Below, piece after piece: positions 1 through 64,000 of a stretch of DNA of 64,000 nucleotides; the first letter of the stretch is position 1; every line of letters starts with the position of its first letter. The DNA lies in the NCBI GenBank assembly GCA_030440445.1, contig CP098529.1, positions 1 to 64,000 of the forward strand, given 5' to 3'. Source of the stretch: Halomonas sp. KG2. Its GTDB lineage: Bacteria > Pseudomonadota > Gammaproteobacteria > Pseudomonadales > Halomonadaceae. The notes beneath the pieces were generated by a model. The model ran no database searches. It was not told where the DNA came from and saw only the letters and a program-made list of their open reading frames with translations. The position numbers and the translations under genes were made by a program.

Positions 1-587
1 ACGTGGTAAAGCTGATCGAGCTCAGTCAACAATATATCCAGACTGCGGCCATCTATGCACCAGCTATCCAGGCTGAACGCAACATGCCCTCCCCCCTGAT
101 CCAGCACCATACGAATTTCAAATTGCGGCCATGTTGCAATGTCGGCGCGCCGGTGAGACAGCTCGTGACGCATGGACTCCAGCTCGGATTCCCGCCGATG
201 TGTCGGCATATCTGAGACATTGACGCAGGCAATGTCGTAGGCAGGCACCGACTCGAGAACTTGCTGCATCCCGTCAGGCAAGGCAATCACACGAAGCATG
301 TCATGGCGTTGGAGCAACGTGTCCCAGGCTTGGCGGAATCGAACGGGATCCAACTGCTCGACACGGTACTCCAAGTAGATATGCATGGCTGCATCAGCAA
401 GCGCTTCCTGTCGCCCTATCCAGTATGCCTGCTGCATATCCGTCATCGGGAAGGGCTCGTAGCGAGCGGAAGACACGGGCGTCATAAGCGCATCAGGTGC
501 AACTTGCCGGCTTTCGTGGCTTTTCTTTTGGGATTTCTGTATCCGTGACAGAAGATCTTTGTTACCTGCAATGCCTCGCTTACTCAT
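1..587 (-). CDS. NRPS, N-terminal heterocyclization (Cy) domain, partial
   Basis: Partial gene: reads leftward from ATG at 585-587 and stays open to the window edge (195 codons visible). The start overlaps the stop of the upstream PKS by 8 bases (ATGAGTAA), so the two are translationally coupled. After a charged leader of about 45 residues comes FPMTDMQQAYWIGRQ (about residues 46-60), the C1-type motif of condensation/cyclization domains. DSWCIDGRS near residues 174-182 fits the Cy motif DxxxxDxxS rather than the HHxxxDG motif of ordinary condensation domains. Family knowledge: Cy domains condense and cyclize Cys, Ser or Thr into thiazoline or oxazoline rings, as in yersiniabactin and pyochelin assembly. 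The later domains lie outside the window, so substrate and product cannot be read. Confidence 0.85.
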   Translation of the reverse strand, partial: MSKRGIAGNKDLLSRIQKSQKKSHESRQVAPDALMTPVSSARYEPFPMTDMQQAYWIGRQEALADAAMHIYLEYRVEQLDPVRFRQAWDTLLQRHDMLRVIALPDGMQQVLESVPAYDIACVNVSDMPTHRRESELESMRHELSHRRADIATWPQFEIRMVLDQGGGHVAFSLDSWCIDGRSLDILLTELDQLYH

Positions 588-3500
588 CAGTCGTCTCGCC
601 CATCAGCCGTTCACATACAATTTCATTTAATTTGCGAGGAGTTCTGGACCCCATGAATTCAGACATGCTGATTGAAACACCCAGATCGCGTTTAACTGCT
701 TCCTGGATCTGGATCGCGGTCAGTGATGTGCCGCCGTAAGAAAAAAAATCATCATCCGGAACTGCGCTGGGCAACCCAAGATACGTTTCCCAATACGAAA
801 CGAACAATGCCAGCAGTTGAGCCGAATCATCTTCGTTCAACTCTAGCACCTCTTCTTGCTCGTCAAGACCATTCGGTGCTGCCTGCGACAGTCCTGTTGC
901 CGCAGTGACGGCCCCTCCAGCGCGTTCGGGCGTTGGTCCAATTGCTCCAGGCGCCCTGTTCTCGCCCTGCGTCTGTTTGGCATTGCTGGGACGATTGATC
1001 CATAAAGAATGTTTGCGAAACGGATAGCCCGGCAATACCACCTTGCTGACAGACTCGGGAAACAACGCTGTAGCCTCGGGCACCAATCCATTACCATATG
1101 CACTTGCGAGCGCCTCCAGGAAGTCCAAGTGTTCGGAGCGAGCCTGGCTGCACGATGGAATCGCCAGCAACTGCGACTTACGAACCAACCCACTCACCAG
1201 CGAGTGCGGGGAAATTTCAATTGCCATTGTCAGATGGTGAGCTGCTGTCGCCGCGGCAAGAGCCTCTGAGAACAAGGTTGGCGAAAGCAAATGCCTGGCC
1301 CAGTATGCAATATCGGTCGCATCCTCCAGACGCTGGCCGCTTAATGTGCTATATACAGGTATGGTCAATTTCTCGCCACGTAAACGGGGCGCACGCTGTA
1401 CAAGGTAATCAGCTGCCTTCCGAACCATGGGTGAATGAAAGGCATGTGTCACATTCAACGGATACGTGCCTACACCCGCCTCCTGGCAACGCTGCATGAA
1501 CGCGTCCAGCGCAGCCTGTGCACCCGCCACAACCTGCACATCCGTCGCATTGTGGGCAGCAACTACTAGCCCTTGCTCCAGCGAAGGCATACTGTCGAGT
1601 TCGCTGAACACAACAAGCATACTTCCCTGTTCACCGTCTATTGACTCGAATGCTAGACCCCGCAAGCGAACCAGTTGCAGTGCGCTATCCAGCGTCAAAC
1701 CACCAGCCACACACACGGCCGCGATCTCACCAATACTGTGACCGAGCACACACTCTGGCATCAGCCCCACGGCACGCCAAAGTTGTGCCAATGCATATTG
1801 ATAAATAAACAAGGCTGGCTGCAAAACGGCCGGACGATGCAAAGACCAATCGTTGTCATGCAACGGCCATATCAAACAGGCCTGTTCATCACCAAGCAAC
1901 ATCCGGCATTCGTCGACAGCGTCACGAAACGGTGCATAACGCCGATACAATTGCCGACCCATCTCCGGAGACAGCATCTCGCCCTGCCCACCAAAAACCC
2001 AGCCTACTCGGGTTTCATCCGCTGATCTGCTTACTGTCAGTGCATTCAAATCTGGCGTCTCACCAGCTCTGAGGACCAAGGCCGTTCGATATCGCAAATG
2101 CTCCCGGGTGATTAGAGAAGTCAACGATATGTTTGCATCGCCATGCGCCTGCCGATAAGGCAACCAACTCTCTATCAATGGTTTTATCTGTTCCGGTGAA
2201 GCAGCCGACGCGAACAAAATCTCTGGGTCTATGCCCTGCTTTTGCTGCGGCATTGATGCAGCGGCTGAAAGATGTTCCTCGACCACTAAATGTACATTCG
2301 TACCGCCGAACCCGAATGAACTGATACCTGCACGATGAGGGGAGTTCCCTTCCCGAGGCCAGGGCAGTTGTGCTGTATTGATTTCGAATGCGCGATTGTC
2401 CAGCTCTATGTATGGATTGAGCGAACGGAAATTGGCCATGGGAGGAATGGTATGATGGCGAATTGCCAATATAACCTTGACCAAACCAGCCAGCCCTGCG
2501 CACGCATTCAAATGACCGATATTTGCTTTAACTGATCCAAGCCGGCAAGGATGTTTTCGATCACGCACCTCTCCCCAGGCCAGTTTAAGGGCAGATAATT
2601 CGACGGGATCACCCAACCGGGTGCCCGTGCCATGCAATTCCAGATAGTCGATATCGTCAGGCTTGAGCTCCGCCTGAGCCAGCGCCATACGAATTGCCCT
2701 AGCTTGCCCTTCGACTCCGGGCGCCATGAAATCCTGTTTGCTCAGACCATCGTTGTTGATACCCACTCCAGCAATCACAGCATGAATCTGATCGCCGGCT
2801 TCAATAGCATCTTCATAACGCTTCAAAACCAGCGAAACGACACCGCTGCCATCAAGGGTTCCACTGGCGTCTGCATCCAGCGGCCTGCAGTATCCGTCAG
2901 AGGACAGAATATTATTTTCCTGATATAGATATCCGCGCCCCTGGTTCAGGATCAGGCCACTTACGCTGACCAGCGCCATATCACAATAATGCGTCAGCAG
3001 GTTCTGGCATGCGACGGCAACGGCAGACAAGCCCGTAGAACATGCTGTTTGTATATTAAGCGCAGGCCCGGTAAAGCCGATTTTGTATGCCAGCCAATTA
3101 CCTACGAAGTCGCATCCGTTGGCAGTTTCTACCTCCAACTGTTGTGACAGCGTGGTGGACTGCGTATCTTGCATAATATGTGGGATCACGTTCTCATGAT
3201 AATAGTGAGGCGGATTTTTCCCTGCAAACACACCCACCGAGCACCGATCGGCAATCTGCCGCGGCGCATAACCGGCATGTTCAAATGCACGCCAGGATGA
3301 CTCCAGCATCAATCGGTTCTGGGGGTCCATATACCGGGCCTGCCTTTCATTGAAGCCGAAAAATTTATAATCGAAGGCGTCAATATCTGCGAACGGCATG
3401 CCTTTGGCAACGTAGTTCTTATCATCTATCAGTTGCGGGTTTTCTCCAGCCTCAAGCAAGGCGTCCCGTGAATAATCCACTGTTGCCGATTTTCCGGAAA

Positions 3501-3597
3501 TGATCAGCTCCCACAGTTGGTCCAGATTCTCACATCCAGGAAACCGCCCATCTATTCCTACAATGGCAAGAGCGTCCTCGCGGTTCAAATGTTCCAT
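580..3597 (-). CDS. Type I polyketide synthase, KS-AT-ACP
   Basis: 1005 residues. Ketosynthase about 8-440, with the active cysteine in TACSTGL (Cys 186) and catalytic histidines in ELHGTGT (322) and KANIGHLNACAG (362). Acyltransferase about 530-830, with GHSIGE (Ser 621) and HAFH (718-721), the malonyl-type signature. The C-terminal carrier domain has the phosphopantetheine serine in GGTSL (about 958). All catalytic residues are present, so it looks functional. It would load malonyl-CoA and extend an NRPS-bound intermediate by two carbons. Unlike HMWP1 of the yersiniabactin system there is no visible methyltransferase or ketoreductase between AT and ACP, and the following Cy module is a separate protein. 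First gene of a leftward operon; its ATG follows a 270-base intergenic region. Confidence 0.93.
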   Translation of the reverse strand: MEHLNREDALAIVGIDGRFPGCENLDQLWELIISGKSATVDYSRDALLEAGENPQLIDDKNYVAKGMPFADIDAFDYKFFGFNERQARYMDPQNRLMLESSWRAFEHAGYAPRQIADRCSVGVFAGKNPPHYYHENVIPHIMQDTQSTTLSQQLEVETANGCDFVGNWLAYKIGFTGPALNIQTACSTGLSAVAVACQNLLTHYCDMALVSVSGLILNQGRGYLYQENNILSSDGYCRPLDADASGTLDGSGVVSLVLKRYEDAIEAGDQIHAVIAGVGINNDGLSKQDFMAPGVEGQARAIRMALAQAELKPDDIDYLELHGTGTRLGDPVELSALKLAWGEVRDRKHPCRLGSVKANIGHLNACAGLAGLVKVILAIRHHTIPPMANFRSLNPYIELDNRAFEINTAQLPWPREGNSPHRAGISSFGFGGTNVHLVVEEHLSAAASMPQQKQGIDPEILFASAASPEQIKPLIESWLPYRQAHGDANISLTSLITREHLRYRTALVLRAGETPDLNALTVSRSADETRVGWVFGGQGEMLSPEMGRQLYRRYAPFRDAVDECRMLLGDEQACLIWPLHDNDWSLHRPAVLQPALFIYQYALAQLWRAVGLMPECVLGHSIGEIAAVCVAGGLTLDSALQLVRLRGLAFESIDGEQGSMLVVFSELDSMPSLEQGLVVAAHNATDVQVVAGAQAALDAFMQRCQEAGVGTYPLNVTHAFHSPMVRKAADYLVQRAPRLRGEKLTIPVYSTLSGQRLEDATDIAYWARHLLSPTLFSEALAAATAAHHLTMAIEISPHSLVSGLVRKSQLLAIPSCSQARSEHLDFLEALASAYGNGLVPEATALFPESVSKVVLPGYPFRKHSLWINRPSNAKQTQGENRAPGAIGPTPERAGGAVTAATGLSQAAPNGLDEQEEVLELNEDDSAQLLALFVSYWETYLGLPSAVPDDDFFSYGGTSLTAIQIQEAVKRDLGVSISMSEFMGSRTPRKLNEIVCERLMGETTDE

Positions 3598-3868
3598 CTT
3601 ATCCCCTGGTTCATTGCAACTATTTGACTGAGATTCGGGCCCCGATCTTGCTCCTCATCTTGCGAGCGATTCTTGCTGAGAGCGCTTATCACCTAAATGT
3701 TAATACTAACAATAGATCAAATACGACTCATTCTCAAATATGTTTATAAAAATAATACTCCCTCTGTCAGCCTAGACATTATGAATTAACCTACCCTCAT
3801 CAACGTCGTGGGTTGCGTTGATTATGAGGCAACACCATAGAGCCACTAACTATTGAGAGAGGCAGGTC
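3598..3868 (-). promoter_or_regulatory. Promoter region of the PKS-NRPS operon
   Basis: Non-coding, strongly AT-rich between 3700 and 3790. On the minus strand at about 3725-3745 there is TTTGAGAATGAGTCGTATTT, which loosely resembles a Fur site (alternating GATAAT/GAGAAT units). Iron regulation would fit the operon, but the match is weak. The right part of this stretch belongs to the left end of the neighbouring IS110-type element. Confidence 0.35.
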
Positions 3869-5038
3869 ATGAAACAGTCTAGTCTAACTCAGCCTTCCAT
3901 TGTTCAGTCCGCCACTGCTGACCGGCTCAACACCGCCAGCAACATCCATGCCGCCTACACTGGTCTAGATGTATACCAGGAGAGTATATCTGTAGCCATC
4001 GCCGAACCAGGCCGTCAGGATCCAGAGTTCCGCGGTGAGATTTCCAACAAGCCCAAGTCCATAGATAAGTTGCTCTGTCAGTTGAGCCAACGCTTCGAGG
4101 AGCAGCCATTACTGTTCAGTTACGAGGCCGACCCTTGTGGCTATGGTATCTATCGCCAAATACGAGACAGTGGCCATGACGCTGAGGTCGTCCCCCATCT
4201 TTGATCCCCCAGCGAGCAGGAGATCGCGTCAAGACAGACCGGCGCGATGCGAAAATGTTGGCACGCCTGTCTCGCTCTGGCGAACTTACCCCAGTATGGG
4301 TCCCCCCATGAGCAAGAGGTGATTCGAGACCTAACGCGGGCTCGTGAAGACATAAAGGCCATCGAACTCAAGGCTCGACAACGCTTAGGCGCTTTTTTGC
4401 TACGGCATGGCAAGATCTACGGCGGCAAGGGCAAATGGGGCCTGCTCATTTTCGTTGGTTAGAGACGATCCGTTTTAATACGCACATTCAGCAAATCGTG
4501 TTTGCCGAGTACATCGATACCGTGAAGGACGCTCAGCGCCGTGTAGCCAGTCTTGAGAAGCAAATGGAGGAAGCTAACAAACTGGTCTCTGGCTCTTGTG
4601 GTGAAGGCGCTGATGGCGATGCGCGGCGTAAGCCTGATCACGGCAATGACAGTCCTCGCCGAACTCGGTGATATCAGTCGTTTCGACTCGCCTCGTCAGT
4701 TGATGGCCTATTTTGGTCTCATGCCCAGCGAGCAGGCAGTCGACCATCACCAAGACCGGCAACGGGCATGTAAGACGCGTGCTGGTAGAGGCTGCTTAGA
4801 GCTATCGCTTCCCAGCACGTAAGACGCGAACGATTCAGCGGCGGGCGGAGATAACCTCGCCAGCGGTTCAAGCCATCGCTTGGGAGGCCCAGAAACGCCT
4901 GTGCGGTCGTTACCGCCGACTACAGGCAAGGTGAAGCAACAGGTCGTCACGGCAGTAGCATGAGAGCTGGTTGGCTTCTTGTGGGCGATTGTTTGCGAAG
5001 CGATGAGCAAGCCACATGGAAGCCGGGCAACTGTATGA
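3869..5038 (+). pseudogene. IS110-family (IS1111-like) transposase, degraded
   Basis: Starts ATGAAACAG and shows the DEDD-transposase layout: TGLDVYQESISVAIAE (first Asp), SYEADPCGYGIYRQI (Glu), then in a shifted frame [19 protein letters not shown] (DxxD), and a C-terminal part with SLITAMTVLAELGDISRFDS, SPRQLMAYFGLMPSEQ and a transposase tail ELVGFLWAI. Reading continuity is lost several times (about 4200, 4440, 4590, 4760) and an in-frame TGA replaces an arginine codon near 4963. Dead copy. The 260 bases after it (5039-5300) have no ORF and probably are the right end of the element. Confidence 0.8.
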
Positions 5039-5365
5039 CAAGTGTGCTCCAGTGCCTATGTATCAGGGAGCGTCGGGCCGGTGGGAGAACTCAGAGCAAC
5101 TATGAGACCCCTACCTTCCGGAGTGGGGTGACCCTCACGCCTAGACCAGGGTGGCTCCGCGACGAAGTGATGACAGGTCGGTACCCAACCCACGAATACC
5201 AGAAAGATCCACCGTCGCTGATAGCCCTTTGCTTCCTGACCCATAGGCATTGATGACAACTGAATGAATTAGAGAGAACCGAACACTTGATAGGTCAATC
5301 CATACCAGTTGTCCGGTTGGCGATATCGCCTAAATCTAATCCAGAAGGAGCGGCATGGAGTCCTT

Positions 5366-6637
<1,272 letters not shown>

Positions 6638-6642
6638 CCTCA

Positions 6643-6771
6643 TTAACTATTTCCAGCGTCCAGGCTGGCTATCTCTGTTTCCAAACGATAGATGCCCACC
6701 GTGAATGTATGGCCTTCCACTTCCAATCTTTCGTTGAGCGGGCTATCGACCAGGTTCGGCTCATCTTGCAT
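6643..6771 (-). CDS. Small ORF downstream of repA, 42 aa, probably truncated
   Basis: ATG at 6769-6771, stop TAA at 6643-6645, with a good AGGAG eight bases before the start. Begins MQDEPNLVDSPLNERLEVEG. It follows the repA stop by 12 bases, so it is co-transcribed with repA. Its stop lies 6 bases from the IS3 remnant edge at 6637, so the original protein was probably longer and lost its C-terminus to the insertion. No recognisable domain. Confidence 0.5.
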   Translation of the reverse strand: MQDEPNLVDSPLNERLEVEGHTFTVGIYRLETEIASLDAGNS

Positions 6772-6783
6772 CACGGCTACTCC

Positions 6784-8067
6784 TTAGACCTTCGTTTTCT
6801 GGATGGCGGCTCGAACGTAACGACGCTCGCCGATAATGTTCGAGCGCTTGTGTGACGCCTTCATCTCTCGGACTAGAGACGCTGACGCAAACATACGCGC
6901 TTCCACATCAATGACGCGCTTGCCTCGCTTCTTCTCGACAAACTCAACGTGTGAAAGCAGCCCTTCTGCCTCGATCCTTTGTATATGCTCACGGAACTTA
7001 CGGCGCGCATGATACGGGCTCTTGTAATTCAGAAGCCCTGTCGTCTCCTGTAAAGACGACAATTTGAGCGAGTAAGGTGTCTGCTCAGAAATATTACGGC
7101 CATTGAGCAACAACAACTTGATGATGGCATGACCGACGTGCGTTTTAACTTGAGCAACACGAAACACGTTGTACTGCTGATACAGGCCCGCATGAATGCC
7201 CAGGCTGATAATTGGGTGAAACCTTGCCGTCCAGAAACCGTTTCGATCATGGGCATCAAACCCATTCTGCTCAAATGACACAAGCTCAGGAAGAATCGCC
7301 CCTCGCGCATTGATCCCCCCTTTTGAGGTCGACCGAACAGACAGATTGCACTTGTTCAATACTTCCAAAGAGCGCATCAGGGCTGGGTAGCTACGCCCCC
7401 TCCCCCAATGCTTGAGCTGTTGGATTAGTTGGTTAATCGTGAAATACACCCCATAACTCGGCAATGCGGCATGGCCTTTCGCCGGTTTATGGGATATGTC
7501 CGCCGGTTGAAGGATATCGCCGTTATCCATTGCTAGCTTGACCAGCGCCAGCTCCACAAGCTCATCGGTATTATCGGGGTAGCAAAAGATGGTCTGCTGA
7601 ACGCCGTTGGCTTCTGTCCGGATTTGTGCCGGTGTCATCTCAAGGGTGTAATGCTCGCCGCTGTCTTCAAACGAATAGTTGACGATCCCCATTTCCTTCG
7701 CGTCAGGGCTGTTATTGATCCCCTGGATATCGCTGCAGTTGTAACGGGGTATTCGCTCCCAAAACTGCATCAGGTTGGACACATTGGCGCGTTCTTCCGG
7801 CGTGTTTGTCAGCGTCGACTGGAAATCACGAAGGGACTGCCCTTCAGGCGTCAGTGCTGCGTCAGGCAGAACATCCGGCTCGGCCAGTTTGAGTGTCGGT
7901 ACATTGGCAACGTCTTCAGCCTGCCCACTTTCCGGCATGATCGAATCAAGATCGAGCGACAGGTTCGTCGGCGGTGCGTCCGATTGATCGGCTTTACTTG
8001 TTTTTGATTTGCGCAGGTCGCTAGTGACCTTCTCCCAGTCCGTGCGAGGATGCTGTGCCATGTCCAT
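6784..8067 (-). CDS. repA: Plasmid replication initiator RepA
   Basis: 427 residues. An acidic, low-complexity N-terminus (about 1-100) precedes two blocks typical of iteron-plasmid initiators: about 150-260 (LVELALVKLAMDNGD, YGVYFTINQLIQQLKHWGRG, SYPALMRSLEVLNKCNLSV) and about 290-400 (HVGHAIIKLLLLNGRN, HARRKFREHIQRIEAEGLLS), which read as winged-helix modules. The start is ATG at 8067 or two codons in (MAQHP). Directly upstream lies an array of iterons and a DnaA box, the expected arrangement for an initiator that binds its own origin and represses its promoter. Intact. Role assigned from layout and fold-like text, as the exact Rep family is not certain. Confidence 0.85.
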   Translation of the reverse strand: MDMAQHPRTDWEKVTSDLRKSKTSKADQSDAPPTNLSLDLDSIMPESGQAEDVANVPTLKLAEPDVLPDAALTPEGQSLRDFQSTLTNTPEERANVSNLMQFWERIPRYNCSDIQGINNSPDAKEMGIVNYSFEDSGEHYTLEMTPAQIRTEANGVQQTIFCYPDNTDELVELALVKLAMDNGDILQPADISHKPAKGHAALPSYGVYFTINQLIQQLKHWGRGRSYPALMRSLEVLNKCNLSVRSTSKGGINARGAILPELVSFEQNGFDAHDRNGFWTARFHPIISLGIHAGLYQQYNVFRVAQVKTHVGHAIIKLLLLNGRNISEQTPYSLKLSSLQETTGLLNYKSPYHARRKFREHIQRIEAEGLLSHVEFVEKKRGKRVIDVEARMFASASLVREMKASHKRSNIIGERRYVRAAIQKTKV

Positions 8068-8125
8068 TCTCTGATTCGGTGAGTACGGCTTTATGGAACT
8101 GAGTGTAGCGAAGCGAAGCTGCTCC

Positions 8126-8637
8126 TTCTATGTACGCTCTGTACACATTCAGCACTTTTTTGTCGCACCCTGCTTCTAAGTACGCTCTGTACAAGTTTTT
8201 AACGTGAGAACACCTGTATATTCTATGTACGCTCTGTACACATTCTACAGCGTGAAGCGTCTCGCGGGGACATAGCTTCTTTCTGATTGGAGTCTCCAGA
8301 GCAAACCATCGGGTTCTATGTACGATCTGTACATGTTTCTATGTACGACCTGTAAATCTTCTGAGTTATCCACAGATTTTGGGGGTAACTCAGTGAAAAA
8401 AGCTGCCGTCCTATGTACGTTCTGGACGGGTTTGAGGTATTTCAGGGCTTTGTATGTACGCTCTGTACACGTTTCTATGTACGCAGTGAACAGGTTTCTA
8501 TGTACGTTCTGTACAGGTTACTCAGGGCAGTAAGACCAGACACCGCTTTCTATGTACGGAGTGGACAGGTTTCTATGTACAACTCGAACAGGTTTCTATG
8601 TATGGAGTGAACAGGTTTCTATGTACAGAGTGGACAG
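8126..8637 (+). repeat. Iteron array, putative origin of replication (oriV)
   Basis: At least 12 copies of a 20-22 base unit, consensus TTCTATGTACGCTCTGTACA. Copies start near 8126, 8174, 8221, 8314, 8337, 8409, 8451, 8473, 8497, 8548, 8571, 8594 and 8617. The repA-proximal copies keep the inner TGTAC/GTACA palindrome. Those from 8473 on are packed about every 23 bases and mostly have degenerate right halves (GTGGACAGG, GTGAACAGG). All are in the same orientation, with a DnaA box inside. Confidence 0.9.
8366..8374 (+). promoter_or_regulatory. DnaA box
   Basis: TTATCCACA, the consensus DnaA-binding nonamer, lies between the repA-proximal and distal iteron groups. It supports a DnaA-assisted iteron origin. 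Confidence 0.8.
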
Positions 8638-8721
8638 CTTTGATCACTAACCAACTGTCAGAAATAGATATTTTTGAGCCTCCTTCTTTCCTTTTATCCT
8701 TTTTCCCTTTCCATATATCTT

Positions 8722-9846
8722 TTAGTGATTGCAGCCCAACCCTGAAGAAGCAATGTCCTCTACGCGGCTATCACTCAAACCACTAACAGCAGCAAGCGCG
8801 TCAAGCGATGCCCAAGGCCAACCTTCGACAATCGCTGCTGCCCTGCTCTCGCCGACATGGGGCAAATCGTTTAATTCATCCGCTGGCGCTGAATTGATAT
8901 CAATACAGGCATTTGTTTCGGAAGATGCCACCACTGTAGCGTTATCAAGTAAGCGCAAAGACGCGCCTTTCAAAGCAATCCATACAGGCACATGATCAGA
9001 AATCACATCGCGGGCAAATCCGTGATTGATCCCCCAGCGCTCAGGAAATCGCAGAATGCCTTGGCCGATTACTGACAAAGACGTGCCTTCCTACAAGAAT
9101 ATGTAATCGTAATGATTGGGATACCGGCCCTCTGTCGTGCTAATCGTTGTACCTCTGTACCTCTGTACCTCTGTACCTCTGTACCTCTGTACCTCTGTAC
9201 CTCTGCCATCCTCGTATGCCGCTTCAACACCCAAAAGTTCAAGCGTGTCAAAAACAAAGTGCTCGCTGTCGAGATTGAAGTCTCCTGTCAGTATGCGAGG
9301 CACACCAGGATAGGCTTCTTCACCTAACCACTGCCAGTAATCAGCCAACCCCTTAATCTCAGGCAATCGGTCACGCACACTATCCACGTACAGAATATGC
9401 ACGTTGGCAATGGCGAATGTTTCGCTAGTATCTCGGTCGGTAAACAGCGCTTAATACAGCTCTCGTGCAAAAACATCCGCACCGTCGAAAAAAACAGCAT
9501 CCCCACCCGATACAGACACCTCTGATTCTCGCCAAAAGAACGTATACGCTTCTTTATAGCTACTCCGCCCGATCAGATGACTCATCACATGTACCCAAGA
9601 TTCACCTGATGCCTGCTTCAACGATAGATGCAAATTTTCAGCGCCTTCTTCGCTCATGACCTCTTGCACAGCAAGTAAATTAAAACTGCTGCCTACCTCA
9701 CCCAAAATCGCGAAGTCCCTGTCGTTATTTCAGCCCAAGTGCTTAATGTTCCAGATTGCGATGGCAACGTCAGTCTGGACAGGCAATGATGAAATAATCA
9801 AAGCACCAAGAGCGGACAAACTCAAAACCTTGTTTGATACTATCAT
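8722..9846 (-). pseudogene. Secreted endonuclease/exonuclease/phosphatase-family nuclease with C-terminal helix-hairpin-helix, nonsense-interrupted
   Basis: One continuous minus-strand frame starting MIVSNKVLSLSALGALIISS (Sec signal peptide), then IAIWNIKHLG, FNLLAVQEVM, ILTGDFNLDSEH, YPNHYDYIFL and ISDHVPVWIAL. These are the ordered motifs of DNase I-like EEP enzymes, including the DHxP catalytic site. The C-terminus (INSAPADELNDLPHVGESRA) is a ComEA-like helix-hairpin-helix, so an exported DNA-acting nuclease. It is stopped in frame by TGA 9730-9732 (TGG in the second copy), TAA 9451-9453 (TCA in the second copy) and TAG 9091-9093, and carries a 56-base tandem repeat. Seven bases separate it from the upstream fic gene. 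Related copies lie at 34.2-35.2 and 51.1-51.7 kb. Confidence 0.85.
9149..9204 (+). repeat. Seven perfect copies of an 8-bp tandem repeat
   Basis: GTACCTCT repeated seven times without error inside the nuclease pseudogene. On the coding strand, three units encode an 8-residue peptide RGTEVQRY. The homologous copy at about 35.1 kb lacks it. Confidence 0.97.
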
Positions 9847-9853
9847 CAAAGCC

Positions 9854-10616
9854 TCATTTACTCTCCGGTAGCCTATCAATGCCCAGTGCCCAACAGTAAG
9901 GCTCGAAGCTGTTTTCCACGCTGTTACAAAGCAAGTCAACGAAAAGATCGTAGTTGCCGGCGCAATGCGCAGTGTCCAACGCTTCGTAGTAAGCCAACCG
10001 CTGCTCTACCTCGATCAGGGCGGCAGGGAACCCGGCTTTCATCAGCTCGAAATTCATCAAAAGCCGCGATGTCCGCCCATTCCCATCAATAAAAGGGTGA
10101 ACCTTGACGAACTCACCATGCACACGGAACGGCTCGTTCAATGGGGTGCAAAGCGCCAGCCTCTTGATGATACCAATGAAGAAAATCGCTCATCGCCTGG
10201 GGAACCTTGTAGGCTTCAGGCGGCCGGTGCTCAGCACCTGTTACCATGACATTAACCTGGCGATACACGCCGGCGTTCTGATCGTCGACGTTTTTGAGTA
10301 CCAGCTGGTGCAGCGACTTGATCAACCATTCGGATAGAGGCTCACGCTGCTTAACCCAGTCTTCAACCATCCAAATCGCTTCTCGGTGGTTAATGACCTC
10401 AAAATGCTCACGCAAGGTTTTTCCACCTACTGTGATGCCTTCAAGGGCAACCTTGGTTTCCTTGAGCGTGAGCGTATTCCCTTCGATGGCGTTGCTATGG
10501 TAAGTCCATTGCAAAACCAGCGATTCATGTAGGTTGTGGACAACAGCATGAGGCAGTGGTTGATGCTGATCTAGCTGCTCTTTAAGCCGATCAAGACGTA
10601 AGAACCTGTCAGACAT
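9854..10616 (-). pseudogene. fic: Fic-family protein, single frameshift
   Basis: The N-terminal part (10113-10616) has WTYHSNAIEGNTLTL, the (S/T)xxxE-type inhibitory helix region of Fic proteins, and LHQLVLKNVDDQNAGVYR. The C-terminal part in another frame has HPFIDGNGRTSR, the catalytic HxFxDGNGRxxR motif that transfers AMP (or related groups) to protein hydroxyls. An extra base near 10125 switches frames: with one base fewer, the text runs ALHPIERAVRVHGEFVKVHP. So the gene is inactivated at the edge of the active site, or the base is a sequencing error. Last codons lie 7 bases from the nuclease start, suggesting one transcript. Confidence 0.85.
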
Positions 10617-10700
10617 CCGCCCTCTCCTGGACAGTCAACCTCAAAATACTCGATGGGCTTTTCTTTAAATGAGGTTTTGATGCAATGAGTAAAAGCACTT

Positions 10701-10928
10701 TCACGCCTGATCGCCGTCGATCAACTTATCAATTTGTTCACGCAGAATATCCTTGATGGTCATACCATTCTGAGCCGCGTATATCTTCAACCGCTGGTGT
10801 TCTTCATACGTCAAATCAATGTTGACCCGCTTTTTGGCCGGTCTGTCTGCCAGGCTCGCTAACGTCGCTTCTTTTCGCTTGTCTGCTTTCGCGCTTGGGC
10901 GTCCAGCACTAAGTACACTTTTGGTCAT
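10701..10928 (-). CDS. ParG-like partition protein (ribbon-helix-helix)
   Basis: 75 residues. A basic, flexible N-terminus (1-32) precedes a ribbon-helix-helix fold: RVNIDLTYEEHQRLKIYAAQ then GMTIKDILREQIDKLI. This size and shape, directly downstream of a ParA ATPase, match ParG/CopG-type partner proteins that bind the plasmid centromere and stimulate ParA. The 82-base gap to parA contains TGAGGTT-type repeats, possibly its operator. Confidence 0.8.
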   Translation of the reverse strand: MTKSVLSAGRPSAKADKRKEATLASLADRPAKKRVNIDLTYEEHQRLKIYAAQNGMTIKDILREQIDKLIDGDQA

Positions 10929-11010
10929 CTCAAAAACCTCAAAAAATCATAACTTCAAATCATTATTTCCGCATTAACGTAAAAGCTCAATAGATTAAAA
11001 ATAGAAAACC

Positions 11011-11640
11011 TCAAATGAGCTTTTCCTTCAGCTCGTTCATCAATGCGTTGATTTCAGTAGATGCAGGGCCGTCAGGGTCTTGGTCAAAGACCGTTGTACC
11101 TGTTGCGGCAGTCGTGGGATAGATAACCCGCTGAGTAACCCGACTCTCAAGTACCGGCAACTCATATTCGTTAAGTGCATTGGTGACTTCCGAGCCTATC
11201 CGCGTCCCCTTGATCGCCCTGGAGACAACAAACGCCGCTTGCATCTTGCCGTCAGTGATCTCAATACGCTGCTTCACCAACTCGACAAGATCAGCCGTCG
11301 CCCAAATATCGTACGGGCTTGGTTGTGCCGGAATCAGCACAAAATCCGCTGCCTTAATGGCGGACGCTGCCAGATCGGCTGCCTGTGGTGCACCATCAAT
11401 CACCACAAATTCTTTGCGGGCCAGGTTTTTCAGATCACGCCCTATCGTTGGACGGTCAATGCCGACCACCGGCACCGGCTGATCCTCACGAACCGCTGCC
11501 CAATCACGAGCACTGCCTTGGGGGTCTGAATCGACCAACAGTACATCATGTCCTGCCAGCATCAGCGCCGTGGCCAGGTGTGTTGCAATCGTCGTCTTAC
11601 CCGAACCGCCTTTCTGATTTAGAACCGCAATAACGTGCAT
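11011..11640 (-). CDS. parA: ParA/ParF-type partition ATPase
   Basis: 209 residues, the short type Ib ParA without an N-terminal DNA-binding domain. Deviant Walker A KGGSGKTT at residues 10-17 with the signature lysine, Walker A' VLLVDSDPQGSARDW (about 34-48), and Walker B-like FVVIDGAPQ. Start ATG at 11640 preceded by GGTGGAGATACA, a good ribosome-binding site. ATP-dependent polymer or gradient formation over the nucleoid segregates plasmid copies with the downstream ribbon-helix-helix protein. Intact. Confidence 0.93.
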   Translation of the reverse strand: MHVIAVLNQKGGSGKTTIATHLATALMLAGHDVLLVDSDPQGSARDWAAVREDQPVPVVGIDRPTIGRDLKNLARKEFVVIDGAPQAADLAASAIKAADFVLIPAQPSPYDIWATADLVELVKQRIEITDGKMQAAFVVSRAIKGTRIGSEVTNALNEYELPVLESRVTQRVIYPTTAATGTTVFDQDPDGPASTEINALMNELKEKLI

Positions 11641-11734
11641 TGTATCTCCACCATCGTATAAGAACCTTATCTGAGCTTATGAAGAAATGGGTATTTTATC
11701 AAATGGTTATAAACTCAAATAAAAAAATGAGGTT

Positions 11735-12103
11735 ATGAGTCATTACGTTTTAAGGAAGGGGGCTTTGGAGGTATGGGGAGTTAGTGTATATACACTAGCT
11801 CAACACGCATGGGAGGTGACCGATCAGCTTGCTATCGCTAGTATATATGCCAATGCTATAGGGAGTAGCAAGAATAACATGCTGACAGGGAGGTTTATGA
11901 ACCAGGTGATTTATGCCGCAGCAGTATATCGGGCAGGCTATCCGAACATTACAAGAGGCATTGTGCTGGTGTGCGACAACCAAGTCGTCGGCTGGAGGGA
12001 GACACTTCGTAACCCTCTTGATGTCAAGCTAGGCTCCCTTGCCGTTGATGAGTGTGGCCGAGTGTGGGAAGCCGTCGATTATGATGGATACCAGGGGCTT
12101 TGA
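11735..12103 (+). CDS. Hypothetical protein, 122 aa
   Basis: Starts MSHYVLRKGALEVWGVSVYT and ends EAVDYDGYQGL. Divergent from parA, sharing its 94-base upstream region, which contains TGAGGTTATGAG at 11728-11739. No known motif. Composition and an uninterrupted frame through about 370 bases support a real gene, but I cannot assign a role. Confidence 0.5.
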   Translation: MSHYVLRKGALEVWGVSVYTLAQHAWEVTDQLAIASIYANAIGSSKNNMLTGRFMNQVIYAAAVYRAGYPNITRGIVLVCDNQVVGWRETLRNPLDVKLGSLAVDECGRVWEAVDYDGYQGL

Positions 12104-12316
12104 CATGGGACATGCGAGCATGAAGCCAGCGCTTAAATGAGATAATGCGCAATTCCATCCGGTGATTTCCGTGAAGCCAATGAAGTTGAGCACACATAAT
12201 CAGCCTTGAAAAATACGCGCTGGTGGGCTTTTATGCAGATAGCTCAAAATCAGCACCCTAATCACGATCTTTCGGCCCTTGGCAATGCGTGAACCAGTAT
12301 TCCGTGGTTATTTTTA

Positions 12317-12604
12317 TTACACGGCGCCACCCATCATTGTTTTCTGGTTTGGCGAAAAAAACCACCACAGCCCAAGTGATAAGCCTCCTTCACCGTTAGT
12401 TCTGTGCTTTCTTTGGCCATAATCAGCACCGTTCTTCAGCGCTTCTAATAGCATCATCCCTGAATCACCCACCGTGTCCAAGTCGATGATAATAAGGTTT
12501 GTCAGTGGGTTTCTGATATTTTGAACAAAATTAAGTGCTTCCGTCGCATCGTAAGCGTTCTGGCACCGAGGGCGGGAAGGTTTGGTCACTGCAGGCAAGC
12601 TCAA
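12317..12604 (-). CDS. Hypothetical ORF, possibly receiver-like remnant
   Basis: 95 codons. The middle, NPLTNLIIIDLDTVGDSGMM followed by LLEALKNG, has the rhythm of a response-regulator receiver core (beta strand ending in Asp, then a helix), but the rest does not follow. No convincing ribosome-binding site. Probably a fragment. The surrounding 12104-12690 stretch has no better gene. Confidence 0.2.
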   Translation of the reverse strand: MSLPAVTKPSRPRCQNAYDATEALNFVQNIRNPLTNLIIIDLDTVGDSGMMLLEALKNGADYGQRKHRTNGEGGLSLGLWWFFSPNQKTMMGGAV

Positions 12605-12694
12605 TCATAGAAAGGTTGACTGCATCATGACCAACGAGCAGAGCTGTAGGATTGTTTACCATACCTGACGGCCTCCCAAACAGATCTTTAGAGT

Positions 12695-12720
12695 CAAAGC
12701 CCCGCCGAAGCGGGGCTTTG
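12695..12720. terminator. Perfect GC hairpin, bidirectional terminator candidate
   Basis: CAAAGCCCCGC / GCGGGGCTTTG, an 11-base perfect stem with a 4-base loop. The A-rich and T-rich outer arms would give short U-runs in either direction. Confidence 0.6.
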
Positions 12721-12869
12721 ATGTCGGGTGTCCAGGTGACGGGGCAGTGCCACTGAACAAGCGACGTGACTCTTGCGAGTCGGCATTTCCTGCCATGACA
12801 AAAGTGGTAGCTCTTGGCCAAGCTGCCGTGTCACATGATCTTTATAGCATAAAAGCATGAGCCTGGCAT

Positions 12870-12985
12870 CCGACACTCCCCGCCCGCCCGCCGCGCTTCG
12901 CGCTTTGGGCGGGGCTCCAAGGTCACCCTCAGAACCTTCCTGCTTCCACACGCCTTCACTAGACAGCTGCTAAGCCGCTGCCCCC
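12870..12985 (-). ncRNA. Likely omega RNA / right-end scaffold of the TnpB element
   Basis: On the minus strand, directly at the 3' end of tnpB, come GTGTGGAAGCAGGAAGG, then a GC-rich stem of GCCCCGCCC with GGGCGGGG around GCGCGAAGCGC. IS200/IS605 and IS1341-type elements characteristically end with a GAAGCAGGAA block and a GC hairpin that form the omega RNA guiding TnpB. The sequence outside the last hairpin (below about 12875) would be the guide. Confidence 0.5.
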
Positions 12986-14035
12986 GCTCCACAGGCTAAC
13001 CCCGCCACCACGGTGGTTCGTATATTCCTGGCTGCGTTGATGTCGCGGTCAATGGGGTGGCCACCCCCCCAGGCAGTGCCAGTGACGTTGCGACAGCGGT
13101 AGTTTCTCAACCTTGTGGCCGCAGCCATGACACAGCTTACCGCTGGGAAACCACTGGCTCACTTTCACCAGTTGGCGCCCCACCCAGCATCGCTAATGGC
13201 TTTAGAGAGCCGATTATTCTTGATCATGCCAGCGATATTGAGTGACTCGACGCACAGGACTTGGTTTTCGTTAATTAGTGCGCGGGTCGCTTTATTGAGG
13301 GCGTCATGGCGGCAGTCGGCGATCTTGGCATGTAGCCGCGCCACTTTCTGACGGTATTTGTTGCGGTTGTTGGAACCTTTCTGCTTCTTCGCCAACCGGC
13401 ACTTCAAGTAGGCCAGCTTCGTTTCGTAGCGTTTCAGGTGACACGGATTGCCGGATTTTACGCCATCGCTGGTGATGAACAGGTTAGTCAACCCGAGATC
13501 AATACCCACTGTTTTGGGCGTGACCGGATGCGCTTCTGGCGCAAAGTCACACAGGCAGCTGATGAAGTAGCGCCCGGCACGATCGCGTGAAAGCGTGATG
13601 GTAAAGGCAGTGGCTGACTTCACCGAATGGATAACGGTGTCTTCATCTTGGCAATCGTGATGTAGCCATTACGATTGCGAAACGCCGCCTTGGTCAGCCG
13701 GATCGACTGGCGGCCATCCTTTTTCTTGAAACGTGGATACCGCGCTTTGAGCTTGGAGTTGAAGAAGTTGTTAAAGGCGGCTTTCTGATCGCGCAGGGTT
13801 TGCTGCAGAATCACACTCGATACATCCTTGAGCCACGGAAACTCCGCCTTCAAGCCTCTAGCAGACGCTTTTCAGCGTGGGCGTGAGATACCGACTCGCC
13901 GCGTTGCTGATAAGCTTCGGTGCGATAGGCCAGGGTATTATTCCAGACAAAACGGGCACACCCGAACGACTGCGCCAACAACTCAGCTTGCTCGGGAGTA
14001 GGATAGAACCGTTTTTTATAGGCGCGCTTTGTCAT
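12970..14035 (-). pseudogene. tnpB: TnpB (IS1341/IS605-type RNA-guided nuclease), frameshifted
   Basis: Reading from MTKRAYKKRFYPTPEQAELL the protein is recognisable throughout: FGCARFVWNNTLAYR, SVILQQTLRDQKAAFNNFFN, then RuvC-I TVGIDLGLTNLFITSDG, RuvC-II VLCVESLNIAGMIKN, zinc-finger remnants KLCHGCGHKVEKLP and RuvC-III text DRDINAARNI. The frame shifts near 13850, 13620, 13165 and again between the two halves of the zinc finger (about 13070). So all catalytic motifs are visible, but no continuous protein can be made. No tnpA is nearby. Confidence 0.85.
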
Positions 14036-14069
14036 ACTGGAAAAAATATCAGGGGTATGAAACAAAATC

Positions 14070-14097
14070 AACCGGGCACCGCGTTGCGGTGCCCGGT
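14070..14097. terminator. Strong perfect hairpin upstream of tnpB
   Basis: A 12-13 base perfect stem (AACCGGGCACCGC with GCGGTGCCCGGTT) and a 3-base loop. Either a terminator or the left-end hairpin of the TnpB element. Its position about 35 bases outside the tnpB start favours the latter. Confidence 0.55.
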
Positions 14098-14262
14098 TGT
14101 ATCACTGCCCGATTGGGCGATGCTTTACGCGCTGTTTGGTAAGAATTTTCCTCGTCTTGCGCACGAGAAGAACACGATCATTGGTGCTGGAATTATGATG
14201 AATTGAGATTATAAGGCTATGAAATTATAAATATAGTTGCTTTTCCTCATAAGCATGAATGC

Positions 14263-15249
14263 TCAATTGATATTATGAGGTTTTGAGTTAAAGCGTTTAA
14301 GCGCCTTCACACGCTCGCGGTGCGTCGGATGTGTGTGAAGACTGATGGGGCGCTGCGAGGGCTCAAACATCGTAGCCGCTGCCAACGATCTGAACAGCGC
14401 GATACCTGGCTCTGTACCTTCCTGCGACGCAGCAAAAGCGTCAGCGCGAAACTCACTGCGCCGCGACGCCCACAGTGCCAATATCTCGTAAGCTGCACCT
14501 CCAAGCTGTCTGCCAGCTTTATCCAATGTTTGGAATAGATGCTCAAAACCAACCAGCAAGCGGCAAAGAGGATGGCCCACTAGCGGTATCCAGCGACATA
14601 GCCGAACAATCCACTTCACGACCTTCAAGCGTAGGCGCTGCTAAGCAAGCACGCTGTCCAGGAAACGCTGCCAAGCAAGCACATGGCGGGCATCCCTATG
14701 CACCAGATGGCCGACTTCGTGAGCGATCACCCAGCGCAATATGTCCGACGGCAACTGCAAAACACCCGCTGACAGTACCAAGTGAGGTTTTCTTATTGGC
14801 GGCGCAACGACGAAAGCAACCACATAGGCATTCTCGGCGGCCCAGAGGTGTGGGCATCGGATACGATGTTGCTTGCACAGACGTTGTGTATAGAGCGCGA
14901 TAGGATGGTCTGCCGATACCTTCACCAATCTCCCCTTGGCCAAACGCCGCAACTGCCGTTTGCGGCGTCTCATTGCTTGCTTCGCCCCACTCCAAACCAA
15001 AAGACACAGCAGCCCCCAGGCGACCACCAGAGCGAGATGAATCAACGTATTTTGGGATAGCGGCACCCAGCCAATCTCTAGCCATACAGGACGAACACCG
15101 GCGGCGAACAACCAAGAAGCAATATGAGCAAAAACGCTATAAACAGCCCAAAGAATGGTTAAAGGGAAAAAAGCACTAAAAACACCTAATAGAATAAAAC
15201 CAACTAAAAAAGCTAAATTATGCAAAAAAGCACATAAAAAATTCGCCAT
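14263..15249 (-). pseudogene. Membrane-bound M48-family metallopeptidase with in-frame amber codon
   Basis: A single frame of 328 codons interrupted once, by TAG at 14641-14643. N-terminal hydrophobic segments at about 8-50 and 66-87, then cytoplasmic-type basic stretch RRRKRQLRRLAKGR, ICxx-like core AYVVAFVVAP, and zinc motif HEVGH at 177-181. After the amber codon the same frame continues through membrane text to SEFRADAFAAS, which supplies the third zinc ligand (Glu) expected of M48 peptidases of the HtpX/Ste24 kind. The two halves therefore need each other. Either a recent nonsense mutation, suppression, or a sequence error. It is the downstream member of the leftward 14.3-18.7 kb block. 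Confidence 0.8.
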
Positions 15250-15290
15250 GCCTTGTAAATACCGAAGGTAAGAACATTTACAGAACGATG

Positions 15291-15917
15291 TTATGAGCCA
15301 TCGCCTTCTTTACTAATGACGGAACGCACTTTTTCAACTAAAGGGTGTATGTAGTACTTAGCAGAGTTGTTTAATCGGGGAAGCCAGCTTTGTGCTTTTT
15401 CATCCGCTGAGTCTGTCAAGGTTTGCGCGCCAGCCGACTTCAATTGTGAAAGTGATGAAGGGGGCGTCCAGTCTGGTAGCGTCCGCCAAGGGGTACGATG
15501 CTTCGATCCTGTAGGCTTCACTGATGACGCACCCGACAAAAGCTCGGCATTGACCCAAGGTGCTGACGCGCCTGGAGGCATATTCCCTTGACCGTCCGCT
15601 GTCAAAACATCGAGTCGTCGTCGGGGCTCGGCAAAACGCCCATGTCGTTCTAGCGGCTCAGCTGTGATCGTTGCAAGGTGTCGGTCTGGCCGATAATGAG
15701 CTGCCTGTACCTCTATCTGCAAACGATCCCCAATATCGGGATACCAGGCACGCTGACAGTCGTGGCTCACGACGATCTGGACGTTGTGGTGGTGTGTCGA
15801 ATCCGACACAGTATCGCCGGAAGACATAACTGTTTTCGCCGCTCCCAGAGCAGGCGGTATTGCGAGCCCAAGCCCAAGCCCAAGTGCCATCGCTGGCAAT
15901 ACTCGATATGGAAGCAT
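15291..15917 (-). CDS. Exported protein of unknown function, 208 aa
   Basis: Start chosen at ATG 15917 because GGAGCGG sits just ahead of it. Begins MLPYRVLPAMALGLGLGLAI with PPALGAA, a clear Sec signal peptide. The mature part has a small beta-rich stretch (VQIVVSHDCQRAWYPDIGDR, LQIEVQAAHYRP) then Pro/Ser-rich low-complexity text and a helical tail. No family recognised. A terminator-like hairpin lies just upstream, so it may have its own promoter. Confidence 0.75.
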   Translation of the reverse strand: MLPYRVLPAMALGLGLGLAIPPALGAAKTVMSSGDTVSDSTHHHNVQIVVSHDCQRAWYPDIGDRLQIEVQAAHYRPDRHLATITAEPLERHGRFAEPRRRLDVLTADGQGNMPPGASAPWVNAELLSGASSVKPTGSKHRTPWRTLPDWTPPSSLSQLKSAGAQTLTDSADEKAQSWLPRLNNSAKYYIHPLVEKVRSVISKEGDGS

Positions 15918-15925
15918 GTTCCGCT

Positions 15926-15951
15926 CCAAAAAAACGCCCTTGAAAGGGCGT
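15926..15951 (-). terminator. Rho-independent terminator (minus strand)
   Basis: Minus-strand stem ACGCCCTT/AAGGGCGT followed by a run of seven T. It ends the transcript of the 15975-16220 gene. Confidence 0.8.
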
Positions 15952-15974
15952 CAGTCACAAATGAATGGGGCGTT

Positions 15975-16220
15975 TTACTCGGCAGTAGGCGTCGCATCGG
16001 ATGTCACGGGAGCAGACTGATTGGCCGCGCCCAGCCAGTCGCCAATGCCCAGCGAATCCAACAAGCCGCCGACCCAGGTATAAACGGGCATAAAGTATTC
16101 CGGCCAAAGGTGCATCAATGCCATCCCCAGCAATGCACCGCCTATCAAGCCTGCCAGGTTTGTTCTGGCCAGAAAGAGGGCGGCACCAATGGCAATCGCA
16201 ATCGGGGAAATGGGAAGCAT
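15975..16220 (-). CDS. Small membrane protein, 81 aa
   Basis: Starts MLPISPIAIAIGAALFLART with AGGAAGG seven bases ahead. Two hydrophobic segments (about 3-18 and 22-37, the latter with glycine-rich AGLIGGALLGMALM), then WPEYFMPVYTWVGGLLDSLG and an acidic tail. Starts 2 bases after the stop of the Dsb-like gene, so co-transcribed with it. Unknown function; such small envelope proteins commonly accompany conjugation or pilus modules. Confidence 0.7.
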   Translation of the reverse strand: MLPISPIAIAIGAALFLARTNLAGLIGGALLGMALMHLWPEYFMPVYTWVGGLLDSLGIGDWLGAANQSAPVTSDATPTAE

Positions 16221-16222
16221 TA

Positions 16223-17122
16223 TTAACCTTCCTGTTCAGCGGGTTGGCCATTGACTGCTCCTGCCTCCGCGCTTTCCTGTTCGATTATGCCCCTTAATGC
16301 AGAAATGATGGCTCCTGGCGGCTGCGCCCCAGACAAACGGACTTCCTTACCCGTTTCGTTGTCGATCAAAAACGATGTCGGCGTACCCGTAACACCTTTT
16401 GATTGTGCTTCACGCCCAAGATCAGCCACATGGCGTTGTACATCGCTGCTTTGCATACACTGACGAAACGCTGAACGATCAAAACCCATCGTTTCAGCCA
16501 CATCGAGCAAACCCGCTTCGCGCACCTGATGATTCTCGTAGATATAGTCGCTAAGCGCCCAGAAATGCTGATTATCACCAAGACGGCCTGCGCATTCACT
16601 CGCCAATGCTTGGGTGGTCGAGTTGGCATCCATGATCGTCATGTGATGGTACTGAGCCTTCATCACGCCCTGACTGCTATCAACAAGTTGCTTAGGGGTA
16701 CTGTGAAACTGACGGCAGTACGGGCAGTTGGGATCGGAATAGGTGTACAGCGTGAAGCGAGCGTCAACATCCCCGTATGTCCAGGGCGTATCGTCTTCCA
16801 AATCGGTAGGGGCATTGTCATACCCCTCTAGCAATGCCTGGCGCTGTGCCTCTTGCTCGGCCTGCGCTCGCTGCTGCATCACCTGATCAACAGCGGCCAC
16901 CAGATCAGTATTGCGCGTTTGCTGTCCAGAGGAAGTGTTGATGGCATCGGCAAGGTCAGACAGTTTTGCATTGGTCTGTTGGAGTTGATTAGCCGTTTCA
17001 GTCTGGGCGTTCAGCAGCAAACCGAATGCAAGTGTTGCCAGAAATCCGCTGCCGATAATACCGCCAAACGCAAGGTGCATCGCGCGACGATCGTCTGTGG
17101 CCGAAGATGTAGATTTTGACAT
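16223..17122 (-). CDS. Membrane-anchored DsbA/DsbG-like thiol oxidoreductase
   Basis: 299 residues from ATG 17122 (AGAGGG upstream; a longer frame back to 17227 has no start signal). One N-terminal membrane anchor at about 16-38, a coiled-coil stalk at about 40-95 (TETANQLQQTNAKLSDLADA, QQRAQAEQEAQRQALLEG), then a thioredoxin fold with CPYC at 133-136 in YSDPNCPYCRQFH and the cis-proline loop GVTGTPTSFLID. The periplasmic active site would form, isomerise or reduce disulfides in exported partners. Anchored, coiled-coil Dsb proteins occur in conjugative elements as helpers of transfer-apparatus folding, which fits the plasmid context. Intact. Confidence 0.88.
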   Translation of the reverse strand: MSKSTSSATDDRRAMHLAFGGIIGSGFLATLAFGLLLNAQTETANQLQQTNAKLSDLADAINTSSGQQTRNTDLVAAVDQVMQQRAQAEQEAQRQALLEGYDNAPTDLEDDTPWTYGDVDARFTLYTYSDPNCPYCRQFHSTPKQLVDSSQGVMKAQYHHMTIMDANSTTQALASECAGRLGDNQHFWALSDYIYENHQVREAGLLDVAETMGFDRSAFRQCMQSSDVQRHVADLGREAQSKGVTGTPTSFLIDNETGKEVRLSGAQPPGAIISALRGIIEQESAEAGAVNGQPAEQEG

Positions 17123-17208
17123 GAATATCCCTCTGGAATGAAAAGTACCCTGGCAGAGTACGCGCAGGAAACGATCAGGCAGGCCAGCGGAACACCGGAT
17201 TTCTAGGC

Positions 17209-17236
17209 AAAAACAAAAACCCCCCAAGAAGGGGGT
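17209..17236 (-). terminator. Rho-independent terminator (minus strand)
   Basis: Minus-strand CCCCC-TTCTT-GGGGG followed by GTTTTTGTTTTTG, placed 27 bases after the stop of the 17263-17658 gene. Confidence 0.75.
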
Positions 17237-17262
17237 AAGCCTTTATGAGAGCCTGCGTGGGA

Positions 17263-17658
17263 TCAGGCAGTCCAAGGTAGCAGGTAGGGGGTAGAAAACA
17301 CGACAGAGGCCGTCAGGAGCCAGCAGAAAAGGGCGTATAGCTGCAAGCCGATGAAACGCCGCATCCTTCCCTCCTTGATATATCTTCCAGCCGTAGAGAT
17401 GGCCATCAAGACCCCGCCAACTGCCAGAGCAAGAATCGACGGCATGATCCATTCGATACCGACACCCGCAAATGCCCGCCAGAAAAAGAAAACAAAAAGG
17501 CCGATAATCGGGGAAAGAGACACAATACCCTGCACCGAAAAAGCCTGGCGATACTTCCCATGTGGCGTGTCGTCAACAAGGTATGCACGCACTAGACGGT
17601 GAGGCAAAAGTGACACAGCTTTCAGTGAACAGCGCAAAGAACGGTTTTGACGGCTCAT
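17263..17658 (-). CDS. Integral membrane protein, 131 aa
   Basis: ATG at 17658 with GAGGAAAATCTC ahead. A basic N-terminus (1-40, KAVSLLPHRLVRAYLVDD) then three hydrophobic helices at about 43-63, 69-88 and 104-124. No known domain. Sits between the soluble hypothetical pair and the Dsb-like gene, same strand, with its own terminator behind it. Confidence 0.7.
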   Translation of the reverse strand: MSRQNRSLRCSLKAVSLLPHRLVRAYLVDDTPHGKYRQAFSVQGIVSLSPIIGLFVFFFWRAFAGVGIEWIMPSILALAVGGVLMAISTAGRYIKEGRMRRFIGLQLYALFCWLLTASVVFSTPYLLPWTA

Positions 17659-17730
17659 GAGATTTTCCTCGTTACGTTGATTTACCTAGTAGCTTAACCA
17701 ACTTTTGCGCTTGACCAAGCCGGTGCGAAA

Positions 17731-18177
17731 TTAAGCCGTCCCCCGAGAAATTTCCAGAACCATCGACCAGGAAGACGGGAGCAGTTGCAAGGCATCCATC
17801 ACGATCTGCCAATCGGATGTGGCGATAGACATACCCAGCTGATCTTCTAGCACCGATGGGCGTATCACCTGGCGGCCCCAAAGCTGTATCCGACCACTAT
17901 CGGCATCGACAACCGAATCCGAGAGCAGCATAAGCGGAAACTGCGAAGACAGCTCATCCAGTTTGCGCTGAAGACGGGCAGCTCGCACCGCGTCTTCCCA
18001 TTCGTCGTCGTCCAAGCCAAATAGCGCAACACTTTCTATGGACGGAGAATCGGACACCGCAGGGATATGCTTCTGGGCGTCCAAAAGAAGCGAGATCGCG
18101 TACTGCAATGCAGGAGAATCAACGCCGTACCGATCCAGAAACGCAAGCAGGTGTCTCTTTCGAACCTGTGTCTCCAT
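17731..18177 (-). CDS. Hypothetical soluble protein, 148 aa
   Basis: Starts METQVRKRHLLAFLDRYGVD, with AAGGGTTTCGAG upstream. Helical N-terminus, acidic middle (LFGLDDDEWEDAVRAARLQR), no signal peptide or membrane segment. Ten bases downstream of the 18188-18709 gene, so the two probably form an operon. I do not recognise it. Confidence 0.65.
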   Translation of the reverse strand: METQVRKRHLLAFLDRYGVDSPALQYAISLLLDAQKHIPAVSDSPSIESVALFGLDDDEWEDAVRAARLQRKLDELSSQFPLMLLSDSVVDADSGRIQLWGRQVIRPSVLEDQLGMSIATSDWQIVMDALQLLPSSWSMVLEISRGTA

Positions 18178-18187
18178 CTCGAAACCC

Positions 18188-18709
18188 TTACTTTAGGCGA
18201 TGGTAATGACGAACAAGGCCATCGCAAAATCGGCACTGCGGATACAACGCAATAGCTGAGCTATCGGCTTCACCAACAAGATCGGGAAACTCGATTCGCT
18301 CACCAATGTATTTTCGTCCTCGCTCCTCGCTCAGGCGCTTGATGAGAACGGTTGGAATGTCGAAATCCGTCGTGTCGGCAACAGGATCAGTCAGCCAGAA
18401 AGGCAGTGTCAGATCGACAATAATCCGCGTCGTTTGCAGCGGCACCTCCAGCCAGTAATGCGGCACGATGATCACGTTTTCGCCCGTTTCGTTGGTATGT
18501 AGCTCACCAAAGAACAGCTCCTTGGGCATACCGGCGTCAGCAAAGAATGCTGCTGCTTCGTGCGCAACGTCGCCACAGTCGGCATCTTCAGTGATGTCGG
18601 GCGTCAGGTTGAAAAATGCCATAGCGATATCGTCAGCCAATATCTGCTGCTCATCCTCAAGCCGTGACAATGCGTTTTCAGATTTATCGCTGGTTACTAA
18701 TGTGAGCAC
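18188..18709 (-). CDS. Hypothetical protein, 173 aa, GTG start
   Basis: GTG at 18709 is preceded by AAGGAGGG at ideal spacing. Acidic N-terminus with helices, then a beta-rich middle (VIIVPHYWLEVPLQTTRIIV, DLTLPFWLTDP) and a Cys/His-rich end (YPQCRFCDGLVRHYHRLK). The middle text with a Cys-containing N-terminal motif and a His/Asp strand resembles small papain-like or transglutaminase-like folds, but this is a weak impression. First gene of the leftward envelope block. Confidence 0.65.
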   Translation of the reverse strand: MLTLVTSDKSENALSRLEDEQQILADDIAMAFFNLTPDITEDADCGDVAHEAAAFFADAGMPKELFFGELHTNETGENVIIVPHYWLEVPLQTTRIIVDLTLPFWLTDPVADTTDFDIPTVLIKRLSEERGRKYIGERIEFPDLVGEADSSAIALYPQCRFCDGLVRHYHRLK

Positions 18710-19087
18710 AATGCCCTCCTTGTCTCGATGTCGGGTGTCCGTTGGATTCTACGCACCCCGAAAAACCGACCAAGACGCTGAGGGGCGGATTTCTAGTGAA
18801 TTAGCTTCCTTCCGCCTTCAAGGATTACATGAACCATAACGTGCTCTATAAACCTTTTGGTTTGTTATGTGGAATAATGGCTTATAAATGCCTTTTGCAA
18901 TTTTTCTTTTAAAAGGAAAGCATTGTGACGGTATTCTGTGTATGCCTGCACACGAAATTAAGACCACTTTAATATGAAAGAGGATAAGCCTAACAAATAT
19001 TATCAAATTATTCGGCGGCATGGTTTAAAAAGAGAAATTTCACAAGCAGAGGTGTTTGAGTCATGAATAAATAACTTATTAGGCTAT
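18710..19087. other. Intergenic, no gene seen
   Basis: AT-rich from 18840 on. Contains only short spurious frames. It could hold the promoter of the 18709 gene (near 18720-18780) and nothing else that I can support. Confidence 0.5.
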
Positions 19088-19651
19088 CTACTTTCTATGC
19101 GATTCAACTACCTTCTTGATCTCCTTCAGCGCTGTTCGCGCTTTTGATAACTCATAAAAAATTTTTCGATTTTTGGCATGGTCTTTTTCGTGCGCCGCAA
19201 CTAATTCTCGCTCCCAACTTTCAGCCCCATTAAAGTCTCGGGCGTTATAATGATGCTTACCAGACCGTTTAATATGTTTAGCGTAGTAAGTTTTACCTTT
19301 GCGCATCGAGTCAGAGTTCCGAACAAACGCATCACGGAAATAGACGACTTCCAAGGTTCCTCGATTAACGCGAACACGGATACCGAGCTTACCTGGATCA
19401 CCTGCTGCAAAGCGCTCCATTTTTTCTTCCCAAAATAAGTCAGCCATCGTGCGTGAGTCCAAGGCTGCCAGATAAATCGACCGCTCAATTTCTTCAAGCA
19501 TTCCATCGGCTGCATCCGACAGCGCGGCAGATACTTCAGCCAAATCAATACCCGAACGCTCGGCTTCTGCCTCGTCGTTCACAGCAAGCAGCGTATGCAA
19601 ATGGTCAAGCGAATAATTACCTGAACTGTTGCTACCACCATATTCTGACAT
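19088..19651 (-). CDS. MobI-like protein (copy 1), 187 aa
   Basis: Start chosen at MSEYGGSN (ATG 19651) because GGAGGGC lies seven bases ahead. N-terminal helical region with acidic patches, a beta-rich middle (IRVRVNRGTLEVVYFRDAFV) and a helical C-terminus with HYNARDFNGAESWERELVAA then HEKDHAKNRKIFYELSKART. The same architecture and the core FNxAExWEREL recur in the protein at 29085-29567. This matches my recollection of MobI(A/C)-type conjugative transfer proteins of IncC/SXT elements, which act at oriT; that assignment is tentative. The adjacent intergenic region is rich in inverted repeats. Confidence 0.5.
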   Translation of the reverse strand: MSEYGGSNSSGNYSLDHLHTLLAVNDEAEAERSGIDLAEVSAALSDAADGMLEEIERSIYLAALDSRTMADLFWEEKMERFAAGDPGKLGIRVRVNRGTLEVVYFRDAFVRNSDSMRKGKTYYAKHIKRSGKHHYNARDFNGAESWERELVAAHEKDHAKNRKIFYELSKARTALKEIKKVVESHRK

Positions 19652-19694
19652 CCAGATAGCCCTCCAAAGCCTCAATATCTAACAGACGCTCCCC

Positions 19695-19860
19695 ATGAAA
19701 TTACCCTGGGGGAAACCCTCGCTCCCCACAGGGTATTACTTACTGGTGGGAGGTGAAACAGAAAATAGGAAAAATAGCCAAATTTTTTTAATTCTCCCCC
19801 CAACTGGGGGGAAGTGATAAAAATTTGCCACCTTCCCCCAGTACTGGTGGGAATTGAAAA
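19695..19860. other. Inverted-repeat cluster, candidate oriT or operator region
   Basis: Between the MobI-like gene and the ParM-like gene. Stem-loop 19701-19736 (TACCCTGGGGG paired with CCCCACAGGGTA), near-perfect palindrome CCCCCCAACTGGGGGG (19795-19810) and TTCCCCCAGTACTGGTGGGAA-type palindrome (19832-19852). Three direct repeats ACTGGKGGGAAKTGAAAA start near 19742, 19803 and 19843. Could equally be the centromere/operator of the ParM-like pair. Confidence 0.45.
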
Positions 19861-19997
19861 GGTAATGAGAGGGTTGAAGCATTTCTCAATGGATGCAATA
19901 CTGATTTTTACAAACCTTAAAGTTTGAAATAAACTCTCTAAGGCGAAGTGACTTGCGCTTCGGTTTAGCTGTTTAACAGTGAAACGTGGAGGTCTGA

Positions 19998-21008
19998 ATG
20001 GGTACGAACGTAGGGCTGGATATCGGCTATAGCAACACCAAGCTGGTTTACTCAGGCGGCGATGAAGGGCATCAGGAGTCCGTCTTTCCTGTAGGGGTGT
20101 CGCGCCTCGATCAATTCAATCGGCAGATTAAAGGCATTACCGGCGGTGATGTTGATACCACCATTGTTATGGTAGATGGCGTTGAATATGCCGCTGGTAT
20201 TGCACCAGGTAAAGTGTTGGGTAGCTCACGCGATATAACGGAAAACTACATTAAAACGACGCAGTATAAGGCACTTTTCCATGCTGCGTTATTATATACA
20301 AATGATCGCCAGGTAGATCGCTTAGTGACGGGGTTGCCGGTCACGCATTGGCAGAACGAAGAATTAAAAAACGATATTAAAAAGATGATGGCAGGGGAGC
20401 ATCAAGTTGCTAAAAAGAGAACCGTAACCGTGGATGAAGTTGAGGTCATTCCACAACCAGGCGGTGCATTTTTAGATGCTATTCACTACGCTGAAAGTAA
20501 CGACGATCAAGATACCGTAGAAGCATTAACAGAAGGTAGTGTTATCATCATTGACCCTGGCTTTTATAGCACTGACTTTGTAGTTTTTGAAGAAGGGGAG
20601 TTAAATGCTGAGTTGTCCGGTACAACCCTTTTAGCAACGTCTCGGATTATTGATAGAGTGGCTGAATTGGTCAGCGCAGACTACGGAGCGGCACCAGGTA
20701 AGAGCCTCAAGTCTGAAAAAATTGAAAGTTTAATACGCGCAAATTCGCATATAGTACGCTATGCAGGACAGAAAATAGACATCCAACCTTACATCCAAAA
20801 AAGCGCATTGGAAATCTCTCAGGCTGCTATAAGCGAAATTGCGGGTAGTATGCGAAATACGGTACTTGATACTGTTGTGGTTGCAGGGGGCGGTGGGGCA
20901 TTTTTTGAACCTGAAGCACGGCGAATTTTCTCACATTGCGAGATTATCCAGCCCTCTGATCCGGTGCTGTCCATCGCTCGGGGCTATCACGGCTGGGCCG
21001 CACGATAG
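19998..21008 (+). CDS. parM: ParM/StbA-like actin-type plasmid segregation ATPase
   Basis: 336 residues, ATG at 19998 with GGAGGTCTGA ahead. Actin-fold nucleotide motifs in order: phosphate-1 NVGLDIGYSNTKL (about 4-16), phosphate-2 VIIIDPGFYSTDFVVF (about 187-202) and adenosine motif VVVAGGGGAFF (about 296-306). Such proteins form ATP-driven filaments that push plasmid copies apart when bound by a small DNA-binding partner. The following gene is that partner by position. Codon use is more AT-rich (about 45% GC by eye) than its neighbours, suggesting a separate origin. Intact. Confidence 0.9.
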   Translation: MGTNVGLDIGYSNTKLVYSGGDEGHQESVFPVGVSRLDQFNRQIKGITGGDVDTTIVMVDGVEYAAGIAPGKVLGSSRDITENYIKTTQYKALFHAALLYTNDRQVDRLVTGLPVTHWQNEELKNDIKKMMAGEHQVAKKRTVTVDEVEVIPQPGGAFLDAIHYAESNDDQDTVEALTEGSVIIIDPGFYSTDFVVFEEGELNAELSGTTLLATSRIIDRVAELVSADYGAAPGKSLKSEKIESLIRANSHIVRYAGQKIDIQPYIQKSALEISQAAISEIAGSMRNTVLDTVVVAGGGGAFFEPEARRIFSHCEIIQPSDPVLSIARGYHGWAAR

Positions 21009-21077
21009 CGTTTATTGGCATTACAGCTGGTGGTAGCACTGATTACCGCCAGCTTTATAATCATTGGAGAATCCGTG

Positions 21078-21740
21078 ATGCACGACTTTCAGCAATCACA
21101 GCCGCTTGTCATCAACATCATGCTGTACCGCCGCCGCGATGGTGATCTGTACAGAGAACTCATGTCCGTCCCTAATAAATACCGTGCGGAGCGTCTGCGC
21201 AATCTCGCTAACCTATGCTGCTTGATGCGGGAAATGGGGGGCATTGCCGTTGACAGTGAGCGATTGCATTCACTCGCCGAAAGGCACTATAGCAGTATCG
21301 TCAGTGATGACGTGGAGGATAGCGACGGAGACGAGACAGAATCTTCCATGCCGCTAAAATTGACCGTCAATTTCTACAATTATCCCGAGTTGTACCGCGA
21401 CCTGGCAGCCATTCCAAACGGTAATGTTTCCAGTCGGGTAAAAGCCCTTGCGTCGGCGGGGGCATTACTCAACGATATTTCACGCTTGGCTCGCCATGCT
21501 GATAATCAAGGGCTGTCGACCCGCCCATCACAAAACCCGCAGGCACACGCTATCGTCAAAGAGCCCGTTGATCCTGGTATGGCAAGCATAAAAGAGGAAG
21601 GTGAGGTTGAGATGGGAACCCAAAAAGGAGAAGCAGATACAAGTGTGGAGGCGGATGCCTCAACAGAGCCGTCAGTAGCAGACGATAAGCGGGATAACAC
21701 GCCTAAAAAGTCCAGTGCCATCGGCAAAATCAGAATGTAG
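21078..21740 (+). CDS. Putative ParR/StbB-like partner with an internal duplication, 220 aa
   Basis: Start chosen at MHDFQQSQ (GGAGAATCCGTG upstream). Two similar segments follow each other: about 10-55 (LVINIMLYRRRDGDLYRELM, SVPNKYRAERLRNLANL) and about 93-137 (LTVNFYNYPELYRDLAAIPN, VSSRVKALASAGALLNDISR). Each begins with a beta strand and continues into two helices, as in ribbon-helix-helix proteins. The C-terminal third is acidic and low in complexity. Position 69 bases after the actin-like gene, same strand, suggests the DNA-binding adaptor of that system. The duplication could let one chain supply both ribbons of a dimer. Confidence 0.65.
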   Translation: MHDFQQSQPLVINIMLYRRRDGDLYRELMSVPNKYRAERLRNLANLCCLMREMGGIAVDSERLHSLAERHYSSIVSDDVEDSDGDETESSMPLKLTVNFYNYPELYRDLAAIPNGNVSSRVKALASAGALLNDISRLARHADNQGLSTRPSQNPQAHAIVKEPVDPGMASIKEEGEVEMGTQKGEADTSVEADASTEPSVADDKRDNTPKKSSAIGKIRM

Positions 21741-22677
21741 TCACCAACCTGTAGTGGTTCAATAAAACCGGACACCAACGTAGGTGGTAATATGGCCACC
21801 AAAAGCGAGGTGTCTGATGACCAAGAAACGACGTACTTTTTCGCCTGAATTTAAGCAAGAAGCTGCCAGGCTGGTACTGGATCAAGGCTACAGCTATCAC
21901 CAAGCTTGTAGCTCGTTGGGTGTCGGTGAAAGCGCCCTCCGACGCTGGGTTCACCAGCTTGCGGACGAGCGTCAAGGAATAACGCCTAAGGGCAAAGCGT
22001 TAACCCCAGAACAGCAGCGTATTCAGTAGCTTGAGGCTCGCTGCAAACGTCTTGAGATGGAAAAAACCATCCGAAAAAAGACCATCGCTCTCTTGATGTC
22101 GGACGATATGAATCGTACGCGCTGATAGACCAGTTGAGTGAGCAAATGCCTGTTGAAATGGTCTGTAATGCGTTTGATATTAGCCGCTCCAGTTACTACG
22201 AATACCGCCAGCAGTGGCACCGCGTGGATGTTGAGCGTCTGGCCTTAAAAGCTCAGGTAAGCCGCCTTTTCAAAAAGAGTCGCCGCTCAGCTGGCAGCAG
22301 CTCAATCAACGGGTTGCTCGGCGAAGAGGGCGTCACCATCGGCCGTTTCAAGGTTCGGTGTTTGATGAGCGAAATGGGGTTGATCTGCAAGCAGTCAGAC
22401 CCTCCTGCTGACAAGCAGGCGACTGTTGGGCGACCTGATATTGCGAATCATCTTGGCCGCAAATTTACACCAGACCAGCCCAATCAGGTCTGGTGACATC
22501 CCTTATATCTGGAGTGGCCAGCGTTGGAGCTATCTGGCCGTTGTGTTGGATCTTTATGCTTGTCGTGTTGTTGGCTGGGCCATGTCGTGCAGCCCGGATG
22601 CAGATTTTGTTGTGAAAGCGCTGGATCATGCTTGGGAACAACGTGGTCAGCCTAAGAGCGTCATGTTCCATTCCGAT

Positions 22678-24171
<1,494 letters not shown>

Positions 24172-24432
24172 TGAAATCAGAGTGGATACCGGCGTGGGGA
24201 TATCGAAATCTACCTGAGGCCAAGAAAGACGTTAGTAGCTATCTGATGGGTTACTACAACCAGCAGCGCCCTCACTCGTTTAACGATGGCCTGCCTCCCG
24301 TGGTGGCTGAGAAAAACCTTAAATCCTGAATTCAAAAATTTAATTAATGTCCGGTATTAGTTGACCACTACACACAAAGATCTTTGCCAGGGGGCTGTTC
24401 TGCTGGAATCGGGCTAACTCTTTATTCACTAA

Positions 24433-25636
24433 GAGGGTGTTTACTAAATATCAGGACGGGTGAGTTAATCGGTTGAGTAATTGTCGGCTTGCCGCCAGCC
24501 ACACCCAAGCTTCGGATACCTGAATACTTCGATCATGGTGCATTACCAGTCGGCGTGCCTTTTCGATCCATGCATGGGTACGTTCTACGACCCATCTTTT
24601 CGGCAGGATAGTAAATCCCTTGGCATCCGGTTGCTTTGTGAAAAGGTCTTGCTGGTTGGGCGTCTTCCACCAGCCAACATTAGTATTGCCAGGATGACGC
24701 ACGACCTCTACCTCAACACCATGCTGCTGGTTGATCGTCTGCGCACAGCGTCCTGCATAACCACTATCAACAAAAACTGTTGATATCCCAGAATACTTTT
24801 CGATTCCATTGGCCATAACAGGGTGCGCCCCATCGCGGTCTTGCACACTTGCTGCCGTCACACTCACCGCCAACACAAGGCCTAGCGTATCAACAAGAAC
24901 GTGTCGTTTCCGGCCTTTGACCTTCTTGCCAGCATCATAGCCGCTGGCCCCGCCTTGGGGAGAATGACGTGTTGATTGGGCGTCAAGTACAGCAGCGCTT
25001 GGCATCTTGTCACGCCCTTCACGCTCTCGCCATTGAGCGCGCAATCGGTCGTTCATTTGCTCAAATTTGCCCTGCTCGCTCCAGCGCCGAAAGGTGCGGT
25101 ACACGTTTTGCCAAGGTGGAAAGTCTTGAGGCAACATCCGCCACGAACAACCACTACGAACCACATAACAGCAAGCATCGACCAGTAAGCGTCGGGGGTA
25201 ACTAGGCGGCTTGCCACGATGACCATCGGTATCGAAGATATCCGCAATCAATGCCCATTCTGCATCGGTCAGGCAGCTTGGGTAGCGCTGTTCTGGTGCC
25301 TGCTGTCGGTGACGATCCTGATAGCCGTAACGAGGAGGTGATTCTACCTCGGGTGGCTGATCACGTTGATCACCAGATTTCTCGGGAACTCCCTTATGCC
25401 GGGTGATGCCCGCCTCCTTAAGCGCCATCCTTAAGGTTTCGATATACAATGAGATACCGGTCTTGGCAGTAAACGAATCGCGAATTTCAACGAGCGTTGC
25501 CATCGGTTTGTCGGTGACAATCTCACATAGGATCGGATAGTGCTCAGGCTGAACCTTCTTGCGGCGTACCATGATAGCTGCTCCAGATTCAGAGTTAGTA
25601 ACAACGATCATTATAGTACTTTATGTAAACACCCTC
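24433..25636 (-). mobile_element. IS5-family element, complete
   Basis: Inverted ends GAGGGTGTTTAC at both termini and a 3-base target duplication TAA (24430-24432 and 25637-25639), as for the TNA-targeting groups of IS5. 1204 bases with one intact transposase. It sits within a lipoprotein gene: removing it and one TAA copy joins 25640 to 24432 in frame. Confidence 0.9.
24451..25572 (-). CDS. IS5-family transposase
   Basis: 373 residues from MVRRKKVQPEHYP (GGAG eight bases ahead). An N-terminal regulator-like helix-turn-helix (about 1-60) precedes the transposase core: YPSCLTDAEWALIADIF, PRRLLVDACCYVVRSGCSWR, the first catalytic Asp in AAVLDAQSTR, the second in VFVDSGYAG, and Glu in ILPKRWVVERTHAWIEKARR. 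Intact. The N-terminal extension resembles IS630-type HTH text and is longer than in the shortest IS5 proteins. Confidence 0.9.
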   Translation of the reverse strand: MVRRKKVQPEHYPILCEIVTDKPMATLVEIRDSFTAKTGISLYIETLRMALKEAGITRHKGVPEKSGDQRDQPPEVESPPRYGYQDRHRQQAPEQRYPSCLTDAEWALIADIFDTDGHRGKPPSYPRRLLVDACCYVVRSGCSWRMLPQDFPPWQNVYRTFRRWSEQGKFEQMNDRLRAQWREREGRDKMPSAAVLDAQSTRHSPQGGASGYDAGKKVKGRKRHVLVDTLGLVLAVSVTAASVQDRDGAHPVMANGIEKYSGISTVFVDSGYAGRCAQTINQQHGVEVEVVRHPGNTNVGWWKTPNQQDLFTKQPDAKGFTILPKRWVVERTHAWIEKARRLVMHHDRSIQVSEAWVWLAASRQLLNRLTHPS

Positions 25637-25639
25637 TAA

Positions 25640-26155
25640 GGCAATGGCGAAAAGATTGTGCTGGCGAGAGTAATGGATATTTTTGTCACTTTCTTTATAG
25701 TACATGAGGAAGTTGCTATTGTCGGTCAAGCTTTGTACAGCCTCATAGAAGCGATTGCGAATAACTTCAGTTGCATGTTCAGGGCTATTGGCTTCACTAG
25801 TTGGGACAAATGCAAACGCCCTATCAAGTTGCATCATGCCAGGGCCAGATAGCAGCGCCGACGCTAGGCCAAGCCCCAGTGACGCTCCACCTGATAAACC
25901 AAAACCAGCAGAGCTTGAGAGCGATCGCGCCGTGCCAGCATCACTCGATAGGTCGCTCATCATCGAGCTGTATTCGTCTTCACCTTGCTTTGTATCCCGT
26001 GCTTCATGTAGACCACCCACCATAGCGAGGTTGTAGGCTCGGCTGTTGCTTTCGCTGTAATTAGGATCCCCCATAGGTACGCTGGGTATGCCAGCACAGC
26101 CCGCTAAGAAGGTGAGGGCTGTTAATGAAGATGCGAGGGTGAACGTTTTCTTCAT
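25640..26155 (-). pseudogene. Lipoprotein gene, disrupted by IS5 and IS3
   Basis: Start at MKKTFTLASSLTALTFLAGC with lipobox LAGC at residues 17-20. The mature part is Ser/Gly-rich (LSSSAGFGLSGGASLGLGLA), then a mixed domain with EVIRNRFYEAVQSLTDNSNF and HYSRQHNLFAIAL. The frame continues across the IS5 as VNKELARFQQNSPLAKIFV (24432 to 24373), where the IS3 end cuts it. So at least two insertions have hit this outer-membrane lipoprotein. Its general look recalls surface-exclusion or transfer lipoproteins of plasmids; that is a guess. Confidence 0.75.
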
Positions 26156-26399
26156 TTCTCTAGTACTGAGGTAATGAGCCCAAGTCATACCAATATGTTA
26201 ACTCAGCAATGCGATTACCAAAATTTAATTAGTACGGCTTAAGTGGTACAGTGGCGGATTTGGCATGCCCCGACCACGAAATTAGAGATGATAGTGGGGG
26301 ATTCCCTGGTTGTTACCTTCCTGGTTCCTGCTTCGTTGTCAGTTGCCTTCAATGCCTTGGCATTGCCGATTTTATTCAAACTCCACAGGCGGATATTTT

Positions 26400-26705
26400 C
26401 GAGTGCTCCTCGGTATGATATTTAAACTCTTGGCACAAGCTAACATCGCGGTGCTTGCTTATAAGATATTGCGGGCGGCATCGAGGTTTCGATCAACACC
26501 TCGGTTACCATAGCAAGGGCAATCCCTGCGACTAGTGTCGATAGGCATTTTCTCAACCTTATGCCCACAGCTCACGTAGGTTTTCGAGATGGAAAACTCC
26601 TGATCAATGTTGACCAGCTGCTTACCCTCCGCCCTTGCCTTGTATGCCAGATTTTCGATTCGCCTGCTTCAGCTGGCATCGACAATGTGGTTGGCCAGCA
26701 TGCGG
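26400..26705 (-). pseudogene. TnpB C-terminal remnant
   Basis: Minus-strand text NHIVDAS*SRRIENLAYKAR, QLVNIDQEFSISKTY, SCGHKVEKMP and NRGVDRNLDAARNIL, the RuvC-II to RuvC-III portion of TnpB including the zinc-finger half. A TGA interrupts it. The rest of the element is gone; 26156-26399 shows nothing else. Confidence 0.65.
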
Positions 26706-26714
26706 CTTTTACTT

Positions 26715-27020
26715 TCAAAAAGTAAAGCTGAATTGGGTGTGCAGATCGCCTGAGTCGTCGTCGCTATCACCCAGCAGGACGTTTTGTAGCGCTGTCACCG
26801 ACTGAAATAGCTCTTCGGCACTCTCTGGCGTGAGCGTACTGAACCAACGCCTTGCCACGGCATCCCCTGTCACGTCCCAGCACACATCGTGCCCGTGTAA
26901 CACCAGTACCGCTTCGCTGATGGTCCCGCACTTTTCGCAGGCGCAGTAGCGAAGCTCTGCATCGCATTTCTGGTTAACTTGTGTGCTTAGATCAGCGCTT
27001 GCGCCGCATGAACATTGCAT
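26715..27020 (-). CDS. Hypothetical zinc-ribbon-like protein, 101 aa
   Basis: Starts MQCSCGASADLSTQVNQKCD and continues LRYCACEKCGTISEAVLVLH. The spaced cysteines (CSCG and CACEKCG) suggest a zinc ribbon in the first 35 residues. The remainder is helical and acidic (SAEELFQSVTALQNVL, GDSDDDSGDLH). Upstream AGATAGGAGAACAACG is a fair ribosome-binding site. Unknown role, probably plasmid backbone. Confidence 0.6.
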   Translation of the reverse strand: MQCSCGASADLSTQVNQKCDAELRYCACEKCGTISEAVLVLHGHDVCWDVTGDAVARRWFSTLTPESAEELFQSVTALQNVLLGDSDDDSGDLHTQFSFTF

Positions 27021-27591
27021 CGTTGTTCTCCTATCTTGCTAATACAGCCCTTGCCGTTCGAAATGCTGCCAGCCACCGAGGGATACACGGGCGAGAATTT
27101 AGGGAGGGACCCCGCGTTCTGCACTCTTCGGCCTCACGCACCTGCATCGCCAGCTTATAGCGCACGTTCTACCGAGCTTGTTCAGATCAGCGTTGGCGTT
27201 GGGAATTCCTTGCTGTTCTGCCCGCGCCAGGAGGGTTTGGTTCACATTGTCGAGTGCCTGATTTTTCTGGATGATCGAAGAATATGTAAACGCCTCTAAA
27301 CCGATGATAGAAACTGCCCCTACACTTACTGCAATAATTAATACCGTTACGGTTTATTTTTGAAATTTAAAATCGACAATAAGTGGTTAGCAAATAAAAT
27401 ATAAGTAAAAAAGTGCATTACTGCGGAAAAAAAGAAATTAATAAAAGCCACGCTACGCTACTAAAAGAGATTCTTTGCCTAATTGCAGTGCATAGAAATT
27501 TGATTTCAATATGCTGATTATCACTGATGCCGTTAAATCCAACTAATGAAAAAAGAACGTTTGTAAAATACACCGGTTATTGATATTGTAG
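27021..27591. other. Intergenic, no gene seen
   Basis: AT-rich from 27300. Only short frames without start signals. Ends at the left side of an IS3 insertion. Confidence 0.5.
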
Positions 27592-27633
27592 GGTAATCCC
27601 CCCATTTATAACCGGGGCGATAAGTAGAGTTGG

Positions 27634-28602
27634 TTAGGCAGCCATGGCCACCTTCTGTTTCGGTGTTATCCCACCCAATGCCATGTTCGGTCGCTCGTGG
27701 TTGTACGTCCAGAGCCAGCGTGTGGCAAAATCCTGTACTTCAGCGATTGAGTCGAACAGATAATGGCTCAGCCAATCATAACGGACTGTTCGGTTGTAGC
27801 GTTCGATGTAGGCATTCTGCTGTGGCTTGCCAGGTTGAATGTACAGCAGCTCAATGCCGTTTTGCTTCGCCCAACGGGTTAGTTTGCCACTGATGTATTC
27901 CGGGCCGTTGTCGCATCGAATGGCCTTGGGCCGACCACGCCATTCGATCAACTGGTTTAAGGAGCGTATCACGCGCTCTGCTGGCAGAGAGAAGTCAGCA
28001 TCGATGATCAGGCCTTCCCGGTTGTAATCATCGATCACGTTGAACAACCGATACGTTCGGCCATCGGCCAACTGATCATGCATGAAGTCCATCGACCAAC
28101 AGTCGTTTAGAGCAGCGGATACGACCAATGGCGCTGGCTTGTCACGCACCAATCGTTTTTTTGGCTTGATGCGTAAGTTCAGCTCCAATGCCCGGTAAAT
28201 TCGGTAGATGCGCTTATGGTTCCAGCGAAAGCCTTTCACGTTGCGCAGATACAAGTAACACAGTCCAAAGCCCCAGTTACGCTGATTGTGGGTCAGGTGC
28301 ACCAGCCAGTCAGCGATAACAGCGTTCTCATGGCTCAGCTTCGCCTGATAGCGGTAACAGGTTTCACTGATCCCGAAAACCTGACAGGCCAGCCGAATAC
28401 TGCAGCAACCGGCCTCAACGACATTCTTTGCCATCTCGCGGCGTTGAGATGGCTTTACCACTTTCCCTCGAGGGCTTCCTGGCGCAACTCTGCCTTCAAC
28501 CGCTCTTCGGCATACATCTTCTTGAGGCGCTGGTTCTCGTCTTCCAACTCCTTGAGGCGCTTCATCATGGACGTGTCCATACCACCGTACTTGGAGCGCC
28601 AT
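27634..28602 (-). CDS. IS3-family OrfB transposase, produced by -1 frameshift
   Basis: The coding frame is open from 28602, but the transposase proper starts near the OrfA stop at [23 protein letters not shown] catalytic triad: Asp in [11 protein letters not shown], Asp in [12 protein letters not shown], Glu in [13 protein letters not shown]; preceded by the HTH_21 region [20 protein letters not shown]. Uninterrupted to the stop at 27634. The fusion OrfAB would be the active enzyme. Confidence 0.9.
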
Positions 28603-28721
28603 TTATAAAATGAGGCGCTGCTCATGCCGTGCTCGCGACACAGTTCAGGGACAGGCAAACCAGACTCAGCCTGCTTCAAAATCGCCATGATCTGGCTGTC
28701 AGTAAAACGTGATTTGCGCAT
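28455..28721 (-). CDS. IS3-family OrfA
   Basis: 88 residues: [20 protein letters not shown], helix-turn-helix [20 protein letters not shown], and a leucine-zipper-like end [20 protein letters not shown]. The 3' end contains the heptamer G GGA AAG (minus strand, 28461-28467) immediately before its stop, a classic -1 slippery sequence that would let ribosomes enter OrfB. Confidence 0.9.
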
Positions 28722-28892
28722 GTGAAATCTCCTGTTTTTTCAGGTTACAAAATTCCACTTATCAACGCGATTAGTTTTCGGGGGGATTACCGTAGCACTC
28801 TAATAACCAGTACTGTATTCCTGTGTGTCTAGATTCTTCATTTAGAGATTACTCATAATGAATTGATATTCCTACGGAAGTTTTTAAATAAT

Positions 28893-29099
28893 ATGGAACA
28901 GCAAAACATCGTCGATTTGTTTAATACTGTTCTGGTTGAATATCCCGGACACCTCAAGAAAGCACAACAAACAGCAGTGGCAGCGAGCTGGGTCCGGAAA
29001 AAAGTGGCATGGTTTGGTGCATTGCACAGAATTGATGAAATCGCGAATGCACGGCAATTCCATACGCAATGGAATTATTTCTCGCTATTGATCCCATAG
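28893..29099 (+). CDS. Small hypothetical protein, 68 aa
   Basis: Start MEQQNIVDLFNTVLVEY (GGAAG 14 bases ahead is loose). Contains HLKKAQQTAVAASWVRKKVA. It converges on and overlaps the end of the MobI-like gene by 15 bases. No family recognised. Could be a small plasmid protein or chance. Confidence 0.4.
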   Translation: MEQQNIVDLFNTVLVEYPGHLKKAQQTAVAASWVRKKVAWFGALHRIDEIANARQFHTQWNYFSLLIP

Positions 29100-29567
29100 A
29101 AAACCTATACGCTCAAAACTCTTTTTAGTTAAACCTATAGTTTTATCTAAATCATTTTTAATTTTAGATATGGCCATGTAGCGCTCCCGCAACATTGCAT
29201 AGTTGATTTCTGTTTCATCTATTATTTCACGTTCCCACGGTTCGGCCGAATTAAATGCGGATTGTTTGTATCGTGGATTGAAGCGGCTAGTACCCTTTGG
29301 CACCAGTGTCGCCATAATTCTACCCCCTGGCTCAGAAGGTGGCTTGCCACCGGCTCGCAGCCACTGGCATTGAAGCGATCCTGTTGTGACACGTATGCGA
29401 GTTATAAAGCGTGGCGCACGTCGACCTGCTTCTTCTCGGACATTCTCCCAATGCAAATCACAAATTATTTGAGCATGATTGCGTATGCGATCTAGCTCAG
29501 CCGCTAGTGAATCGCGCATGCTGTACAATTCCGAATGTGTTTTCTCAGCAGATTTTATAATATCCAT
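29085..29567 (-). CDS. MobI-like protein (copy 2), 160 aa
   Basis: Start taken at MDIIKSAEK, since the longer frame back to 29747 runs through the AT-rich repeat array. Helical N-terminus, beta-rich middle (RFITRIRVTTGSLQCQWLRA) and C-terminal helix with QSAFNSAEPWEREIIDETEI then LRERYMAISKIKNDLDKTIG. The domain order and the FNxAExWERE core match the protein at 19088-19651, so the two are paralogues. As with copy 1, the upstream region is packed with repeats. Tentatively a transfer protein of the MobI type. Confidence 0.5.
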   Translation of the reverse strand: MDIIKSAEKTHSELYSMRDSLAAELDRIRNHAQIICDLHWENVREEAGRRAPRFITRIRVTTGSLQCQWLRAGGKPPSEPGGRIMATLVPKGTSRFNPRYKQSAFNSAEPWEREIIDETEINYAMLRERYMAISKIKNDLDKTIGLTKKSFERIGFLWDQ

Positions 29568-29587
29568 AGATAACCTACGTACCCTAG

Positions 29588-29935
29588 TAAACCAATAATT
29601 ATATATTGGTCTACAATTTTGTAAACCAAAATTTGGTCTACAATATAGAAGTTGATGATCATAGGTCAATAAGGAAGATAGCAATTTTTTTGAGACTTCT
29701 AGATATTGGTTTACAAAAATGAAGTTGATGTCTGTAGGTTTTCTCAAAAAGCGGAAAGTTAGTAGTCGTAGATCAATAGTTATTTTTCTATTGGTTTACG
29801 AATGACAAATTCACTTTTGTAGACCAATTTTGGTTTACACCAAACAAGTTTATATTTTAAAACCAATTGATTTACAGGTAGTAAGTTTAGGTTTGTAGAC
29901 CAGTATAAAAGGTAGAGCGGTTTAAAACCAGTTCT
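29588..29935. repeat. TTGGTYTACAA repeat array upstream of MobI-like copy 2
   Basis: At least eight TTGGT(C/T)TACA half-sites in both orientations: 29588-29612, palindrome TTGGTCTACAATTTTGTAAACCAA (29606-29629), then about 29632, 29706, 29790, 29817-29838 and 29895. Longer direct repeats join some of them: TTGGTYTACAA followed by AAGTTGATG and TAGGT at 29632 and 29706. Iteron-like or operator-like. I favour oriT or regulatory function because of the neighbouring gene. Confidence 0.6.
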
Positions 29936-30820
29936 CACTACGGGGCTACGACAAGCGACTTATTATTCGTAATAAAATGTTGATTTATGACAGTTTTAAA
30001 TTCGTGTAGTAAGATTTGTTCAGATTAATATTTTTTTAAGTATTTCTGTGTTTTTTTAATATAAATCGAATGCTAATAATTTGTAATTCCATCCAAAATA
30101 TTATTTTATCATGCGTACGATTTTTTGTAATTTTACTAGAATGATAAATCTTGTTTTTATAACTAACGGTAAAGAAGGATTGAATCTTTTTTTAGCCTAT
30201 TTAGTTCTATGTTAGTAATTTTCTTGTTTTTATAGTTATATTTTATATCTTGGTCGGGGTGCATCTTTAAGAACAGTAGATGAAGTTGCCGGACTATCAT
30301 TAGAGAAGCGCTGAGTAGAAAAGATGTAAAATTTAAAGTAATGGTTAGACGTTCTTAAAATATTATCAAATGGGTTGTCTTCGTAGATAGTAGAATAAAT
30401 AAAAATTACCAACATGTCATTTATCCTAAGAAGTTATTTTAGGCGATCTTCATCAGTTTTTATCCTTGATAGGACTCTGTATAGAAAGTGATGCTGATCG
30501 GGGCTAATGCTAACTTGAAAAAGATACGTTTTATATTTTTATAATTTTATGCATTGAGAGTTTTTTGGCCTTGTTGATATAAGGGGTTAAGCCTAGTCCT
30601 AGTAAGTGCTAAATGTTTTATCGTTACTTTCCATAGAGTTTTTAAAAGGAGACGCTTTTTTAGGTCATATAATTAAAAGGAGATTTGTTTTAGATGTATA
30701 TATTCTCTAAAAAACATGTGATTTATAATTTTAAATTCCGTAGTAATGCTTTAATTAGGGGCGCTTAAAGGAATAATCATTCGTTTGCTTTTTTCCGCTT
30801 TAAAGCTTGGTATAGACGAC
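29936..30820. other. Very AT-rich gap without a gene
   Basis: About 880 bases, near 30% GC by eye, no frame above 60 codons. I see no RNA gene. Could be a decayed or regulatory region. Confidence 0.5.
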
Positions 30821-30883
30821 GTCACCCCCAGATTGAGTAGCGCTACACTTTAGAGTCCGATCCTATGCGTAAGGAGATTGGAC

Positions 30884-31028
30884 ATGAAGAAGCGTTTCAG
30901 CGAAGAACAGATCATTGGGTTCCTTGGCGAAGCCGAAGCGGGGCTGCCCATCAAGGAGCTCTGCCGTCGGCACGGTTTCTCAGAAGCCAGTTACTATCTA
31001 TGGCGTAGCAAGTTTGGTGGCATGAGCG
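30884..31028 (+). pseudogene. IS3-family OrfA, truncated
   Basis: AAGGAGATTGGAC precedes MKKRFSEEQIIGFLGEAEAG with helix-turn-helix LCRRHGFSEASYYLWRSKFG, then text ends abruptly after GGMS where unrelated sequence begins. OrfB is absent. Confidence 0.85.
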
Positions 31029-31040
31029 TACCCCCCTCTG

Positions 31041-31286
31041 TCAGCCCCAGCGATCATGGAGGTATAATCTCTCGAACAACGATTGACGGCCTTCGAACAA
31101 GCAGCGCAGGGTGTCGAGCAGCAGGCTCTTGCCGAAGCGCCGCGGGCGAGACAGGAAGTAGAACTTGTTCTGGGAGACCAAGCGCTCGATCACCGGTGTC
31201 TTGTCGACATAGTAGTAACCTCCCTCGCGGATTGTCGAGAAGGTTTGGATACCTATCGGAAGCCTGAGGTGTGGATCGGTTGCCAT
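31041..31286 (-). pseudogene. N-terminus of an AAA-like ATPase / PD-(D/E)XK family protein
   Basis: MATDPHLRLPIGIQTFSTIR, then YYYVDKTPVIERLVSQNKFY and LSRPRRFGKSLLLDTLRCLF (Walker A-like RRFGKS). This opening is characteristic of the large AAA-ATPase-like proteins that carry a C-terminal PD-(D/E)XK nuclease domain (about 500 residues). Only 81 residues remain; the rest is cut off at the IS3 OrfA junction. Confidence 0.8.
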
Positions 31287-31319
31287 GCTGACCTCTCGAG
31301 TAGAAAGATATCTTCTCAG

Positions 31320-31440
31320 CTCACACCGCGTTTAAGTCACTTTGGCTTGCCGCTTGTGCCACCGCATAGGCAGGTGACTGCTTATGCGGCTTTCTGCTAT
31401 TAGCTTACGGATATTGATTGCGGCGTTGATGTTGCTGCTT
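31320..31440 (-). pseudogene. TnpB tail and element-end remnant
   Basis: Minus-strand NINAAINIRKLIAESR is the last part of a TnpB RuvC-III region, followed by short inverted repeats around CCGCATA/TATGCGG (about 31358-31394) as at IS200/IS605 ends. Confidence 0.5.
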
Positions 31441-31576
31441 AAACCATTAGTGCTAAAGTAACAGCCTGAGGGCTCTGATTCTGAAGCGCGACAGCACTGA
31501 AGGGAGGGGAGTCAAGTGCTACGCTGATTACCCAAAACTAAACCGCATTCCTACTCCACGTCAGAGGCAATTCACT

Positions 31577-31693
31577 ATGAGCAATAACATGCAGTTCTTT
31601 TTGGGTATCTCTCCAATCCTGTTCATCATGATTGGGACTATCTGCGCAGGTGCGTATGCAGTGTTTCGTAAGCTGAAAAATCACCGCCACTGA
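31577..31693 (+). CDS. Small single-pass membrane peptide, 38 aa
   Basis: MSNNMQFFLGISPILFIMIG then TICAGAYAVFRKLKNHRH: one hydrophobic helix (about 6-28) and a basic tail, consistent with an inner-membrane micropeptide. No strong ribosome-binding site. Confidence 0.35.
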   Translation: MSNNMQFFLGISPILFIMIGTICAGAYAVFRKLKNHRH

Positions 31694-31753
31694 CTTTTCA
31701 GTACCAATGAATAAAGGGCGTGAATAGCGACGAACCAGTTGCCAGCACTCCGC

Positions 31754-32366
31754 TCAATAAGCTTTCAGTCTTGCTAACACACGCTCTATGGCAGGTCGGT
31801 AGCTGCCTCCAAACAAAAGCAAATGATTCCGTAGCGGGTAAAGCTGAAAAAGCGCCTCTCGGCTTGGCCACTCATCAGGTGCATTGCCATTCTAGTACGC
31901 CTCAAAGAAAGCAGTACTGGGCGAGCCGAATAGGGTCAACATCGCCAGATCCACCTCAGGGAAGTGGCAGTAAACCACAGGGGCAATGATCGCGGGGCCT
32001 TGGGGCGTGAACAGCACATTGCCCGACCACAAATCACCATGCACCAAAGTCGGCGAAACATCCGGCAGCCAGCGTTCTACCCCATGGGCTAACGCTTCAA
32101 GGCGGTGACGTAAACCGTTGTTTAACAGCCCTTTAGAACAACAGGCGTTGATGAGCGGTAACAAACGCCGCTCTCGCTGAAAAGCGCGGCCATCCTTGGC
32201 TAGGGTGTTTTCCCACAGGCGTTATCTCGGAACCAGCCGTGCTCGTCCCCTGTCATCTCATGCAGCTTACGCAGTCCCTCACCCAGTGCTGACTTATCAC
32301 TATGGCGGTGCGGTATTGTTTCCAACGCCTCCATCACCAGCCATTCTCCCTGCTAGGCAATCACCG
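31754..32366 (-). pseudogene. Fructosamine kinase-family protein, broken
   Basis: Minus-strand text, left to right along the protein: EWLVMEALETI, GLRKLHEMTGDEHGWFRDNA, then in another frame LPLINACCSKGLLNNGLRHR, the catalytic loop VHGDLWSGNVLF, FPEVDLAMLTLFGSPSTAFF and the end LLLFGGSYRPAIERVLARLK. There is a frameshift near 32200 and an in-frame TAG at 31892-31894. The N-terminus is cut where the inverted-repeat arm begins (32367). Fructosamine kinases phosphorylate Amadori products on glycated proteins. Confidence 0.8.
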
Positions 32367-32385
32367 TTTGTGACAGCGTGGAAAA

Positions 32386-32520
32386 CAGCTTTGAGCTTTA
32401 CGGGTGGGCGCTGGTCACTGATGTGCAATTGGATAGCAAATGAGCTTTTGATGATAATTCTAAATAAGGTTTTGAGGTTACCCGCTTTTGGTGCTTTGAT
32501 GATTTCATCATGACTGTATC
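32386..32520 (+). repeat. Duplicated leader flank of the hipBA insertion
   Basis: About 130 bases resembling 34186-34320: the Fic 3' end (TTTGAGCTTTACGGGTGGGC) and the nuclease signal-peptide start (MIILNKVLRLPAFGALMISS), stopped by TGA. So hipBA lies between two diverged direct copies of the same leader sequence. The same applies in mirror image at 53398-53532. Confidence 0.75.
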
Positions 32521-32539
32521 TAACCAGGAGAATGCTGTC

Positions 32540-33799
32540 TCATCTCTCAGAATAGCCCTCCAGCGCAAACGGATTTAGAAACTGCCTACCCCATAGAAAG
32601 TCACGATCGACCTGGCTTAGGTCAGCCTCATCGCAAACAGCATCCCAATAATCATGGATGATCGCAATCTGGTGATTGATGATTTCACGGGCCTGAGTCC
32701 GGCTAAGACCGAGCCGCTCTGCGGCTGCCAAACAGTGGATTAGCTGACTGCGACGTTCCTGGTCATACAACAGCATCGCCTGGGTGGCTTCGCCACCGGT
32801 ACGTGACTGCGGACAGATATCGTAGGCCGGAGTTAGTCGATAGTGCATACCATCCCAGAAGGCAGCATGATTACGTGCATGGTCGTCGGTATTTCCGCAA
32901 AGTACGTTGAAGACGATGCGGCTGAACAACTCGACCAGTGTTTTCCCCGGCTGGTTGAATTTAGATCGGATTCGATGGGCGAGATCTTCATAGCTGGCAT
33001 AGCGGGCCATCATCTCGTCCAGACCGAGCAGCGTGAGAGCAGAGAGCACAATGTGTCTCCCCCAACCATCAGCTGTCTTCATTCTGTCGAAGCGTTCAAT
33101 CAGCAGTACATCCTTGCCTAATGAGCGGGCCATCTTGATGGGCGCAACATCCAGCCCCGCCTGCTGGGCGAGCCGCATGGCGACAAATTCCGCCTTCACT
33201 ACGCTGTAAAGGTCGGTACTAGAAGAGAACTTTGCCACCAATTTGCGATCCTGATCGTTCAACAGAGCCTTAGGGCGGGCACCGCCGATACTGCTGCCAT
33301 GCTGAATGGCCAGGTCTAAGGCTGGGGGCAGCGGTTCTCCAGCCTCTACATACGCTGAGGCTTCTTGCAATTCATCCAAGGTGGCAACTTGGTTCTCTTG
33401 TGGTCGGTAGTCAGTGGGCGATTGCTGTAAATCTAACGCACCGATTCTATCCGAGCCAGATTCGAGCAGATAGACTAACTCATTGAAGTCGACACCATTA
33501 GCCTTATCGCCTTTTTGCCCCGTAAGACGGTTGATAATGACGCGTCGCCCCCAAGCGTCTGGTGAGGCGTCACGTAGGCAGGAAGGTAACGCACCGTCTA
33601 CTTTCTCCTGGTTTCCGGGACGAAGGGGGAGCTCTTCGGGGAATAGGCTGATCGCATCAGGGCGTGTAAGGTAACTACGACCATAGGTAAAGCGATAGTG
33701 GTCTTGATCATCGCGTTCGACAAGACCGGCGACCACTGGAAATGTCTGTCTGGGAAGCCAGATCCAAACGTAGGCGCGTCGACTAGAAATCATCATCAA
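32540..33799 (-). CDS. hipA: HipA-family toxin kinase (copy 1)
   Basis: 419 residues. The N-terminal subdomain (about 1-110) carries AWGRRVIINRL. The kinase core has GGARPK (172-177), KLVAKFSSSTD (187-197), catalytic loop NTDDHARNH (303-311) and the metal-binding YDICP (326-330), all conserved. HipA toxins phosphorylate aminoacyl-tRNA synthetases or similar targets and slow growth until neutralised by HipB. The start overlaps hipB by 17 bases, giving coupled translation. Identical to the copy at 52119-53378, so any mutation has not yet separated them. Confidence 0.92.
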   Translation of the reverse strand: MMMISSRRAYVWIWLPRQTFPVVAGLVERDDQDHYRFTYGRSYLTRPDAISLFPEELPLRPGNQEKVDGALPSCLRDASPDAWGRRVIINRLTGQKGDKANGVDFNELVYLLESGSDRIGALDLQQSPTDYRPQENQVATLDELQEASAYVEAGEPLPPALDLAIQHGSSIGGARPKALLNDQDRKLVAKFSSSTDLYSVVKAEFVAMRLAQQAGLDVAPIKMARSLGKDVLLIERFDRMKTADGWGRHIVLSALTLLGLDEMMARYASYEDLAHRIRSKFNQPGKTLVELFSRIVFNVLCGNTDDHARNHAAFWDGMHYRLTPAYDICPQSRTGGEATQAMLLYDQERRSQLIHCLAAAERLGLSRTQAREIINHQIAIIHDYWDAVCDEADLSQVDRDFLWGRQFLNPFALEGYSER

Positions 33800-34121
33800 T
33801 AGGCTCTTGTGGCTGGCGGTGAACCCGCTTGGGGAGCAATGTTAGCCGGTCTCGCTGGATCGTTTGTTCGCGGTTTAGTGTGTCCAGATCATTGGTGAAT
33901 AGCGAAACGCCGACCAACGCCGCAGCTTCGAAATAAGTTCCAATAGCCACTCGGGATGAGCCTTTGGCGACCTGACGGATAGTGACCACGCCAACACCAA
34001 CCCGATCAGCGAGCTCGTCGCGGGTCCACCCTTTATTGAGTCTACCCTCTTCGATCAGTCCGGCGAACAGACGCAGGGAGAGGGAGGCTTTAGGGCTGAG
34101 GGTAACATGCCGTGTTTTCAT
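33783..34121 (-). CDS. hipB: HipB-like antitoxin, XRE-type (copy 1)
   Basis: 112 residues. A helix-turn-helix at about 33-70 (KGWTRDELADRVGVGVVTIR, VAKGSSRVAIGTYFEAAALV) followed by a charged, disordered tail ending EPIDDDF. Binds the TCGACA-type operator in front of it and neutralises HipA. There is no Shine-Dalgarno; the ATG follows TGTCGAT of the operator directly, so repressor binding would also cover the start. Confidence 0.88.
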   Translation of the reverse strand: MKTRHVTLSPKASLSLRLFAGLIEEGRLNKGWTRDELADRVGVGVVTIRQVAKGSSRVAIGTYFEAAALVGVSLFTNDLDTLNREQTIQRDRLTLLPKRVHRQPQEPIDDDF

Positions 34122-34122
34122 A

Positions 34123-34170
34123 TCGACACTATAATATATATATCTTTTATTATCGACAATATAATGTCGA
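34123..34170 (-). promoter_or_regulatory. hipBA operator/promoter (copy 1)
   Basis: Three TCGACA/TGTCGA half-sites: an inverted pair spaced by six bases (34153-34170) and one touching the hipB start codon (34123-34128), around a TATAAT-like AT stretch. Confidence 0.75.
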
Positions 34171-34242
34171 TTTATTACATTTTTACCTTAGAGAACAACT
34201 TTGAGCCTTACTGGTGGGCGCTGGTCACTGATGGGTAATTGG

Positions 34243-35210
34243 ATGGCAGATGAGGTTTTGAGGTTAACTGCTTTTGGTTCTTTGATGATGTCATCATTTT
34301 CTGCCCAGGCAGATGTTGCGATCGTAACCTGTAACATTAAGCACATAGGGTGGATTTACGGTAAGGACTTCGCGACTTTGGGTGAGATAGGCAACAGTTT
34401 CGATTTGCTCGCTGTGCAAGAAGTGATGAGGTAACTGCTCCCCGCCCTAATGGGTGGGGCTTCCCTCTTCAACGGCTGCTACCGACAACGTGGCGGATTT
34501 ACGCGAGCTTCGATGGGCAAGTCCTTCAGCCTTCAACTTCAAGATACCTTGATGCTTGATCGTTGATGTCCCGGTCGTAACGTGTATGGCAGGTGGAGCG
34601 ACTACTGAGACGCTTAAAACTTATGTTCAGTGGCACCAGGCACCAGACTAGAACTGCGAAGAAGGGGCTGAAAATCTGCATCTTTCGTTGGAGCAGGCAT
34701 CGGGTGAACCTTGAGGATACGTGATGAGTCACCTGATCGGCCGCAGCAGCTAAAAAGAAGCGTATGTGTTTTTTGGGGTGAGAATCGTAAGTTTAAGCAT
34801 CCGGTGGAGACGCTGTGTTTTTCGACGGTGCTGGTGTCTTTTCATAGGAGCCGTACTCAGCGCTGTTTACCGATTGAGATACCAGCGAGAGCGATATATT
34901 TGCAATCGCCTACGTGCATATTCTGTATGGAGACAGTGTGCGCGACCGGCTGCCTATTGGCAGTGGTTTGGGTGAGGTAGCCTGTCCTGGTGTGCCTCGT
35001 ATACTGGCAGGTGACTTTAATCTTGATAGTGAGCACCTTTGGCTTTGACACGCTTTTGGATTTTGGATTTTGAGGCAGCATACGAGGATAGCAGAGGCGA
35101 TGTCGATGGTCTGCTCTGGGAATCACTTGATGCGCTCGTTACTGTCAGTGGCTAGAGTTACAACCGCGTAGAGGACATTACCTTTTCAGGGTTTGGCTTG
35201 CGATCTTTAA
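34243..35210 (+). pseudogene. Second copy of the EEP-family nuclease, heavily decayed
   Basis: MADEVLRLTAFGSLMMSSFS signal-like start, TCNIKHIGW, FDLLAVQEVM then TAA. Downstream, in shifting frames, are fragments equivalent to the 8.7-9.8 kb gene (VHILYGDSV-like, RILAGDFNLDSEH-like, AYEDSRGD, and the helix-hairpin-helix end ESLDALVTVSG). It lacks the 8-bp tandem repeat. The part up to 34856 belongs to the inverted repeat, the rest does not. Confidence 0.8.
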
Positions 35211-35289
35211 AGGATATATGGAAAGGGAAGAAGGACTAAAGGAAAGAAGAAAGACTCAAAAAAGTCTATCAATTACAGAAATTTAGCGA

Positions 35290-35545
35290 TAAAATCCGTC
35301 CAAATAATACATAGAAACCTGTCCGATTCGTACATAGAAACCCGTTCACTCCGTACATAGAACGTGGGTGCCTTGTCTTACTGTCCTGGGTAATCTGTAC
35401 AGAGCGTACATAGACCCGATCCTTCTTATTCGCTTTGGAGGCTTCAATCAGAAAGGGTTTATCCCCCGCGAGATGTTTCATGCTGCAAAATGTGTACAGA
35501 TCATACAAAGAAGAATCGACTGTGCTTCGCTACACTCGGTTCAAC
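35290..35545 (-). repeat. Degenerate second iteron array (vestigial origin)
   Basis: Minus-strand iteron units TTCTATGTACG..., at about 35308-35330, 35330-35351, 35352-35365, a fuller TCTATGTACGCTCTGTACAG at 35395-35414 and a weak one at 35490. The end GCTTCGCTACACTCGGTTC matches the repA leader near 8098. Fewer and weaker copies than at 8.1-8.6 kb, and no repA follows because an IS3 begins at 35546. Confidence 0.8.
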
Positions 35546-35553
35546 TGTAGTGG

Positions 35554-36378
<825 letters not shown>

Positions 36379-36422
36379 GTCACACAGTTTTTTTACCGGG
36401 TAGCTCGTCTTGAGTTTCTCGA

Positions 36423-36779
<357 letters not shown>

Positions 36780-36809
36780 TTAGGTGGCCAAATTCACTAT
36801 GCCACTACA

Positions 36810-36960
36810 TCGGTGACGGCATTAATGGTGCCGTTGGAAAGTTCGATATCATACAGTTCGGCAATATGAGCCCGGATGTCCTGATAGCTGTTGCCGAGCG
36901 CAAACAGGGCGATGATCTTGCGCTCCAGCTCATCGGTAAGATTGTAGATAATGACACACT
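36810..36960 (-). pseudogene. IS256-family transposase fragment
   Basis: Minus-strand LTDELERKIIALFALGNSYQ then DIRAHIAELYDIELSNGTIN, the helix-turn-helix region of IS256/mutator transposases. Only about 50 residues remain between an IS3 end and unrelated sequence. Confidence 0.7.
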
Positions 36961-37027
36961 GTGTAGAGCGGTAACGGCGGTGATACGCAACACATGCACA
37001 TTACTGCGTGTCGCTACGTTTAGGTAC

Positions 37028-37388
37028 TTAACGTGGATAAATGATGGCTGCGGTGATCATGAGTTTGACTAGATAGCCTGGGGCGGCCAGGCGAGATTCA
37101 CCACGGGCGCGCGCTGGGGCGTGGCCTGCGGGTACCCGTGCATCCCATACGGCATTCATTGCTTCAAAATCTTTCATGTCGGCTAGCCAGACGATGGCCT
37201 GCAGAATATGTTTAGGCGAAGAGCCTGCTTCTTTTAGTAGGCGCTCTACTTCGGCTAGAGCTTGGCGGGTTTGTTAGGGGGCGCTCGCCACATTTCCCTA
37301 CCCCTACTTGGCCTATAAGATAGAGCATGTTGCCATGCACGACAATTTGGCTCATGCGGGGGGAGGTGTTGTGGCGTTGAATGCACAT
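37028..37388 (-). pseudogene. ridA: RidA-family protein, frameshifted
   Basis: From ATG 37388: SQIVVHGNMLYLIGQV, a frameshift after GERP near 37283, then RQALAEVERLLKEAGSSPKH, ILQAIVWLADMKDFEAMNAV and LVKLMITAAI to the stop at 37028. RidA hydrolyses reactive enamine/imine intermediates made by PLP enzymes and amino-acid oxidases, and often neighbours DadA-like genes as here. One base was lost or gained in a G/C-run. Confidence 0.8.
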
Positions 37389-37412
37389 GGGTGATCCTGG
37401 TGGCTCTTGGTT

Positions 37413-38657
37413 TTAGAAACGGGCGGCGCTATAATCGTTAAGCCAGTCAGGAGCTTGGCCGCGTACGCACGCCGCTACAAGCTCACCGGTGGTGCCGGCT
37501 AAGGTGATGCCGAGGTGTTGGTGCCCGAAGGCGTGAATAACCCGGGAGTCGTAGCGGCTGGGGCCAATCACCGGCACACAGTCGGGTAGGGTGGGGCGCA
37601 TCCCCATCCATTGGTGGCTAACCGGGGCGTCAATATTCATCAGCTTACGTACCCGTTCTTCGATAAAGCGGATGCGTGCTGGGTTGGTGGGGGCGCGTAG
37701 CGAGGCAAGTTCTACGGTGCCTGCGGCGCGAAGGCGGCCGTTGGCCAGGGGGGTCATATAAAAGGCGCTTTCTACAGGGCAGGTGGGGCGCGTGAGCACT
37801 TCGCGGCCTAACTCAAACTCAACGTGGTAGCCTCGTTCCGTATCTAGTGGAATACGTTCGCCAAGCGTGGCGGCAAGTTTTGCTGACCAGGCACCTGCAG
37901 CTAATACAACGCGATCAGCCAAGAGCGTTTTCCCATCCTCACACTCAATATGCACACCGTCGTTGGCGGTGCGTAATCCGCGTGCGCGGCCTTTTAGAAT
38001 GCTGCCTTCCGAAAGTAGGGGCTGGGCGAGTGCCTGTATAAAGCCTTGTGTATCGCGGAGGTGGCACGAGTTTGGGAAGAGGACGCCCCCAACGCTTTTC
38101 CCCGCCATGGCGGGTTCTAGGGCTGCAACGCCGGCAGCGTTGAGTATCTCTTGCTCGACACCGAGCGAGCTGCGTAAAGCAATGCCCGCTTGCGCGCTTT
38201 TTAGCCCTTTTTCAGTGGTATAGGCGTATAGGCAGCCTTCATTGCGAATCAGCTCACGTGCTTGGGGTGCTGCTTCAAGCAGGGGGCCATAACCACTGAA
38301 AGTTTGCCCTAATAAGCGTGCAAGGCGCTGCGCATTTATCGTTGCGCAGCGTTTGTTACATTGGGCCATAAAGCGCAACAACCAGGGCATTAGCTCTGGA
38401 AGGCGCGTCCACTGAACCACGAAGGGAGAATTATTAGAGAACAGCAGGTTAGGCAACTGCGACCAAACAGAGGCATTGGCAACAGGGGTGCAACCGTACT
38501 CTGAAAGTGTGCTGGCGTTGCCATAGGAGCATTGACCGGCAATGTCCTCAGGTTCTAGCAGGACGACTTGGTGACCATCGCGGCGCAGCCATAGGGCGCA
38601 GGCAATACCTACGGCGCCACCGCCGATGACGATAATCTCATTGCGTGTTGGAGTCAT
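37413..38657 (-). CDS. FAD-dependent D-amino-acid dehydrogenase-like oxidase (DadA family)
   Basis: 414 residues. The dinucleotide-binding GGGAVGIACALWLRRDGHQV at about 12-31 with the ribose-binding Glu (LLEPEDIAGQCS) about 22 residues on; FAD-contacting C-terminal region MGMRPTLPDCVPVIG and HAFGHQHLGITLAGTTGELV. This is the DAO fold as in DadA. It would oxidise a D-amino acid or N-substituted amino acid to a keto acid at the membrane. Overlaps the MocR gene by 20 bases, so they share a transcript. Substrate inferred only from context. Intact. Confidence 0.88.
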   Translation of the reverse strand: MTPTRNEIIVIGGGAVGIACALWLRRDGHQVVLLEPEDIAGQCSYGNASTLSEYGCTPVANASVWSQLPNLLFSNNSPFVVQWTRLPELMPWLLRFMAQCNKRCATINAQRLARLLGQTFSGYGPLLEAAPQARELIRNEGCLYAYTTEKGLKSAQAGIALRSSLGVEQEILNAAGVAALEPAMAGKSVGGVLFPNSCHLRDTQGFIQALAQPLLSEGSILKGRARGLRTANDGVHIECEDGKTLLADRVVLAAGAWSAKLAATLGERIPLDTERGYHVEFELGREVLTRPTCPVESAFYMTPLANGRLRAAGTVELASLRAPTNPARIRFIEERVRKLMNIDAPVSHQWMGMRPTLPDCVPVIGPSRYDSRVIHAFGHQHLGITLAGTTGELVAACVRGQAPDWLNDYSAARF

Positions 38658-40065
38658 AAGAAAGCCTTGGTTGAGGGGGTGGACCGTTTCGAGACAACTC
38701 AGCGATGACCGTCAGCCCGTGGGTAAGCTGTTCACGGGTGGAGGCCGCAGAGAGGTTGATGCGTATGGCGTTAGAGGTGTTCTGGGGGGCGAGGACAAAT
38801 GCTGAGCCAGGGAGCACCGCTACCCCTTTGTTGAGGCACGCATTGCTGAAGTGGTGGTTTTGCCAACTGTCAGGCAGTTTCAGCCAGGCGTGGGGCGCTG
38901 TGGGGCCACTGTGTACGTCTAGGTCGCCCATTATTTGGCGGAGTATTGCTTGCCGTGCGCGTAATTCCTCACGCTGAACGACGATTAAATCGCGCACTTT
39001 GCCGCTTTCCATTAGTCGTGTTGCCACCAAGGCAGAAAGTGGCGCTGTACTCCAGCAATCTACGCGTAGGCTGGAGCTTAAATCGGTAACGAGGTCGGCG
39101 GGGGCGAGTATAAAGCCTATCCGTAGGCCGGGAGCCACGCATTTGGATAGCGAGGTTATATAAAGCGTTTGCTCAGGCAGGCTGCTGGCTAGGGGGGGAA
39201 TAGGCGTATCCAGCAGTGGCCGGTAGACATCATCTTCTATCAGCAGTACGCCCGCTGCTTCTATCACTGTTAACAGCTCGTTACGCCGTTCTTGGTCCAA
39301 GGTAACGGCCGTTGGGTTTTGTATGGAGCTAACGATGAAAACAGCACGAGGCGCGTGTTTGTTGCAGGCGTCTTGAAGCGCTTGCGGCACCATGCCCCGT
39401 TCGTCAGTACGCACGCCCTCAAGGTTTACATCCAGCGTGCGGCACAGGGCGGCAATCCCTTGGTAAGTAATGTCATCAGCCAGCACTGTTTCACCCGGTT
39501 CGACGATGGCGCGAAGCGCTAGCGCTAGGCCGTGCTGTGCCCCATCGCACATGATGACCTGTGAGGCGTTCGCTGTTAGCCCTTGCTGGCACAGCCAGGC
39601 GGCGGCAGCTTCACGCGCCCAGGTTGGCCCTTCGGAAGGGTGATAGTCCTTCATGGAAGAAAAGCGGGGGTCTAGCGGTAATTCGGGCAATAGTGCTGCG
39701 AGTACATGGTTATAGGCATCGGTAGCCGGGCGGTTAACGCTGAGATCGATGATGCCTGTTTCGTTAAGTGGTGCTGATTGGAATTGGGCTTCCTCTGAGC
39801 GATAGGCGGAAACACGAGTGCCGCGTCCGGGCCGGGTCTCGATCAGTTTATCGTCCTGTAGAATCGCCATGGCTCGAGTGACGGTGGAAACATTGACCTT
39901 TAAACGCTTCGCCAGCTCACGGTGCGGTGGAAGTTTTTCACCTAGCCCAATCTGGCCCGAGCGTATGGCGTTCGAAAGCGCTTGGGCTAGCTGGATATAG
40001 AGCGGTTCAGGGTGATTGAGGGAGCCAAGCTCCTTCTCTACTTCTGTAAGCAGAGTATCTAACAT
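38638..40065 (-). CDS. MocR-type regulator (GntR helix-turn-helix plus aminotransferase fold)
   Basis: 475 residues from MLDTLLTEVEKE (AAGGC ahead). GntR winged helix at about 20-85 (YIQLAQALSNAIRSGQIGLG, LAKRLKVNVSTVTRAMAILQ), then a class I aminotransferase-like domain with the PLP lysine in YITSLSKCVAPGLRIGFILA. MocR proteins sense an amino-acid-like ligand through PLP and control adjacent catabolic or transport genes. Here it lies between divergent dadA-like and TRAP genes, so the 40066-40237 gap is the probable operator. Confidence 0.9.
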   Translation of the reverse strand: MLDTLLTEVEKELGSLNHPEPLYIQLAQALSNAIRSGQIGLGEKLPPHRELAKRLKVNVSTVTRAMAILQDDKLIETRPGRGTRVSAYRSEEAQFQSAPLNETGIIDLSVNRPATDAYNHVLAALLPELPLDPRFSSMKDYHPSEGPTWAREAAAAWLCQQGLTANASQVIMCDGAQHGLALALRAIVEPGETVLADDITYQGIAALCRTLDVNLEGVRTDERGMVPQALQDACNKHAPRAVFIVSSIQNPTAVTLDQERRNELLTVIEAAGVLLIEDDVYRPLLDTPIPPLASSLPEQTLYITSLSKCVAPGLRIGFILAPADLVTDLSSSLRVDCWSTAPLSALVATRLMESGKVRDLIVVQREELRARQAILRQIMGDLDVHSGPTAPHAWLKLPDSWQNHHFSNACLNKGVAVLPGSAFVLAPQNTSNAIRINLSAASTREQLTHGLTVIAELSRNGPPPQPRLSYDSNTQ

Positions 40066-40237
40066 TGAAGTGCCTTTAGATGTATTGTGCTGCTTGTATT
40101 GACAAATAATATGCGTTTTGAATGAAAAAACCAAGATATTGAGGATTGATATTCACAATTTTCCATGATTGTATTGATTGTGTCGCCATACAATTAAACA
40201 TAATACTAACTAGACAACGATGGATCAGGAGAAGGTT
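40066..40237. promoter_or_regulatory. Divergent promoter region between MocR and TRAP genes
   Basis: AT-rich, with direct/inverted ATTGATTGTGTCG, TGTATTGACAAATAATATG and CAATACAATC-like repeats of the core TGTATTG (40085-40102, 40169-40184). Such repeats suit MocR binding. Confidence 0.5.
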
Positions 40238-41248
40238 ATGCAGCCTCTACGTAAATTCTTCGCTATTACGACGCTTGCGGCCGTGAGTATGAGTTCAGTC
40301 TACGCATATGCTGGGGATGTTTCGCTGCGTTTAACCCATATGTATCGTGCGGACTCGGACGCTGGGCAGGCAGCTCAGGCATTCGCTGATCAAGTCGAGG
40401 CGCGTAGCGATGGGCGTATTGATATCTCTGTGTATCCTTCTAGCCAACTTGGTGACTGGACGGAAACGCACGCTCTGCTTATGCAGGGTGCGGTCGATAT
40501 TGGCCTACAACCTCTTTCTACTAATTTTGATCGGCGCTTAGCGATTGCTTGGTTTCCTTACATTGCACCCACTTATGCGGAAGCTGAATCGGCCTACGAG
40601 CGTGATGGTTTTGCCTTCAATATCGTGGATGGGTTAATTGAGGAGCAGGGGTTACGCTTGCTGGGTGTGTTTGCCGATGGCATGGGCGGCGCGGGCTTTA
40701 CGAAAGAAGTGAATAACCCGGCTACGCCAGGCGAAGATAAGGATTTGCGAATTCGTGTATGGCCGGGCGGCACCACGCACCGCACTTTGATGGAGAACTT
40801 GGGCTACCAAGTGGCTACTATTCCGTGGGCTGAGCTGTACACCGGTATGCAAACGGGCGTTGTGGATGGTCAGATTGGTGGCTCTCCTGAAATGGCTTAC
40901 AGCAATTTCAAGGACATCACGAAGACTTGGGTTCAGTACAACGACCACTTAGAGCTGGGTTGGTTTGTCATGAACCAGCAGCGCCTAGCGTCGCTACCGG
41001 AATCTGACCAGCAATTGTTGGTAGATGTTGCCCAAGAGGTTTCTTCCCAACGCTTTGATGAGGTGGAAGCCGCCGATGAGCGACAGCTTGAAGCGCTTGA
41101 GGCAGAGGGCGTGAATGTTGTTCGTTTATCCACTGAGCAATTACAACAGTTAGCAACCTTTACCCGCGAGCAGGTGTGGCCAGACATTGGCGATGAGCTG
41201 GGTGACGACATGATGAGCGAGCTACGCACAGGCCTAGCGCTAGACTGA
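40238..41248 (+). CDS. dctP: TRAP transporter substrate-binding protein DctP
   Basis: 336 residues from MQPLRKFFAITTLAAVSMSS (AGGAGAAGG just ahead), with a Sec signal cut near AYAYAGD. Typical DctP text: QAFADQVEARSDGRIDISVY, PSSQLGD, EQGLRLLGVFADG, LRIRVWPGGTTHRTLMENLG and ELYTGMQTGVVDGQIGGSPE, where the conserved Arg contacts the ligand carboxylate. It delivers an organic acid or amino acid to the membrane permease encoded next. Intact. Confidence 0.95.
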   Translation: MQPLRKFFAITTLAAVSMSSVYAYAGDVSLRLTHMYRADSDAGQAAQAFADQVEARSDGRIDISVYPSSQLGDWTETHALLMQGAVDIGLQPLSTNFDRRLAIAWFPYIAPTYAEAESAYERDGFAFNIVDGLIEEQGLRLLGVFADGMGGAGFTKEVNNPATPGEDKDLRIRVWPGGTTHRTLMENLGYQVATIPWAELYTGMQTGVVDGQIGGSPEMAYSNFKDITKTWVQYNDHLELGWFVMNQQRLASLPESDQQLLVDVAQEVSSQRFDEVEAADERQLEALEAEGVNVVRLSTEQLQQLATFTREQVWPDIGDELGDDMMSELRTGLALD

Positions 41249-41276
41249 GCTGACGAAGCCTTAGCGAGGTAACAAT

Positions 41277-41795
41277 ATGTTAAAAGTCTCTCGTTTTCTG
41301 TGCCGCTTATGGTGTGCGAAGGTTGCCCTACAGCGCTTTCTGGTGGTGATGTCGGGATTGGCTATCACACTGCTGATCTTTATTCAGGTGGTTTCGCGCT
41401 ATGTATTTTCGATGGCGATCTTCGGTATTGAAGAAATCGCTTGTTACATAGCCGTGTGGCTGTATTTCCTCGGCGCCGCTATCGGCGCCGAGCAGCGTGG
41501 CCATATGTCTGCTTCGTTAGTGTCATTGGTCTGGCGGGGTGAGCTTGCCCAGCGTGTGATTAAGCTTTTGGTTGGTGCATTGTCAGTGGTGATATCGGGT
41601 TGGATGACAGTCTGGGCTTATGGCCTGGCTAAGTGGTCGCTGCAATTCAATATGATGTCTACCGAAATTAATGTTCCTGTGGGATATGCGCAAATGGCGA
41701 TCCCCGTCGGCCTGGCTTTGATGACGTTATATTTTTTCTTTGAGCTGATTGAGACCATCGTCCTCTGGACGAGGAGCCGAGGCACCCATGCTTGA
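41277..41795 (+). CDS. dctQ: TRAP transporter small permease DctQ
   Basis: 172 residues, four membrane helices (about 22-42, 57-75, 92-114, 139-162). The QxVSRYVF and GIEEIACYIAVWLYFLGAAI motifs are typical of the small TRAP subunit. Overlaps dctM by 8 bases (ATGCTTGA). Confidence 0.92.
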   Translation: MLKVSRFLCRLWCAKVALQRFLVVMSGLAITLLIFIQVVSRYVFSMAIFGIEEIACYIAVWLYFLGAAIGAEQRGHMSASLVSLVWRGELAQRVIKLLVGALSVVISGWMTVWAYGLAKWSLQFNMMSTEINVPVGYAQMAIPVGLALMTLYFFFELIETIVLWTRSRGTHA

Positions 41796-43089
41796 ATACA
41801 TTCTTATCGACGCAGTGATTCTATGCGTGTTACTAGTGATTGGTTTGCCGGTTCCGCTGTGCTTTGCGGCTGCAGTGCTGTTTCTGTTTACTGTTGGCGA
41901 TTTTGGGAACGCGACGTTCTTGGTGAGTGCTGGCTTTAGTCAAGTGTCTTCTGTGGTGTTATTGGCTATTCCGCTCTATATAATCGCTGGGGCGATCATG
42001 AGCCAAGGCGGCATCGCCAATCGGCTTATTGATTTAGCTGAATCCATCGTGGGTCGGTTTAGCGGTGGCTTAGGTATTGTGGTTGTGCTCGCAACGGCTG
42101 TGTTTGGTGCAATATCGGGTATGGCTTCTTCTGCAGTCGCAGCGATTGGCACTACGATGATTCCTCGCATGGTAGAGAACGGTTATGACCGTGGCTATGC
42201 GACTAGTTTGGTATCTTGCTCATCCGTGCTGGCGCTGCTATTGCCGCCTAGTGCGTCGATTATTCTTTATGGCTGGGTGTCTGGCACTTCTATTACGGCT
42301 GCGTTTCTTGCGCCGATCATACCGGCTTTCTTGCTCATCGCGCTGTTCTGTTTCTGGAACTGGGTGCTTACTCGCCGTATGCCATTGCAGCAGATGCCAG
42401 CGTTACCAGCGCGCGAGTGGGGGCAAGAGGTTGCCCGGCGTGGCCGCCGAGCTAGTCTTGGCCTGTTCATGCCGCTGATTATTCTCGGTTGTATCTATGG
42501 GGGGGTAACTACGCCAACCGAGGCGGCCGCTGTGGCGGTTATTTATGCCATGCCTTTGAGTGTGCTGATCTATCGCGATATGGACTGGAAGGATCTATAC
42601 ACAACCCTTTGGAAGGCTGGGCAGATGACCGGGGTACTTCTGGTGCTGGTTTTTTTTGCCTCTATGCTATCGCGCATGCTGACGATGCAGAATGTGCCGC
42701 AGCTGATGCTTGAAGGCTTTACGCATGTTAGCGATAATCCGCTCATCCTGCTGCTGATGGTTAATCTGTTTCTTATTGTTGTTGGCATGCTAATGGACGA
42801 TGCTAGCGCTATCCTGTTGGCCACGCCTATGTTGATGCCCATCATGCATAATCTTGAGATTGATCCTGTCCACTTCGCTGCGATCATCACTACCAACTTA
42901 GGTATGGGGCTGATTACACCGCCTACCGCGCCGCTACTTTATCTTGGTTCCTTAGTGGGTAAGGTGCCGTTGGTACAGATGCTTTCTCCCACCTGTGTGT
43001 TCTTGCTATTTGCGTATATGCCTGTCGTCATGCTGACAACTTACTTTCCTGCGCTGTCGCTGACACTGCCACGTCTGATGGGGTATTAA
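41788..43089 (+). CDS. dctM: TRAP transporter large permease DctM
   Basis: 433 residues from MLEYILIDAVILCV (start fixed by the ATGA-type overlap with dctQ). About 12 membrane helices; family motifs GIANRLIDLAESIVGRFSGG, VFGAISGMASSAVAAIGTTM, LLLPPSASIILYGWVSGTSI, GGVTTPTEAAAVAVIYA and MDDASAILLATPMLMPI. It forms the sodium-driven channel unit with DctQ. Intact. Na+-coupled uptake suits a halophile. Confidence 0.95.
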   Translation: MLEYILIDAVILCVLLVIGLPVPLCFAAAVLFLFTVGDFGNATFLVSAGFSQVSSVVLLAIPLYIIAGAIMSQGGIANRLIDLAESIVGRFSGGLGIVVVLATAVFGAISGMASSAVAAIGTTMIPRMVENGYDRGYATSLVSCSSVLALLLPPSASIILYGWVSGTSITAAFLAPIIPAFLLIALFCFWNWVLTRRMPLQQMPALPAREWGQEVARRGRRASLGLFMPLIILGCIYGGVTTPTEAAAVAVIYAMPLSVLIYRDMDWKDLYTTLWKAGQMTGVLLVLVFFASMLSRMLTMQNVPQLMLEGFTHVSDNPLILLLMVNLFLIVVGMLMDDASAILLATPMLMPIMHNLEIDPVHFAAIITTNLGMGLITPPTAPLLYLGSLVGKVPLVQMLSPTCVFLLFAYMPVVMLTTYFPALSLTLPRLMGY

Positions 43090-43297
43090 TAGGAAACTTG
43101 TGTCCGTTAAAGGAAGAGTATACAGACAGAGTTGGTTTGAATCACCGGATCAAGCCTGAGCGGTTATTGACCATTAGACACCCGGCGATAATGGATAGCG
43201 GAAATTTCAGTAATCTTTGGGCCTTTGTTTAGCCGGGTAGGCTTGCTCCGAATGGATTTGTGGAGAACTTAAATGATAAGGGCGGATGCAGATTCTG
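43090..43297. other. Intergenic after dctM, no gene seen
   Basis: No clear terminator hairpin or frame. Ends at the IS30 remnant. Confidence 0.4.
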
Positions 43298-43858
43298 AGT
43301 GCAACACCCTCATTGGATAGTTGATGGGCTCTCATGATACTTGGCCATTAGCTCGCTCATGACTTCTATCGGACATTTAAAATCAAAGCGTTTTCGAGGC
43401 CGCATATTTAGCTCTAAAGCAATGGCATCTAGCTCTTCTTGGCTATAAGTTGGAGCGCATCGTAGATGACTTCGTGTGAAGACATGGAGGTAAGTGTTAT
43501 CAGGAAATTTACGCTTCAGTGTGGGCTATTTGCTCTAGTGACCAGTACTTGCGCAGCAGGTAGGCCACCAGTTCGAACAGCTCACCATCGAGGTGCAGCT
43601 TCGGAGAACGTCGAGGCCGACAGTGGGTCAGTCAGGCTCGGTATCCAGCGAGACTAGCGTCATACGCTATGTCAGACCTGACCGTGTGGCGTGTCAGTTC
43701 TCGTGAAATGGTGTTGTGTGCACGATCCAGCTGACGCGCGATGGCACGAATCGAGTGGTGCCCCTGCATCAGCATGATGGCAGCTCGGTCTTCAGCAGAA
43801 AGATGGCGATAACAATGAGTCATGGCAATACCATACCTGATAGGTTAAGTGTTGCACT
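43298..43858 (-). mobile_element. IS30-family element with internal deletion
   Basis: Inverted ends AGTGCAACAC at 43298 and 43858. Minus-strand text: YRHLSAEDRAAIMLMQGHHS, ARQLDRAHNTISRELTRHTV, a TGA at 43632-43634, then LHLDGELFELVAYLLRKYWS, YLHVSHEVIYDAL and directly SQEELDAIALELNMRPRKRF. The DDE core in between is missing, about half the usual 1.1 kb. Confidence 0.85.
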
Positions 43859-44731
43859 TGCTCATTGAGACCGCCATATCGAAATCTTCAAAGTCCTTCA
43901 GCAATTGCTTACTGCGTATTTTTTTGCGCTTGCCACGCGAGAGCCAGAACAGATCTTCCATGTCGTTAATCGGGTAAGCATCACTGCCGCCGACCAGGTG
44001 AACCGAGAGCTGGCGGCGTGAGAAGTGTAGGCCGCCCCCCTTGCCAAAACGTCACCTGCGGTACTGGCGAGTGTTTGAGCCTGAACTGCTGGGCAGGCAC
44101 GACGCAATCCTGCCGGTCGGCGAGTCCCTTGAGCGGGACGGTTTCGCCTTGCAGCGCCAGCAAGGCATTGGCCGTGTCACTGATCTTTGCGCCAAAGCGA
44201 AAGGACGTAGCCAAGCGCATCACGGTGACATCTTTAACGCGATGTGACGCCATGGCGTTCTAGGCTCCCCGCCACTGATAGATGGCCTGGTACGGATCAC
44301 CGGCCAAAAGAACGCGGCACCTGGGCTGGTCTATCACAATCGCTTCCGCGCAGGGGTTGGAGTCCTGAGCTTCATCGAGCAGAACAATATCGTAACGCGA
44401 CGACAAATCCGGCTGACTGAGTTGGAACAACTTGAAATAGCCGTCGTGGGTAATAGAGACGTTGCGGTTATTCAGGTCGCTCATTTGCAGCCAAAGTTGC
44501 TTGGCATGGTGGGTGACGATGGCCTGTCGATCTTTATCTTTGGAAGCAGCCCCTTTGGGGAGCGGCCAATGACGGTAGCTGATCTCTTTGTCGGCGCTGA
44601 TCACATAGGCGTGAAGGGCGATGCGAATGTCTTGGGCCAGTGACCAGTCAGATGTCCTCACCACTTCCAGAATGTCCTCCAGGCACAGGTTCGGGGCGAG
44701 TTTGTGCCGATAATCCTTGCCGATGGCCGCA
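43859..44731 (-). pseudogene. UvrD/Rep-type helicase fragment
   Basis: Minus strand: YRHKLAPNLCLEDILEVVRT, Walker B DIVLLDEAQDSNPCAEAIVI, then motif III VLLAGDPYQAIYQWRGA, a stop near 44260, and in another frame VMRLATSFRFGAKISDTANA. These are superfamily 1 helicase motifs. Both the N-terminal ATP-binding part and the true C-terminus are absent, so it cannot work. Confidence 0.75.
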
Positions 44732-44940
44732 TTTGCACTTGTGAAGTCCTGTTGCCGGATCCAGTCAATATATACCTCAAAACCTGCCGGAACTGGAAGC
44801 TCAGGTTCCTTGTCCTCAATATATACCAAGTATCCAAAGGCCACTTCTTAAGTCAGCAAGGTAAAAGACCAGCCACCCATGATCGCATGATGATGACAAT
44901 ATGGCGCCGTTGCGGATTTTCTTTAAGCACTGTTACGCGG
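44732..44940 (-). pseudogene. Stray fragment of an NRPS condensation domain
   Basis: Inverted, roughly 93% identical copy of 63305-63520, part of the condensation domain at the right end of the window. The protein text VTVLKENPQRRHIVI and MAFGYLVYIEDKEPELPVPA matches. A 7-base deletion (ACCATGC) destroys HHAIMDGWS. At its left edge the frame continues without a stop into the helicase fragment, giving a 194-codon chimeric frame at 44260-44844. Confidence 0.92.
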
Positions 44941-45870
<930 letters not shown>

Positions 45871-46299
45871 CGTAAGTTGGGATATTTGGACTTTAAGCCA
45901 CAAACCGAGACTACAGATCAACTCGAATTCCAGAACAGCCTGTGGGTAGCACCCGAGAAAAGGGACATTACCGTTATACAACTATATGAATTAAAACAAT
46001 TATCCTGACATAAACAAGTAAAAGAAAGAGTGAAAAAATTCGCCCAAGTTGGACACATATACCAAGCACGTTCAAGCAGCCTGAACATTGGCCTGATGGC
46101 GCTCCCACTAAAGCGGTCTTTAACGGCAAAGCGACAGGCTTCTGACAGCCGGTTGGCAGCACACCGGAAGGGTGCTTGGATTCCCAATGATCCAAACCAT
46201 AAGCCACCTAGCCAAACTCATTTCTGGGATGGCACGAAATGCAGGCCAGATGCCACTAACTGCTTACCCCTGGAAGACCAAATACATGAGTGACGGGGC
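45871..46299. other. No supported gene
   Basis: Short frames on both strands (up to 89 codons) lack start signals and family resemblance. Confidence 0.4.
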
Positions 46300-47220
46300 T
46301 TACGCGACTGATTCTGCGCCAATGCAGTAGCGATGCACACCGATGGACGGTAAATAAGGCTCTACGTCTATTCTCGCATCTTTACGTCGCTTGCGACGTT
46401 GTTCCATATCCGGTTCTGAGGGCGGTGTTCGAAGCGCAGGTAGCAATCCTGTTCGTGGATCGGGTGGCACAATAATAGGCACAGACGAATTGAACGCGAG
46501 CGGGCGGGGGGTAGGTTGTTCCTCAACAGAAGCAAAGTAAACGTTCGCCCGAAGCTGAGGGGTTTGCTTGCGTACCAGCGCCAGCGGCTCACTCGCTGGA
46601 AGACTGGCCAGCTTTTTCAACTGAATCGCGATGTGTGGCTGATCGGCGCCGAGCTTAATTAGCCGCTTTTCGGCCTCCGCGATGCTAATTTTTACAATCG
46701 AACGCCCAGAAACCTGCCACCCAACGCCGATATGCCGGATCGGATGATCGAGAACATGCACCGCTCGTATCGTCTTCTTCAGGCTCAACCTGGCAAGCCC
46801 TGCTGTGTTCAAGTGCTGGCGCAAATACTGGAACTGGCTGCCAACTTCTGCTTTGAGTAACGATTGCGAGTTGTGTTGCGGCTCAGTCTGCTTGATCTCA
46901 TCGGCAATCGCCCGAAACATAGCCTTTTGCTTATTCAACCCACCGAATTTTTCTCTCAGTGTTTCGGAAGCTGCAATGACGCCTGCATGCTTGGATGTCA
47001 ACACACCCGATGTGCCTGCCTCATGCCACATATCCATCAGGACACACCGTAGCCAATCGGAATTGGCATGCGCAGCCGTCATGGCCCAGGCCTGCGGACG
47101 TTCTCTCTCGTACTGTGCACACACGTCGTCAATGGCCTTCACCAATCGACCAAAACACTCACCCGCTTGATGAATGAGCCTGAAGCGTCGGTAGTCTTTA
47201 TCCAGGGTGTCAGTTGTCAT
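46300..47220 (-). CDS. tus: Tus-like replication terminus-binding protein
   Basis: 306 residues with GGAGACACTT before the ATG. Two stretches line up with E. coli Tus as I remember it: LNTAGLARLSLKKTIRAVHV plus GWQVSGRSIVKISIAEAEKR corresponds to the Tus region around LNAYRTLTV...GWANKHIIKNLHRDEVL, and IQLKKLASLPASEPLALVRK followed by LRANVYF to [20 protein letters not shown]...IARVWY. The last block contains core DNA-contact strands. Tus bound to Ter arrests the replicative helicase from one side; plasmid-encoded homologues occur. The C-terminal 60 residues are Pro/Arg-rich. Intact. Confidence 0.75.
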   Translation of the reverse strand: MTTDTLDKDYRRFRLIHQAGECFGRLVKAIDDVCAQYERERPQAWAMTAAHANSDWLRCVLMDMWHEAGTSGVLTSKHAGVIAASETLREKFGGLNKQKAMFRAIADEIKQTEPQHNSQSLLKAEVGSQFQYLRQHLNTAGLARLSLKKTIRAVHVLDHPIRHIGVGWQVSGRSIVKISIAEAEKRLIKLGADQPHIAIQLKKLASLPASEPLALVRKQTPQLRANVYFASVEEQPTPRPLAFNSSVPIIVPPDPRTGLLPALRTPPSEPDMEQRRKRRKDARIDVEPYLPSIGVHRYCIGAESVA

Positions 47221-47383
47221 GAAGTGTCTCCGCTAAAGCAGTGCGTATACCTATATCAGGATAGCAAGTTAACACTAATGTTCGTTTTTAATACTCTATA
47301 TATAATCATATATAGTGTTTTTAGTGTATTGCGGCATATCATGCAGTTTCATAAGTCACAAAAGTGCCTCGAAACTTATCCTT

Positions 47384-47662
47384 TTAAAAGCTACTATCAA
47401 TCCACTCCCCAGCCTGCTGAACGAGCATCATGAAATGATTCCGAAGATCGTCGCAGTCGTGGGGCATAATCGCATCAAAGTTCTCGCATTCTCTGACAGA
47501 CGCAGCACACAATCCGAGATGTTTTACCATGTGCCTTACCGCGGCTGACGTAGGTTTATGGCGAAGCAGTTCCTCTGTGGCAAAAAGACGATCGCTAGTG
47601 GCGGCCTCAAGTTTCATGCCTATTTCGACCTGGGCTAGATATTCCTTTGAAAACCCGCTCAT
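47384..47662 (-). CDS. Hypothetical protein, 92 aa
   Basis: Begins MSGFSKEYLAQVEIGMKLEA (GGGAAATAATAT ahead). Helical, with HMVKHLGLCAASVRECENFD. Located between the integrase and the Tus-like gene on the same strand. No family recognised. Confidence 0.5.
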   Translation of the reverse strand: MSGFSKEYLAQVEIGMKLEAATSDRLFATEELLRHKPTSAAVRHMVKHLGLCAASVRECENFDAIMPHDCDDLRNHFMMLVQQAGEWIDSSF

Positions 47663-47755
47663 ATATTATTTCCCATGTTTGGATAAATATTTTGTAAACA
47701 TATTCGTTTGATTTAATTGGATATGTCACCATTATTGACCACCAAGTTAGCAGCG

Positions 47756-48898
47756 TTATTCAGGGCGGTAGCCGAACCGGCCAGACTGTAAACGCGCCGC
47801 TTTTTGACGGTGACTCTTGGTTTCATCGAAGACATAACGCTCGGTTGTCACAACAGACGCATGGCCTAGTATTACCTGAATTTCCCGTATCGACATACCG
47901 GCTTCCCGCAAATCCGTCGCGCAGGTGCGCCGCAAGTCATGGGGGGCCAACTTCAGTTCATCGGGCAACATCAGCCGTAGGCGTTCCAGACGATTATTGA
48001 CGCTACGAAGGCTTAACGGGGTTTTAAGATAGTCGTTTGAAGGTGCCTTCTGTTTTACCCAAATGGGATTAAATAAATAACCTGGAGTACGGCCACGGTA
48101 CTTATCCAGATATTCATTTAAGCGCCATACTACACAGTCTGGTAACGTCAGCGAGCGCTGCTTTTGGCCTTTACCTACGACCGTGATCTCATGGCTGATG
48201 AAATCAATGTCCTTGAGCTGGATGCTAACTGTTTCGGCACGCCGAAGCCCAATGGATGCCATCATCGCAATCATCAAGCCATCACGAAATGCCCTAGCAG
48301 TGGGCTCTTGGTCACACAAATCAAGTAGTGCCCTAATTGTGCCTGCACTATGGGCAGTCCCGGCGCGTTTAGCGTGAGAATAACGGGCCGCCTTGATCTG
48401 CTTAATACGATCCAGGGTGGCATGGCTGATCTGATCTAGCATCCAGGCTTCTGTGGCTATACCGCGAATTACCGCACGAACGGCATTCCGTTTGGCTGGG
48501 GATTGGCCGGAATCACGGTAGGTTGCCAGTATCTCGCTGACCACATCAGGCGTCAGGGTTGACCAGTCTACATAATCATAGGGGAATGCCTGGTTGGGAT
48601 GTTGAGCCCGACCGTCATTGTTGGGTGCGCTTAACTTTGGTGGCTTGGGTGCGCCGAGAGCTTTGGTGGCAATTTCGTTAATGAGACTCCGCTTTGAAGT
48701 GACGCTGGCAACGGATTCCTGGTTACGCAAATGCCGGTGAGCAGCATTGCTTCCGCGAGGGAATGGTTGGCTAAGGTCAAATATCACCCGAACGGGCGGT
48801 TCCTCGTAATCCATCACACCCGTTGCCGGAAATGAAGGTGTGATTGTCGTCATTGAGTGCTGCGATGTGACGATAATGTGTTTGTTGTCATTTTGCAT
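47756..48898 (-). CDS. Tyrosine recombinase / integrase
   Basis: 380 residues. N-terminal core-binding SAM-like domain at about 120-180; catalytic domain with Arg in IGLRRAETVS, Lys in VVGKGQKQRSL, HxxR in APHDLRRTCATDLR, His in ILGHASVVTTERYV and the nucleophile Tyr in the same stretch. All six catalytic positions are present. It could resolve plasmid multimers or integrate an element. No att-like repeat is obvious nearby. Intact. Confidence 0.93.
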   Translation of the reverse strand: MQNDNKHIIVTSQHSMTTITPSFPATGVMDYEEPPVRVIFDLSQPFPRGSNAAHRHLRNQESVASVTSKRSLINEIATKALGAPKPPKLSAPNNDGRAQHPNQAFPYDYVDWSTLTPDVVSEILATYRDSGQSPAKRNAVRAVIRGIATEAWMLDQISHATLDRIKQIKAARYSHAKRAGTAHSAGTIRALLDLCDQEPTARAFRDGLMIAMMASIGLRRAETVSIQLKDIDFISHEITVVGKGQKQRSLTLPDCVVWRLNEYLDKYRGRTPGYLFNPIWVKQKAPSNDYLKTPLSLRSVNNRLERLRLMLPDELKLAPHDLRRTCATDLREAGMSIREIQVILGHASVVTTERYVFDETKSHRQKAARLQSGRFGYRPE

Positions 48899-49565
48899 GG
48901 TGGTATCCCATAGAAATACGTTGGCTGATCCGAGTATGCAATAACCGCTATGCTATAAGACCGTAATCAACATTGAGGCTCAAAGCTGAAATGGATTTAG
49001 CCCTATTCAAGTCAGCACAAAAAAACCCATGCTGATGCTCCTGTCATAATTGCATTTAATATATCTTAAAGGTAGTTAATGAATTAGAAAAGGGCAAACG
49101 GCCTGCTACTACCTGGCGAAACTTCTGCTTTGATGCTCTATTTAGAAAACGGTCTTTTATAATACCCTTGCTTTTACGTGTTGCGGTCTAGCTAAGCTAC
49201 TGCCCACGCCACAGGTAAGAAAATGCGCTCATGGCCTCAAAAAAACAGTCACTCGATTAAGTAAAAACTTCAATAATTATGAATATAATCATTGCTTTAA
49301 ATGTATTTCTTAGTTTTTATGAGACTCTGTACTTAAAATCTGTCTTTTTGGGCATACCTACCCCTGAACATTTTGCGTACAGCAGCCAAAAATACTGGCT
49401 GCATCACGCAATCAGGGGCTAACAGTTCTTTTGGGAGAGGCTATTTCAACATCTTGCCGCGCTCTTTAAATGGTGGCTTGGCCTGATCCTGATCGTCCCG
49501 AACTCCCATTGATTTGCACGCATCACATGCCCAAAGACGTGTCTTCTTTTTTGAGAGGATGCTAG
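48899..49565. other. No supported gene
   Basis: About 670 AT-rich bases upstream of the integrase. No frame with a start signal. Probably holds the integrase promoter near 48900-48960. Confidence 0.5.
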
Positions 49566-49782
49566 AAGTTGTTCTGGTCAATAAAACCGGACACATTAAT
49601 TTGCTAATTTCTCATACTCTGCTGGAGCCTGATCACCATTCGATGAATGCAGTCGCTCCAGGTTGTAATACTTCATGTAGGCCTCGACATCCCGTTTCAT
49701 GTGAGCCCGTGTTGGCTGGTGTACTTTAAGTAGCCAATCGTGTTTCAGACTGCCGAAAAATCGCTCAACAACCGCGTTGACG
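49566..49782 (-). pseudogene. IS3-family OrfB 3' end
   Basis: Minus-strand NAVVERFFGSLKHDWLLKVH (catalytic Glu) and MKRDVEAYMKYYNLERLHSS to a stop, then the outer end TGGTCAATAAAACCGGACAC. Cut off exactly where the IS110 element starts. Confidence 0.8.
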
Positions 49783-49790
49783 CTCCTATG

Positions 49791-50849
49791 TCAAATATTC
49801 TCCCGTAATTTTCCAAGATCCCTCATTATCAGTGGGAATAATTCTCGAACAATATATCGTTTCAGGCAGCGATGAATTTCCTTGGACGTAAGTCCTTCCG
49901 CTGTTCGTCGGTCTACATAGGCACGGGTTCGGGGATCGCTTCGCATCCTAACCATAGCTATCGTCCATAACGCATTGTTAGCCGCTCGGCTGCCACCTCG
50001 GTTTAGTCGATGCCTTGTCGTCTTGCCTGAGGAGGCGGGTAGAGGGTTTACACCGCAGAGCGAAGCTAAGGCTGCTTCATTCTTCAGGCGTTCAGGGTTG
50101 TCTCCGGCAACGGACAAAAGAATAGCCGCAGTATGAGGACCTACGCCAAAGCGACTCCGCAGCTGTTGCGCATGCTTTTGGGTAAGTGCCTCCAGTTGCT
50201 TATCAAATTTTTCTAATTCGGCAGCTAACGTCAGCCATCGCTTGGCAAGTGACCTGAGCGTTGAGGTCAACGCCTGCAAGAGAACACTATCTCCTAGGTG
50301 ACGGATCTTTGCACAAGCCTTCACGCAGTCGCCTGTTTTCGGTCTCCATAGCTTCTCGCGGATGTCCTGGGGCGCACTCACCAGCAAGGCGCGTAATTGA
50401 TTGATCGCTTGCGTCTTCGCCTTTACGGCGCTGCGCCTGGCGACGGATATGATGCGCATCGCCTCACAGGCACCTGATTGCTGTTTAGGTATGGCGGTCG
50501 CTATACCTGACAACACCGCTCTAGCTGCACTTTCGGCATCCGTCGGGTCGGACTTGCCCTGCTGTCGTCGCTTGGCTCTATCAGGCCGATTCACTTCAAG
50601 AACCGTGATTCCATTATCGATCAGGAAACGGCAAAGTCCTGCACCATAGGTTCCTGTCCCTTCGATACCTGCACGAGTCAGGGTGCCAAAAGACGAAGCC
50701 CAGCTTAGCAAGTCAAGGTAACCTGCCGAACTTGCGGAAACGGATCGAGTTCCAAGTAACTGACCTATCTCGCTGATTACAGCACCTGCATGGACATCCA
50801 GGTGTGTATCTACACCTAGAATAACTTCCTGTGGCGATTCAAGTTTCAT
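49791..50849 (-). CDS. IS110-family transposase (DEDD)
   Basis: 352 residues from MKLESPQEVILGVDTHLDV (GGAG eight bases ahead). RuvC-like residues in GVDTHLDVHAGAV (Asp), IEGTGTYGAGLCRFL (Glu), KSDPTDAESAARAV (DxxD). The Tnp domain has AALASLCGVNPLPASSGKTT (catalytic serine) and HRLNRGGSRAANNALWTIAM. No stops or frameshifts, unlike the sister copies here. IS110 enzymes are guided by a structured RNA that pairs with target and donor DNA. Confidence 0.93.
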   Translation of the reverse strand: MKLESPQEVILGVDTHLDVHAGAVISEIGQLLGTRSVSASSAGYLDLLSWASSFGTLTRAGIEGTGTYGAGLCRFLIDNGITVLEVNRPDRAKRRQQGKSDPTDAESAARAVLSGIATAIPKQQSGACEAMRIISVARRSAVKAKTQAINQLRALLVSAPQDIREKLWRPKTGDCVKACAKIRHLGDSVLLQALTSTLRSLAKRWLTLAAELEKFDKQLEALTQKHAQQLRSRFGVGPHTAAILLSVAGDNPERLKNEAALASLCGVNPLPASSGKTTRHRLNRGGSRAANNALWTIAMVRMRSDPRTRAYVDRRTAEGLTSKEIHRCLKRYIVRELFPLIMRDLGKLRENI

Positions 50850-50858
50850 GGGATACAC

Positions 50859-51060
50859 TCCTTAGTGGTGGCGTATTCCCAATCTCAATCGCAGGACAGG
50901 ACACTCACGGCGCAGAACAAAGCTCCTATTAGGTCACAAACGCTGAGCCCGGGAAGCCTCGGGGAACATCAATACTGGCCGACAGGTCAACGCGAAGGCA
51001 GTAAAGCCAATCCCAGCACGGGTCAGGCCAATATGATGTTCACAAGTATAGTAGACTGAG
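50859..51060 (-). ncRNA. Candidate bridge RNA region of the IS110 element
   Basis: Non-coding leader between element end and transposase start, GC-rich with several potential stems (for example CCCGGGAAGCCTCGGGG around 50948-50964 and TCGCGTTGACC/GGTCAACGCGA-type pairing near 50982). In IS110-group elements this leader is transcribed as the bridge RNA. Exact ends unknown. Confidence 0.5.
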
Positions 51061-51063
51061 TGT

Positions 51064-51675
51064 ACGGCTCCTATGAAAAGACACCAGCACCGTCGAAAAA
51101 CACAGCGTCTCCACCGGATGCTTAAACTTACGATTCTCACCCCAAAAAACACATACGCTTCTTTTTAGCTGCTGCGGCCGATCAGGTGACTCATCACGTA
51201 TCCTCAAGGTTCACCCGATGCCTGCTCCAACGAAAGATGCAGATTTTCAGCCCCTTCTTCGCAGTTCTAGTCTGGTGCCTGGTGCCACTGAACATAAGTT
51301 TTAAGCGTCTCAGTAGTCGCTCCACCTGCCATACACGTTACGACCGGGACATCAACGATCAAGCATCAAGGTATCTTGAAGTTGAAGGCTGAAGGACTTG
51401 CCCATCGAAGCTCGCGTAAATCCGCCACGTTGTCGGTAGCAGCCGTTGAAGAGGGAAGCCCCACCCATTAGGGCGGGGAGCAGTTACCTCATCACTTCTT
51501 GCACAGCGAGCAAATCGAAACTGTTGCCTATCTCACCCAAAGTCGCGAAGTCCTTACCGTAAATCCACCCTATGTGCTTAATGTTACAGGTTACGATCGC
51601 AACATCTGCCTGGGCAGAAAATGATGACATCATCAAAGAACCAAAAGCAGTTAACCTCAAAACCTCATCTGCCAT
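51064..51675 (-). pseudogene. Third copy of the EEP-family nuclease, 5' part only
   Basis: Same sequence as 34243-34854 in mirror image: signal-like start, TCNIKHIGW, FDLLAVQEVMR then a stop, followed by decayed text. It is cut off by the IS110 element. Confidence 0.8.
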
Positions 51676-51747
51676 CCAATTACCCATCAGTGACCAGCGC
51701 CCACCAGTAAGGCTCAAAGTTGTTCTCTAAGGTAAAAATGTAATAAA

Positions 51748-51795
51748 TCGACATTATATTGTCGATAATAAAAGATATATATATTATAGTGTCGA
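51748..51795 (+). promoter_or_regulatory. hipBA operator/promoter (copy 2)
   Basis: TCGACA-N6-TGTCGA at 51748-51765 and TGTCGA at 51790-51795, directly before the hipB ATG at 51797. Mirror image of 34123-34170. Confidence 0.75.
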
Positions 51796-51796
51796 T

Positions 51797-52135
51797 ATGA
51801 AAACACGGCATGTTACCCTCAGCCCTAAAGCCTCCCTCTCCCTGCGTCTGTTCGCCGGACTGATCGAAGAGGGTAGACTCAATAAAGGGTGGACCCGCGA
51901 CGAGCTCGCTGATCGGGTTGGTGTTGGCGTGGTCACTATCCGTCAGGTCGCCAAAGGCTCATCCCGAGTGGCTATTGGAACTTATTTCGAAGCTGCGGCG
52001 TTGGTCGGCGTTTCGCTATTCACCAATGATCTGGACACACTAAACCGCGAACAAACGATCCAGCGAGACCGGCTAACATTGCTCCCCAAGCGGGTTCACC
52101 GCCAGCCACAAGAGCCTATTGATGATGATTTCTAG
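51797..52135 (+). CDS. hipB: HipB-like antitoxin, XRE-type (copy 2)
   Basis: 112 residues, identical to the product of 33783-34121. Complete, with its own operator, so this arm can also express the antitoxin. The last 17 bases overlap hipA. Confidence 0.88.
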   Translation: MKTRHVTLSPKASLSLRLFAGLIEEGRLNKGWTRDELADRVGVGVVTIRQVAKGSSRVAIGTYFEAAALVGVSLFTNDLDTLNREQTIQRDRLTLLPKRVHRQPQEPIDDDF

Positions 52136-53378
52136 TCGACGCGCCTACGTTTGGATCTGGCTTCCCAGACAGACATTTCCAGTGGTCGCCGGTCTTGTCG
52201 AACGCGATGATCAAGACCACTATCGCTTTACCTATGGTCGTAGTTACCTTACACGCCCTGATGCGATCAGCCTATTCCCCGAAGAGCTCCCCCTTCGTCC
52301 CGGAAACCAGGAGAAAGTAGACGGTGCGTTACCTTCCTGCCTACGTGACGCCTCACCAGACGCTTGGGGGCGACGCGTCATTATCAACCGTCTTACGGGG
52401 CAAAAAGGCGATAAGGCTAATGGTGTCGACTTCAATGAGTTAGTCTATCTGCTCGAATCTGGCTCGGATAGAATCGGTGCGTTAGATTTACAGCAATCGC
52501 CCACTGACTACCGACCACAAGAGAACCAAGTTGCCACCTTGGATGAATTGCAAGAAGCCTCAGCGTATGTAGAGGCTGGAGAACCGCTGCCCCCAGCCTT
52601 AGACCTGGCCATTCAGCATGGCAGCAGTATCGGCGGTGCCCGCCCTAAGGCTCTGTTGAACGATCAGGATCGCAAATTGGTGGCAAAGTTCTCTTCTAGT
52701 ACCGACCTTTACAGCGTAGTGAAGGCGGAATTTGTCGCCATGCGGCTCGCCCAGCAGGCGGGGCTGGATGTTGCGCCCATCAAGATGGCCCGCTCATTAG
52801 GCAAGGATGTACTGCTGATTGAACGCTTCGACAGAATGAAGACAGCTGATGGTTGGGGGAGACACATTGTGCTCTCTGCTCTCACGCTGCTCGGTCTGGA
52901 CGAGATGATGGCCCGCTATGCCAGCTATGAAGATCTCGCCCATCGAATCCGATCTAAATTCAACCAGCCGGGGAAAACACTGGTCGAGTTGTTCAGCCGC
53001 ATCGTCTTCAACGTACTTTGCGGAAATACCGACGACCATGCACGTAATCATGCTGCCTTCTGGGATGGTATGCACTATCGACTAACTCCGGCCTACGATA
53101 TCTGTCCGCAGTCACGTACCGGTGGCGAAGCCACCCAGGCGATGCTGTTGTATGACCAGGAACGTCGCAGTCAGCTAATCCACTGTTTGGCAGCCGCAGA
53201 GCGGCTCGGTCTTAGCCGGACTCAGGCCCGTGAAATCATCAATCACCAGATTGCGATCATCCATGATTATTGGGATGCTGTTTGCGATGAGGCTGACCTA
53301 AGCCAGGTCGATCGTGACTTTCTATGGGGTAGGCAGTTTCTAAATCCGTTTGCGCTGGAGGGCTATTCTGAGAGATGA
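52119..53378 (+). CDS. hipA: HipA-family toxin kinase (copy 2)
   Basis: 419 residues, identical to 32540-33799, with all kinase motifs intact (GGARPK, NTDDHARNH, YDICP). Having two identical toxin-antitoxin operons means loss of either arm alone would not expose the cell to unneutralised toxin. Sequence identity suggests recent duplication or ongoing gene conversion. Confidence 0.92.
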   Translation: MMMISSRRAYVWIWLPRQTFPVVAGLVERDDQDHYRFTYGRSYLTRPDAISLFPEELPLRPGNQEKVDGALPSCLRDASPDAWGRRVIINRLTGQKGDKANGVDFNELVYLLESGSDRIGALDLQQSPTDYRPQENQVATLDELQEASAYVEAGEPLPPALDLAIQHGSSIGGARPKALLNDQDRKLVAKFSSSTDLYSVVKAEFVAMRLAQQAGLDVAPIKMARSLGKDVLLIERFDRMKTADGWGRHIVLSALTLLGLDEMMARYASYEDLAHRIRSKFNQPGKTLVELFSRIVFNVLCGNTDDHARNHAAFWDGMHYRLTPAYDICPQSRTGGEATQAMLLYDQERRSQLIHCLAAAERLGLSRTQAREIINHQIAIIHDYWDAVCDEADLSQVDRDFLWGRQFLNPFALEGYSER

Positions 53379-53544
53379 GACAGCATTCTCCTGGTTAGAT
53401 ACAGTCATGATGAAATCATCAAAGCACCAAAAGCGGGTAACCTCAAAACCTTATTTAGAATTATCATCAAAAGCTCATTTGCTATCCAATTGCACATCAG
53501 TGACCAGCGCCCACCCGTAAAGCTCAAAGCTGTTTTCCACGCTG

Positions 53545-54255
53545 TCACAAAGCAGCGTCAACGAAAGGATCGTAATCGCTGGTATAGTGCGCAGTATCCA
53601 ACGCTTCGTAGTAAGCTGATCGCTGCTCTACCTTGATCAGGGCGGCACGGAATCCTGTTTTCATCAGCTCAAGGTCACGATAGAACCGACCTTCTTCCAT
53701 CTTGGAGCCATCGCTACAGGTAGCTACGTCCTTTAACCCAAGGTCGATGCCGACAGCTCCCTGCCCAGTAGATGGCTTGACCTCTACGTCAACTGCGACG
53801 TTGAAGTACCAGCGGCCCAGGCTGTCTTCGTTGAAGGATCCTGAGCGGAATTTGTATTTCGACAGGCCGTAGCTATCCCAGACCTTGAAATGGTTGCCGT
53901 TGTGGAATACCTGCCCATTCTTCCACTTGGCCGCGCCGGTATTGACCGGAATCCAGCCAAGTGAGCGTCTCACACCCCGAGACTTACGCCACTGTAGGCG
54001 AGTCTTCTTGAATTGCTTGCGACGGACGACGTATTCGGCGGCAACACACTGCAAGGTCTGGCTGTGCAGGCCGAGGTCCTTGCCGGCACCTTTGGTATAG
54101 GGGTGCATGTCGTAGGCGGACAGAAACAGACCATTCTCCCGAATGGTTCGGGATGACAGTTCGTTCAAGTAGTTCTTCACGCTACGAGCCATGCGGTTCA
54201 GCTCTGATGCGTGTTTGTCCTTCACTCTGACCTTGAGGGTCTTGGTCTGTTTCAT
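53545..54255 (-). pseudogene. tnpB: TnpB truncated and fused to a Fic fragment
   Basis: The N-terminal 195 residues are TnpB: MKQTKTLKVRVKDKHASELN, HSQTLQCVAAEYVVRRKQFK, RuvC-I GAVGIDLGLKDVATCSDGSK. Then, after FYRDLE, the text becomes LMKTGFRAALIKVEQRSAYY and EALDTAHYTSDYDPFVD, the C-terminal part of the Fic protein at 9.85-10.0 kb. The join lies in the shared GAGCTGATGA. RuvC-II, RuvC-III and the zinc finger are missing, so no nuclease activity is expected. Confidence 0.88.
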
Positions 54256-54276
54256 GCCTTAGAGTATACTTGGTCT

Positions 54277-54693
54277 ATGGACAACAAACAAGCTATCAGA
54301 ACAGGTCGCCACTGCGTTTCCCTTATGCACGCTCATTTGGTCTTCGTCACTAAGTACCGCGGCAAGGTGTTTAACGCAACCCAACTCACCACGCTGGAAA
54401 GGATATTGCGCGATGTATGCAAAGATTTCGAGGCAGATCTAGAAGAGTTCAATGGCGAGGAAGACCACGTACATCTGCTGGTCAACTTCCCACCCAAGGT
54501 GGCGGTGTCTCGGCTGGTCAACAGTTTGAAAGGTGTATCCAGCCGTCAGATGAAGCTGTACCACCCTGAACTAATCCAGACTGCTTACAGAAAGAACGCC
54601 CTTTGGAGCCCTAGCTATTTTGCTGGCAGCGTTGGCGGGGCGCCTATTTCTATCGTGAGGCAATACATTGAACAGCAGAGCAGGCCTACCTAG
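54277..54693 (+). CDS. tnpA: IS200/IS605 transposase TnpA (Y1, HUH)
   Basis: 138 residues. Start at MDNKQAIRTGRHCVSLMHAH, divergent from tnpB by 21 bases as in IS605 elements. HUH motif in EEDHVHLLVNFPP and the nucleophilic tyrosine in VRQYIEQQ. Cuts and rejoins single-stranded DNA at hairpin ends. Intact, but its left end was lost with the truncated tnpB, so the element is probably immobile unless it acts in trans. Confidence 0.9.
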   Translation: MDNKQAIRTGRHCVSLMHAHLVFVTKYRGKVFNATQLTTLERILRDVCKDFEADLEEFNGEEDHVHLLVNFPPKVAVSRLVNSLKGVSSRQMKLYHPELIQTAYRKNALWSPSYFAGSVGGAPISIVRQYIEQQSRPT

Positions 54694-54710
54694 GGCCGCT
54701 TGTGCGGCCC
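54693..54710 (+). repeat. Hairpin at the tnpA side element end
   Basis: GGGCCGC-TTGT-GCGGCCC, a perfect 7-base stem right at the tnpA stop. Subterminal hairpins of this kind are recognised by IS200/IS605 TnpA. Confidence 0.65.
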
Positions 54711-54756
54711 ACGCTATTAGAAGTACGGGGTTTTTCGCGCATTTTGATAAGGCAGA

Positions 54757-55059
54757 TTGGTTCATGAATTTCTGGCATGGACATTATTACTGACGCCCTT
54801 CTACTATATCGTCTACTCGCGCTTCCTCGATATGCGGAAGGCGTACCAATTCCAGCTTGCCGCTTTGATTGATGTCGATACACTCAGCGGCTTTGCTGCA
54901 GGTGTCGAGCTAGAGCCTCAGCATGTCGGTAGGATGGTAGCCCGAGCGTGCGGTCGCCAGCCTCACACGTTCAAAGCTAAGAGCTTCGAGGTCGAGAGAA
55001 TCGACGTACAGGTTGATCACGCAGATGGATATGATCGCTGGGAATCAGTTTCTCGGTAG
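54757..55059 (+). CDS. Unrecognised ORF, probably a gene fragment
   Basis: The portion FLDMRKAYQFQLAALIDVDT, LSGFAAGVELEPQHVGRMVA and RACGRQPHTFKAKSFEVERI looks protein-like, the first 20 residues less so. No start signal. Followed by 55060-55351 with only a short plus-strand stretch (FGTDFRHVTDAEVRRVVEKL) resembling a transposase tail. Confidence 0.3.
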   Translation: MVHEFLAWTLLLTPFYYIVYSRFLDMRKAYQFQLAALIDVDTLSGFAAGVELEPQHVGRMVARACGRQPHTFKAKSFEVERIDVQVDHADGYDRWESVSR

Positions 55060-55351
55060 ACGGTGGTGACAGGTCGAGCATCACTCATGATTTAGCGTGC
55101 TATGCGATCAGGAATGCCTGAAAGCAGTTTTTGGAACGGACTTTCGGCATGTCACCGATGCCGAGGTGAGACGGGTGGTCGAAAAGCTGAATGACCGCGA
55201 AAACGACTTGGCTATATAGGATGCTGGCACAAGTGTTACTGGGAGAGTGCTCAGAAGCTCTAAATACCCCAGGTGCTGCACTTATTGCTTGAGTCCAAGA
55301 TTGAAACAAGAAAATACCGGTCTTTTTTCCATCAGATCGGCTTTCACCGGA

Positions 55352-57121
55352 CTATGCAGTAGAACACTGCGCCATTTGCATACGATAGTAGGTACCCTGC
55401 CGTGCCATCAGCGCATTGTGATTACCACACTCGGTTACACGTCCCGCTTCGAGCACAACAATCCTGTCTGCTCCCTGCACCGTGGACAGCCGATGGGAAA
55501 TCACTATGACGGTACGACTCTTCACCAGATAATTCAGCGCGCCCTGCACTAGCGTTTCATTCTCTACATCCAGAGATGCGGTGGGCTCATCCAGTACAAG
55601 AATAGGACTATCTTTGAGAATGGCGCGTGCAATACTGATACGCTGGCGCTCTCCGCCCGACAGATTCCCGCCGCGTTCGCCCACAATAGTCTCATAGCCT
55701 TGCGGTAAGGCCTGCACAAACTCGTCACAATTAGCCAGGCGAGCCGCTTGCTGTACCTCTTCCCGGGTTGCCGACGGCCTGGCGATATGAATGTTGTGCA
55801 GCACCGTATCGTTAAATAAATAGACATCCTGGAAAACGACCGACACAAGCCCGCTTAATTCGGCTGCGCTCATGTGACGGATATCGGCGCCACCAATCCG
55901 TATCGCCCCACACTGAGGGTCTGCATAACGTTGCATTAGTTTCATTAATGTCGTTTTGCCGGCCCCCGATGGCCCGACGATAGCCGTCATGGAGCGTTCA
56001 GGAATAGATAAGGAGACATCACACAAACCGACCTTATTGCTATTGGCATACTGAAACGACATCTGGCTGAACTCAATTCCATAATCCCGGGGCTGCTGTT
56101 GCGGTTCAAACACAACCTGATTAGGCTGCGCTCTCAAGGTATCCAGATCGCCCATCGCTGATTCCAGCATATCAAACATATAGGTGTATAACACCAGACT
56201 GGATAATGGTTCGGCAAAGCGAATGACAATAACTAAAAACGCGCCAAGTAATGCCAACGGCAATTGCCCGATCATCACCAGATAAACACCAAGCAGCATC
56301 ACCGTCAGCATCCCCAGCTCAACCATGCTCGTCATCAATAGATTAGGACTGGAGCCCAGTTGTGTATCCTTTCGCTGCATGGCTTCCAGATCGTCGAATC
56401 GGGCCTGCAAGCGATGACGCTGTGCGCTCTCCTGCCCTACTGCCTTCAAAATAGCCAAGCCCTGAATATATTCCACCGCATCTGAATATAATGCCTTATG
56501 CGCTTCATCAACGCCGCGCGCCGATTGACCGAAGGCCGGTCTTCTGCGGTGGTAGAAAAACACGATTGCTGGAAAAACGGCCAGCAGCGCTAACGATAAC
56601 CGCCAGTCGTATGCAAGCAAAACGATAGCGACGATAATCGGCACGAGCAGCGACGTAAAAATCGCGTTGGCCACACCCAGAACATAGGACAGAGTACTAT
56701 CCACACTGGTCAGTAGCGTATGGATCAACTCTCCTGAGCGCGCGCCCTGAATATCCTGCAACGGCATCTGACGCATCTTGCGCCCAAGCTCGGTACGCAA
56801 AAACTGCGTAATCATGATCATCTCGCCACGGAACTCAAAATGATAGGCACGCCATCGCAGCGCCGCTGAAAATGCAAAGCAAAGCGTAAAAATGCTTAAC
56901 CAGACCAGCGCACTGTTCATATCATGAGTAATACACAGCGCGTCAATCAACGGTAATATGCTAGCCAACGCCAAACCTTGCAGAACCGCTGACAAACCTA
57001 ATTTAAAGATACTAGACCGCAATGACTGGGCCCGATCACCCGCAGTACGCATCAGGGATTCCCAGGTTTTTCGTATTGGCGCGAACCTGCGATTCTCCAT
57101 GGCTATTTCGGTTGTGTTCAT
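55352..57121 (-). CDS. ABC transporter, fused membrane/ATPase, YbtQ-like
   Basis: 589 residues. Six-helix membrane domain (about 30-320), then ATPase: Walker A GPSGAGKTT (about 387-395), Q-loop VVFQDVYLFND, signature LSGGERQR, Walker B ILVLDEPTASLD and H-loop VISHRLST. Begins at ATG overlapping the preceding gene's stop by 4 bases. Pairs of such half-transporters (YbtP/YbtQ type) import ferric siderophore across the inner membrane despite their exporter fold. Last gene of the leftward MATE-receptor-ABC operon. Confidence 0.88.
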   Translation of the reverse strand: MNTTEIAMENRRFAPIRKTWESLMRTAGDRAQSLRSSIFKLGLSAVLQGLALASILPLIDALCITHDMNSALVWLSIFTLCFAFSAALRWRAYHFEFRGEMIMITQFLRTELGRKMRQMPLQDIQGARSGELIHTLLTSVDSTLSYVLGVANAIFTSLLVPIIVAIVLLAYDWRLSLALLAVFPAIVFFYHRRRPAFGQSARGVDEAHKALYSDAVEYIQGLAILKAVGQESAQRHRLQARFDDLEAMQRKDTQLGSSPNLLMTSMVELGMLTVMLLGVYLVMIGQLPLALLGAFLVIVIRFAEPLSSLVLYTYMFDMLESAMGDLDTLRAQPNQVVFEPQQQPRDYGIEFSQMSFQYANSNKVGLCDVSLSIPERSMTAIVGPSGAGKTTLMKLMQRYADPQCGAIRIGGADIRHMSAAELSGLVSVVFQDVYLFNDTVLHNIHIARPSATREEVQQAARLANCDEFVQALPQGYETIVGERGGNLSGGERQRISIARAILKDSPILVLDEPTASLDVENETLVQGALNYLVKSRTVIVISHRLSTVQGADRIVVLEAGRVTECGNHNALMARQGTYYRMQMAQCSTA

Positions 57122-58959
57122 ACTGACGGCTCCTGGCCCGAAGTATCAATAAAGGACTGACGAATTGACCAGCCCTGAGCTCGCGTACGTTGCTCCCACA
57201 TGCGATAATACAATCCGTTTTGGACGAGCAACTTATCGTGCGTCCCACGTTCACGGAGCAGGCCTTTTTCTAGAACTACGACCTGATCGACATCACGAAT
57301 CAGCGACAGGCGGTGTGCAACCACTATGACCGTACGTGACCGCATCAATGCAAATAACGCCTGCGTGATAGCAACTTCATTTTCGGGATCGGCATAGGCT
57401 GTTGCTTCATCGAGCACGAGAATCGGTCGATCCAACAATACTGCTCGGGCGATTGTAATACGCTGGCGCTGACCCCCAGAAAGAAATACTCCACGCTCTC
57501 CGACCGGCGTGTCGTACCCTTTTGGCAACGGCATAATGAAATCGTGAGCTTGGGCAATTCTGGCTGCCTGTTCCACGTCCTTGGCTGACGCATCGGGACT
57601 GCCCAATCGGATGTTGTCTGCGATACTACCTGAAAAAAGAAAATTCTCTTGGAATACGAAGCCAACGATTTGCGACAAATCATCAAACGTCATATCCCTG
57701 ATGTCCACCCCGCCTATCCGTATAGCGCCTTGGTCGGGATCCTGAAAGCGCGGCAGCATCGCGGCCAGCGTGCTCTTTCCGGCACCCGAAGGCCCGACCA
57801 GCGCAGTCACTGTGCCCTGCGGCACACTAAAAGATACCTGCTCCAGCGCAGCCTCGCCGGCTTCGTCATAGGCATACGAAACGCCGTCAAACTCGATGCT
57901 ATAGTCGGCTGGCTTGCTGGCCTTATCAGCAGCAACTTCCCGGATAGTCGGCAAGTTGTTAAATTCATAAATGCGCTCAACCGGCTCTGCAATTTTCTGA
58001 AGAGTCGATTGCATAAACAGCAAGGGTAAGATGGTTTCCGCCAGTATGGCACTCACCAGCAGAAAGCCCACCCAGCGCCAAAGTTCCAACGTTCCGTCTC
58101 CGTAGAACAAGGCACCGATCCACAGTAGAAAAGTCAAAGTGAACAGCGGATTGAGCAGCACCATCAGCACATTGCCGAAACTGGCCACTTCGCGGTACCA
58201 CCGCGACACAAACGCGGAGAACCGGTCCAGCGCATTCTGATAGCGACTAAACGTCGAATGCCCCCCATCAAATGTACGCACCACCGGCATTGCTTGGATG
58301 AACTCCACAATCGACGCATTCACTTCCTCACGGGCTTCTCCATAAACGTGAGTAGCCTGGCTATTATTGGCCGCGACCCGTCTGAGATAAAGCATCACGG
58401 TCACCAGAATCACAATCACCACTAGGGCTAGCCGCCAGTCCAGCCAAACGAGAAAGCCCAATGTGAAAAGCGGCGCAATCATTACGCGTGGAAACATCGG
58501 TGTCGTGTCGGCCACGAAAGCGTGTAGATCGCGGATGTCATCAACCAATACTTTGGACATTGCCCCGGTTCCCTGTTTTCGTATCGTCGCATTGGAAAGA
58601 CGGGCAAAGTGCGCACTCAGTTGTTTGCGTAGGATATTTTCCAGACGAAACGCTGCCAGATGAGATAAGTAGAAAGCGGCCAAGCGCAGACAAAATGAAA
58701 GTACCACGCAGGCAACCATCGCAACGATCCAGTATCCCGCATGCGTAACCGCATTCTCTTCAAGATTCAGGATCAGAAATGCCAGAATTAGTGCTGTGCT
58801 CAACGAGGCGATTGTAGAGAGAGCCGAACATGCATATACCCAGCGCATACGCGCTCGAATGGGTTGGATCAGCTCCCAGACCCCGGGGCTGTGCGTCCCC
58901 TCGGGGGGGGTCGACTGTTGTTTATTCCTATCCGTCGCCTCGTCTTTTTTCATTACCAC
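57118..58959 (-). CDS. ABC transporter, fused membrane/ATPase, YbtP-like
   Basis: 613 residues. Membrane domain about 30-350 with an extended N-terminal leader (DRNKQQSTPPEGTHSP). ATPase with GPSGAGKST, FVFQENFLFSGS, signature LSGGQRQR, ILVLDEATAYADPE and VVAHRLS. The A-loop and D-loop are intact. Overlaps the downstream ABC gene by 4 bases, suggesting a heterodimer. Placement after a TonB-dependent receptor supports a role in ferri-siderophore uptake. Confidence 0.88.
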   Translation of the reverse strand: MVMKKDEATDRNKQQSTPPEGTHSPGVWELIQPIRARMRWVYACSALSTIASLSTALILAFLILNLEENAVTHAGYWIVAMVACVVLSFCLRLAAFYLSHLAAFRLENILRKQLSAHFARLSNATIRKQGTGAMSKVLVDDIRDLHAFVADTTPMFPRVMIAPLFTLGFLVWLDWRLALVVIVILVTVMLYLRRVAANNSQATHVYGEAREEVNASIVEFIQAMPVVRTFDGGHSTFSRYQNALDRFSAFVSRWYREVASFGNVLMVLLNPLFTLTFLLWIGALFYGDGTLELWRWVGFLLVSAILAETILPLLFMQSTLQKIAEPVERIYEFNNLPTIREVAADKASKPADYSIEFDGVSYAYDEAGEAALEQVSFSVPQGTVTALVGPSGAGKSTLAAMLPRFQDPDQGAIRIGGVDIRDMTFDDLSQIVGFVFQENFLFSGSIADNIRLGSPDASAKDVEQAARIAQAHDFIMPLPKGYDTPVGERGVFLSGGQRQRITIARAVLLDRPILVLDEATAYADPENEVAITQALFALMRSRTVIVVAHRLSLIRDVDQVVVLEKGLLRERGTHDKLLVQNGLYYRMWEQRTRAQGWSIRQSFIDTSGQEPSV

Positions 58960-58987
58960 ATCACCATCTCTTGTGTGTTCGCATCAT

Positions 58988-61174
58988 TCAAAATTTCAGA
59001 CTATAGTTAATACCCACCGAGCGACCTCGACCATATGCAGCCTGGGCCTCAAACTGGTTTGTCCATGACACAAGGGAATAGTATTGCTTGTTGAAAATAT
59101 TCTTACTCCAAATGGTCAAGGCATGCGGACCTCGCTCCAGCCCGACTGATAGGTCTGCCAGGGTATACCCCCTCGCCTTGTAGGTATTGGCATTATCTCC
59201 ATAATGGGAACCCATATGATTGACATCAATGCGTGAAGTCACACTTCCTATCGGAAAATGACGGCGGTATGTCGCATTCACGTTAGCCTGGCTTAAGGGC
59301 ACTTGCATCGGTCGCACGCCCTCCAGTTCGGGATGATCATCCCAGCGGGTAATCACCGGATCGGAACGGCTGTACGATGCGCCCACCTCCAACTCAGGTG
59401 TTACCCTGAGATTGACTTCGGCCTCAAAACCGCGATTGCGCTGCTGGTCCACGCTCCAAACGGAATACGGCGACGCCAGAGTATAAACGGGGTTACTCGA
59501 GCGGGACTCGTAAAGCGCCACGGAAGTGTATAAACGGTCATCAAACCAGCGTCCTTTAAATCCCAGTTCGGCCGTTACCCCTTCTTCCTTATGATAGGTC
59601 GAAAGCTGGTCAATGACATAAATGCCGGTCGGGTAATAGCTTTGCGCTACGCTACCATACACCAGAGACTGATCGTTCAGGTGCCAGGTCGCAACGCCCG
59701 AGAGCAACAGCGTCTTGTCAGTCACAGAGAGGCTTTCTCCGTCCTGAAATCCTTTTCCTACACCATATGTTTTATCGATTTGATATCTTGCACCCAGCCT
59801 GAGATCAAACTTTTCATTGAGCGACCATGGCATCTGACCGTAAATGCCCACCCCTTGTTGTGTCTGATTTGTTCCATAATCGATATCACCCATCCCCAAT
59901 ATTAATTTGGTGGAATCATAACGATTGTAATAGCCATCCACGCCCGCAATCCATTGCAGGTCAGCATCTGTATTGCTACTGAAACGAAGATTTTGACTAA
60001 GCAGGTGATTATCCTGACTCGTAGACATTTCAGATTGCAGTAAGGGGTGATCACCGCCGTCCACATCTAGCAAACCATTATCACGGTAAGACGTCCACCC
60101 GGTAGTAGACTGGAATTCAACTCCGTTCAGATCATGACGAATATCAACGCTCGCCCCCCGTACTTGCGAGTAAGTGAAATCATCTGTGTCGTGGCTCAAC
60201 TCTCCAAAGTCCAGCTCCTCGCCAATCACGCCCACATAGGAATTGTAATGTTGGTAAGGACGCATGGTTTGGGGATTGACAGTAACCAGCAGCGGTCCGC
60301 TCTCCCGGTAATTGTAGCCGTACGCATTGGCCACAATCCTGGTTTGATCTGTAGGCGTAAAGATACCTGTCAATGAAAAATTCTTACGATCCCGGTCCGC
60401 TGTAGTATTGCCGGTACGCACATTGGTCAGCCAGCCATCGTCCGTATTCATCGAAAATGCGCCGCTCAATGAAAATTCCTCGTTAAACACATGATGATAA
60501 CGAGCATTTGTATTGACGTAACCGTCCGATCCCAACCCGAAACCCAGGGTGCCCTCGGACTCTTGCGGCTGCCTGGTAAAAATATTGATGGCACCTGACA
60601 GACCATTGTGCCCGTTCAAAATTTGTTGCGGCCCCTTCAGCACTTCAATCCGTTCGACATCACCTGAAATGGCCGGATTTTGCAATTCCACCAGACTTTG
60701 GGGAATGCCATCGATATTGACCGCAACGCTGCGACCAAAAATTTCCGAGAACTTACCAATACCGCGTATATAGGGATACTTGGGCCCGCCGGTCAATGAG
60801 CTGACCAAGGTGACGCCCGGAACGCGCGCATTCAATTCGGATAGCTCCGTCAGATTCATCGCTTCAATATCATCACTACGCAAAACGGCAATCGATCCAG
60901 CGGTCTTTGCAATCTCCTGATGAAAACCGAATCCCTGAACAATAATCGGCTCCAGTGCTTCGACCCCTGGCTCAGTTCCGGCAGACGTCGTGCCAACGGG
61001 CGTTGCAGTCTGTTGAGGTAAAGACGCTCGCACCGAAGAGGTCAGTAATTCGGCTGATTCCTGCTGCAACTGTGCCGACGCAGAATTGGGCAACACCATC
61101 CCTACTCCTGCTCCTAACGCGGTTAAAATCGCCACCCGGATAGGAAGCACCCCTTTGTTTATTTTTGATTCCAT
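58988..61174 (-). CDS. TonB-dependent siderophore receptor
   Basis: 728 residues. Start chosen at MESKINKGVLPIRVAIL, giving a Sec signal ending near SASAQ. TonB-box-like EPIIVQGFGF, plug domain with VLRSDDIEAMNLTELSELNA, YPYIRGIGKFSEIFGRSVAV and IERIEVLKGPQ-like IERIEVLKGPQQIL. Then a long beta-barrel ending in VGINYSLKF, with the terminal Phe needed for outer-membrane insertion. A FyuA-like receptor by context (YbtP/Q-type transporters next door). Intact. Confidence 0.93.
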   Translation of the reverse strand: MESKINKGVLPIRVAILTALGAGVGMVLPNSASAQLQQESAELLTSSVRASLPQQTATPVGTTSAGTEPGVEALEPIIVQGFGFHQEIAKTAGSIAVLRSDDIEAMNLTELSELNARVPGVTLVSSLTGGPKYPYIRGIGKFSEIFGRSVAVNIDGIPQSLVELQNPAISGDVERIEVLKGPQQILNGHNGLSGAINIFTRQPQESEGTLGFGLGSDGYVNTNARYHHVFNEEFSLSGAFSMNTDDGWLTNVRTGNTTADRDRKNFSLTGIFTPTDQTRIVANAYGYNYRESGPLLVTVNPQTMRPYQHYNSYVGVIGEELDFGELSHDTDDFTYSQVRGASVDIRHDLNGVEFQSTTGWTSYRDNGLLDVDGGDHPLLQSEMSTSQDNHLLSQNLRFSSNTDADLQWIAGVDGYYNRYDSTKLILGMGDIDYGTNQTQQGVGIYGQMPWSLNEKFDLRLGARYQIDKTYGVGKGFQDGESLSVTDKTLLLSGVATWHLNDQSLVYGSVAQSYYPTGIYVIDQLSTYHKEEGVTAELGFKGRWFDDRLYTSVALYESRSSNPVYTLASPYSVWSVDQQRNRGFEAEVNLRVTPELEVGASYSRSDPVITRWDDHPELEGVRPMQVPLSQANVNATYRRHFPIGSVTSRIDVNHMGSHYGDNANTYKARGYTLADLSVGLERGPHALTIWSKNIFNKQYYSLVSWTNQFEAQAAYGRGRSVGINYSLKF

Positions 61175-61202
61175 CGTTTCATTCCATGCGCTAAATGAAG
61201 GT

Positions 61203-62639
61203 TTAAACCACATTGACCACCACAGTTTCAGGCACGCGATTGTCAATCCTGCGCAGTACCCATGATAAGCGCGCGCACAAAACAATCGCCAGAAAACACT
61301 GGCTCAACAGATAGGCGTACCACCATCCTGCCGCGCCCATACGCGGGACCAGGATGTCCGTAAATGCCAGGACATAACCAAAAGGAAGCCACACCAACCA
61401 AGAGACGACCAAGTAAATCAGCATGACCGCAACGCCATCGTCCAAACCGCGCAACAAAAATGCGGCAACAGTGGTCGTCGTCAGGATCATCAGGAGCCAG
61501 GGAAGCAACTGCGCCAGTTGCCGCGCCAGCGGCAATAACGCCGCGTCGGGGTCATACAGTTGCAGGATAGGTTCCGGGTAGAAGCCGAGAAGCAATGCCG
61601 GCATCAACATTAATAACAGGCTGACAATCAAACATTTGGCCGCCATGGCAATTAACCCGCGTGAATCCATACTGCCACTGGACCGCGCGATCAGAATAGA
61701 TGCGGCCATAGCCATACCGCCGGTTCCCACCAGCGCTATTCCCAAGATATTGAACGCCAAAGAATGTGCCCCGATGCTTTGCACACCCAATGAAGAAATG
61801 GAAACGCCCATGATACTCAGAATAAATAAATCGGAAACGAAATTGAATGCAACGGGAAGGCCTGATTTTGTAAAAAACAGCAGCTTGCGAGCAGAGCAGT
61901 CTTCTAGCCCCACTGGGGTTTTCCAGATCAAACGTATCTCGTGCTGCCATAGGCTGAACACCAATAGAATCACATTGATTGTTGAATAGTAAGCGACACT
62001 CGACAGTGCAAACCCGACGACTCCCATTTGCGGGAACCCAAAATGTCCCAGTACGATGGCGTAGATCACCAGTGTTTTTACCCCAAGCCCAGCCAGCACC
62101 GACGCGGTTACTAGCAAGGGGTAACTGAAAGCCTCAGCAAAGTTGCGACCCAGCAGGAAGAGCACATTTCCCAAAATGAACAAGGGTACGAAATAGAGAT
62201 AAGTCCTGACCCCATCCGCAAGATCAGGTGTCACGCCAGATATGATCATGGCGCTTTCGCTAAACACGACAATGAGCGCGCCGAAAACCAGCGAAATTCC
62301 CACAGACACGACGATCGCCTGGCACAGAAACGGCATGATGCTGGCAGTGGCCCCCACTCCTTTCATTCTGCTCACCGCCGGCACGACCGCGTATACTAAA
62401 CCGCTAACAAATGCCGTAGGCAAAGCCTCGATCAGTGTCCCGACTGAAATAATGCCAAGCATTTGCATACCGCTACGGCTTGCCATCATGGTTTCAACGA
62501 AACTATTGGCCATCTGCAACAGCATCGATAACACTATCGGCCCCGCCAAAAGCATCAGAGGCACAAACACTTTTTCCGAATACCGAACACTGCTGCTAAG
62601 TGGCGCTTCCTCGCCTAACATCTGTGTTTGACTTGTCAT
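61203..62639 (-). CDS. MATE-family multidrug/siderophore exporter
   Basis: 478 residues, 12 membrane helices in two repeats of six. Typical text: PLMLLAGPIVLSMLLQMANS, MMASRSGMQMLGIISVGTLI and the second-half repeat beginning LLFFTKSGLPVAFNFVSDLF with SIGAHSLAFNILGIALVGTG. MATE proteins use Na+ or H+ gradients for efflux. As the first gene of an operon with receptor and importers, export of the siderophore is the natural role; some siderophore loci do use MATE pumps. Ends 28 bases before the receptor start. Confidence 0.85.
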   Translation of the reverse strand: MTSQTQMLGEEAPLSSSVRYSEKVFVPLMLLAGPIVLSMLLQMANSFVETMMASRSGMQMLGIISVGTLIEALPTAFVSGLVYAVVPAVSRMKGVGATASIMPFLCQAIVVSVGISLVFGALIVVFSESAMIISGVTPDLADGVRTYLYFVPLFILGNVLFLLGRNFAEAFSYPLLVTASVLAGLGVKTLVIYAIVLGHFGFPQMGVVGFALSSVAYYSTINVILLVFSLWQHEIRLIWKTPVGLEDCSARKLLFFTKSGLPVAFNFVSDLFILSIMGVSISSLGVQSIGAHSLAFNILGIALVGTGGMAMAASILIARSSGSMDSRGLIAMAAKCLIVSLLLMLMPALLLGFYPEPILQLYDPDAALLPLARQLAQLLPWLLMILTTTTVAAFLLRGLDDGVAVMLIYLVVSWLVWLPFGYVLAFTDILVPRMGAAGWWYAYLLSQCFLAIVLCARLSWVLRRIDNRVPETVVVNVV

Positions 62640-62918
62640 GAGGCTTCAACCCGTAAGACCTAAAGCATTGCGCCCATATCATAAGTAGATTGTATAAAAC
62701 CTCTACAAACTATAAGACCTGCTTGATGATAATGATAATCTACATGCGAACTATTATCATATAGTATACTATTAAAAGTGTAAATGATATAATTCTTGTT
62801 GTTATCGCCCGCCCCGAACAAATTGCGAGCTGCATTTTTTGCTTGCAAAGAATTTCATTTATCCTGACTACGGCATGTCTGTGATCAGTCAATCATGCTA
62901 TCTTCCGGAGAGTCGTAT
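62640..62918. promoter_or_regulatory. Divergent promoter region with a Fur-box-like site
   Basis: AT-rich region between the transport operon (-) and the NRPS (+). GATGATAATGATAATC at 62725-62740 contains GATAATGATAATC, the left 13 bases of the consensus Fur box; ATTATCATA at 62753-62761 may extend it. Fe2+-Fur could thus repress both directions. Confidence 0.75.
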
Positions 62919-64000
62919 ATGCCTTCAATCGAACCGGCAAAAACTTCCGTAAAGAAAACGTTTATACCATCAGACTTACAAAAAGCATTGCTAAACAGCT
63001 CGTTATTGCAGACAGATAACCAGCTCTACGTCGAACAACTCCATTTATCCGTCGACGGAAAATTCGATCTGGATGCATTCGAGCAAACTTGGCAGTGGTT
63101 GATCCAAAGGCATTCCGCCCTGCGCTCAGCCTTTGTTTGGGAAAACCAGTCGGATATCTGGCAAGTAGTTCTTAATCAAGCAAACTTGCGCATTGAACGT
63201 ATACCGTTGGCTCCCGGCACAAAGGCACACGCTGACAAACAACTGCAACAGTTCATCGAAGAAGATGGGCAAAAGGGTTTTAAACTAGACGCAGCGCCAC
63301 TGGCCCGCGTAACAGTGCTTGAAGAAAATCCGCAACGGCGCCATATTGTCATCACCATGCATCATGCGATCATGGATGGCTGGTCTTTTACCTTGCTGAC
63401 TGAAGAAATGGCCTTTGGATACTTGGCATATATTGAGGGCAAGGAACCTGAGCTTCCAGTTCCGGCAGGTTTTGAGGTATACATTGACTGGATCCGGCAA
63501 CAGGACTTCACAAGTGCAAAGCAGTTTTGGACACAGGCCCTGAGTAAGATCGACAGCGGCACAATCTTCCCCCGTTCGCTCGCGGCAGGCAAGCGTCAGG
63601 ACGAGCGCTACCGTTTCCTCACTGACACTTTCAGTCAGGCAGAAAGTGTGCGCTTGCAATCCTTCTGCAAATCGGCGCATATCACAGGCAATATTCTTGT
63701 CAGTGCTGCATGGCTGATCCTTCTACATGTCTATTGCGCTCGTTCAAACGTGACTTTCGGCAGCGCTTACTCCATACGTCCATTAGATCTGCCCGGCAGC
63801 CAGAGTATTGTGGGGCCGCTGATCAATACAATCCCGATCAACGCAACCATAAACAGAGACACACCATTACAGGCATTTTTGCTGTCGCTAAGCAGCGACA
63901 TGGTTGACTACCAGGTGCATTCGGCTTTACCGCTGACAAGCATCCTGGAGCACTTACCAGATCATGTCACCAGCGGCAGCGACAACCCGCTATTTGAATC
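62919..64000 (+). CDS. NRPS, N-terminal condensation domain, partial
   Basis: ATG at 62919 with CCGGAGAG ahead; open to the window end (360 codons). After a short leader comes a condensation domain: LYVEQLHLSVDGKFDLDAFE, IQRHSALRSAFVW, then the active-site motif HHAIMDGWS at 148-156 (HHxxxDG, second His catalytic), VYIDWIRQQ, and VSAAWLILLHVYC with VGPLINTIPI of the floor loop and bridge region. This type joins an upstream aminoacyl or acyl carrier intermediate to the next amino acid. A condensation domain at the very N-terminus means it accepts its donor from another protein. A piece of this domain is duplicated at 44732-44940. Confidence 0.93.
   Translation, partial: MPSIEPAKTSVKKTFIPSDLQKALLNSSLLQTDNQLYVEQLHLSVDGKFDLDAFEQTWQWLIQRHSALRSAFVWENQSDIWQVVLNQANLRIERIPLAPGTKAHADKQLQQFIEEDGQKGFKLDAAPLARVTVLEENPQRRHIVITMHHAIMDGWSFTLLTEEMAFGYLAYIEGKEPELPVPAGFEVYIDWIRQQDFTSAKQFWTQALSKIDSGTIFPRSLAAGKRQDERYRFLTDTFSQAESVRLQSFCKSAHITGNILVSAAWLILLHVYCARSNVTFGSAYSIRPLDLPGSQSIVGPLINTIPINATINRDTPLQAFLLSLSSDMVDYQVHSALPLTSILEHLPDHVTSGSDNPLFE

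What the first reader, a model, noticed from the sequence alone, without database searches (positions are those of the whole stretch)
32367..53551. Perfect 2.49-kb inverted repeats, each with a full hipBA, enclose a 16.2-kb segment
Seen: arms 32367-34856 and 51062-53551 pair with a constant coordinate sum of 85918, and both encode identical HipA and HipB. Inference: homologous recombination between the arms would flip the 16.2 kb between them, which carries the second origin, the TRAP/amino-acid cassette, Tus-like gene and integrase. The orientation of a Tus-Ter barrier relative to the live origin would change with each flip. Two identical toxin-antitoxin copies at the borders would also select against loss of the whole structure.
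Basis: partly seen in the sequence, partly recalled or inferred. Interest (0 to 1): 0.8.

Follow-up and report, generated by a model that had tools for sequence, protein, structure and literature searches.

The report
Plasmid segment flanked by inverted toxin-antitoxin copies
A salt-loving bacterium's plasmid carries two identical, mirror-image copies of a toxin-antitoxin region around a 16-kb block, and comparison with a related plasmid suggests that the block has been turned round relative to its ancestral order; this is an ordinary kind of rearrangement, but the block also holds a gene with the predicted fold of a replication-stopping protein.

Summary
Arms 32367-34856 and 51062-53551 are exact 2,490-nt inverted repeats, each with an open hipBA, around 16,205 nt; the genome holds no other full copy. 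The window is part of a 98,093-bp contig that closes in frame, probably a circular Vreelandella/Halomonas plasmid. It looks like a fusion of two related plasmids; the arm is backbone of the second, whose rep gene is missing and whose origin is degenerate. A hipBA-less locus in the same plasmid and in a relative (G154:C49) shows the ancestral order origin - arm - right outer flank. In the window that order is split between the two arms; flipping the 16.2 kb restores it. So one arm is probably a recent inverted duplicate, and the block stands inverted relative to ancestry: by recombination across the arms, during the duplication, or by assembly error. Continued flipping is plausible but unshown. 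The 'Tus-like' gene is supported by predicted fold, but no Ter site was found, so the fork-barrier idea is untested. The second origin is a relic. Interest moderate; a new member of a known kind.

The parts
32367..34856 (+). Arm A of the perfect inverted repeat (2490 nt)
51062..53551 (-). Arm B, reverse complement of arm A, 100%
34857..51061 (.). 16,205-nt enclosed segment; inverted relative to the linkage seen in G154:C49
32540..33799 (-). hipA copy A (419 aa, kinase-type toxin)
   Evidence: Pfam HipA_C, Couple_hipA; dN/dS 0.07-0.11
33783..34121 (-). hipB copy A (112 aa, HTH antitoxin)
   Evidence: Pfam HTH_3; dN/dS 0.03-0.10
51797..52135 (+). hipB copy B, identical
52119..53378 (+). hipA copy B, identical
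32381..32457 (+). 77-nt imperfect direct repeat on one side of hipBA (86% to 34191-34267); one copy only in hipBA-less G154:C49 and at 9840-9916
34191..34267 (+). Second copy of the 77-nt direct repeat, other side of hipBA
34857..35542 (-). Ancestral flank of the arm: origin remnant of the second plasmid, 4 iterons, no rep gene beside it
   Evidence: homologous to 8096-9454 and to G154:C49 up to 7310
53552..53670 (+). Ancestral flank of the arm's other end, continuous with it in G154:C49 and at 9931-10048
31895..32352 (-). Flank of arm A: fructosamine-kinase fragment in two frames, its first part (profile positions 1-86) missing at the arm border
   Evidence: PF03881 positions 138-241 and 87-135; frames
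49781..51061 (-). IS110-family element whose end coincides with the inner border of arm B
   Evidence: 91% to the pHAL1 element, match ending at 51062; transposase NF033542
35546..36809 (-). IS3-family element next to the origin remnant, where a rep gene would be expected
46300..47220 (-). Protein with predicted Tus (replication terminator) fold, 306 aa
   Evidence: Foldseek/VIA top 4 hits are E. coli Tus; relatives named so
47756..48898 (-). XerC-like tyrosine recombinase, 380 aa
49046..49078 (-). dif-like imperfect palindrome upstream of the recombinase gene, also in G154:C48 and G194:C3; single in this genome
6784..8067 (-). Rep-like protein of the first replicon, next to 13 iterons (named by position; no family match)
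   Evidence: 98% in G154:C49, 81% in G194:C3; no usable family

Best explanation
The plasmid looks like a fusion of two related plasmids. The arm is a piece of the second plasmid's backbone, beside its origin, that had earlier gained a hipBA gene pair between short direct repeats. This piece was recently duplicated in inverse orientation; the extra copy lies between a truncated kinase-gene fragment and the end of an IS110 element. Recombination across the identical arms (RecA-type, inferred) has then turned the 16.2-kb block, so that the two ancestral neighbours of the arm now sit on different arms. Further flipping is expected from the geometry but not shown. hipBA is probably a working addiction module present twice; it is a passenger of the duplication, not the cause of the inversion.
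For: Exact arms. The hipBA-less paralogue in the plasmid and G154:C49 give the ancestral order. In flipped order the five aligned pieces (90 columns or more) of the right arm and flanks run in one order over G154:C49 7184-5403; in window order the right arm matches only up to its inner border. Arms identical, also in 908 non-hipBA bases, while the 77-nt repeats inside an arm differ by 14%: hipBA gain old, arm duplication or homogenisation recent. Arm B's inner border falls on the IS110 end. hipBA frames open, dN/dS 0.03-0.11 against 9 loci, 8 of them distinct. Contig closes in frame and paralogous NRPS sequence runs on across the join.
Against: No reads: neither both orientations nor coverage could be seen. 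The order may have been inverted at the moment of duplication, without later exchange. The comparison rests on one outside contig with the hipBA-less locus (G154) plus the internal paralogue; G194 has another gene at the site. The event that made the second copy is not identified. A 100% repeat elsewhere in C2 stops exactly at the contig end (identity falls from 100 to 57 per 100 bases), which leaves some doubt about repeat handling in this assembly.
Confidence: 0.58

Rival explanations
1. The segment is mis-oriented (or an arm wrongly duplicated) in the assembly: the true plasmid has only the flipped, ancestral order.
For: The flipped order is the ancestral one; a perfect 2.5-kb inverted repeat is a classic place for such an error (general knowledge); an exact repeat elsewhere in C2 ends exactly at the contig end.
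Against: 4 contigs in all; C2 closes in frame, and repeats of 2.6 and 3.3 kb were placed in the same contig, which suggests long reads, but the sequencing method was not visible. Detrended GC-skew amplitude is a little larger in window order (1897) than flipped (1502), a weak hint for the window order.
Confidence: 0.17
2. Duplication and inversion came about in one step, for instance through a replicative or IS110-associated rearrangement, and the block has not flipped since.
For: Inner border of arm B lies exactly at the IS110 end, and the IS3 half expected on that side is missing. An IS110-family recombinase with reprogrammed bridge RNA can invert DNA in a reporter (PMC11208160, passages seen).
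Against: No target-site duplication and no terminal inverted repeats at the arm ends by eye; the other border of the extra copy is a kinase-gene fragment, not an IS end; IS110 relatives seen in pHAL1 and at 5908-5943 sit in IS3 transposase sequence, not in the arm.
Confidence: 0.19
3. A selected switch: flipping reverses a Tus-Ter fork barrier relative to the live origin, and twin hipBA copies keep the structure in place.
For: Tus-fold gene inside the block; open hipBA under purifying selection at both borders.
Against: No Ter site identified; second origin is a relic; none of the 14 closest named hipA loci shows a second full copy in the stretch held.
Confidence: 0.04
4. The inversion is made by the plasmid's own XerC-like recombinase acting on two sites.
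For: A XerC-like gene and a conserved dif-like site lie in the segment.
Against: Only one such site in the whole genome at up to 3 mismatches.
Confidence: 0.02

Closest known systems
Flip/flop inversion between homogenised 4-kb inverted repeats on Saccharomyces chromosome XIV (PMC9731477, abstract and outline seen)
   Same: Near-identical inverted repeats with genes in them enclose a block of similar size (24 kb) that exists in two orientations
   Different: Both orientations were observed there within the genus; here one assembly only, and the duplication looks recent
HipAB that stabilises a composite genomic island in Shewanella putrefaciens (PMC8978831, abstract and one results section read)
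   Same: A hipBA pair on a mobile, composite element; there its deletion allowed loss of the island, and it stabilised a test plasmid
   Different: Here two identical copies as inverted arms; function inferred from sequence only
Tus (DNA replication terminator protein) of E. coli
   Different: Plasmid-borne second copy in this genome; no Pfam Ter match itself; Ter sites unknown
IS110-family elements with bridge RNA (PMC11208160, passages seen)
   Same: Transposase NF033542; the pHAL1 relative sits in repeated sequence (IS3 pieces)
   Different: In this copy one target half is replaced by the arm; the bridge RNA was not looked for

Membership tests
Inversion isomers driven by long inverted repeats | Long, highly identical inverted repeats around unique DNA | tested here: met
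   2490 nt, 100%, 16,205 nt apart
Inversion isomers driven by long inverted repeats | Both orientations present in the population | not testable with these tools
   No reads; comparative order only
Inversion isomers driven by long inverted repeats | Evidence that the block has been inverted | tested here: inconclusive
   Inverted relative to G154:C49 and the internal paralogue, but assembly error and one-step origin are not excluded
HipBA type II toxin-antitoxin | HipA kinase domain and N-terminal domain | tested here: met
   PF07804 and PF13657 above cut-off; aligns to HipT(Lp) and HipA chains
HipBA type II toxin-antitoxin | HTH antitoxin gene directly upstream | tested here: met
   PF01381 above cut-off; the ORFs as listed overlap by 17 nt
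HipBA type II toxin-antitoxin | Toxicity of HipA neutralised by HipB | not testable with these tools
   Bench test needed
Composite or replicative transposon | Terminal inverted repeats or IS copies at the arm ends, target-site duplication | tested here: not met
   By eye no TSD and no TIR at the junctions; of the four flanks only 51061 is an IS end
Site-specific tyrosine invertase system | Two recombination sites in inverse orientation | tested here: not met
   One dif-like site in the genome, up to 3 mismatches
Tus family | Pfam Ter (PF05472) profile match | tested here: not met
   No match for the protein itself at E up to 10; of 7 proteins scanned (itself and 6 relatives) only P0028 matches, above cut-off
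Tus family | Tus fold | tested here: met
Tus family | Binds Ter and blocks forks in one direction | not testable with these tools
   Binding cannot be computed; pattern searches found no Ter motif

The most novel reading that the evidence does not exclude
The block is a reversible switch: a plasmid-borne Tus-like terminator and its (unknown) Ter sites, together with a Xer-like resolution site, change polarity relative to the single live origin each time the arms recombine, and the twin hipBA copies penalise loss of the whole arrangement.
Probability: 0.05. Interest if true: 0.75.

Novelty: new member of a known kind. Interest (0 to 1): 0.4.

Why it matters
It is a case of a toxin-antitoxin module duplicated as the arms of an inverted repeat on a plasmid, with an outgroup that fixes the ancestral order, so inversion history can be read from sequence. 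The enclosed block holds a Tus-fold gene next to a Xer-like recombinase gene and a dif-like site, also together on two other contigs of the genus, one of which carries a related Rep-like gene. If Ter sites are found, the effect of inversion on fork traps in plasmids becomes testable.

Tried and rejected
Pfam, NCBIfam and PHROGs gave no usable family for the Tus-like protein or the Rep-like protein; a sequence search of solved structures with the Tus-like protein gave one chance hit at E 1.7 and with its profile nothing; the fold search settled it. A Ter motif was sought in three ways: sequence shared upstream of three plasmid-type tus genes (1 exact and 2 weaker matches in the window; 28 of 100 shuffles reach 3; script version), an E. 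coli-like core recalled from memory (33 matches, 39 expected; only one upstream region of 12 held any core tried), and the shared sequence in the whole genome (12 matches against 15 for the reversed control): nothing usable. GC skew in both orders: amplitude 1897 in window order, 1502 flipped; too weak to decide. PLSDB: the arm in distant mode matched 308 records, none over 80% of it, the 20 listed rows all under hipA or unannotated; bases 1-25000 and 32000-56900 in near mode matched 33 and 592 records, none over 80%, and the listed rows (20 of each) are IS elements or unannotated stretches that align to them. So no other strain with the block was seen. The arm as a transposon was dropped. In one search the arm was compared with 33 loci; of the 80 named hipA loci the 14 closest were used. 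In one search pieces under 90 columns were dropped. Literature searches were used for comparison only; I claim nothing about what is not in print.
Full report
What is there. The window is bases 1-64,000 of contig C2 (98,093 bases) of a 4-contig genome. The two ends of C2 join in frame inside one open NRPS reading frame (the ORF 85859-98044 has condensation, AMP-binding and carrier domains), and paralogous NRPS sequence runs on across the join, so C2 is most likely a complete circular plasmid. A reservation: an exact 2578-nt repeat in C2 stops exactly at the contig end, where identity drops from 100 to about 57 per 100 bases. Relatives place the plasmid in Vreelandella/Halomonas (G194:C3 has the length of the Vreelandella massiliensis contig that carries protein P0005). 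The two arms are identical over 2490 nt and are the only full copies in the genome.

Anatomy of the arm. In arm A coordinates: 32367-32511, a backbone piece with a 77-nt repeat; 32540-34121, hipA and hipB; 34191-34430, the second 77-nt repeat and more backbone; about 34431-34655, a short insert whose relatives are scattered over many Halomonadaceae genomes; 34656-34856, backbone again. The first replicon holds the same backbone without hipBA and without the short insert at 9455-9930, and so does G154:C49. hipBA itself is found in the family: 11 of the 250 genomes searched (its own is one of the 250 and is not among the 11) have it at nearly full length, 72-84% identical (only the two best candidates per genome were scored). 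Against 9 loci (8 distinct), dN/dS is 0.07-0.11 for hipA and 0.03-0.10 for hipB, all frames open (dS exceeds 1 in some rows and is then imprecise). The pair is therefore probably maintained as working genes.

Two plasmids in one. The first replicon has a Rep-like gene (6784-8067; 98% in G154:C49) and 13 iterons; region 6636-11886 is 92% identical to G154:C49. The second set, 75-86% identical to the same locus, has 4 iterons at the same threshold, and an IS3-family element lies where the rep gene should be; no second homologue of the Rep-like protein was found in the genome. So the 'second origin' is a remnant. The tus-like and recombinase genes are 72-77% identical to those of G154:C48, in the range of the second set and unlike the first, so they probably came with the second plasmid (inference).

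Orientation. Call the arm's four neighbours a (to 32366), b (from 34857), c (to 51061) and d (from 53552). In G154:C49 and in the first replicon, b and d flank one and the same locus. In the window b is on arm A and d on arm B. Turning the block round in silico gives b-arm-d, whose five aligned pieces of 90 columns or more then run in one order over G154:C49 7184-5403, whereas in window order arm B matches only up to its inner border. The block therefore stands inverted relative to the ancestral linkage. The other pair, a and c, are not neighbours of the locus in those relatives: c is the end of an IS110 element and a is a fructosamine-kinase fragment in two frames that lacks its first part. 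So b-arm-d is most simply the original and a-arm-c the duplicate.

How the duplicate arose is not settled. The junctions show, by eye, neither target-site duplication nor terminal repeats. The IS110 copy has IS3 transposase sequence on its other side; in pHAL1 the element is flanked by IS3-like pieces on both sides, so here one IS3 half seems to have been lost and replaced by the arm. An IS110-linked event is possible. The arms are identical also in 908 non-hipBA bases, while the 77-nt repeats inside one arm differ by 14%: the duplication, or the last homogenisation, is recent and the gain of hipBA old.

Does it flip? Homologous exchange between such arms is expected to invert the block (established knowledge; a homogenised inverted repeat does so in yeast, PMC9731477, abstract seen). 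The plasmid's own XerC-like recombinase is an unlikely agent: its conserved dif-like site (49046-49078) is single in the genome. Reads would decide, and would also exclude a mis-oriented assembly, a rival that I take seriously.

hipBA twice. A HipAB stabilises an island and a test plasmid in other bacteria (PMC8978831, one results section read). Here two identical copies should compensate for each other, so loss of one arm would not be penalised; only loss of both would be (inference). Of the 14 closest named hipA loci none has a second full copy in the stretch held; one, L071, has an extra partial match of 273 bases.

Verdict. Observation confirmed; interpretation partly supported. A new member of a known kind, interest 0.4.

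Noticed in passing
window 46300-49078: A Tus-fold gene, a XerC-like recombinase gene and a dif-like site lie together, also on G154:C48 (L152) and G194:C3 (L153): a possible plasmid termination and dimer-resolution module.
   Followed up: partly
L143-L151 and the places: A Tus-like homologue occurs in 80 of 82 genomes of the genus searched; in the nine loci L143-L151, with the more distant copies (35-39% identical), a short gene that looks like yacG (name recalled) stands just upstream in the DNA printed.
   Followed up: partly
L006/L007 (C2 79533-98093): Two long direct repeats in the NRPS region: 79533-82790 and 90620-93877 (99.94%), 82743-85320 and 95516-98093 (100%, stopping exactly at the contig end).
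   Followed up: partly
window 49781-51061, 5908-5943; L027: IS110 elements whose ends sit at about the same conserved stretch (around GNCWDN) of IS3-family transposase sequence.
   Followed up: partly
window 34431-34655 and 51263-51487: A short insert in the arm; a part of it (about 170 nt) recurs in many Halomonadaceae genomes at 65-92% identity.
   Followed up: no
window 32381-32457 and 34191-34267; L055 10027-11262: hipBA lies between 77-nt imperfect direct repeats, single in hipBA-less relatives; in G194 a 411-aa DUF4236 protein gene occupies about the same place, so this may be an insertion hot spot.
   Followed up: partly
window 53708-54753: An IS200/IS605-like element (TnpA and a short TnpB-like ORF) begins shortly beyond arm B's outer flank; relatives of the same extent in several genomes of the genus.
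   Followed up: no
window 44732-44940 and 63305-63520: A shorter inverted repeat, 93.5-96% identical, which could also pair.
   Followed up: no
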